A DNA stretch of 41,359 bases from Chloroflexota bacterium (GCA_005889085.1 VBDS01000188.1:1-41359); one strand, 5' to 3'; shown: positions 1 to 41,359, numbered from the stretch's first letter. Numbers and translations are program-made. Notes: generated from the sequence alone by a model not told the origin.

Positions 1-1
1 G

Positions 2-283
2 CTCAACAAGACCTTCGACGCCCAGGTCGATGGCATCGTCGCCGAGCGCGAGCACCTCGCGGGCAAGCCCGCGCCCGACACCTACCTCATGGCCGCGCGC
101 CTCCTGCAGGTAGAAGCCGGTCAAGCCGCCGTCTACGAGGACGCATTGGCCGGTGTCCAGGCCGGCCGGGCCGGTGGCTTTGGGCTCGTGGTGGGCATCG
201 ACCGCGCCGGCCAGGCCGACGCTCTGTACGCTCATGGCGCGGACATCGTGGTCAAAGACCTCGCCGAGTTGCTGACTGAATGA
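2..283 (+). CDS. beta-phosphoglucomutase / HAD-family hydrolase, C-terminal part (runs off left edge)
   Basis: Open frame from window start; motifs [28 protein letters not shown] typical of beta-PGM HAD enzymes; followed immediately by a GH65 gene. Confidence 0.85.
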
Positions 284-284
284 T

Positions 285-2786
285 GTGATCGAGCAAGACC
301 ACTTCACATGCGAGCCATGGACCGTCCGCGAGACACGGCTGGACCTCAACCGGCTCGGCCAGTCCGAGTCGATCTTCGCGCTCTCCAACGGACACATCGG
401 ATGGCGCGCCAACCTCGACGAAGGCGAGCCTCACGCCACCCCGGGCACATATCTGAACGCGGTCTTCGAGGAGGTGCCCCTCCCCTACGCCGAGGCCGCG
501 TACGGCTATCCCGAGGCGGGACAGACGCTGGTCAACGTAACCGACGGCAAGATCATCCGGCTGCTTGTCGAAGATGAGCCGTTCGATGTCCGCTACGGCA
601 AGCTCATCTCCCACCAGCGAGTGCTCGACCTCAAGTCCGGCCTCCTGACGCGCACCGCCGAATGGGAGTCGCCCGCGCACCGCACCGTCCGCGTGCGCTC
701 GACTCGTCTGGTGTCCCTGAGACACCGCGCGCTGGCGGCCGTGCTCTACGAGGTCGAGCCGATCGATGGGGAGGTCGAGCTGGTGATCCAATCGGAGCTG
801 GTCGCCAACGAGCCTGTCCCCGCCGCGGCCCGCGGAGACCCACGCGCGTCCGAGGTGATCGAAAGCCCGCTCACAGCTGAGCTGTCGGCAACGAGCGAGC
901 GCGGGGCGGTGCTGATCCACTCGACCAAGCGCAGCCGGCTCCGAGTCGCGACCGCGATGGAGCACGTCGTGCGGGGGCCGCGCGAGACCGAGGTCAAGAG
1001 CGAGAGCGAGGCAGACCACGCCCGCTTCACGGTTACGTCCAGGGTCAAGCCTGGCCAGCGGCTCAGGCTGGTGAAGTTCGTCGCGTACGGCTGGTCGAGC
1101 TTGCGGTCGGTGCCGGCTCTGCGCTCGCAGGTCGAAGGCGCGCTCGCCGAAGCGGTCGAGCACGGATGGAACGGCCTTGCGGCTGCCCAGCGCCGGTACC
1201 TGGACAGCTTCTGGTCGCGCTCGGATGTCGAGCTCGACGGTGACGACGAGGTCCAGCAGGGTATCCGCTTTGCGATGTTCCACGTCCTGCAGTCGGCCGC
1301 GCGCGCCGAGCAGCGCGCGATTCCCGCCAAGGGACTGACCGGACCGGGCTACGACGGCCACACCTTCTGGGATATGGAGACCTTCGTCCTGCCGGTCCTC
1401 ACCTACACGGCTCCCGAGTGTGTCGCGGACGCCCTGCGCTGGCGGCACTCGATCCTCGACCTCGCGCGCGCCCGCGCCCGGGACCTCGGCTTGAAAGGCG
1501 CCGCCTTTCCCTGGCGGACAATCCGCGGCGAGGAATGCTCGGGCTACTGGCCCGCATCGACGGCCGCGTTTCATGTCAACGCGGACATCGCCGACGCCGT
1601 CTTGCGCTATGTCAGCGCGACCGGCGACATGCGCTTCGAGCAGGGCTGCGGCGCCGAGCTGCTCATCGAAACAGCAAGGTTGTGGGCGTCGGTCGGCCAT
1701 CACGACCGCGGCGGAGAGTTTCGCATCGACGGGGTGACCGGGCCCGACGAGTACAGCGCGGTGGCCGACAACAACCTCTATACGAACCTGATGGCGCAGC
1801 GAAACCTCAACGCGGCCGCGGACGCAGCCGCGCGCAACAGGTCAGTCGCCAGGCGTTTGAAGGTCACCGCGGCGGAGGTCAAGGCCTGGAGGAAAGCTGC
1901 GGCAAAGGTCTACATCCCATACGAGCCGGCGCTGCGCATCCACAAGCAGGCGAGCCAGTTCACCGACCACGAGCTATGGGACTTCGCGCACACGAGGCCC
2001 GACCAGTACCCTCTGTTCCTCCACTTCCCTTACTTCGACCTCTACCGCAAGCAGGTGGTCAAGCAGGCCGACCTCGTCCTGGCGATGCACGTGCGAGGGG
2101 ACGCCTTCACCGCCGATGAGAAGGCGCGCAACTTTGCTTATTACGAGGCGATCACCGTTCGGGACTCATCGCTGTCGTCCTGCACGCAGGCCGTCATCGC
2201 GGCCGAGGTCGGCCACGTGCGTCTCGCGCACGACTACCTGGCCGAAGCGGCGTTGATGGACCTGGACGACCTCGAGCGCAACGTGCGCGATGGCGTGCAC
2301 ATGGGTTCGGCGGCGGGCGCCTGGATTGCCGCCGTCCAGGGTCTCGGCGGGATGCGACACCATGGTGATTCGCTAGGTTTCAGCCCGCGATTGCCGGCCG
2401 CGATTCGCAAGCTGACCTTCAGGGTCACTTTCCTCGGCAGGCTGCTCAAAGTGAGCGTCGACCACCGGCGCGTCATCTACACGCTCGTGCGCGGCCGGCC
2501 GCTGCGCTTCGACCACCACGGCCAGCCGGTCCGAGTCGGTCCCGGCCGCGCGGTGACGAGGCCGATCCCCCGCGTCACCGCACCGCCCGAACCCAAGCAG
2601 CCCGCCGGCCGCGAGCCGGCGCGCCGCGGTAAGTCGTCTACCGCTGGGGCCCCCGCGCCAAAGGCGCGGGAGGGCGCCCCGCGTCAGCTCCGGTCTACTT
2701 CAGCTCCGCCGTCGCGCCGGCTTCCTTCAGCCGGGCGACTGCCTTCTCGGCGTCGGCCTTCGCAACGTTCTCGAGCACCGGCTTAG
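285..2786 (+). CDS. glycoside hydrolase family 65 (kojibiose/trehalose/maltose phosphorylase-like)
   Basis: 833 aa ORF (GTG start); GH65 motifs [59 protein letters not shown]; coupled to beta-PGM; basic C-terminal tail overlaps rplL antisense. Confidence 0.9.
2646..2680. repeat. GC-rich hairpin (CCCGCGCC AAA GGCGCGGG) near the convergent GH65/rplL 3' ends
   Basis: 8-bp perfect stem with AAA loop, flanked by GGGGC/GCCCC arms; no U-tract. Confidence 0.55.
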
Positions 2787-3093
2787 GCGCCGCGTCGACA
2801 AGGTCCTTCGCCTCCTTCAGGCCGAGCTGGGTCAGCTCGCGGACCGCCTTGATCACATTGATCTTGCTGTCGCCGACCGCGGTTAGCGTGACGGTGAACT
2901 CCGTCTGCTCCTCTTCCGGTGCCGCCGCCTCGCCGCCCGCCGCGGGTCCGGCCACCGCGGCCACAGCCACCGGGGCCGCCGCCTTGATGCCGAACTCGTC
3001 CTCGATTGCCTTCACTGCCTCGACGACATCGAGGATGCTCCAGTCTTTGAGCGCCTCAACGAACTCTTTCGGGGTGATCTTCGTAGCCGCCAT
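2695..3093 (-). CDS. rplL: 50S ribosomal protein L7/L12
   Basis: 132 aa; [14 protein letters not shown] hinge and [47 protein letters not shown]. Confidence 0.97.
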
Positions 3094-3627
3094 TTACGCC
3101 GCCTCCAGTTTTGTCTTGTACGCGTTCAGCACTCCGAGGAGCTGCTGATGCGGTGTTTGCATGATCGCGACCAGCTGACCGACGGGTGTTTGCAGGGTGC
3201 CCAGGAGCTGGGCGAGCAGGACTTCGCGAGACGGCAGATCGGCCAGCTGCTTGACCTGGTCCGGCGAGAAGACGCGGCCCTCGACGAGACCACCCTTGAC
3301 GTCCAGCTTCAGGCGGCTCGTGCGAACCCATTCGTTGATGAGCTTGGCCGGGGTTGCGAGGTCGTCGTATCCGAACGCGATCGCCACCGGACCCTCGAGC
3401 TCTTTCTGCAGCGCTGGCACACCGGCCGCTTCGGCCGCGCGCCGGGCCAACGTGTTCTTGACGACGCGGTACTCGACGTCGCCGGTGCGGAGCTTGCCGC
3501 GCAGATCCTGGATCTGGCCGACGGTCAGGCCGCGATAGTCGGTGAGGACCGCAACCTTGGCCTTCTTCAGCTTCTCCGTCAGCAGGTCGACCTGCTCGGC
3601 CTTCTGTTCTTTACGCGCTCTCGGCAA
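3094..3627 (-). CDS. rplJ: 50S ribosomal protein L10
   Basis: L10 motifs AVLTDYRGLTVGQIQDLRGKLR and VKNTLARRA; TTG start at 3627 preceded by GGGAGG SD (3637-3642); the ORF-track Met at 3687 would lie inside the leader. Confidence 0.93.
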   Translation of the reverse strand: MPRARKEQKAEQVDLLTEKLKKAKVAVLTDYRGLTVGQIQDLRGKLRTGDVEYRVVKNTLARRAAEAAGVPALQKELEGPVAIAFGYDDLATPAKLINEWVRTSRLKLDVKGGLVEGRVFSPDQVKQLADLPSREVLLAQLLGTLQTPVGQLVAIMQTPHQQLLGVLNAYKTKLEAA

Positions 3628-3756
3628 ATGAAAAATCCTCCCTGCCCACATCAAGGTTCCAAGGCAGGAAGGATCGATGTCCTTCACTTAAGAGTTGCCT
3701 CGGTAGGAAATTAAGCTCGCTCTCGCGAGCACCTACGGTCTAGGGCAGGCTGCAGA
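3628..3756 (-). promoter_or_regulatory. L10(L12)4-binding leader (L10 leader-type) upstream of rplJ
   Basis: Minus strand contains GACCGTAGGTG...CCTACCGAGGCAA, as in L10 leader RNAs, directly upstream of rplJL. Confidence 0.75.
3631..3672 (-). terminator. attenuator/SD-sequestering terminator in the rplJ leader
   Basis: Minus strand CCTTCCTGCC-16 nt loop-GGCAGGGAGG followed by ATTTTT; 10-bp stem with one U-G wobble; 3' arm contains the rplJ SD. Confidence 0.7.
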
Positions 3757-4296
3757 TTATACGCGGGACTTTTCCCAGTCCTCGCGCATGAGCTCGGTCA
3801 GGACCAGGTCCCGCCACTCGCCTTCGACGAACTGGTCGCGCTGCCAACGCCCTATCTCGTGGTATCCCGCGGCAGCCTGGGCACGAGCGCTGGCCACATT
3901 GCCATCGATGTACCCGGACTTGAGCTTGCGCAGCGGCAGGTGGGTGAAAGCAAACGTCGCGCGAATCTGCATGAGCTCGCGGGCCAGGCCTTTGCCCCAG
4001 ACCGCCTTATCTCCGATGATCGTGCCGGTCATTCCGGAGCCGTTCTTCCAGTCGATCTGAGCGATGGCGGTGGTGCCGACCGGTTGACCCTGAAACTCGA
4101 CCACCCACTGGATGGCGTTCGGGTCTTTGGCGAGGTTCTCGAGGAAAGTGTTCTCCTCTCCGATGGACGGCGGATTGCGCCGCATGATGAAGCGGGTCAC
4201 CTCGAGGTCTTCGAACCAGGTGATCATTACGGCGGCGTCCTCAGGCTTTGGCGGACGCAACCTGACGAGCTTGCCCTCGATGACCGGCCCGTACAT
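3757..4296 (-). CDS. GNAT family N-acetyltransferase (RimJ/RimL-like)
   Basis: 179 aa; VIEGKLVRLRPPKPEDA start, IIGDKAVWGKGLARELMQIRATFAFTHLPLRKLKSGYIDGNVASARAQAAAGYHEIGRWQ acetyl-CoA binding pattern. Confidence 0.88.
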   Translation of the reverse strand: MYGPVIEGKLVRLRPPKPEDAAVMITWFEDLEVTRFIMRRNPPSIGEENTFLENLAKDPNAIQWVVEFQGQPVGTTAIAQIDWKNGSGMTGTIIGDKAVWGKGLARELMQIRATFAFTHLPLRKLKSGYIDGNVASARAQAAAGYHEIGRWQRDQFVEGEWRDLVLTELMREDWEKSRV

Positions 4297-4308
4297 GGCC
4301 GGAAAAGA

Positions 4309-5040
4309 CTAGCCCGCGACGGAGAGCTTGGCGGCTTCCCTCACGTCGACCGGGACCGACGGACCCTGCGTCGACACCAGGTAGAAGCTCCGCAGGTACT
4401 GGCCCTTGGAAGTCGCCGGCTTGTTACGGATGAGCGCGTCGACGAGGGTCGTGAGGTTCTGGTGCAGCTGCTTCTCATCGAACGAGACCTTGCCGATGGG
4501 CACATGGATGATCCCGAACTTGTCCGTCCGGAACTCGACCTTGCCGCCCTTCGCCTCGGTCACCGCTCGCGCGACGTCGTTGGTCACCGTGCCCGACTTC
4601 GGGTTCGGCATCAAGCCCCGCGGGCCGAGGACCTTGCCGAGCGGTCCGACTTTCGACATGATGTCCGGCGTCGCGATCGCGGCGTCGAAATCGGTCCAAC
4701 CCTCGGAGACCTTCTTGACGAGGTCATCGCCGCCGACGACGTCGGCGCCGGCGTCCTGCGCCTCGCGGGCTTTATCGCCGACGGCGAAGACAGCGACGCG
4801 CACCTTCTTGCCGGTGCCGTTCGGCAGCACGACCGATCCGCGCACCATCTGCTCCGCGTGCCGCGGGTCGACGCCGAGCCGGATGTGCGCCTCGACCGTC
4901 GCATCGAACTTCGAGATCGACGTCTCGCGGACCATCTGGCAGGCTCTCTCCGGGTCCAGGCCCCCATCGCCGTTGCTCGACAGCGCGGCTTCGACTTTCT
5001 TGGCCGCCTCGATGTACTTCTTGCCTCGTTTCTTGGGCAC
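4309..5040 (-). CDS. rplA: 50S ribosomal protein L1
   Basis: 243 aa; [46 protein letters not shown]. Confidence 0.97.
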
Positions 5041-5468
5041 TACTCGATTACCTCTAGACCCATCGATCGCGCGGTGCCCTCGATCATCTTCATCGCGGCC
5101 TCGGTGTCGTACGCGTTGAGGTCCTTGCCTTTCGCGTCCACGATCTGCCGCACCTGCTGGCGCGTCACGCGTCCGATCTTCTCGCGGTTGGGCTTGGCCG
5201 AGCCCTTCTCGACTCCGGCCGCCCGCTTCAGCAGCTGAACCGCCGGCGGCGTCTTGAGCACGAACGAGAAGCTGCGGTCCTCGAAGATCGTGATCAGGGC
5301 GGGCACGACGTCACCGGCCTGCTGAGCGGTGCGCTCGTTGTAGGCCTTGGTGAATTCCATGATGTTGATGCCGTGCGGGCCAAGCGCGGTGCCGACAGGC
5401 GGCGCGGGCGTTGCCCTGCCGGCCTGCAGCTCGAGCTTGAGCACGGCGCGAACCTTTTTCTTACCCAT
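5040..5468 (-). CDS. rplK: 50S ribosomal protein L11
   Basis: 142 aa; [36 protein letters not shown]. Confidence 0.97.
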
Positions 5469-5487
5469 TACCTATCTGTATGTCCGA

Positions 5488-6048
5488 CTAGTGGACTTTC
5501 TCGACCTGCAGAAGGTCGAGCTCGACCGGCGTCTCTCGGCCGAACATGTTGACCAGCACTTTCAGCTTGCCCTTCTCCGGGTTGATCTCGTCGACCTTGC
5601 CGTGGAAGTCGGTGAACGGCCCGTCCACGACGCGCACGGACTCGCCCACCTGGAACTCGACGCGGATCTTCGGGGCTTCCTGCTTCATCTGCTTCTGGAT
5701 CGCCCGCACCTCTTTTTCCTGGAGAGGCACCGGGCTGTTCGCCGAGCCGACAAAGCTCGTCACGCCCGGCGTGTTGCGGACGACGAACCACGACTCGTTC
5801 GACATCTTCATCCGGACCAGGATGTAGCCCGGGAAGATCCGCTTCTGGACGTGGCGGCGCTTGCCGTCTTTGATCTCGATCTCGTCCTCCATCGGGACGA
5901 GCACCTGGAGGATCTTGTCCTGCATGTCCATCGACTCGATCCTCTTCTCGAGGTTCTTCTTGACCTTCTCCTCATGTCCGGAGTAGGCATGGACGACGTA
6001 CCACTGGGCCTCGTCCTCAGGCGTGGTTTGGGTCCGCTCTACAGCCAT
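5488..6048 (-). CDS. nusG: transcription termination/antitermination protein NusG
   Basis: 186 aa; [31 protein letters not shown] motif at C-terminus. Confidence 0.97.
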
Positions 6049-6287
6049 CAGTGGATCCCGTTGTTGTAGAGGGTGCGCTTGGCGATCTCGCCGAGCAGGT
6101 AGTCGGTGCCGCCGATGAAGATGCCGAGGATGATCACGGTGAAGATCACCACCAGCGTGTAGCGGTACAGCTCGCCGCCGGTCGGCCAGACGACCTTGCG
6201 CAGCTCGTCATAGACGTCGCGCAGGAACTGGGCGATGCCAGGCTGCTGGGCTCTCGGCTCTTCGCGCTTTCGTGCTGTGACTGCCAT
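6048..6287 (-). CDS. secE: preprotein translocase subunit SecE
   Basis: 79 aa; FLRDVYDELRKVVWPTGGELYRYTLVVI plus a single TM segment. Confidence 0.95.
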   Translation of the reverse strand: MAVTARKREEPRAQQPGIAQFLRDVYDELRKVVWPTGGELYRYTLVVIFTVIILGIFIGGTDYLLGEIAKRTLYNNGIH

Positions 6288-6294
6288 TTCTCGG

Positions 6295-6444
6295 TTACTT
6301 CGTCTCCCTGTGGAGTGTGTGCTTGTGGTCCCACCTGCAGTACTTGCTGAGCTCGATCCGGTCGGGATCGTTCTTCTTGTTCTTCACGGTGGTGTAGTTC
6401 CGCCTTTTGCAGACGGTGCAGGCGAGGGTGATGATCTCTTCCAT
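6295..6444 (-). CDS. rpmG: 50S ribosomal protein L33
   Basis: Hand translation [49 protein letters not shown] (49 aa); absent from the supplied ORF track because of length. Confidence 0.95.
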
Positions 6445-6472
6445 GCTTGTCTCTTTGGGTTGGGGGAGAAAG

Positions 6473-6495
6473 AAAAAAGCCTAGGTTTCCTAGGC
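6473..6495 (-). terminator. intrinsic terminator between the TetR gene and rpmG
   Basis: Minus strand GCCTAGG AAA CCTAGGC TTTTTT; perfect 7-bp stem, triloop and U6. Confidence 0.85.
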
Positions 6496-6571
6496 GCTGT
6501 CAATAGTAGCAGAGGAATTCGCCCGCCCTCAGCCTGGGCGACGTTTTGGTGCGTCATCTTCCCGGCGTCCC

Positions 6572-7216
6572 TTACGGAAGCAAGGTTCTGACCAGGGTGT
6601 CAGCCAGCCAGGCGACGTAGCGCTCCCGGGACCAGCCGCGATCCGTCCTCAGCAGCCGGTTGACCTCGGGCCCGGCCAGCGTCCACACGATCGCGGCCGC
6701 CTCCTCCTCGCCGATGCCCGGTCGGAACGGTCCCTTCGCCGCCAGCCACGAGACGAACCGCCGCATGTTGTCGTAGCGAAGGCCATGCATGCGAGCCCGG
6801 AAGGCGGCGATCTCGGGGTCGACCGCGGCCGCGCTGCGGATGATGTCGTCGACCGGAACTGCGCGCTCCTGGATCTGTGCGACGTCGGCGGCAAAGGTGG
6901 CGATCTGCTTCTTCTGGTTGGTCTCAGCACGAACCTTCTGCGGCCCCGCCCGATCCAGCAGGGCGACCGGCGCATCATCTCCGCCGACCCGGACATCGAG
7001 GAGCTTGTGCAGCAGCCCCGCCTTGGTGCCGAAGGTCGCGTAGACCGTGTCGGTCGCCACGCCCGCCTCGGATGCGATGTTCTCCATCGTGGTGGCGCCG
7101 TAGCCCCGTTGGGTGAACAGGCGCTGCGCCGTATCGAGGATGCGCGCCCGCGTCTGGCTCGCTTGCTGCTGTCGCAATGTCGAGGTGTATTGGCGCTTTG
7201 CCTTGACTGGTGGCAT
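6572..7216 (-). CDS. TetR family transcriptional regulator
   Basis: 214 aa; N-terminal HTH RARILDTAQRLFTQRGYGATTMENIASEAGVATDTVYATFGTKAGLL. Confidence 0.93.
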   Translation of the reverse strand: MPPVKAKRQYTSTLRQQQASQTRARILDTAQRLFTQRGYGATTMENIASEAGVATDTVYATFGTKAGLLHKLLDVRVGGDDAPVALLDRAGPQKVRAETNQKKQIATFAADVAQIQERAVPVDDIIRSAAAVDPEIAAFRARMHGLRYDNMRRFVSWLAAKGPFRPGIGEEEAAAIVWTLAGPEVNRLLRTDRGWSRERYVAWLADTLVRTLLP

Positions 7217-7284
7217 GTATTCAGTCTAGACTCTCGGTATTGATCCTAGGCTATCTCGGTTTAATTTAGGAGATTCGCACAGCG
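7217..7284. promoter_or_regulatory. divergent intergenic region with candidate TetR operator
   Basis: Palindromes AGTCTAGACT and CCTAGG in 68 bp between the divergent TetR and SnoaL-like genes. Confidence 0.4.
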
Positions 7285-7725
7285 ATGGCAAAGCACGACA
7301 ACGAGCAGCTCTATCGACGGCTCATCGACGAGGTATTCAACCAGGGACGGATGGAGGTGGCGGATGAGCTCGTCGCGCCACATGCGGTCGAGCACCAGCG
7401 AGGAGGAATGGGCGACGGCATAGACGGGCCCAAGCGGACCGCAGCGATCCTTCGCTCCGCCTTCCCAGACTTCTCCCTCACCATCCAGGATCTGGTTGTC
7501 GACGGCGACAAGGTGTGGGCCCGCCAGCGCGGCGGCGGGACCAACCTTGGATCCTTCTTCGGGCATCCTCCGACCGGGAAAACCGCGTACATCGAGGTCT
7601 TCGACGTGGTGCGGTTCGAGGACGGGCTGATGGTCGAGCACTGGGGCGTGCCCGACCAGCTGGGGATGCTCGCGGCCCTTGGGCTGGTAGTGCTTCCCGG
7701 TCGACCGGCACCTGCGACCGTCTGA
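7285..7725 (+). CDS. SnoaL-like / ester cyclase family protein
   Basis: 146 aa NTF2-like fold pattern: YRRLIDEVFNQGRMEVADELVAPHAVEHQ, DFSLTIQDLVVDGDKVWARQRGGGTN, VEHWGVPDQLGML. Confidence 0.85.
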   Translation: MAKHDNEQLYRRLIDEVFNQGRMEVADELVAPHAVEHQRGGMGDGIDGPKRTAAILRSAFPDFSLTIQDLVVDGDKVWARQRGGGTNLGSFFGHPPTGKTAYIEVFDVVRFEDGLMVEHWGVPDQLGMLAALGLVVLPGRPAPATV

Positions 7726-7731
7726 CCTGAC

Positions 7732-7756
7732 GGCCCGGTCCTTCATGGACCGGGCC
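7732..7756. terminator. hairpin after the SnoaL-like gene
   Basis: GGCCCGGTCC-TTCAT-GGACCGGGCC, perfect 10-bp stem, no clear U-tract. Confidence 0.5.
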
Positions 7757-7770
7757 ATATCATTCGATCG

Positions 7771-8859
7771 ATGCCGACACCTACCATCGCCGTGCTGCAC
7801 GGCGACCAGACCGGCGAGGAGCTGCTCCGCGAGGCGCTCCGGTTCCTTGACCCGTCTGTTCTCGGCTTCAACGTCGAGACCCGCGACTTCGACCTCTCCC
7901 TCGCAGAGCGGCGCCGATCGCGCAACCAGGTCGTGCTCGACGCCGCCGACGCGCTGCGAGAGCTCGGGTACGGGATCAAGGCGGCCACGATCACGCCCGA
8001 GGGCTCCGGCGACGTCGGCAGCCCCAACGCAATCCTGCGCAAGCAGATCGACGGGCGGATCATCGTCCGCACCGGCCGGCGCATCCCGGGCGTACGTCCA
8101 CTCGCCGGCGTCCACTCGCCCATCTCGGTGATCCGGATGGCCGTCGACGACGCCTACGGCGCGAGGGAATGGCGCGAAGGCCACGACCTCGACGAGTGGG
8201 CTTTCCGGACCGAGAAGATCAGCCGCCGTACCTGCCGGATCGTGGCCGACTTCGCCTTCCGCCACGCCGAGCGGATCGAGGCGAAGGTGTTCGGCGGCCC
8301 CAAGTTCACAGTCAGCCCTGTGTACGAGGGCATGTTCAAAGAGGAGCTCGACGCCGCGGCGGCCCGGCATCCGGCGGTCCGGTACGAACCGCAGCTGATC
8401 GACGCCACGTATGCCCTGCTGCTGGCCACCACCGGCGAGGCGCTGGTCATCCCCGCCCTCAACCGCGACGGCGACACGCTGTCCGACCTGGTGATGCAGA
8501 TGTTCGGCACCATCGCCGGGGCTGAGTCGACCCTGCTCGCCTTCGACGATGCCGGCGCAGTGGCCGTTGCGATGACCGAGGCACCACACGGCACGGCGCC
8601 GGCGCTGGAGGGCAAGAACGTCGCCAACCCGATGGCGATGATCATGGCCGTGGCCTCACTCCTCGGTTACATGACAGGCGACCCGGCGCACCGGGCCTCG
8701 CGGGCGATCTACGAAGCAGCGCTGGAGGCCGTCTCCGACGGGGTGCGGACCGCCGACCTTGGTGGCCAGGCCTCGACTACCGACTTCACGGCAGAGGTCG
8801 TCCGCCGGGTCAAAACCAAAGTAGACGTCTGGAGCGCGCTGGCCGATATAGAGAGATAG
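7771..8859 (+). CDS. isocitrate/isopropylmalate dehydrogenase family protein
   Basis: 362 aa; IAVLHGDQTGEELL start, NRDGDTLSDLVMQMFGTIAGAEST, EAPHGTAPALEGKNVANPMAMIMA. Confidence 0.85.
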   Translation: MPTPTIAVLHGDQTGEELLREALRFLDPSVLGFNVETRDFDLSLAERRRSRNQVVLDAADALRELGYGIKAATITPEGSGDVGSPNAILRKQIDGRIIVRTGRRIPGVRPLAGVHSPISVIRMAVDDAYGAREWREGHDLDEWAFRTEKISRRTCRIVADFAFRHAERIEAKVFGGPKFTVSPVYEGMFKEELDAAAARHPAVRYEPQLIDATYALLLATTGEALVIPALNRDGDTLSDLVMQMFGTIAGAESTLLAFDDAGAVAVAMTEAPHGTAPALEGKNVANPMAMIMAVASLLGYMTGDPAHRASRAIYEAALEAVSDGVRTADLGGQASTTDFTAEVVRRVKTKVDVWSALADIER

Positions 8860-8862
8860 AAA

Positions 8863-8920
8863 AGTGTCTTCCCCGCTCGCGGGGAGCCGCGCCCTCCGGG
8901 CACGGAGGGGGATGGGGAGA
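8863..8920 (+). repeat. dispersed double-hairpin palindromic repeat, copy 1 (intergenic)
   Basis: cttccccgctcgcggggagccgcgccctccgggcacggagggggatgggg; same architecture as copies at 30633, 34484 and 38093. Confidence 0.8.
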
Positions 8921-8932
8921 ATTGAGCTAGCT

Positions 8933-9505
8933 ATGCGATACCTGGCGCTAGGCGATTCGTACACCATTGGCACGGGCGCCTCCGACCAATCGCACAGCTG
9001 GCCGTCGATCATCGCTTCGCGCATCGGCGCTGAGCTGACGAACCCAGCCGTCAACGGCTACACAACACTCGATTTGATCCGCGATGAGCTGTCCTATCTC
9101 GAGCGGATCAGGCCGGACGTCGTGTCGATCCTCATCGGCGTCAACGACCTCGTCCAGGGCCGGACCCCCGTCGAGTACCGAGAATCGCTCTCACGCATAT
9201 ACGACGAGGTGGCCGCGGTGGATCCGCGGCCGAGGATCGCAGCGATCTCGATCCCGACCTGGTCGTACGTCCCCGCCGCGACCGACTTCGGCGGCAGGGA
9301 GTACGTGGAAAGGCAGACGTCCGTGTTCAACGCGATCGCGGAGATCGAGGCAACATCTCGCAACTTCACATGGGTGGACATCAGCGAGGCGAGCACCTCG
9401 GGTATCGGCAGTGAGGGCTGGATCGCGTCGGACGACCTGCACCCCGGCGACGCGCAATATGCGGCGTGGGCAGAAATGATCTGGTCGGCGCTCAAGTCCT
9501 GGTAG
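8933..9505 (+). CDS. SGNH/GDSL hydrolase family protein
   Basis: YLALGDSYTIGTGAS (block I), SILIGVNDLVQG (block III), DDLHPGDAQYAAWA (block V); the ORF-track start at 8864 lies in the repeat, ATG 8933 preferred. Confidence 0.9.
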   Translation: MRYLALGDSYTIGTGASDQSHSWPSIIASRIGAELTNPAVNGYTTLDLIRDELSYLERIRPDVVSILIGVNDLVQGRTPVEYRESLSRIYDEVAAVDPRPRIAAISIPTWSYVPAATDFGGREYVERQTSVFNAIAEIEATSRNFTWVDISEASTSGIGSEGWIASDDLHPGDAQYAAWAEMIWSALKSW

Positions 9506-9526
9506 TCCAATTACTCACCAAAGCCC

Positions 9527-9583
9527 GCGAGTGCCGCCTCCCGCGTGCCCCAAGTGGGCGAATTACAAGAAGTGCGCACTCGC
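9527..9583. repeat. inverted repeat between convergent genes
   Basis: GCGAGTGC (9527-9534) ... GCACTCGC (9576-9583). Confidence 0.45.
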
Positions 9584-9602
9584 GCCCATAGAGCGCCAAA
9601 CC

Positions 9603-10337
9603 TCAGACCGTGATTCTCTTGAACGACTCCGCGTACTGGTATCCGCCCCGCTTACCCACGTCGCGATGGCGCTTGCGCATGAACTTCTCGAAGTCCCACT
9701 CGCGGCCAGGTTTCGCGATCTGGCTCTTGTGCTTGCGCAGGGCTTCGATCTTCTTCTCTAGGGTCGGGGTTATGTCGACGAGGTAATCACCCGAGGTCCA
9801 GAACGGAATCCACACCTCTTTGACTTCGTGCGGCTTGAAGCCCTGCTTGAGCAGCGAGCGGAACGCGCGCGGGTTGCGCGAATCCGGGTAGACGGCGGCC
9901 ATCGTCGCCTCGCCCACGGCGAGGTGGTCCGGGTGTGAGCCGCCCATCGGCGCGTCGAGCACGCGTCCGGGGATATGAGTGATGACGAGCTCTGGCCTGT
10001 GCTTGCGGATCATCCGCACGATGTCGCGCCGCAGCTTCAGGTCTGGAGCCAGGTGGCCGTCCTTGTAGCCGAGAAACTCGACCTTCTTGACGCCCAGGAC
10101 CCTCGCCGCGGCCCTCTGCTCCTTCGCGCGGATCGCGACCAGCTCCGAGTCTTTCTGGCTCGGGTCCTCGCCGCCCTGCGACCCATCAGTGACGATCACG
10201 TAGACGACCTCCGCGCCGCTGTCGACCAGCCGGGCGATGGAGCCGCCGGCGCCGAAGTCCGGGTCGTCCGGGTGCGCGGACACGACAAGCACCTTCTGGA
10301 ACTTGGGAAGCCTGCCGTTGCTGCGCGAGCTGGCCAC
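9603..10337 (-). CDS. PIG-L/LmbE family deacetylase
   Basis: 244 aa (GTG start); VLVVSAHPDDPDFGAGGSIARL, TDGSQGGEDPSQ, GSHPDHLAVGEA. Confidence 0.92.
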   Translation of the reverse strand: MASSRSNGRLPKFQKVLVVSAHPDDPDFGAGGSIARLVDSGAEVVYVIVTDGSQGGEDPSQKDSELVAIRAKEQRAAARVLGVKKVEFLGYKDGHLAPDLKLRRDIVRMIRKHRPELVITHIPGRVLDAPMGGSHPDHLAVGEATMAAVYPDSRNPRAFRSLLKQGFKPHEVKEVWIPFWTSGDYLVDITPTLEKKIEALRKHKSQIAKPGREWDFEKFMRKRHRDVGKRGGYQYAESFKRITV

Positions 10338-10363
10338 GACCTAAGACGATAGAACGCTTTGGG

Positions 10364-12214
10364 CTAGCGCCGCGGTTTTGGGGGCGCGCTGAGCGAAACG
10401 AGCGGCACGGCCGGTTGAATCGGAACCCACAGCGCCGCCAGCTGCTCCGCGGTCAGACGGGTCCGGACTGCGATCACGCGCCCGCCGAACGCCGCCGTCT
10501 TGACCGCAGCCCATCCCCCGCTCCCCGCGAGTCGCATGGGGACGGTCACGACCGCGGCCAGGGCCGCGGCCTCCTCCGCCGGCCGCGCGCTTCCGTCGGC
10601 GACAGCCCTGGCGAGCACGTTCGACAGCTCGTCCTCGATCTGCCACTGGCGCGCGAGCGCGCCACACTGGGTAGCGCCGAGGCGCCCAATGGCGGTGACA
10701 TACCTCGACACCATCGCGCCGAGGGACCGCGGGTTCGTTACCGGGATCGCCGTCGCGAAGGGCGCGTACGAGGCGGCGAACTTGATCGGCGTCAGGTGCT
10801 GCCGCTGAACAAGGGCGGCGACCGCGTGCCACGTGGCCACGGCCTCGTCGTCCGAGCGGCCGCCGAAGAAATCGACCAGCGCCGTGCCCGCGTTGACCAG
10901 CGGTGCGACCGCCTCCTCGTTTGCCTCCGGGGCGGCCGCCGCGATGCGCTGCCAGTCGGAGCTGCCCAGCCCGGCGACCTTGTGGGCAAAGCCACCGCCG
11001 TTCAATTCCTCGAAGTTGATGGAGGCCTCAAAAGGCGCGAGCATCTTGCGGACCTCTTGGAGGTTGAGGCGGGAGTGGGACTCGATCGCGAAACCGGCGC
11101 GCTCGACGGCGGCGAAGACTCGGCATCGACTGAACATATCGAGCTGGCGCGTCAGTTCTATGGCCGCCAGGATCGACCTCACGACACCCGCCGGTTCGAG
11201 GCTCCCCTCACGCGTCACGCTGGCCACCAGCTTCCGCCGGTCAAGCACGCGCAGCCACTGGATCGGGGACAGCTCAGCAAGGCCCTTGATGAAGCCGGCG
11301 ACCTCAGCGTGGTTCGCTCCGTAGATCGCGGGCTCGAGGGGCTTGCTCGGTAGAGTCCTGCTGCGCGGAGGGCGGGTGATCTGCTTGATCGCGCCGTCTA
11401 CGGCCGCGCGGACGCGTTCGACCGCGGGCAACGAGTCGACCTCGCTCAACGACCCAAACGTGACCACCGCTTGGAGCGGCACCCACAGCTCGGTGATCTC
11501 CTGTGCGGTCAGGTCGCCCAGAGCGCCGAGCACGCGGCCGCCGTGCACCACGGTGCGCACCGCCGACCATCCCTCGTCCCCGGTGACGTGGTTGGGGATC
11601 ATCCCCAGCGCGGCGAGTGCCACGGCTTCCTCGCTCTTGGCCTGCCTGTTCTTCGCCACCGCCTGGAGCAGAGCGCGAGATGCACCGGGCTGGATGCGCC
11701 AGCGCCTTGCGAGGAGCTCGAGCTGCTCCCTGGTCAGGTCCTGGAGGCGGCCGATGAAGCGGACTGTCTTCGGATCCAGCACGCCGGACCCGGCCAGCGG
11801 GATGAGCGCGGCGAACGGCGCGTAGTGGACCGCGAACTTCAGGGCGGGCAACTGGGAGCGCATCACGAGCGCGGTCATCGCCTGCCACGCCGCCACCTGC
11901 TTCTCCTCGCTCCTCTTCGCCAGGGTGTCGAAAAGAACCTCCCCCGCCCGGGCGATCGGCTCCGAGATCTTCGTGTCGCTGCTCCTGATGGCCGCCTGGA
12001 TCGAGCGGGCCGAGTCAGATGGTCCCGCTCCCTCCTTGCTGACCGACTCGACCAGGCGGCGAACGGCGAGGACCTGGCGCCACTGCCAGGGCGTCAGCTG
12101 GCCGGCCGCGACGATGAACGCCTCGACCTCGGCCGTGTGCGGACCGAAGCGGTGGACGGCATTGTCGTTCGCCTGCTGGATCCGGCCCAGCAGGCCATGG
12201 GAGGCGGGCGCCAC
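10364..12214 (-). CDS. uncharacterised protein with internal tandem duplication
   Basis: 616 aa; two homologous halves (AAWQAMTALVMRSQLPALKFAVHYAPFAALIPL vs ATWHAVAALVQRQHLTPIKFAASYAPFATAIPV); family not recognised. Confidence 0.8.
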   Translation of the reverse strand: MAPASHGLLGRIQQANDNAVHRFGPHTAEVEAFIVAAGQLTPWQWRQVLAVRRLVESVSKEGAGPSDSARSIQAAIRSSDTKISEPIARAGEVLFDTLAKRSEEKQVAAWQAMTALVMRSQLPALKFAVHYAPFAALIPLAGSGVLDPKTVRFIGRLQDLTREQLELLARRWRIQPGASRALLQAVAKNRQAKSEEAVALAALGMIPNHVTGDEGWSAVRTVVHGGRVLGALGDLTAQEITELWVPLQAVVTFGSLSEVDSLPAVERVRAAVDGAIKQITRPPRSRTLPSKPLEPAIYGANHAEVAGFIKGLAELSPIQWLRVLDRRKLVASVTREGSLEPAGVVRSILAAIELTRQLDMFSRCRVFAAVERAGFAIESHSRLNLQEVRKMLAPFEASINFEELNGGGFAHKVAGLGSSDWQRIAAAAPEANEEAVAPLVNAGTALVDFFGGRSDDEAVATWHAVAALVQRQHLTPIKFAASYAPFATAIPVTNPRSLGAMVSRYVTAIGRLGATQCGALARQWQIEDELSNVLARAVADGSARPAEEAAALAAVVTVPMRLAGSGGWAAVKTAAFGGRVIAVRTRLTAEQLAALWVPIQPAVPLVSLSAPPKPRR

Positions 12215-12238
12215 GGGGTAATTTTCAGCCCCGGGGGT

Positions 12239-13717
12239 TCAAACAGTCTCGACTTTAAGCAGGTTCGTCTGGCCTGGGCGGCCCACCGGCACCCCCGCCA
12301 CGACCACCACCCGATCGCCGGGCCGGACCATCCCGCTCTCGACGGCCGCTTCGGTGGCGTTCGAGATCATCTGGTCGGTGTCCCGCCCCGGGCTGACCTG
12401 GAGCGGGACGACGCCCGAGTACAGGGCGGTCCGCCGCAGCACCTCGGGGTGAGGGCTGGCCGCGATGATCGGCATCGGGGGCCTGGCCTTGCTGCACCGC
12501 AGCGCGGTCGTGCCCGACTCGGTGAACGCGATGATCACCCTTGCGTGCAGCTCGGCGGCGGTGGAAGCGGCCGCGTGGGCGATTGCGCTTCCCACCTGGC
12601 CCGGCTCGCGCCAGATCTGGCGCGCCCGCTCGTACGTCGGGTGCTTCTGTGCGGCCAGGCAGATCCGGGCCATCGCGCGCACAGCCTCGACCGGGTGGGC
12701 TCCGACCGACGTCTCCTGGGACAGCATCACCGCGTCCGTGCCGTCCCAGATCGCGTTCGCGACGTCGGAGGCTTCCGCACGGGTCGGGCGGTTGGAGGTG
12801 ACCATCGACTCGAGCATCTCGGTCGCGGTGATGACCGGCACGCCGGCCCGGTTGGCGCGGTCTATCACGTCCTTCTGCACGGCGGGCAGGTCGCCCAGCT
12901 TCAGCTCGACGCCGAGGTCGCCGCGCGCGACCATCACCGCGTCGGCGACCTCGAGGATTGCGTCGAGATTCCTGATCGCCTCGAGCTTTTCGAGCTTGGC
13001 GATCACAGGGACGGTCTTGTTGTGACCGGTGATGTGCTGCTGGCAGATCACGATGTCTTCCGCCCGCCGCACAAACGAGAGGGCGAGGTAATCGACGTCG
13101 AGCTCCATCGCCAGCCGCAGGTCCTCTAGGTCCTTCTCGGTCAGCGCCGGCAGAGGGAGAGGCCGTCCAGGGACGCTGACCCCTTTGCGCTCGCCGAGCA
13201 GTCCGCCGCGCATGACAGACGCTTCAGCTCGACCGTCGGACACCGAACGCACCGCCAGCTCGATTCGCCCGTCGTCGAGGAGCACTCGGTCCCCAGGCCG
13301 CAGCGCCTGCACGAGCTCAACATGACTGACGGTTATGTCATCCGGATTTTCGCGAGCGCTGTCCTCCCCATTCGTCGGAAGATCTGTCCTCCCCACGTGT
13401 CGGGAGGTGGCGCGCAGCGCCGGAGGGGCGGCAATGAGCCCGACCAGCCGTCCTCTGACCAGCCGCTTGAACGCAGCACCGTCCAGCTCACCGGTCCGGA
13501 TCTTGGGACCCTGCAGATCGCCCAGCAGCGCCACGGGACGGCCCGCCGTCTCGGCGGCCTCCCTCACGGCCGCCGCCGCCTGGCGGTGCGTCTCGGCGTC
13601 GCCGTGCGAGAAATTGAAACGCGCCACGTCCATCCCCGCCTGGACCATCGCGCGCAGCACGTGCGGCGACGAGCTCGAGGGCCCGATGGTGCAGACGATG
13701 CGCGTGCGCCGGATCAT
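12239..13717 (-). CDS. pyk: pyruvate kinase (with in-frame palindromic-repeat insertion)
   Basis: 492 aa; RRTRIVCTIGPSSSSP, ARFNFSHGDAETH, DLQGPKIRTGEL, KLEKLEAIRNLDAILEVADAVMVARGDLGVE, ITATEMLESM. Confidence 0.95.
   Translation of the reverse strand: MIRRTRIVCTIGPSSSSPHVLRAMVQAGMDVARFNFSHGDAETHRQAAAAVREAAETAGRPVALLGDLQGPKIRTGELDGAAFKRLVRGRLVGLIAAPPALRATSRHVGRTDLPTNGEDSARENPDDITVSHVELVQALRPGDRVLLDDGRIELAVRSVSDGRAEASVMRGGLLGERKGVSVPGRPLPLPALTEKDLEDLRLAMELDVDYLALSFVRRAEDIVICQQHITGHNKTVPVIAKLEKLEAIRNLDAILEVADAVMVARGDLGVELKLGDLPAVQKDVIDRANRAGVPVITATEMLESMVTSNRPTRAEASDVANAIWDGTDAVMLSQETSVGAHPVEAVRAMARICLAAQKHPTYERARQIWREPGQVGSAIAHAAASTAAELHARVIIAFTESGTTALRCSKARPPMPIIAASPHPEVLRRTALYSGVVPLQVSPGRDTDQMISNATEAAVESGMVRPGDRVVVVAGVPVGRPGQTNLLKVETV
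13360..13430. repeat. dispersed double-hairpin palindromic repeat, copy 2 (inside pyk; partial plus full unit)
   Basis: gtcctccccattcgtcggaagatct followed by gtcctccccacgtgtcgggaggtggcgcgcagcgccggagggg. Confidence 0.7.
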
Positions 13718-14151
13718 TGGTAGCGCTGGACCCGGCGCGTCATCTCCCGCTCGGCTTCGACCACCTGGCGCTCGAGCTCGAGCGCGCTGATCACCGCACC
13801 ACCCATGCCTCGCACGAGGTCGCGCTGAAATCGGTCCGACGTCGCAACCGTGATCAGATCCCCCAAGCCACCCGCGTCATATGCGATGCGCTCGATCGCG
13901 TGGTCCGCGGAATGTCCCTTGCGCGTGAAGAGCACGCGCACGCCGTCCACCATCTCCTCGGAGTTCGCCATCGACGCGGAATGATGCGCGTCGAACACGA
14001 CCGTGACGGACTGGCCGGTAACGATGCCGAGCACCGCGAGCCGCTCGATCAGCTTCTCGCGCGCGGCCTCCAGCGACGCCTCGGCCAGGAGGCGTTTCAG
14101 CGAAGGCCAGGCGTGGACCACGTTGTAGCCGTCGACGATCAACCTTTCCAC
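13714..14151 (-). CDS. NYN domain protein, YacP/Rae1-like
   Basis: GTG start; RLIVDGYNVVHAWPSLKR, VVFDAHHS, ITVATSDRFQRDLVRGMGGAVISALEL. Confidence 0.88.
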   Translation of the reverse strand: MERLIVDGYNVVHAWPSLKRLLAEASLEAAREKLIERLAVLGIVTGQSVTVVFDAHHSASMANSEEMVDGVRVLFTRKGHSADHAIERIAYDAGGLGDLITVATSDRFQRDLVRGMGGAVISALELERQVVEAEREMTRRVQRYQ

Positions 14152-14156
14152 CGCGG

Positions 14157-15440
14157 CTAGAAGAACCGCATGGTGAGCTGGCCGATGATGATCAGGGCTG
14201 GGTCGATGTTGGCCAGCGACGCGAGCTGATACACGATCTGAAAGAACGCGCTGCGCACCGGAGCCACGAACCACAGCAGGATGAAGACCCCATAGATTGC
14301 GATCGTGCTGTAGCGCATCGCCGTGTACTGAACCGAGTTAGGGAGCCAGGGCCGGATGATGCCGAAACCGTCGAGGCCTGGGACCGGAAGCAGGTTCAGC
14401 ACGACCGCCAGGAACATGAAAAAGCCGAGCACAGCCAGGGCCGCGAAGAAATAGCCGGTCGCGTTCGTGATCCAACCCGCCGGTCCCGCGATCGAGAACA
14501 CACCGGCGATCAGCAATCCACAGAGCAGATTCCCGACCGGGCCGGCGATGGAAACCGCCGAGCTCCACGCCCGCGTGCGCAGCGCGGAGTGGTTGATGTA
14601 CACGGCGCCGCCAGGCAGAGCGATGCCGCCGAGCAGCAGGAAGACGATCGGCAGGATCAGGCTCATCAGCAGGTTCTGGTAGCGCAGCGGGTTGAGTGAC
14701 AGGTAGCCGGCGCCGACCACCGACCGGTCACCCCCCAGGTACGCGACGAACGCATGCCCGAACTCGTGGACGCACAAGGAAATGATCCATCCACCCAGCA
14801 CGAAGACCAGGGTCAGCACCGGGACAGACCGGGGCACGACGTTGATCCAGAGCAAAGCGCCGGAGACCGCGGTCACGCCCACGGTCGCCAGGAAGAACGG
14901 GCTGACGCCGAGCACGCCGCGCAGGGATGGCCACGGTCTGCGGCGGAGAGCCTTGTCGCGCCGCGCCTGGTCGCGCGGAGCCGGCGCCGCTGCCGGCGGC
15001 GCACTCTGGCTCGCGGTCTGCAGGTGGCGGCGGAGGTCGTAGAGCGTCAGTCCGGCTTTCATCAAGGGGACAGAGGTCGTCGGCGAGTCCGAGTACAGCA
15101 TCACCAGCAGCAGGTGGATCGAATCGACCTGGTAGTGGCCGAGCACCTGCGCTTCGCGGTTGGCGTTGACGAGGAGCTGGCGCAGGGGCAGCGACGCGGC
15201 GGAGCCGTCGGGCGGCAGCTGGGCGCCGATCGCCTTGGGGTCGAAGCCCATCGCTGCGATCTCGCGGTCGGCCAGGCTGTGCGGGATCTGGACCATCGCA
15301 TTGAGCACATCCGCCGGCGCGACGTTCAAGGATCCCCGTGCCGAGGCGATCTCGGCGGCGCGATCGAGAATCTCGCGCGCGTCGCGGGTCAGCGCGATAT
15401 CGGCGGATGCGCGTTCGAGCTCTGTGGCTGCGTCAGGCAT
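14157..15440 (-). CDS. Clp_N-like domain fused to M50 (site-2 protease-like) membrane metallopeptidase
   Basis: 427 aa; N-terminal double Clp_N-like helical repeat (AREILDRAAEIA..., LRQLLVNANREAQVLGHYQVDSIHLLLVML), then TM segments with HEFGH and NLLPVPGLDG. Confidence 0.85.
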   Translation of the reverse strand: MPDAATELERASADIALTRDAREILDRAAEIASARGSLNVAPADVLNAMVQIPHSLADREIAAMGFDPKAIGAQLPPDGSAASLPLRQLLVNANREAQVLGHYQVDSIHLLLVMLYSDSPTTSVPLMKAGLTLYDLRRHLQTASQSAPPAAAPAPRDQARRDKALRRRPWPSLRGVLGVSPFFLATVGVTAVSGALLWINVVPRSVPVLTLVFVLGGWIISLCVHEFGHAFVAYLGGDRSVVGAGYLSLNPLRYQNLLMSLILPIVFLLLGGIALPGGAVYINHSALRTRAWSSAVSIAGPVGNLLCGLLIAGVFSIAGPAGWITNATGYFFAALAVLGFFMFLAVVLNLLPVPGLDGFGIIRPWLPNSVQYTAMRYSTIAIYGVFILLWFVAPVRSAFFQIVYQLASLANIDPALIIIGQLTMRFF

Positions 15441-16155
15441 CAGGGTGATCCAGTTTAGGAAGCCGCTGCCTCATCACCTCGTAAAGGAGGGCGGCCGCGG
15501 CCGCCGAGGCGTTGAAGCTTGCCACGTGCCCAACCACAGGCAGACGCACCCGAGCATCGCATCGCTCCTTGACCAGCCGGTGCACGCCGGTCCCCTCGCC
15601 GCCGACCACGACGCACACCCGCTGGGTGAAGTCGAAGTCCCACGCCGGGATCTCGCCGCGCGGGTCGAGGGCAACGCACCAGACGCCGGCCCGCTTCACG
15701 TCGACGATCGCCGACGGGAGTCCTGAAACCTTCGCGATCGGCAGCAGCTCGCTCGCGCCGGAGCTCGCCTTGACCGCGGCCGGCGAGAGTGGGGCGCTTC
15801 GATGCTCGGGCAGGAGAGCGCCGTCGCATCCCGCGACCTCCGCACTGCGCAGGATGGCGCCGAGGTTTTGCGGGTCGAGGATCGAATCGAGCGCGACGAG
15901 GAGTGACGGGTTCGTCTTGAGGAGCTGATCGAGGGTCCACTCGCGACGTGGTTTCAGCTCCGCGGCCACGCCCTGGTTCACGCCCGGCGCCAGTGAATCG
16001 AGACGATCCTTCGGTACGACCTCAACTGGGACAAGCCGCGCAAGCTCGTCGAGACGCGGGTCGTGACCGAGGCCATCGGCCCTGTAAACCTTGATCACCC
16101 GCCCAGCCCGCGCCGCCTCGAGGACCGCGTTGCGCCCGTGAATCACCTGTCTCAC
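15433..16155 (-). CDS. rlmB: 23S rRNA (guanosine-2'-O-)-methyltransferase RlmB/TrmH family
   Basis: VIHGRNAVLEAARAGRVIKVYRADG, LVALDSILDPQNLGAILRSAEVAGCDGALLPEHRSAPLSPAAVKASSGA, VVGGEGTGVHRLVKERCDARVRLPVVGHVASFNASAAAAALLYE. Confidence 0.93.
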   Translation of the reverse strand: MRQVIHGRNAVLEAARAGRVIKVYRADGLGHDPRLDELARLVPVEVVPKDRLDSLAPGVNQGVAAELKPRREWTLDQLLKTNPSLLVALDSILDPQNLGAILRSAEVAGCDGALLPEHRSAPLSPAAVKASSGASELLPIAKVSGLPSAIVDVKRAGVWCVALDPRGEIPAWDFDFTQRVCVVVGGEGTGVHRLVKERCDARVRLPVVGHVASFNASAAAAALLYEVMRQRLPKLDHPDA

Positions 16156-16164
16156 ACTAGGCGC

Positions 16165-16680
16165 ATGGTTGCAGACTTCATGTCCAGGGCGAGAGAGATG
16201 CTCGCGAGCGGCGTTAACGACGGGAGCTTGAATGCGGTAGGCCGGCTCCTCTCTGAAGTCTCCCGTGACGCAGGGTTCATACCGCAGACCGAGATGAAGA
16301 GCCTGCATGGCGGTGACACGACATCAGCTGTGCTGCAGAGCGATCCCGACGGACTGACCCTCATGCTCGGACGCTTTTCGCCGAAAGAGGAGACCCCCGT
16401 GCATAACCACAACTCATGGGGAATCGCATGCGTGGTCCGGGGCAAGGACCGCTATCGCCACTGGCACCACGACTACGAAGGCAAGCTGAAGATCCTGTAC
16501 GAGAAGGAGCTCGGGCCGGGCTCGTTCGTCACCTGGCTCGATCCGCCCCACGACATCCACAGCCAGCAGGGCATCCGCGAACCGGCCTTCGAGCTGATCC
16601 TATTTGGCAGGAACGTGATGACGATCCCGCGCAACTACTACAACCCCGAGACGGGAGAGGTCAGGACCGCACTGCCTTAG
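16165..16680 (+). CDS. cysteine dioxygenase-type cupin protein
   Basis: PVHNHNSWGIACVVRGKDRYRHW metal-binding cupin motif, DIHSQQGIREPAFELILFGRNV; ATG at 16165 preferred. Confidence 0.8.
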   Translation: MVADFMSRAREMLASGVNDGSLNAVGRLLSEVSRDAGFIPQTEMKSLHGGDTTSAVLQSDPDGLTLMLGRFSPKEETPVHNHNSWGIACVVRGKDRYRHWHHDYEGKLKILYEKELGPGSFVTWLDPPHDIHSQQGIREPAFELILFGRNVMTIPRNYYNPETGEVRTALP

Positions 16681-16690
16681 AGGCTCGGCC

Positions 16691-18109
16691 TCAGTAAGGG
16701 GCGACTCTCCTCCACCTGACGCCGTCCTTCGAGTCTTCGAGCACGATTCCTCGGGTGCGCAGGTCCTCGCGGATCTGGTCCGAGCGCGCGAAGTCGCGCG
16801 CCTTGCGCGCCGCCTCGCGCTCGGCGATCAGCCGCTCCACCTCGTCCGCAAGGCCGGGCTCCTCCGCGCGCATGACGTCCAGGTGTGCGTCGACCTCGTC
16901 GATCAGCTCGAGCAGGGACGCTTTGTTGTTCGGACCGACGCGATCCGCGTCGAGGGCTGCGTTGGCCTCGCGAATGAGGTCGAACACCAGGCCGACGCCC
17001 TGCGGAAGGTTCAAGTCGTCGTCCAGCGCCTCGCGGTAACCGGCGCGGACCTGCTCAATTCTGTGGGCGAACTCCGCGTCTTCGGAGTCAGCAGGCGTCG
17101 CGCGGTTGACGCGTTCGGTGAACTCGCGCAGGCGGCGCACCTGCTCGGCTGCGGCATGCAGCGCCTCTGGGCTCAGCCGCACTCGCGAGCGGTAGTGCGC
17201 GTTGGCGATGAGGAAGAAACGGATGGCGAGGGGATCGTGACCGGCATCGATCAGATCGCGCAGCGTGGTGAACCCGCCGGCACTCTTCGACATCTTCTCG
17301 CCCGTCGCGTCGGCGAGATGCTCCGAGTGCAGCCACACTCGCGCGTAGGTCTTGTGGTTGGCGGCCTCCGATTGTGCGATCTCGTTCTCGTGATGCGGAA
17401 ACATCAGGTCGACGCCTCCCGCGTGGATGTCGAGCGTGTCGCCGAGGTAGCGCTTGCTCATTGCAGAGCACTCGATGTGCCAACCCGGACGACCCCGCCC
17501 GAAAGGCGCGTCCCATGCGGCGCCGATCTTCTCATCGCCCGGCTGCGCCTTCTTCCAGAGCGCGAAGTCGCTGACGTGCTCCTTGTCGTACTTGTCGCTC
17601 GCCACCCTCGCTCCGGCCTTGAGCCCAGCACGGTCCAGGTGCGAGAGGGCGCCGTAGGCGGGGAAGCTCGCGATCCGGTAGTAAACGTCGCCGTCGGCGA
17701 CGTACGCGTTCCCGTTGGCGACCAGCGTGGCGATCATCTCGACCATCTCGGGAATGTGCTCGGTCGCCCGCGGGTACTGCTCGGCGCGCTCCGCCCGAAG
17801 GGCGGCCATGTCTTCGAAGAAGGCCGCCGCATACGGCTTCGTGTACTCGCCGATCGTCGTGCCCGCGTGCATCGCCTGGTCGAGGATGCGGTCGTCGATG
17901 TCCGTGAGGTTCATCACGTGCGTGACGCGATAGCCGGACACCTGCAGATGCCGCCGCACGATGTCGTAGAAGAGGAACGCGCGCAGGTTGCCAACATGCG
18001 CGAAATTCCACACCGTCGGCCCGCAGGTGTACATGCGGACCTGGTCCTCTTCGAGCGGCTCGAACGGATCCTTCGCTCCAGTGAGCGTGTTGTGAAGTCG
18101 AAGGGTCAT
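16691..18109 (-). CDS. cysS: cysteinyl-tRNA synthetase
   Basis: 472 aa; MYTCGPTVWNFAHVGNLRAFLFYDIVRR, GRPGWHIECSAMS, HAGGVDLMFPHHENEIAQSEA, KMSKSAGGF. Confidence 0.97.
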   Translation of the reverse strand: MTLRLHNTLTGAKDPFEPLEEDQVRMYTCGPTVWNFAHVGNLRAFLFYDIVRRHLQVSGYRVTHVMNLTDIDDRILDQAMHAGTTIGEYTKPYAAAFFEDMAALRAERAEQYPRATEHIPEMVEMIATLVANGNAYVADGDVYYRIASFPAYGALSHLDRAGLKAGARVASDKYDKEHVSDFALWKKAQPGDEKIGAAWDAPFGRGRPGWHIECSAMSKRYLGDTLDIHAGGVDLMFPHHENEIAQSEAANHKTYARVWLHSEHLADATGEKMSKSAGGFTTLRDLIDAGHDPLAIRFFLIANAHYRSRVRLSPEALHAAAEQVRRLREFTERVNRATPADSEDAEFAHRIEQVRAGYREALDDDLNLPQGVGLVFDLIREANAALDADRVGPNNKASLLELIDEVDAHLDVMRAEEPGLADEVERLIAEREAARKARDFARSDQIREDLRTRGIVLEDSKDGVRWRRVAPY

Positions 18110-18120
18110 CGCCGCTCAGT

Positions 18121-18170
18121 GTCCTCCCCATTTATGGGGAGGTGTCGGCGAAGCCGACGGTGGGGCTCGA
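18121..18170 (+). repeat. dispersed double-hairpin palindromic repeat, copy 3 (intergenic, cysS/ispF)
   Basis: gtcctccccatttatggggaggtgtcggcgaagccgacggtgggg. Confidence 0.8.
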
Positions 18171-18175
18171 CCGAA

Positions 18176-18646
18176 CTAGCTGATCGAGTCAATGACTGCC
18201 ACTGCTTGGGCCGCGATCCCAGCTTTCTGCCCCAGCGCGCCCAGTCCCTCAGGTGACTTGCCCTTCACGTTGACGTCTTTCGTGCCCAGGGCCTCCACCA
18301 ACCTCGCCTTCATCATTTCGAGGTGCGGTTGCAGGCGTGGCTCCTGCGCGACCACCGTGCAGTCGACATTCACCACGCGATAGCCAACTGCTCTCACCGC
18401 GTCGACTGTCATCGCAAGCATCTCGAGACTCGACGCGTCCTTGAAGCGGTCGTCAGTCGCAGGGAAAAGGCCGCCGATATCGCCGAGTCCCGCCGCTCCG
18501 AGCAGCGCGTCGATTACCGCGTGGGTCAGCACGTCTGCGTCGGAATGCCCATCGAGTCCCGCCGAATGCTCTATCTGAACCCCGCCCAGCACGAGCCGGC
18601 GCCCCGCCACAAGCGGATGGACGTCGTATCCGATGCCCACCCTCAA
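18176..18646 (-). CDS. ispF: 2-C-methyl-D-erythritol 2,4-cyclodiphosphate synthase
   Basis: 156 aa; MRVGIGYDVHPLVAGRRLVLGGVQIEHSAGLDGHSDADVLTHAVIDALLGAAGLGDIGGLFP. Confidence 0.97.
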   Translation of the reverse strand: MRVGIGYDVHPLVAGRRLVLGGVQIEHSAGLDGHSDADVLTHAVIDALLGAAGLGDIGGLFPATDDRFKDASSLEMLAMTVDAVRAVGYRVVNVDCTVVAQEPRLQPHLEMMKARLVEALGTKDVNVKGKSPEGLGALGQKAGIAAQAVAVIDSIS

Positions 18647-19335
18647 TGGGCCGCTGTCTCGTGTTCCCTGATCAGCGCCTCCACAACCTCGAGGTCTTCG
18701 GGCGTTGTGAGCTTGATGTTCGCCGGCTCGCCCGGAACGACGGTGACCACGTGGCCCGTCGCGGCGACGAGCTGCGCGTCGTCGTCGCCGACCAGGCCGG
18801 CGTCCGCCGCCTCGCGATGCGCGCGAGAAAGAAGCTCATAGGAGAAACCCTGCGGCGTCTGGGCCAGCACGACCCGCGAGCGGTCGAGGCTCTCGACGAG
18901 ACGGTTGCCCTCAACTCGCTTCACCGCGTCTCGCGGGCTGATCGCCGGAAACGCCGCCCCCGACTCGATCGCGGCCGCGAGCACGCGTCTGACCAGCGCG
19001 GCCGTCGCCAGCGGCCTGGCTGCATCGTGAACGAGCACGTAATCGCAGTCCCCCAGCGCCGCCAGCCCGGCGCGGACCGACTCCTGCCGGCTCTCGCCGC
19101 CGGCTTTGACGACGACCGGCTTGCGCGGATGCAAAGCCTCCACCTCATGCGCGGCCGTCTCGAGCCGGCTCGGCGGCCCTACCACGACGATCCGGTCCAC
19201 CTCGTCCAGGGCCAGGAACAGCTCGAGCACGCGCGCCAGGGTGGTCCGCCCATTGAGGCGGACCAGCGCCTTGCTCCCGCGGCCGAGACGAGAGCCGCTG
19301 CCGGCGGCGGCGACGATCGCGCCCACCGTTGGCAT
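18643..19335 (-). CDS. ispD: 2-C-methyl-D-erythritol 4-phosphate cytidylyltransferase
   Basis: 230 aa; AIVAAAGSGSRLGRGSKALVRLNGRT, LVHDAARPLAT, QTPQGFSYELL. Confidence 0.95.
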   Translation of the reverse strand: MPTVGAIVAAAGSGSRLGRGSKALVRLNGRTTLARVLELFLALDEVDRIVVVGPPSRLETAAHEVEALHPRKPVVVKAGGESRQESVRAGLAALGDCDYVLVHDAARPLATAALVRRVLAAAIESGAAFPAISPRDAVKRVEGNRLVESLDRSRVVLAQTPQGFSYELLSRAHREAADAGLVGDDDAQLVAATGHVVTVVPGEPANIKLTTPEDLEVVEALIREHETAAH

Positions 19336-20438
19336 CAGGAAGACTCCTCGCGAGGCGTCGCGCGGACCTCCTCGCGGGGTTTGACCCGGCCTGGCGGACG
19401 GCGCGAGTCCGTGCTCGCCGGCTCGGCGAAGATCATCCGGCCGGCCGACGTCTGGATGACCGACGTCACGACCGCGGTGATCGTCTGGTTGAGCAGCCGC
19501 CGCCCGTTCTGGATCACGACCATAGTGCCATCATCGAGACTGCCGACTCCCTGGCCCGGCTCCTTCCCTTCTCTCGCCACGGTGACGACGATCTCCTCGC
19601 CCGGAATGGCGACAGGACGCATCGCCTGGGCGAGCTCGTTGAGGTTGAGGACCGCCACGCCTTCCAGCCGCGCGATCCGGTTGAGGTTGAAATCGTTGGT
19701 CATGATCGCCCATCCCCTCCGCTTGGCGGTGCGCACGAGGTGGGCATCGATCTCGCCCGCGGGCGCGCCTTCATCCTCGGTGACCTGGAGGTTGATCGAC
19801 GGCTCTTTCTGCATCTCGGTCAGGACATCGAGACCGCGCCGCCCGCGCCGGCGGCGCGTGACGTCGGCTGAGTCGGCGACCGTCTGCAGCTCACGCAAAA
19901 CCGAGCTGAGGATTACCAGTGGCATGTCGAGGAAGCCTGTCTTGGCGATGTCCAGGATTCGGCCGTCGATGATGACCGACGTGTCGAGCAGCACAGCCGG
20001 CATGCGATGTGTATCGGCCTCGCTCCGTCCGCCTCCGAAGAACAGCGCGGCCAGCTCGGAGCGCCGCGTGACGCCGACCGACGCGCCCAGGGCCGCGAGC
20101 AGCAGCGCCAGCACGAACGAAACAAGAACGCCGTATGGGAGGTCGCGCACGAATACACCGATCAGAGCCGCGATCACCAATCCAACGACGATGCCCAGCA
20201 GTCCGCTGAGCAGGTCCGGCAAAGGAGTGCTCGTCAGCCGGAAGTTGATCTTCCGCCACCCGCCGAGCAGGTATGGCGTGCCGAGATAGGCAAAGATCAA
20301 ACCTTCCAGGGTCGTCAGCCCGATGATCGCCCAGCCCGGGCGCGCGTTGCCCCGGACCATGAAATAACCGAGCAGAAAACCACCGACCACTCCGAGCCCC
20401 ACCCCGAACCATCGGGCCAGATACTCGGAACGCTTCAC
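19335..20438 (-). CDS. PIN/TRAM domain membrane protein (YacL-like)
   Basis: 367 aa; N-terminal TM helices, VLLDTSVIIDGRILDIAKTGFLD PIN motif, C-terminal TRAM-like region. Confidence 0.93.
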   Translation of the reverse strand: MKRSEYLARWFGVGLGVVGGFLLGYFMVRGNARPGWAIIGLTTLEGLIFAYLGTPYLLGGWRKINFRLTSTPLPDLLSGLLGIVVGLVIAALIGVFVRDLPYGVLVSFVLALLLAALGASVGVTRRSELAALFFGGGRSEADTHRMPAVLLDTSVIIDGRILDIAKTGFLDMPLVILSSVLRELQTVADSADVTRRRRGRRGLDVLTEMQKEPSINLQVTEDEGAPAGEIDAHLVRTAKRRGWAIMTNDFNLNRIARLEGVAVLNLNELAQAMRPVAIPGEEIVVTVAREGKEPGQGVGSLDDGTMVVIQNGRRLLNQTITAVVTSVIQTSAGRMIFAEPASTDSRRPPGRVKPREEVRATPREESS

Positions 20439-20448
20439 GGTTACCTCC

Positions 20449-21852
20449 TCAAGAGACCGAGATCCCGGCCTCCTTGATAAATGCGCCGGACCGGATTTGT
20501 GTAGGAAATGCGGCGGAGACGGCCTCCGCCACGGTCCGGACCTCGACCACTTCGAGGCCGGAAGGCCGCCCGGCTTTTGAGCCGGCCGGAATCAAAGCGC
20601 GCGTCAGGCCGTGCCTCGCCCCCTCCTGGAGGCGACGATCGAGATGGCCGACGCGACGCACCTCGCCCGACAATCCCAGCTCTCCGATCACGAGCAGGCC
20701 GTCCGGCATTGGCCTGCTGTTTTCGTTGCTGACGATCGACAGGGCGAGACCGAGGTCGGCGGCCGGCTCCGTGATCCGGATGCCGCCCGCCACGCTGACG
20801 AAGATGTCCGAAGTTCCGTAGGACCGCTCGAGACGCTTTTCGAGCACCGCAAGGATCATGTGCAGCCGGTTGACGTCGATGCCGTTGGCGATCCGGCGCA
20901 CCACGTTGTTGGAGGTCTTGTTGACCAGGCTCTGCACCTCGACGAGCAGAGGCCGCGTGCCCTCGAGCACCGCCACGATCGCGGTACCGGGCGCCGCCTG
21001 CGCCGTCGTGGCGAGGATCGCGGCCGATGGGTCAGGAACCTCTTCGAGCCCTGCTTCGCCCATGGCGAAGACACCGATCTCCTCGGCCGAGCCGAATCGA
21101 TTCTTGGTCGCGCGCAGGATCCGAAGCTCCTGCCGCCGGTCGCCTTCGAGGTACAGCACGGTGTCAACGATATGCTCCAGGACCCTGGGTCCGGCTATCG
21201 AACCGTCCTTGGTCACGTGCCCGACCAGAAAGATCGGTACTCCGATCTCCTTGGCCAGGCGCATCAGGCGGGCGGCCGACTCGCGAACCTGGGTCACGCT
21301 CCCGGCGCTTCCCTCGAGTCCGGGGTCGGTGACGGTCTGGATCGAGTCGATGATGGCCAGGCGCGGCAGCTCGCTCCGGATCGTGTCGCAGATCACGTCG
21401 AGGTCGTTCTCGGCGAGGAGCAGGATCGACGGTTCAAGGGCGCCCACCCGCTGGGCCCGCATCCTTACCTGCTGGCCGGACTCCTCGCCTGAGACATAGA
21501 GCACCCTGCCCGAGGCGGCAACCTGTGCGGCGGCGTGCATCAGCAGGGTCGACTTGCCGACTCCGGGCTCGCCGGCGATCAGGGCCAGGCTTCCCGGGAC
21601 TATGCCCCCTCCCAGGACCCGGTTGAGCTCACCCCAGGCGAGGCGGGCCCTGGGCGCGTCCTCAGCCGAGATCTCGCTCAGGGGGACGGCGCGGGCGGGC
21701 TGAAGGGTCCTGGCCTTGCCGTCCCGGGAAGCCTTCTTGACCTGGAACTCCTGGAGCGTGTTCCAGGCCCGGCAGTGCGGGCACTGGCCGGCCCAGCGGA
21801 CGCTTTCCCCGCCACATTCCGTGCAGACATAAGTGATGGTCGATTTGGCCAT
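20449..21852 (-). CDS. radA: DNA repair protein RadA
   Basis: 467 aa; zinc motif CTECGGESVRWAGQCPHC, Walker A AGEPGVGKSTLL, KNRFGSAEEIGVF. Confidence 0.97.
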   Translation of the reverse strand: MAKSTITYVCTECGGESVRWAGQCPHCRAWNTLQEFQVKKASRDGKARTLQPARAVPLSEISAEDAPRARLAWGELNRVLGGGIVPGSLALIAGEPGVGKSTLLMHAAAQVAASGRVLYVSGEESGQQVRMRAQRVGALEPSILLLAENDLDVICDTIRSELPRLAIIDSIQTVTDPGLEGSAGSVTQVRESAARLMRLAKEIGVPIFLVGHVTKDGSIAGPRVLEHIVDTVLYLEGDRRQELRILRATKNRFGSAEEIGVFAMGEAGLEEVPDPSAAILATTAQAAPGTAIVAVLEGTRPLLVEVQSLVNKTSNNVVRRIANGIDVNRLHMILAVLEKRLERSYGTSDIFVSVAGGIRITEPAADLGLALSIVSNENSRPMPDGLLVIGELGLSGEVRRVGHLDRRLQEGARHGLTRALIPAGSKAGRPSGLEVVEVRTVAEAVSAAFPTQIRSGAFIKEAGISVS

Positions 21853-21938
21853 AGGGAGACTGTGAAGCGCAGACCAGCGTTTTACAAGTCCGCACGTACC
21901 CTTTTACCGAGGCAGGGCGTTTTATCCACGAGCGTCAA

Positions 21939-21977
21939 GACGCCGCCCTGACTACCCCCGGGGCGGCGTCCCTTTTT
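21939..21977 (+). terminator. plus-strand intrinsic terminator with no obvious upstream plus-strand gene
   Basis: GACGCCGCCC-tgactacccccg-GGGCGGCGTC-CCTTTTT. Confidence 0.8.
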
Positions 21978-22196
21978 AGGCACACGTAGCTCGGGCCCGC
22001 CCTTCCTCCACCTTGTGCCGATCCCGCCCCCACCGGCACACCGCAAGCGATCTTGAATCTTTTCGAAAACTGTTTCTAGCCAGCCCGTTAAGAACCCATT
22101 TCGCACGAGTTGCGCAAAACGCGCGTTTGGAAGCTGCGCGACAGGAGCGTTGCGCACAAAACGCGCCTAATCCACACCACCGCCTATCCTCCCCTC

Positions 22197-23210
22197 GTGG
22201 ACAGCTCCATCTCCCCCGGCCGCATCCACGAAGCCGCAAATGTGATCGACCCCGTCTTCCTCCATTCCCCGCAGTTCGTCTGCGAGCCAATGAGCGAACG
22301 CTTTGGCGTGACCACGCTCCTCAAGGTCGAATCCATCAACCCCATCCGCTCCTTCAAAGGCCGCGGCGCCGATTACCTCATGCACACCCTGGGAGACGAT
22401 CCGAGCGCGATCGTCTGCGCCTCCGCCGGCAACTTCGGCCAGGGCATGGCCTACGCATGCCGCAAGCGCCGCCGCCCCCTCACCGTTTTCGCCGCGCGCA
22501 CCGCCAACCCGCTGAAAATCGACCGCATGCGAGCGCTCGGGGCGCATGTCGAGCTGACAGGTGACGACTTCGACCAGGCGAAGGATGCAGCCAAGCGCCA
22601 CGCCGAGTCAAAAGGCGACCTGTACATCGAAGACGGTCAGAGCGCGGCGATCGCGGAGGGCGCCGGCGCGATCGCGGTCGAGCTGACGGAGAGCTCCAGG
22701 CCGTTGGACGCGATCTTCGTGCCTCTCGGCAATGGCGCGCTCGTCAACGGCGTCGGCACGTGGATCAAGAATCACTCACCTCAAACAAGAGTCATCGCGG
22801 TGTGCGCGCGGACCGCTCCCGCGATGGCCCTCTCATTCCAGGCCCACGCCCCGATCACCGCACCCAGCGCGACCATCGCGGACGGCATCGCGGTCCGCGT
22901 GCCGGTGACCGAAGCAGTCGACGCGATGGCGAGCACTGTCGACGAGGTAATGCTGGTCACTGACGACGAGATGGTCCAGGCGATGCGCCACCTGCTCAGC
23001 GACGCAGGCCTCATCGTCGAACCCGCCGGCGCCGCGGGCGTCGCCGGAATTGAACAGCGTTCGCAGCAGCTCGCCGGCAGTCGGGTGGCGGCGATCCTGA
23101 CCGGAGGCAACCTCACCGAAGAGCAGATCGCGGACTGGCTGGGTGGAAAACCTACCCGCGTTCGAGGTCGGCGAGGTAGTCGAGCGCGGCCAGCGGTCCC
23201 TGCTGGCTGA
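22197..23210 (+). CDS. threonine/serine dehydratase-like PLP-dependent enzyme
   Basis: KVESINPIRSFKGRGADYLM (PLP lysine), CASAGNFGQGMAYA, VPLGNGALVNGVGTWIK, ILTGGNLTEEQI; GTG 22197 preferred over the ORF-track Met at 22110. Confidence 0.88.
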   Translation: MDSSISPGRIHEAANVIDPVFLHSPQFVCEPMSERFGVTTLLKVESINPIRSFKGRGADYLMHTLGDDPSAIVCASAGNFGQGMAYACRKRRRPLTVFAARTANPLKIDRMRALGAHVELTGDDFDQAKDAAKRHAESKGDLYIEDGQSAAIAEGAGAIAVELTESSRPLDAIFVPLGNGALVNGVGTWIKNHSPQTRVIAVCARTAPAMALSFQAHAPITAPSATIADGIAVRVPVTEAVDAMASTVDEVMLVTDDEMVQAMRHLLSDAGLIVEPAGAAGVAGIEQRSQQLAGSRVAAILTGGNLTEEQIADWLGGKPTRVRGRRGSRARPAVPAG

Positions 23211-23979
23211 ACACGTCCGGCACAGCCGCGTGCAGGTTCGCCTGGAGCTGGCCGGCCAGCTGCGCGCGAAGATCCAGCGGCAGGTCCGGCCGGCGCCGCG
23301 CATAGGACGTGACGAATCGCCGCAGCTCCGGATCGATCCGTCTGAGCAGCATCTCCGCGGGCGTGGCCGGGGCGAACGCGGCGGGCTGGGGCTCATGTGG
23401 CGGCGGGGCGACGGGCTCCTTGCCCGGTTCCGCATCAGGCGCGGGTGGGGCGGGCGGCGGCGGAGGCCGCCCTCCGGGCAACTGCCACAGCCACACGTAG
23501 TCCGAGTCTTTGACCACGATCGTGCCGGCGGCCAGGTCGCCCAGGCGCTTGCCCTTGCCATTGACGAACAGGACCACGAGGCCGACGCCATACCCGTAAG
23601 GCAGGAAGTCGACGATCCGAACCACGTTCCGGATGCCGGCCTGGAAGAACGTCATGGGCTCGCCGCGATCGCCGACCGCGCGCAGCCGGAACACCTTCTT
23701 GCCGATCGTCTGTCCGGACCAGAAAGCCTCGCACGTCCAGAAATAGCCGAAGACGACGACGAAACCGCCGAGCACCCCAACTAGAAAAGCGATCGTCGAG
23801 CTGCCTGCCTGGCCGACCGCGATCGCGGCGAACGTGATTCCGATCAGCACGCCGGCCAGGATCAGCAGGTCGAGGATCTGGGCGATCGCGCGGGTGCCGA
23901 GCCCGGCCACCTGGTACTGGAACGAAACCCGCTCCGGGGTGGCGACGACGAGGTCTGAATCGGGGAGCGGCTGGTCCAT
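23152..23979 (-). CDS. RDD family membrane protein
   Basis: 275 aa; VSFQYQVAGLGTRAIAQILDLLILAGVLI, SGQTIGKKVFRLRAVGDRGEPMTFFQAGIRNVVRIVDFLPYGYGVGLV. Confidence 0.93.
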   Translation of the reverse strand: MDQPLPDSDLVVATPERVSFQYQVAGLGTRAIAQILDLLILAGVLIGITFAAIAVGQAGSSTIAFLVGVLGGFVVVFGYFWTCEAFWSGQTIGKKVFRLRAVGDRGEPMTFFQAGIRNVVRIVDFLPYGYGVGLVVLFVNGKGKRLGDLAAGTIVVKDSDYVWLWQLPGGRPPPPPAPPAPDAEPGKEPVAPPPHEPQPAAFAPATPAEMLLRRIDPELRRFVTSYARRRPDLPLDLRAQLAGQLQANLHAAVPDVFSQQGPLAALDYLADLERG

Positions 23980-24005
23980 CTGTTGCTAACTTACGTCTCA
24001 GCGCC

Positions 24006-24980
24006 ATGAGAGCGGAAGACTTCGTCGCCCTGCGACGGGCGGACTGGAACAGGTTGGAGAACCTCCTCGCGCACGCCGGCGCGGCTCACCTCAACGCCCT
24101 CACGCCCGCCCAGGTGCTGACGATGGCCCAGCTCTACCGCCGCGCCACGGCCGACCTCGCGCGGGCCCAGCGTGACTGGCCCGGCGAGCCTGTGCATCGC
24201 TACCTCAACGGCTTGGTGGCGCGCGGCCACGGGATCGTCTATCGCCGCGGCGGCAACATCTTGAAGCGCATCCGTGAGTTTTACGTCGAGACCCTTCCGC
24301 GAACGTACCGCCAGGCCTGGCCGTACCTGCTCGCTGCCGGTGCGCTGATGTTCGTGCCCGCGTTCATCAGCTTCTTCGTCGTCCTCGCCCATCCGGAAGC
24401 CGCTTACGCGATCGCCGACCCGCGCATCATCGACCAGGTTCACCACCACCAGCTGTGGACTCACATCCCGCCCGACGAGCGCGTCCAGGCAGGCGGCTTG
24501 ATCATGGTCAACAACATCTACGTGTCGATGGTTGCGTTCGCCCTCGGCGTCGCGTTCGGGCTGCCCGTGTTGTGGGTGATGATCTCGAACGGCATCTCAC
24601 TCGGCGGTCTTTTCGGCCTGACGACGGCCTACGGCATCTCGGGCGGGCTTTTGGATTTCGTCGTCGGACATGGTGTGCTCGAGCTCTCGATCGTCGTCGC
24701 CCAGGGAGCGGGTGGCCTGCTGATGGGCTGGGCGCTGGTATCGCCCGGCAACCGCACACGCGCGGACGCGCTCGTGCTCGCGGCGCGGCGCGCGTTCACG
24801 CTGCTGCTTGGCCTGGCCCCGCTCCTCGTGGTCGCCGGCACGATCGAGGGCAACATCTCGCCGTCGGGCGCACCGTTCCCGCTCAAGCTCTCGATCGGCC
24901 TGGTAACCGGAACGCTGTTCTACTCGTACCTGATCTTCACCGGCCGGCCGCGGCCGCTAAACCAGGGCGCTCTTACCTAA
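24006..24980 (+). CDS. stage II sporulation protein M (SpoIIM/DUF95) family protein
   Basis: 324 aa; LYRRATADLARAQRDWPGEPVHRYLNGLVARGHGIVYR, NNIYVSMVAFALGVAFGLPVLWVMISNGISLGGLFG, HGVLELSIVVAQGAGGLLMGWAL. Confidence 0.92.
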   Translation: MRAEDFVALRRADWNRLENLLAHAGAAHLNALTPAQVLTMAQLYRRATADLARAQRDWPGEPVHRYLNGLVARGHGIVYRRGGNILKRIREFYVETLPRTYRQAWPYLLAAGALMFVPAFISFFVVLAHPEAAYAIADPRIIDQVHHHQLWTHIPPDERVQAGGLIMVNNIYVSMVAFALGVAFGLPVLWVMISNGISLGGLFGLTTAYGISGGLLDFVVGHGVLELSIVVAQGAGGLLMGWALVSPGNRTRADALVLAARRAFTLLLGLAPLLVVAGTIEGNISPSGAPFPLKLSIGLVTGTLFYSYLIFTGRPRPLNQGALT

Positions 24981-26317
24981 AGTAGCGCGCGTTCTTTGAG
25001 CTCCAAATATCGTTCCACGAGCGAAGGCGAAAGTCGGCCCGCGACAACGTCGAGCCCGAGCACCCCTCCCCGCCGCAGGAGCTCGAAGCTTTCCCGGCGG
25101 CTAGCGACGAACTCCTCCGCCGCGGCCCACTCATAAGCGCGGTCTGTCGTGTCGATCGGGTCGTCACGCGCGCTGAGCGCGGCAGGATCTGACATCGCGA
25201 CGACGAGCACGAGGTGCCGCGCCGCAAGCCGAAGCGCGTGCGCGACCAGCTCGCGCGAGGCTTCGGGGTCCTGCACATCGGTGAGCAGCACGACCATCGA
25301 GCGCCGGCCGACACGGAGCGCGAGGTGGGTCATCGCGTGCCCGAAGTCGGGTTCGACATATTCGGGCTGGACCGCGTACAGCGCCTCGGTGATGCGGCGC
25401 AGCTGCGTGGTGCCGCGTTCCGGCTTGATGAAGCTGGTCACGCGGTCATCGAACGTCAACAGGCCGACACGGTCGCCATACGCCTGCGCGACCCAGGCCA
25501 GCATCAGCGCGGCATTGACGGCGTGGTCGAGCTTGTCCAGGTCGCCGGCCGGGGCCGTCATCAGCCTCCCGCAGTCGATCGCGATGATGACCTGCTGGCC
25601 GCGCTCAGCCTCGACCTCGATCACAACCGGGCGGTCGCGCCGCGCGGTTGCAGTCCAGCTGACGCGTCGCACGTCATCGCCGCGCACGTAGTCGCGCAAA
25701 CCCGCGAACGCAGTCGAGGCGCCGGGCGGTTTTGCGCGTCGCATGCCGACCATCGCGCGCAGTCCCCGCCGCAGCGACAGCTGGATGCGCTTGATCGCAA
25801 CGATGTTCGGAAATACCGCAACCTCGCGCTGCTCCGGCAGCCTGACCTGGCGCCGCCACCATCCCTCATCTCGCCAGACCTGCAGGTCGACCGGACCGAA
25901 CTTATACGTTCCGCGCCGCGGCGAGTTCGTGCGGTAAGTCACCTTGAGCACGCCGCCGGGGTCGAACCGGCCGGAGACCTCACGCGGCTCCGGCCGGAGA
26001 TCGGCCGGGGCATGGTCCGACACTTTCGCCATCAGACCCGCGGCGGAGTGGTTCTGAATCACAACGGTGACCTCTTCCGGCTCGCCGAGCGAAAAGGGAT
26101 CCGGCAAGGTGCGCCGTACCGAGTAGCCAGACCGACCCGGCAGCAAGGCGAGGTCGCGCGTCGCAATGGTCACGAGCCCGATGTGATAGATCACCGCGAC
26201 AAAGCCGACAACCGGCGACGCAACGGCGAGTGCGATCAGCCCGGCGCCGATTGCAACGGCCCAGATGAGGCGCGGCTGCGGCGCGAGGCCACGTAGAAAG
26301 TCGAAGAAGCGAATCAC
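24977..26317 (-). CDS. DUF58 domain-containing protein
   Basis: GTG 26317; two N-terminal TM helices, FAGLRDYVRGDDVRRVSWTATARRDRPVVIEVEAERGQQVIIAIDCGRLM. Confidence 0.93.
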   Translation of the reverse strand: MIRFFDFLRGLAPQPRLIWAVAIGAGLIALAVASPVVGFVAVIYHIGLVTIATRDLALLPGRSGYSVRRTLPDPFSLGEPEEVTVVIQNHSAAGLMAKVSDHAPADLRPEPREVSGRFDPGGVLKVTYRTNSPRRGTYKFGPVDLQVWRDEGWWRRQVRLPEQREVAVFPNIVAIKRIQLSLRRGLRAMVGMRRAKPPGASTAFAGLRDYVRGDDVRRVSWTATARRDRPVVIEVEAERGQQVIIAIDCGRLMTAPAGDLDKLDHAVNAALMLAWVAQAYGDRVGLLTFDDRVTSFIKPERGTTQLRRITEALYAVQPEYVEPDFGHAMTHLALRVGRRSMVVLLTDVQDPEASRELVAHALRLAARHLVLVVAMSDPAALSARDDPIDTTDRAYEWAAAEEFVASRRESFELLRRGGVLGLDVVAGRLSPSLVERYLELKERALL

Positions 26318-26330
26318 CGAGAGACTACTG

Positions 26331-27296
26331 TCAGCGCGGCGGAACGACTCGGCTCGCCACGGCGTCGAGCACGCTGTCCGGCGTCTGGCCGGCCACCTCC
26401 GCCTCGGGGCGAAGGATGAGTCGGTGGCGAAAAGCCGGCGCGAGCAGCGCCTTGACGTGGTCGGGTGTGACGAACTCATCACCCTCGAACGCCGCGTAGG
26501 CGCGAGCCGCAAGCATCAGGAGCACCTCTGCCCGCGTGCTGGCGCCGAGCGCGATCTCCGGCGCCGAGCGTGAGGCGGCCGCGAGGTCCACGACATAGCG
26601 GCGGATCTTCTCATCCAGGACGACCTGCGCCACCTGCGCTCTGCAGGCGTCGATGTCGGCCGTTCCGAGCGCGGGCTCGACTCCGGCTTTCACCGGATCG
26701 CGAAGCTCGATGCCCGACTCCCAACGACGCAGCACCTCCATCTCGTCCGCCGCGACCGGGTAGTCGAGACGGACCTTGAAGAGGAATCGGTCCTGCTGCG
26801 CCTCGGGCAGAGGGTAAGTGCCCTCGTACTCGATCGGGTTTTGCGTCGCCAGGACGAAAAAAGGAGCGGGCAGCGCCAACTGCTTGCCTTCGAGCGTCAC
26901 GCCGTGCTCCTCCATGGCCTCGAGCAGCGCGGACTGGACCTTGGCCGGCGCGCGATTGATCTCATCGGCGAGCAGGATGTTGGTGAAGATCGGCCCCTGA
27001 CGGAGCGCAAACGTGCGCGTGGTCAGGTCGTACACCGAGGTGCCCAGGATGTCGGCCGGCATGAGGTCCGGGGTGAACTGGACACGGCCGTACTCCAGCG
27101 TCAGCGCCCGCGCGATGGACTTCGCGAGCAGCGTCTTGCCAGTTCCAGGCACGCCCTCGAGCAGCACGTGGCCCTGGGCGACCAGCGCGATCGCGCACAG
27201 GCGGATCGCATCGTCCTGGCCGACGATCGCCTTGGCGAGCTGCTCTCGAAAACGCGAGTAGAACTCGGTGGCGGTGGTCGACGCGGTCCCTGTCAC
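26331..27296 (-). CDS. MoxR family AAA ATPase
   Basis: GTG 27296; [74 protein letters not shown]. Confidence 0.96.
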   Translation of the reverse strand: MTGTASTTATEFYSRFREQLAKAIVGQDDAIRLCAIALVAQGHVLLEGVPGTGKTLLAKSIARALTLEYGRVQFTPDLMPADILGTSVYDLTTRTFALRQGPIFTNILLADEINRAPAKVQSALLEAMEEHGVTLEGKQLALPAPFFVLATQNPIEYEGTYPLPEAQQDRFLFKVRLDYPVAADEMEVLRRWESGIELRDPVKAGVEPALGTADIDACRAQVAQVVLDEKIRRYVVDLAAASRSAPEIALGASTRAEVLLMLAARAYAAFEGDEFVTPDHVKALLAPAFRHRLILRPEAEVAGQTPDSVLDAVASRVVPPR

Positions 27297-28420
27297 CTTG
27301 TTTGCCCGGGCCGCTTCTGCGGTGGATGGGCGATCGCGTGAAGGCGCCGCGCGGCCTTCAGCAGGTCGCTCTCGGTGCTCGCAGCCGCGTAGAGCGACGT
27401 CTCGACCTCGGCCAGCTCGCCCGCCACCTCCGGTGCTCGCACCCACAGAGCATTCCAGAACCGCTCGCGCGGCTGCAGGGGAAGGCCCGTCCGCGACGCC
27501 ACCGCGCGCTCCGCGGCGCTGGCCAGGAGGCCGAGGGTCACGGCCCGCGCGCTCGAACGGCGCAGCAGCTGACCCACCGCCACCGACCACTCGGCGTCGG
27601 AGCGTGCGATCTCAGCGGGCCGTTCGACCACCGGTCCGAAGCGCCGCCCGCGGAGCACCAGGCCGAAGAAAACAGCGACGAGCAACCACAGCAGGGCAGC
27701 GCCCCACGGCGTGGTGACCCAGGCCTGCGGGGCCAGGTCGCTCGCGGTCAGGCCATGGTGGTACTCGTCGAAGGCGACCCGCGCGCCGGTATCCACGGTC
27801 CCGAGCAGGTCGGCGAGCAGCCTCCCGTTGTCCGACTTCTCGAGATAGCCATTGCACAGCACGAGCGGGTCGGCCAGCACGATGGCCGAGCCGATGCCGA
27901 TGCGCTGGATGTAGCCCGCGGAAAAGCCCTGCTGCGTGCGAAGCAACGTCACCTGAGTTGGCGCAGGGTCGAGCGGCACGAGGTCGCCGGCGCCCGCGAC
28001 CTTGGTCACTCCGCTGACGATCGGTGTGGCCGCGTACTGACCGCCCGACACGAAGCCGCCCAACCGTGTGACGCCCAGCGCCTTGTTGAGCTCCGGGTCG
28101 CCACGCTCCGAGGCGTAGATCAGCACGCCGCCTCGCCGCACCCAGGCCAGCGTGGCGTCCGCTTCCGCTGAGGTGTATGGGCTCGTCGGCGTGAAGACGA
28201 ACATGATCGAAAAAGGATTCGGCTGATCGAAGCTGCCCGTGATCTGGTCGGTGGGATGCCCCATCGCCTGCGCGTAGAGAAGCGCCGCCGAAGCGCCGTT
28301 GGCCGCATCGCTGTTGGAGCTGTGCTCAGGAGAGTCCTGAGCCGGCTGGAACGCGTACGCGACGGCAGCGATCGCGACAGCGAAGGCGGCGGCGATGATC
28401 CAACCTCGCGCCCCTTTCAT
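27293..28420 (-). CDS. DUF4350 domain-containing membrane protein
   Basis: 375 aa; RGGVLIYASERGDPELNKALG, ALLWLLVAVFFGLVLRGRRFGPVVERPAE; placed with MoxR/DUF58/DUF4129. Confidence 0.82.
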   Translation of the reverse strand: MKGARGWIIAAAFAVAIAAVAYAFQPAQDSPEHSSNSDAANGASAALLYAQAMGHPTDQITGSFDQPNPFSIMFVFTPTSPYTSAEADATLAWVRRGGVLIYASERGDPELNKALGVTRLGGFVSGGQYAATPIVSGVTKVAGAGDLVPLDPAPTQVTLLRTQQGFSAGYIQRIGIGSAIVLADPLVLCNGYLEKSDNGRLLADLLGTVDTGARVAFDEYHHGLTASDLAPQAWVTTPWGAALLWLLVAVFFGLVLRGRRFGPVVERPAEIARSDAEWSVAVGQLLRRSSARAVTLGLLASAAERAVASRTGLPLQPRERFWNALWVRAPEVAGELAEVETSLYAAASTESDLLKAARRLHAIAHPPQKRPGQTR

Positions 28421-29328
28421 GCCGCCGCCTCCACGGGATGTCGATATCGAGCCGCCACCTGCGCCGCCCTCTCATACGTCGCGACGTCAACGTCGCGCCC
28501 GCCGTAGACGGCGGCCTCGAAAGGAAGCAGCAAAGGGCGCAGACGCGCGAAATCAGGCGCGCGCTGAAAGATCTCCCGCACGGTGAGCGGGCTGCCCTCC
28601 CACGAGCGCTCCCCTGCCAGCGTGGCGGCGACCCCGGCGCACAGGGCGCGGATCGCGCCCACACGGTCACCTCTCCCGGCCAGGTGATCCGCCTCCGCGA
28701 AATAGTCGGCCGCCGGTCGCGGTCCGCCACGCGCAACGCCGGCCGATTCGCCAAAGCGCCCGCCCGATGCGCGGACGATGACGACGATGACGGCGAGCAC
28801 GACCAGAACCCCAACGATCTCGAGCCATAGCGCCGCCGTTTGCGAACCCGCCCCGCTCCCGAACAGCAGCCGAAGCAGCGCGCTGATCCGGTCCGAGACC
28901 CATTGATAGAAGCGGTCGAGCCAAGACGGCGGACGGTGCAGGGCGTCGTAGCGGCTCATCGACATCACGTCGTGCAGGCGCTGCTGCGCGAGCGCGGGGT
29001 CCGATGTGGTCGCGGGCTCGGTCAGGGCTGCGAGCAGCGCTGATAGTCGCTTGCTGGCATCGTCGTACTGGGGAGGGCGCGCCACCAGGTCGGCGATGAT
29101 CTCAGGCTGGCTGTCGCCGGCCCCGGCCACAAGGACCTGCACCGCGGCGGTCGCCGGCGCGGGGTCTTGAGGTGACGCGCCCTGGATCAAGTCGTAGGTC
29201 CTCTGCACCGCGTCGGCGTAGCTCGGCGGTGGCAGCGGATCGGCGGCGGCGGTGGTGGCGGTCATCAGCCCCAGGACGAACGCCGGGAGGAGAGCGGCCA
29301 GGACGCGCCCGAACAATTTCGGCTTCAG
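28417..29328 (-). CDS. DUF4129 domain-containing protein
   Basis: C-terminal RVGAIRALCAGVAATLAGERSWEGSPLTVREIFQRAPDFARLRPLLLPFEAAVYGGR; start uncertain (possible CTG overlapping upstream TGA). Confidence 0.78.
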   Translation of the reverse strand: MKPKLFGRVLAALLPAFVLGLMTATTAAADPLPPPSYADAVQRTYDLIQGASPQDPAPATAAVQVLVAGAGDSQPEIIADLVARPPQYDDASKRLSALLAALTEPATTSDPALAQQRLHDVMSMSRYDALHRPPSWLDRFYQWVSDRISALLRLLFGSGAGSQTAALWLEIVGVLVVLAVIVVIVRASGGRFGESAGVARGGPRPAADYFAEADHLAGRGDRVGAIRALCAGVAATLAGERSWEGSPLTVREIFQRAPDFARLRPLLLPFEAAVYGGRDVDVATYERAAQVAARYRHPVEAAA

Positions 29329-30167
29329 GACGTGGCCTGAGGCGCGGCCAGCCGGTACGCCATCTGGAAAAGATCCAGCCCTTCCTTGCGCACCCGAAGA
29401 TCGAAGTAGATCAGCACGATCGCGATCTGCAAGACCGGGTTGACGAGCGCGCTGACCAGCTCGCTGCTCGCCAGGGAGATCCCCGTCGCGATGAATGGCG
29501 ACACCACGAGCTGGAGGAGGAACTGGGCCAGCTGGACGAATGCGCCCAGAGCGATCCCGACGACGTACCAGATGATGAACATCAAGAAAAGCATGAGGAA
29601 CGTGCGCCACCAGCGGCCCTCCACGAGCCGCCGGCTGCGCCCCATCGCCGCACCCAGCCCGATGTTCTCGACGAACATCGCAGGGGTCACCACGATCCAC
29701 AGGACGAAGACCCAGAGCCACAGGGCGATGGGAGCCACGCAGAGCGCCAACGCGAGGTAGCCCGTGGCGACGAAGAGCACCCAGTAGCCGAGCAGCCCGA
29801 AGTAGCGGCGTAGAACGCCCATGAAAACACCGCTCGCTGTCACGGGCCGGCCTAGCGCGGACTCGCACGCCGCGTACATGACCGCCCCCATCGTGAACGG
29901 AAGAATCAGGAGGTTGACGACCAGGCCCGCCCCGAGCGTGGCGAGCAGCGGGGTCACAAAGCTCAGGTCTGTTATCCCTCCGCTCGATTGCTGCAGGATC
30001 GAAAAGAAGGACGCGAAGGCCACGCCGAAAATCGCCGCCGACGGTATGGCGAGGATGACCGAGATCCCCGCGAACAGGACGAAGTGTCGTCGGTACATGC
30101 GAAACGTCTCGTCGAGCACGTCGCCGATCTCCATCGGGCGCATGCGGAGCGGGGCAGGTACGCTCAA
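29325..30167 (-). CDS. membrane protein, glycerophosphodiester phosphodiesterase membrane-domain-like
   Basis: 280 aa; RPMEIGDVLDETFRMYRRHFVLFAGISVIL and multiple TM segments. Confidence 0.75.
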   Translation of the reverse strand: MSVPAPLRMRPMEIGDVLDETFRMYRRHFVLFAGISVILAIPSAAIFGVAFASFFSILQQSSGGITDLSFVTPLLATLGAGLVVNLLILPFTMGAVMYAACESALGRPVTASGVFMGVLRRYFGLLGYWVLFVATGYLALALCVAPIALWLWVFVLWIVVTPAMFVENIGLGAAMGRSRRLVEGRWWRTFLMLFLMFIIWYVVGIALGAFVQLAQFLLQLVVSPFIATGISLASSELVSALVNPVLQIAIVLIYFDLRVRKEGLDLFQMAYRLAAPQATS

Positions 30168-30231
30168 GTACTCGATTCCCAGTGTGTCGTATAGGGACCG
30201 GCTACGCGTTGCTGGAACGAAGGATTGGGCA

Positions 30232-30630
30232 ATGAATCAGCGCGCAGCGCCGGCCCCCGATGACATAAGCGTCCTCTTCGTCGAAGACGATGCGTCGGTG
30301 GCGCAGATGTACCGGCTCAAGCTCGAGCTCGACGGGTACAGCGTAGATGTCGCCGCCGACGGTCTCGTCGCGCTGGAAAAAGCAAGGGCCACGCACCCAG
30401 ACATCATTTTCCTGGACATCAGGCTTCCAAAAATGGACGGCCTTGAGGTCCTCGAGGCGCTCCGCGCTGACACCGCGACGGCGGCCATCCCGGTCGTGAT
30501 CCTGTCCAACTGGAACGAGAAGGAGCTGGTCGAGCGCGGCGTCAAGCTAGGCGCGCTCGACCACTTGATCAAAAGCCAGACCACTCCGGCCAGGCTGTCC
30601 CAGCGCTTGAAGGACCTCCTCCACGGCTGA
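30232..30630 (+). CDS. response regulator receiver-domain protein (stand-alone)
   Basis: ISVLFVEDDASVAQMYRLKLELDGYSVDVAADGLVALEKARATHPDIIFLDIRLPKMDGLEVLEALR; ATG 30232. Confidence 0.93.
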   Translation: MNQRAAPAPDDISVLFVEDDASVAQMYRLKLELDGYSVDVAADGLVALEKARATHPDIIFLDIRLPKMDGLEVLEALRADTATAAIPVVILSNWNEKELVERGVKLGALDHLIKSQTTPARLSQRLKDLLHG

Positions 30631-30632
30631 GG

Positions 30633-30685
30633 TCCTCCCCATTTATGGGGGCCGCGCCCCTGCGGGGCACGGAGGGGGAGGGGCT
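30633..30685 (+). repeat. dispersed double-hairpin palindromic repeat, copy 4 (intergenic)
   Basis: tcctccccatttatgggggccgcgcccctgcggggcacggagggggaggggctg; near-identical to copy 6. Confidence 0.9.
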
Positions 30686-30699
30686 GGTTCGAACTTGAT

Positions 30700-33198
<2,499 letters not shown>

Positions 33199-33336
33199 CG
33201 TCCCTATCCTCCTGGACTCCTTTCTGCGACTAGGTGGGGCCAGCACCTCCTTGACGAAACTGTGGTACCTGACGGTACGCCTGCACCTAATATAACGTCC
33301 AACTCAGCCACCCGAATTCAGTTACGAGGAGGCGCG

Positions 33337-34920
33337 GTGAGGCACCTTCTCCAGCGGCTTGGTGGCTTTCTCCCAGCCGCTGTCGCTCTCGTTCTGCCGC
33401 TCATCTTTCTACCCATCGCAAGCGATTCCTACATCCTCCCGCGTGCGTCGATTGTGATCGCCGGCGCTTGCCTTGGCGCAGGTATCTCACTTTTACTTCC
33501 TGACGGGCCCCGGCTTGGCGATTTGCGGTGGCCGCTTTTCGCCGCTGCGGCCGCGGCGCTGCTTGCCTTCGCGTTCTCCATCTCGTGGCCGCTGAGCCTG
33601 GCCGGTTCGTACACACGATACGAGTCCCTTCCGATGAGGCTCAGCTACATCGGACTGCTCGCGTCCAGCGTATGGCTGCTGCACACGGCTCGTCAGCGGA
33701 GCGCCGTCGTCGCCATGTTCGTCTTCGGCACCGGCGTCGTCTCCCTCCTGGGGGTCGGGCAGTGGGCCGGGCATGCGGCGTACCGGCCAGACGGCAACCT
33801 CGGCAACGCGAACCTGCTGGCGGCGCTGGTCGCCATGGCGCTGCCGCTGGCCGTGGACAGAGCGCTCCGCGGCGGCATCTTTGTCTTCGCCTGGGCCATG
33901 GCGATCGTCGTCCTTGCCGCGGGTCTTTTCGTCACGACCTCACGCAGCGGGGCGTTCGGAGCTGTCGCCGGGTGCTTGACCCTGGCGGTGCTGGCCACGC
34001 GAGGGCGGCTCGTGATCGGTAGCGCCATTGTGTCTCTCGGGATCGTTGGCGTCGGACTGTTCGTGATGTTGGGGTCGCCGCTGCGGGCCTTGAACAACGA
34101 TCCGCCCGAGCTGCGGCTTCACCTCTGGGGCGACGCCCTGCACATGATCGCGGCGCGACCGCTGACCGGCTGGGGCGAGGACGCCACCGGGCTCGCTTTC
34201 GGACACTTCTTGAGCCAGGACTACGCCTCGCTGGTGACCTTCGACCGCGTGCATTCCGGACCGCTGGACATCGCCGCGACGCAAGGCATCCTCGGCCTGG
34301 CTGCGCTGGGTTGGGTGCTCGTGGTTCTCGCAGTGAGAGCCTGGCGCCACCGGCTCGACCGAGACGTCGCCGCCCTGAGCGCCGCCCTGGTGGGCTACAC
34401 GGTGTGGGTGGTATTCAACTTCGACTGGTCCCCCGCCACTGGAGCGTTCTGGCTGCTCGCCGGAACCCTATGGTCAGCCCAGGCTCCTCCCCATTCATGG
34501 GGGCCGCGCGCTGCCGCGCACGGAGGGGGAGGGGCTCGTGGAATCCATCCATGGCGACCAGCAGTCGCAGTTGTACTGGTCGCCGCAGCACTCGTATTTG
34601 CCGTCTTCCCCATCCTGGCCGACGTCTGGTACCTCCGCGGCCGCTCCGACCTGTCAGTCCAGGTCGACCCTCTTCAGCCGCAGTACCACTGGTCGCTCGG
34701 CGACGGCCTGATCGCGACCCACAACCTCGAGGGCGGGGTGACCGAGCTCCGGCGGGCCGCCGACCTGGGCGAGACCGAGCCGAGCTTTTACGTGGAGCTG
34801 GGCGACCGCGAGCTCGACCTCGGCAACAAGTCCCGGGCGCGGCGCGACTACGAGCGCGCGCTCGAGATCGACCCCTATTACACCCCGGCATCCCAGCGCC
34901 TCAGCACGCTTGGCGGCTGA
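33337..34920 (+). CDS. O-antigen ligase-like polytopic membrane protein with C-terminal TPR
   Basis: GTG 33337 after GAGGAGG; many TM helices, TSRSGAFGAVAG, PLTGWGEDATGLAFG; TPR-like tail NKSRARRDYERALEIDPYYTPA. Confidence 0.82.
   Translation: MRHLLQRLGGFLPAAVALVLPLIFLPIASDSYILPRASIVIAGACLGAGISLLLPDGPRLGDLRWPLFAAAAAALLAFAFSISWPLSLAGSYTRYESLPMRLSYIGLLASSVWLLHTARQRSAVVAMFVFGTGVVSLLGVGQWAGHAAYRPDGNLGNANLLAALVAMALPLAVDRALRGGIFVFAWAMAIVVLAAGLFVTTSRSGAFGAVAGCLTLAVLATRGRLVIGSAIVSLGIVGVGLFVMLGSPLRALNNDPPELRLHLWGDALHMIAARPLTGWGEDATGLAFGHFLSQDYASLVTFDRVHSGPLDIAATQGILGLAALGWVLVVLAVRAWRHRLDRDVAALSAALVGYTVWVVFNFDWSPATGAFWLLAGTLWSAQAPPHSWGPRAAAHGGGGARGIHPWRPAVAVVLVAAALVFAVFPILADVWYLRGRSDLSVQVDPLQPQYHWSLGDGLIATHNLEGGVTELRRAADLGETEPSFYVELGDRELDLGNKSRARRDYERALEIDPYYTPASQRLSTLGG
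34484..34536 (+). repeat. dispersed double-hairpin palindromic repeat, copy 5 (inside the O-antigen ligase/TPR CDS)
   Basis: ctcctccccattcatgggggccgcgcgctgccgcgcacggagggggaggggctcg. Confidence 0.9.
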
Positions 34921-34925
34921 CAGCA

Positions 34926-34964
34926 GTCCTTCCCATCTATGAGGAGGCGCCGGAGAGGCTGGGG
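34926..34964 (+). repeat. degenerate copy of the dispersed repeat (no inner hairpin)
   Basis: gtccttcccatctatgaggaggcgccggagaggctgggg fills the 44-bp gap between the ligase/TPR and rpsA 3' ends. Confidence 0.5.
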
Positions 34965-36155
34965 CTACTCCTCTTCTTCGGGGTACTCGTCGTGCCGGTG
35001 GTCGGTGCGAGCTCCGGCCAGGCTCGCGGGCGGCGCCGACAGCTGCTTGAGGCTCAACGAGATCCGGCGCCGCGCTGTGTCGATGCCGATCACCTTGACC
35101 TGAACCGTCTCGCCAACCTTCAGCACATCCTCGGTCCGCTCGACGTGGTCCCAGGACAGCTCTGAGATGTGGAGCAGGCCCTCGATCCCCGGCATGATCT
35201 GGAGGAACGCGCCGTACTTCTTGGTCTTGGTGACCTGTCCCTCGACGATCGAGCCGACGGGCATCGACTGGACCAGGCGCTCCCACGGGTCCTGCTGCAG
35301 CTGGCGCAGCGAGAGGGAGATCCGTGTCTGCTCCGGGTCGAGCTTGATCACCTTCACGGTGACCTCCTCGCCGAGCTGGAGCACGTCTGTGACCTTGGAC
35401 ACGCGATCCCACGAGAGCTCGGAGATGTGGATCAGGCCGTCCGCGCCGCCGATGTCGACGAACGCGCCGTAGCTCGTGATCCCGGAAACCGTGCCTTTCA
35501 CGGTCGTCCCGGTCTGCAGCCGGCTGAACAGCTCCTCGCGCTTGCGCGCTCGGTCCTCGTCCTCCGCCGCCTTCTGGCTGACGATGAGCCGGTTGCGCTT
35601 GCGGTTGACCTCGAGGATCTTGACCGGGATCCGCTTGCCGACCAGCGACTCCAGGCTGCCCGCGTACGCGCGCGCCACCTGGCTCGAGGGAAGGAAGCCG
35701 CGCAGGCCGAGGATGTTGACGATCAGCCCGCCCTTGTTCTGCTCCCGAACGTCGGCGTCGATCACCGTGCCGTCGGTCTGCTTCTCCGCCGCGACAAGCC
35801 ACGTCGTCTCTGCCCGCGCCCGGCGCAGGCTGAGAACCACGTTCCCCTCATCGTTCTCCGGCTGGAGGACATAGACCTTGATCTGGTCTCCCGGCTCGAG
35901 GCCGGCGGGGTCCATCTCTCCGCGCAGGCCGAGCTCCTTGCTCGAGATGACGCCCTCTGCTTTGGCGCCGATGTCGACGAGGACCTCGTCCGCGTCAACC
36001 CGCACGACGATCCCATCCACGATGTCCCCGTGGTTGGGGGTTTTGAAGGCCTCCTCCTCGAAGTGGAGGTAGTCCTCCATCGTCATCGCAGCCGAAGATT
36101 CCTGGTCGGTCCCCTCCTCGTTTTCGGTCAGGACGGCACCGGACTCAGTAGACAA
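34965..36155 (-). CDS. rpsA: 30S ribosomal protein S1 (four S1 domains)
   Basis: 396 aa; repeated S1 domains, e.g. GTVSGITSYGAFVDIGGADGLIHISELSWDRV, GQVTKTKKYGAFLQIMPGIEGLLHISELSWDHV. Confidence 0.94.
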   Translation of the reverse strand: MSTESGAVLTENEEGTDQESSAAMTMEDYLHFEEEAFKTPNHGDIVDGIVVRVDADEVLVDIGAKAEGVISSKELGLRGEMDPAGLEPGDQIKVYVLQPENDEGNVVLSLRRARAETTWLVAAEKQTDGTVIDADVREQNKGGLIVNILGLRGFLPSSQVARAYAGSLESLVGKRIPVKILEVNRKRNRLIVSQKAAEDEDRARKREELFSRLQTGTTVKGTVSGITSYGAFVDIGGADGLIHISELSWDRVSKVTDVLQLGEEVTVKVIKLDPEQTRISLSLRQLQQDPWERLVQSMPVGSIVEGQVTKTKKYGAFLQIMPGIEGLLHISELSWDHVERTEDVLKVGETVQVKVIGIDTARRRISLSLKQLSAPPASLAGARTDHRHDEYPEEEE

Positions 36156-36247
36156 AATACGAACCCCCTAAGAGTTATTGGTGTGGTCTTGGTCGTCAAA
36201 ACGGCCTGCGCCAAAATGAACGTCAATTGTAACGCAGTTCGGCACAT

Positions 36248-37090
36248 CTACCCGAGAAAGGGAACTGCGAGGTCGTGGTTGTCGATGAGCCTCGTTTTGC
36301 CGATCCTCACGGCCATGACGGCAAGGCTCCCAGGCTTCTGAAAAGTAGCCGGATCGACCACCTCCGCGTACTCGACCTCAACCAGTGGCTCGGACCCGAG
36401 CCGGGCCAGCATCAGGACCCGCAGGCGGTCCGGATCGCGGTCACCGGTCGCGTAGGCGGCCGCAGCTTCGCGAAGCGCCTTGCTCAGGACCGTCGCGGCC
36501 TCCCTCTCGGCCGCGTCGAGGTAGACGTTGCGTGAGCTCAGCGCCAGGCCGTCCGGCTCCCGCACGATGGGTGCCACCCGGATGTCAACGCCCAGGTCGA
36601 GGTCCCTGGCCAGCCGGCTGACCACAGCCACCTGCTGCGCGTCCTTCTGCCCGAAGTAGGCGCGGTCGGGCTCGACGGCAGCGAACAGCTTGGTGACGAC
36701 CGTGGCGACGCCCTCGAAGTGGCCGGGCCGGGCGGCGCCCTCCAGCGGCTCCGAGACGCCGCTCACGTGCACCCGGGTCGTGGCCCCACGCGGGTACATG
36801 ACCTCTGTCGAGGGCCGGTAGACTGCGTCGACCTCTGCTCGGGCGAGCAGCTGGCCGTCGTGCGCCTCATCACGCGGGTAGCGCTGGAAGTCCTCTCCCG
36901 GCCCGAACTGGATTGGGTTGACGAAGACGCTGACCACCACGACGCCATTCTCGCGCCGCGCGAGCTCGACCAGGCTCAGGTGGCCGGCGTGGAGGGCGCC
37001 CATCGTGGGCACCAGCCCGATCGAGCGCCCCTCGGAGCGCCACCGGCGAGAAGCCTCGAGGATCCCGCCCGGGCTGTCGAATACGGCAAG
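36248..37090 (-). CDS. panC: pantothenate synthetase
   Basis: GLVPTMGALHAGHLSLVELAR, SVFVNPIQFGPGEDFQRYPR, YFGQKDAQQVAVV, GLALSSRNVYL; exact start uncertain. Confidence 0.94.
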   Translation of the reverse strand, partial: LAVFDSPGGILEASRRWRSEGRSIGLVPTMGALHAGHLSLVELARRENGVVVVSVFVNPIQFGPGEDFQRYPRDEAHDGQLLARAEVDAVYRPSTEVMYPRGATTRVHVSGVSEPLEGAARPGHFEGVATVVTKLFAAVEPDRAYFGQKDAQQVAVVSRLARDLDLGVDIRVAPIVREPDGLALSSRNVYLDAAEREAATVLSKALREAAAAYATGDRDPDRLRVLMLARLGSEPLVEVEYAEVVDPATFQKPGSLAVMAVRIGKTRLIDNHDLAVPFLG

Positions 37091-37094
37091 TCCC

Positions 37095-37943
37095 TTATCC
37101 GGGGCCGTACCTGACCTCTTCCCTGTCCTTCGCTGGAGCCGAGCCGTTCGCCGAGTACTCGTGTTCGGGCCCCGGGAACGTCCCGTTGCGTACGTCCTCG
37201 GCGTAGCTCTTCGCAGCCCGGGTGATCTCCTCCGCCAGGTTGGCGTAGCGCTTGACGAACTTCGGTGCCTTGCCCGTGGTGAGCCCGAGCATGTCGTGCA
37301 GGACGAGCACCTGGCCGTCGGTGCCGGGACCGGCGCCAATCCCGATGGTCGGGATCCGCAGCGCCTTGGTGACATCCACCGCGAGCTTGCTCGGCACTCC
37401 TTCGAGCACGAGGCTGAACGCGCCCGCCTGCTCCAGCGCCCTGGCGTCGGCCAGGATGCGAGCCGCCTGGGCGTCGGTCTTGCCCTGCACCTTGAAGCCG
37501 CCCATCGCGTGGACGGACTGGGGCGTGAGTCCGAGGTGGCCCATCACCGGGATGCCGAGCTCGGTGAGGCGGCGTGTGATCTCGATCACAGGCCCTCCCC
37601 CCTCGAGCTTGACCGCGTGCATGCCCGCCTCCTGGAGGAACCTTCCCGCGCTGATGATCGCCTGCTCCGTCGACGCGTGGTAGGACATGAACGGCATGTC
37701 GCCGACCAGCAGTGCCTGGCGCGAGCCCCGAGCCACCGCCTTCGCGTGGTGGAGCATGTCGTCCAGGGTCACCGGCAGCGTCGTCGGATAGCCAAGCATC
37801 ACCATGCCGAGGCTGTCGCCGACAAGCAGGACCGGAAGCCCCGCCTCATCGAGGATCTTCGCGCTGAGGTAGTCGTAAGCGGTCAGGACCGCAAAGCGCC
37901 GACCTTCGTCCTTGAATCGCTGGACGTCCAGCACAGTGGTCAT
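37095..37943 (-). CDS. panB: 3-methyl-2-oxobutanoate hydroxymethyltransferase
   Basis: 282 aa; RFAVLTAYDYLSAKILDEAGLPVLLVGDSLGMVMLGY, GHLGLTPQSVHAMGGFKVQGK, GIGAGPGTDGQVLVLHDMLGL. Confidence 0.97.
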   Translation of the reverse strand: MTTVLDVQRFKDEGRRFAVLTAYDYLSAKILDEAGLPVLLVGDSLGMVMLGYPTTLPVTLDDMLHHAKAVARGSRQALLVGDMPFMSYHASTEQAIISAGRFLQEAGMHAVKLEGGGPVIEITRRLTELGIPVMGHLGLTPQSVHAMGGFKVQGKTDAQAARILADARALEQAGAFSLVLEGVPSKLAVDVTKALRIPTIGIGAGPGTDGQVLVLHDMLGLTTGKAPKFVKRYANLAEEITRAAKSYAEDVRNGTFPGPEHEYSANGSAPAKDREEVRYGPG

Positions 37944-38824
37944 CGCTTTCTCCTTCGGGTCGCTGCCACATCAGGGGTCAGCGCCCTTGTCACAAGCGTT
38001 TTTCGGGTCCGCTCCGCCGCCGCGGGATCGAGCCCCGCCTGCCGCGCGATCTCGAGCGCAACCAGGGCGAGCATACGATAAATCTGAGATGGCTCCTCCC
38101 CATTCATGGGGGCCGCGCCCCTGCGGGGCACGGAGGGGGAGGGGCTGTGCCGAACCCTCGTCAGCGCCTCGAGATGTAGCCGGACGGTCCCCGTATCGCC
38201 TCTCCGGATCGGCCCGGTCAACGCCCCCACCGTCCCCCGCCTGCGGATGTTGGCCACCGCACCCTCCACGAGTGGCACCAGCGCCGCCGTGCTCTCGGCC
38301 TCGGTCCATCCGAGCTCCATCAGGATGCGAACCCCCTCCCACACCACGACGTCGAGAAAGTTCGACGCGAACACAGCCGCTGCGTGGTAGAGCGCGCGCT
38401 CGCGATCGGTGACGTGCTTGGGCCGGGCGCCGAGCGCGCGAGCGAGGGCGCGCAGGCGGCGCATCAACGCCGGCGTCGAAGCATCGACGGCGACGGTGAT
38501 GCCGCGAAACGCGGACGGGTCGCGTGGTGCGGGGAACGACTGAAGTGGGTGGAAGGAACCGATTTCGTGCGCTCGCAACGGTTCCAGTGCGCCGAGGCCC
38601 TGCGCGCCGCTCACGTGGACGAAAGCGATGCCTTCGGCCGGCCGCATCTTTGCGATCAGCTCGGCATTTTCCACCACCGCACCGTCGGGCACAGCCAGGA
38701 ACACGAGGCCGTCGGCCGGCAGGCGCAGGCCGCTGCGTGAAGCCACCAGCCGAGCATCCAGGCCCGCGGCTCTGAATGCGCGCGCCAGGCTCCGGCCGAG
38801 GTTGCCGCGGCCTACAACGGTCAG
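37940..38824 (-). CDS. Rossmann-fold + DUF2520 protein (ketopantoate reductase-like architecture)
   Basis: Frame open upstream of the ORF-track Met (38746); upstream translation LTVVGRGNLGRSLARAFRAAGLDARLVASRSGL contains GxGxxG; DUF2520-like C-terminus; possible CTG start at 38824. Confidence 0.78.
   Translation of the reverse strand: MTVVGRGNLGRSLARAFRAAGLDARLVASRSGLRLPADGLVFLAVPDGAVVENAELIAKMRPAEGIAFVHVSGAQGLGALEPLRAHEIGSFHPLQSFPAPRDPSAFRGITVAVDASTPALMRRLRALARALGARPKHVTDRERALYHAAAVFASNFLDVVVWEGVRILMELGWTEAESTAALVPLVEGAVANIRRRGTVGALTGPIRRGDTGTVRLHLEALTRVRHSPSPSVPRRGAAPMNGEEPSQIYRMLALVALEIARQAGLDPAAAERTRKTLVTRALTPDVAATRRRKR
38093..38146 (+). repeat. dispersed double-hairpin palindromic repeat, copy 6 (inside the DUF2520 CDS)
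   Basis: cctccccattcatgggggccgcgcccctgcggggcacggagggggaggggctg. Confidence 0.9.
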
Positions 38825-38843
38825 GCGATCCGGCGTGTCGGTT

Positions 38844-39875
38844 CTACGAAGCTGCGCCTGACGAGCCGGCTGCGGCGGCGGGAGCCGATGGCTCCTCGCT
38901 TGCGAGGATCTCGTCCAGCTCCTTGCCGTCGATCGTCTCGACGATCTTGAGGCGCTCCACGACCGCGTCCATCTTGCCCCGCTGCTGGGTGAGGATGGTC
39001 CGGGCGGTCTGGTAGCCGTGGTTGATGATCGAGCGGATCTCCTCGTCGATCACGGCGGCGATCTCTTCCGAGTAGTTCCGCTGCTCGCCAAGGTCGCGGC
39101 CGAGGAACACGAGCTCCTCTTTGTGGCCCATGGTGACGGTGCCGAGCTTGTCCGACATGCCCCACTGGGTCACCATGCGGCGCGCCAGCTGGGTCGCACG
39201 CTGGATGTCGTTTTCCGCGCCGGAGGTGATGTCGTTGAAGACGATCTCCTCCGCCACCCGGCCGCCCATGATGCCCGCGATCTGGTCCATGAGCTCGTCT
39301 CGCGAGACCAGGTACTTGTCCTCTTCGGGCAGGCTCAGCGTCCAGCCGAGCGCCATGCCGCGGGAGATGATCGAGACCTTGTGCACCGGGTCGGTGTGCG
39401 GCAGAGCCTTCATCACCAGCGCGTGACCCACCTCGTGGTAGGCGATGATCTCCTTCTCTTTGTCGGAGATGCGGCGGCTCTTGCGCTCAGGGCCCGCGAT
39501 GACACGGGCGATCGCCTCCTCGAGCTCGTCCATTCCGATCACCTTCTGGTTGGCCCGGGCGGCGAGGATCGCGGCCTCATTGATCAGGTTGGCGAGATCA
39601 GCGCCACTGAAGCCGGGAGTCTGGCGAGCCAGAACGTCGAGGTCGACCGTCGAGTCCAGCGGCTTGTTTCGCGCGTGCACGTCGAGGATCTGGCGGCGGC
39701 CCTTGATGTCCGGGCGGTCGAGCAGCCGTGGTTGATGATCGAGCGGATCTCCTCGTCGATCACGGCGGCGATCTCTTCCGAGTAGTTCCGCTGCTCGCCA
39801 AGGTCGCGGCCGAGGAACACGAGCTCCTCTTTGTGGCCCATGGTGACGGTGCCGAGCTTGTCCGACATGCCCCAC
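38844..39875 (-). pseudogene. ftsH: C-terminal portion of FtsH, separated from the 5' part by a 710-bp tandem duplication
   Basis: Contains [34 protein letters not shown] (HEVGH zinc site) and the natural C-terminus; frame shifted at the 39723/39724 junction. Confidence 0.85.
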
Positions 39876-40433
39876 TGGGTCACCATGCGGCGCGCCAGCT
39901 GGGTCGCACGCTGGATGTCGTTTTCCGCGCCGGAGGTGATGTCGTTGAAGACGATCTCCTCCGCCACCCGGCCGCCCATGATGCCCGCGATCTGGTCCAT
40001 GAGCTCGTCTCGCGAGACCAGGTACTTGTCCTCTTCGGGCAGGCTCAGCGTCCAGCCGAGCGCCATGCCGCGGGAGATGATCGAGACCTTGTGCACCGGG
40101 TCGGTGTGCGGCAGAGCCTTCATCACCAGCGCGTGACCCACCTCGTGGTAGGCGATGATCTCCTTCTCTTTGTCGGAGATGCGGCGGCTCTTGCGCTCAG
40201 GGCCCGCGATGACACGGGCGATCGCCTCCTCGAGCTCGTCCATTCCGATCACCTTCTGGTTGGCCCGGGCGGCGAGGATCGCGGCCTCATTGATCAGGTT
40301 GGCGAGATCAGCGCCACTGAAGCCGGGAGTCTGGCGAGCCAGAACGTCGAGGTCGACCGTCGAGTCCAGCGGCTTGTTTCGCGCGTGCACGTCGAGGATC
40401 TGGCGGCGGCCCTTGATGTCCGGGCGGTCGAGC
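39014..40433. repeat. exact tandem duplication, 2 x 710 bp (39014-39723 and 39724-40433) inside ftsH
   Basis: Sequence and ORF-track coordinates repeat with constant offset 710 (e.g. ORF starts 39018/39728, 39121/39831, 39445/40155); identical peptides. Confidence 0.97.
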
Positions 40434-41359
40434 GTCACGTGGCGGTCGAAGCGGCCGGGACGGAGCAGCGCCGGGTCCAGCACGTCGGGCCGGTTCGTCG
40501 CTGCGATGACGATGACGTGCGTGTTGGTGTCGAAGCCGTCCATCTCGACTAGCAGCTGGTTCAGGGTCTGCTCGCGCTCGTCGTGACCGCCGCCTAGACC
40601 GGCGCCACGCTGGCGGCCCACGGCGTCGATCTCGTCGACGAACACGATGCAAGGAGAGTTCTTCTTGGCCTGGTCGAAGAGATCGCGGACGCGGCTCGCG
40701 CCGACACCGACGAACATCTCGACGAACTCAGAGCCTGAGATCGAGAAGAAGGGCACGCCCGCCTCGCCGGCAACGGCCTTGCTGAGCAGCGTCTTGCCTG
40801 TACCGGGAGGACCGACGAGCAGCACACCTTTCGGGATGCGCGCGCCGAGGGCAACGAACTTCTCCGGATATTTGAGGAACTCGACGATCTCCGTAAGCTC
40901 CTGTTTCGCTTCATCGACACCGGCAACGTCGGCGAACGTGATCGCGGGCTTGTCGCCGGCAATCATCCTCGCGCGCGAGCGTCCGAATGAGATGGCCTGG
41001 TTGTTGCCGCTCTGCGTCTGGCGCAGCACCCACCACATGAACGCGGCGATCAGGATCACGAGGATGATGTTCGGCAGCAGGACGCTGATCAGGTAGCTGC
41101 CGGTCTGGCTCTTCTCGTACTTGACGTCGACCTTGTCGTTCTGCAGGTCGGTCACGAACTGGCACTGGCCCGTGCAGTCGGGCAGCACGACGTTGTGCCT
41201 TTTGCCCTGGATGTCGGTGACGACACCGTCCGTGCCGTTGATGTCGACGACCTTGACCTGGCCCTCCGCGGCCTGGGTCATCATGGTCGAGAAGTCCCAG
41301 TCGCTCTGGTTCTGACCGCTCTGGATCGAGTTCCACGTGAACCAGAAAATCAGACCCAG
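39584..41359 (-). CDS. ftsH: ATP-dependent zinc metalloprotease FtsH (5' part, runs off right edge; 3' end frameshifted by the duplication)
   Basis: [61 protein letters not shown]; the frame extends upstream of 41284 to the window end ([27 protein letters not shown]). Confidence 0.93.

What the first reader, a model, noticed from the sequence alone, without database searches (positions are those of the whole stretch)
8863..38146. Family of dispersed double-hairpin palindromic repeats, about 7 copies in 41 kb
Seen directly: copies at about 8863, 13360, 18121, 30633, 34484, 34926 (degenerate) and 38093 share the architecture CCTCCCC-N6-GGGG(AGG) + variable inner hairpin + CGG(A/T)GGGG(GAGGGG). 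The final G-rich tail is also complementary to the first CCTCCCC arm, so two mutually exclusive folds are possible. Copies 30633 and 38093 are almost identical over about 52 bp; others are diverged, implying ongoing or repeated spread. None encodes a transposase, so they look like a non-autonomous REP/MITE-like family.
Basis: partly seen in the sequence, partly recalled or inferred. Interest (0 to 1): 0.75.

Follow-up and report, generated by a model that had tools for sequence, protein, structure and literature searches.

The report
Triplex-type repeats inserted in protein genes
A soil Chloroflexota bacterium and its relatives carry about a hundred copies each of a short folding DNA repeat, built like a known class of possible triple-helix sequences, that sits just after genes and is also stitched, without breaking the reading frame, into core metabolic proteins, apparently with no transposase of the expected kind.

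Summary
The repeats are real. A covariance model recovers all seven window copies, at least 97 copies in the 2.8 Mb genome (scoring stopped at 100), and 5-106 in each of 16 congeners. The stems covary strongly.

(1) Copies are built pyrimidine arm - loop - purine arm - variable hairpin - second purine arm. The second purine arm mirrors the first, as in purine-motif intrastrand-triplex motifs (the E. coli TMECO class).
(2) No Y1/RAYT transposase was found in any of 17 genomes of the genus. REP tag tetranucleotides are absent and no target-site duplication was recognised.
(3) Most copies (39/56) lie next to a stop codon. Three of the seven window copies lie in-frame inside genes: pyruvate kinase, an O-antigen-ligase-like protein and a DUF2520 protein. 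Others sit in CarB, GlgE, Fpg, prolyl oligopeptidase and LysE.
(4) In congeners the same sites are empty or carry other families or orientations. G000 and G013 have subtypes A and B at the same CarB site with matching flanks.

Closest known: TMECO motifs and Rickettsia palindromic elements. This is a new variant joining both traits. The spreading mechanism is not shown. My best inference is copying between structured repeats at stalled forks, or an unrecognised mobiliser acting in trans.

The parts
8866..8920 (+). copy 1 (CTTCCCC..GGGG long-tail variant, third arm GGATGGGG); in the gap between an Iso_dh gene (stop at 8859) and a GDSL lipase gene
   Evidence: in relatives the site is empty or holds TMECO-like or E-type elements
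13362..13430 (+). copy 2: composite (extra hairpin 13362-13384 + type A element 13385-13430) lying in-frame, antisense, inside the pyruvate kinase gene
   Evidence: orthologous B-domain loop occupied by various families or empty
18120..18167 (+). copy 3: canonical type A with T in the third arm (GGTGGGG); between the ispF (YgbB) stop and the cysS start
   Evidence: 72.1 bits
30631..30685 (+). copy 4: type B (long tail GGAGGGGGAGGGG); directly after the stop (30630) of a response-regulator gene, convergent with clpC
34483..34536 (+). copy 5: type B, in-frame inside an O-antigen-ligase-like gene (54 bp = 18 codons)
   Evidence: relatives carry different in-frame inserts at the same loop
34925..34960 (+). 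copy 6: decayed type A between the O-antigen-ligase-like gene and the S1-domain gene (convergent)
   Evidence: 22.2 bits
38092..38146 (+). copy 7: type B, in-frame, antisense, inside the DUF2520 gene
   Evidence: empty in G003 and L133, other families in G013, G004, G011, L176
12239..13717 (-). host gene: pyruvate kinase with insert AAPPALRATSRHVGRTDLPTNGEDSARENP
   Evidence: PF00224 E=4.7e-104
33301..34920 (+). host gene: Wzy_C/O-antigen-ligase-like membrane protein with TPR tail (start codon not determined)
   Evidence: PF04932 E=3.8e-16
37940..38746 (-). host gene: DUF2520 Rossmann-like protein
   Evidence: PF10728 E=1.4e-30

Best explanation
Shown: a non-autonomous dispersed repeat of 45-55 bp, built Y arm (CCTCCCC) - 6-nt loop - R arm (GGGGAGG) - TG - variable hairpin - third arm GG(A/T)GGGG that mirrors the R arm, i.e. 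the layout of a class II purine-motif intrastrand triplex. Copies accumulate where they do least harm: right at stop codons and, in-frame, in tolerant loops and linkers of proteins. Orthologous sites turn over between empty, subtypes A/B/C and other triplex-type families (D, E and the E. coli-type TMECO). Inferred mechanism: the element is selfish or neutral. Its folded single strand (hairpin, possibly capped by the third strand) stalls forks, and repair by template switching between copies sharing C-run/G-run ends swaps, duplicates and nests elements in place. Less often it seeds a new site, alone or with an unrecognised mobiliser acting in trans. Selection then purges frame-breaking and promoter-blocking insertions.
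For: Copy number and covariation: at least 97 copies in own genome; 8 of 14 pairs with two-sided changes, covariation score 0.227 vs 0.058 in shuffles, 0/500. Triad rule: Y/R/third = CCT/AGG/GGA (155) or GGT (9); CTT/AAG/GAT (11); GCT/AGC/TGA (5); third arm G opposite C-G, A or T opposite T-A. In-frame inserts in Pfam-identified proteins. CarB linker: 11 of 17 genomes without insert, G000 subtype A and G013 subtype B at the same position with near-identical flanks, G015 type C, G005 inverted; pyruvate kinase: 8 aligned genomes with element, 6 without. O-antigen-ligase-like loop: different in-frame inserts in each of eight sequences, own included. DUF2520: two empty, five occupied. G013, about 90% identical, shares 7 of 8 slots, four with different families. 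Tandem growth and nesting. No Y1 transposase in the genus. 39 of 56 copies lie next to a stop codon, most within about 15 nt.
Against: No DNA or RNA structure was measured; for E. coli TMECO a triplex forms in vitro but was not seen in vivo (PMC4666352). The triad covariation rests on three or four subtypes, few independent events. Template switching is inferred from swap patterns; repeated insertion into permissive sites by an unknown transposase would look similar. Absence of Y1 rests on draft MAGs (63-96% complete). Similar element types in Caulobacterales could mean an unseen vector.
Confidence: 0.45

Rival explanations
1. Classical REP/MITE mobilised in trans by an unidentified or lost transposase; all site variation reflects repeated insertion into a small set of permissive sites followed by decay.
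For: Dispersal, near-identical copies, nested composite elements at about six own loci, empty sites in relatives, strong species-to-species copy number differences. Neighbouring copies share strand more often than chance (48/72, p=0.003), with regional GC3 skew but not gene orientation (p=0.006, exploratory), as expected for a single-strand transposition process.
Against: No Y1_Tnp in 17 genus genomes or 5 of 6 Caulobacterales carriers, whereas G027, with 11 Y1 matches, has no hit to the repeat pattern. No tag, no TSD recognised. Swaps keep flanks (G000/G013 CarB).
Confidence: 0.35
2. Functional RNA or DNA elements kept by selection (3' mRNA stabilisers, attenuators or nucleoid protein sites) at conserved loci.
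For: Location at stop codons, covarying stems, presence of some element at the same slot in several species.
Against: Slots are freely empty in other species, element family and orientation change, copies sit inside coding loops of unrelated enzymes, both orientations relative to genes; Holder et al. cite no promoter or terminator activity for TMECO.
Confidence: 0.1
3. Compositional convergence: G/C-rich palindromes arise repeatedly by mutation and palindrome correction in a 67% GC genome, without spread.
For: Same layout in Caulobacterales and TMECO in distant phyla; many inner-hairpin variants.
Against: 61 exact 17-mers vs 0 control, a conserved A/T-rich ATTYAT loop, conserved ends (T 51/51 at -1), about 10 pyrimidine-arm hairpins in shuffled sequence against 82 observed, nearly absent from one congener (G014).
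Confidence: 0.03

Closest known systems
Intrastrand triplex motifs (TMECO / PIT elements of E. coli; Holder et al. 2015, PMC4666352)
   Same: Y arm - loop - R arm - loop - third purine arm; third arm A or T opposite T-A; high and very uneven copy number between close relatives; association with local instability; no transposase found. True TMECO-consensus copies occur in 15 of 17 genus genomes and share sites with the present family.
   Different: Second loop is a 10-20 nt covarying hairpin instead of N3; Y arm 7 nt; Chloroflexota instead of Proteobacteria; copies inside genes, whereas E. coli TMECO is reported as always intergenic.
Rickettsia palindromic elements (RPE; PMC3767692, PMC10969869)
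   Same: Palindromic repeats inserted in-frame in conserved protein genes; different groups at the same gene in different species, read there as insertion hotspots or a common origin.
   Different: RPEs are about 100-150 bp and of other sequence; here 45-55 bp, G/C-rich and triplex-like; most copies here are intergenic.
GTAG/CGTC-tagged REPs and RAYTs (Di Nocera et al. 2013, PMC3733652)
   Same: Short high-copy palindromes near genes, sometimes inside genes (recB of Xanthomonas); CGTC REPs also lack a known transposase.
   Different: No GTAG or CGTC tag, a third arm, no RAYT.
IS200/IS605-type ends
   Same: Two successive hairpins on one strand; a possible replication-strand bias.
   Different: No Y1 transposase, no recognised cleavage tetranucleotide.

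Membership tests
Class II purine-motif intrastrand triplex motif | Y-R-R order with the third arm mirroring the R arm and obeying G*G-C, A/T*A-T | tested here: met
   155+9 of 207 parsed copies for CCT/AGG/GG(A/T); CTT/AAG/GAT 11; GCT/AGC/TGA 5; few independent subtypes
Class II purine-motif intrastrand triplex motif | Forms a triplex in vitro (CD/NMR) | not testable with these tools
   needs oligonucleotides
TMECO | Consensus CCCTCNCCC N3-6 GGGNGAGGG N3 GGGNGAGGG | tested here: not met
   window copies do not match it by sequence; other elements in the genus do
REP with RAYT | GTAG or CGTC tag at one end of the palindrome | tested here: not met
   conserved ends are (G)(C/G)T-CCTCCCC and GGGGCT
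REP with RAYT | Y1 (HUH) RAYT transposase in the genome or clade | tested here: not met
   0 of 17 genus genomes; draft MAGs
MITE | Terminal inverted repeats and target-site duplications | tested here: inconclusive
   no TIR in the usual sense; empty sites too diverged, or accompanied by target loss, to fix a TSD
Rickettsia palindromic element | Palindrome inserted in-frame in protein genes | tested here: met
   CarB, pyruvate kinase, GlgE, O-antigen-ligase-like, DUF2520, Fpg, S9 peptidase, LysE
Rickettsia palindromic element | About 100-150 bp, RPE sequence families, Rickettsiales | tested here: not met
   45-55 bp G/C-rich elements in Chloroflexota

The most novel reading that the evidence does not exclude
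A structure-driven repeat that spreads and swaps without any transposase, by single-strand (replication-linked) template switching between triplex-forming copies, and thereby keeps rewriting loops of core enzymes across a bacterial genus; several unrelated triplex-type families compete for the same sites.
Probability: 0.2. Interest if true: 0.85.

Novelty: new variant of a known kind. Interest (0 to 1): 0.6.

Why it matters
Triplex-motif repeats were described in E. coli as intergenic, of unknown origin and without signs of mobility. Here the same anatomy shows clear presence/absence and subtype swaps at fixed sites, many of them inside enzymes. This gives a natural data set for how transposase-orphan repeats move, and it brings in-frame palindrome insertion, best known from Rickettsia, to another phylum. 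It also warns that peptides such as LPIHGEVARSAGGA in predicted proteins are DNA repeats, not domains.

Tried and rejected
Rfam: no match at the repeats. Y1/RAYT search in own genome, 120 relatives and six Caulobacterales carriers: none in the genus. A generic mirror-arm scan on 431 kb of syntenic DNA was too noisy: mirror and direct third arms were not separated (27 vs 21 at 85%). I therefore rely on parsed family members, which leaves the third-arm rule supported by few independent subtypes. A second parser mis-anchored CTT elements on the inner hairpin and is not used for them. A stricter hairpin scan found only three sites in the window and up to three in shuffles, so that scan by itself does not show enrichment. 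TSD search in pairwise occupied/empty alignments gave no constant duplication. A G-quadruplex reading of type B tails was not tested.

Full report
WHAT IS THERE. The seven repeats of the finding are at the stated places. Model R1, built from 26 repeat sequences (mostly own-genome copies), finds all seven in the window with E from 1.5e-19 to 1.1e-4; the remaining hits are a reverse-strand match to one copy and two hits near 0.07. In the whole MAG (2.8 Mb, 260 contigs, 86% complete) the 17-mer CCTCCCCATTNATGGGG has 61 exact sites against none for the reversed control pattern, and R1 finds at least 97 copies (scoring stopped at 100). The 16 congeners have 5-106 matches; G014 has only 5. Other genera of the family have 0-51 and other families of the class mostly none. 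Named relatives are soil 'Chloroflexi' MAGs. The hairpin 24-mer also occurs in Brevundimonas and Caulobacter, where R1 finds 27-97 matches per genome.

ANATOMY. The main type (A) is T-CCTCCCC-ATTYAT-GGGGAGG-TG-[variable hairpin]-GG(A/T)GGGG-CT. T at -1 is 51/51 and C at +1 is 44/51. The inner hairpin has dozens of variants that keep pairing: 97% of cells paired, 8 of 14 pairs with changes on both sides, covariation score 0.227 against 0.058 for shuffles (0/500) and at most 0.057 for slid partners. The last arm, with no Watson-Crick partner in type A, is the mirror image of the R arm. When the Y/R arms change it changes with them: CCT/AGG/GGA or GGT, CTT/AAG/GAT, GCT/AGC/TGA. This is the geometry of a purine-motif intrastrand triplex, in which third-strand G sits on G-C and A or T on A-T (PMC4666352). 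Composite elements with a type C unit inside the inner loop of type A recur at about six own loci, and hairpin-only tandem arrays (29-bp pitch) and tail repeats occur.

WHERE IT SITS. Of 56 scorable own copies, 39 have a stop codon of a sense upstream or antisense downstream gene within 120 nt, most of them within about 15 nt. A minority lies inside genes, with the frame kept in every case examined. In the window these are pyruvate kinase (13362-13430), an O-antigen-ligase-like protein (34483-34536) and a DUF2520 protein (38092-38146). Elsewhere in the genome they are in CarB, GlgE and an alpha-amylase-family protein; in relatives in Fpg, a prolyl oligopeptidase and LysE. Several reading frames and both orientations are used, so this is insertion of DNA, not a protein domain. 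Type A is 45 bp and type B 54 bp in their commonest forms, both multiples of three, with five of six frames open by inspection of the type A consensus. In CarB the insert falls in the linker before the second synthetase half, and E. coli CarB has a gap there.

VARIATION BETWEEN SPECIES. CarB linker in 17 genomes: 11 without insert, G000 type A, G013 type B at the identical position with near-identical flanks, G011 type A, G015 type C, G005 inverted, G014 what looks like a decayed remnant. Pyruvate kinase loop: 8 of 14 aligned genomes occupied by several families, 6 empty. O-antigen-ligase-like loop: own plus G013, G002, G004, G011, G003, L127 and L133, each with a different in-frame insert, including fourfold and threefold tandem elements (L127 and L133 may be records of genomes already counted). 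DUF2520: empty in G003 and L133, occupied in G013, G004, G011, L176 and the window. All seven window slots are polymorphic across the genus. G013, about 90% identical, has an element in 7 of 8 slots shared with the window; by my reading four are of another family, and one slot (own about 27.3 kb) is occupied only in G013. At the slots I compared by eye the element strand was the same in all species despite the change of family. That argues for exchange in place, but CarB G005 is inverted.

MOBILISER. Y1_Tnp (PF01797) is absent from all 17 genomes of the genus and from 5 of 6 Caulobacterales carriers, while G027, same family, has 11 matches and no hit to the repeat pattern. Neighbouring copies on a contig share strand in 48 of 72 cases (permutation p 0.003). 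Regions with plus copies have lower GC3 skew than regions with minus copies (p 0.006) at equal gene orientation. This is exploratory and would fit a replication-strand-dependent process.

MECHANISM (inference). I favour a selfish or neutral structured repeat that is exchanged and multiplied by template switching at stalled forks, with selection deciding where copies survive. A transposase acting in trans and not yet recognised is the main rival. Structure formation and translation of the insert peptides are untested here.

KNOWN OR NEW. TMECO motifs share the anatomy and occur here too: the TMECO consensus hits 15 of 17 genus genomes with up to 25 sites, while Holder et al. report it from proteobacterial genomes and, in E. 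coli MG1655, always intergenically. RPEs share the in-frame insertion and the same-site, different-family pattern (PMC3767692). REPs inside genes and REPs without a transposase are known (PMC3733652). The combination and its setting make this a new variant of a known kind.

Noticed in passing
window 38998-39297 and 39708-40007: 99% identical 300-nt direct repeat 710 bp apart: a second, partial copy of the ftsH 3' half (AAA lid + peptidase M41) next to ftsH; not duplicated in the syntenic G013 region. Could be a real tandem duplication or a MAG assembly artefact.
   Followed up: partly
window 3621-3763 (-): Ribosomal protein L10 leader (RF00557, 51.1 bits).
   Followed up: no
window 18109-18142: The R arm of the copy (GGGGAGGAC on the minus strand) lies about a dozen nt upstream of the cysS start codon and could serve as its ribosome-binding site.
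   Followed up: no
G013:C106:120011-120631: Seven type A hairpins, most at 116-bp pitch, in one array: tandem growth that includes flanking DNA.
   Followed up: no
genus genomes, e.g. G006:C23:5306: E. coli-type TMECO triplex motifs, reported for proteobacterial genomes, in 15 of 17 Chloroflexota genomes.
   Followed up: partly
G027 (same family): 11 Y1_Tnp matches but no hit to the strict repeat pattern and a single weak model match.
   Followed up: no
Caulobacterales records behind L113, L118, L126, L138, L156, L160: 27-97 R1 matches per genome, some as inverted pairs about 85-100 bp apart, without Y1 transposase in five of six.
   Followed up: partly
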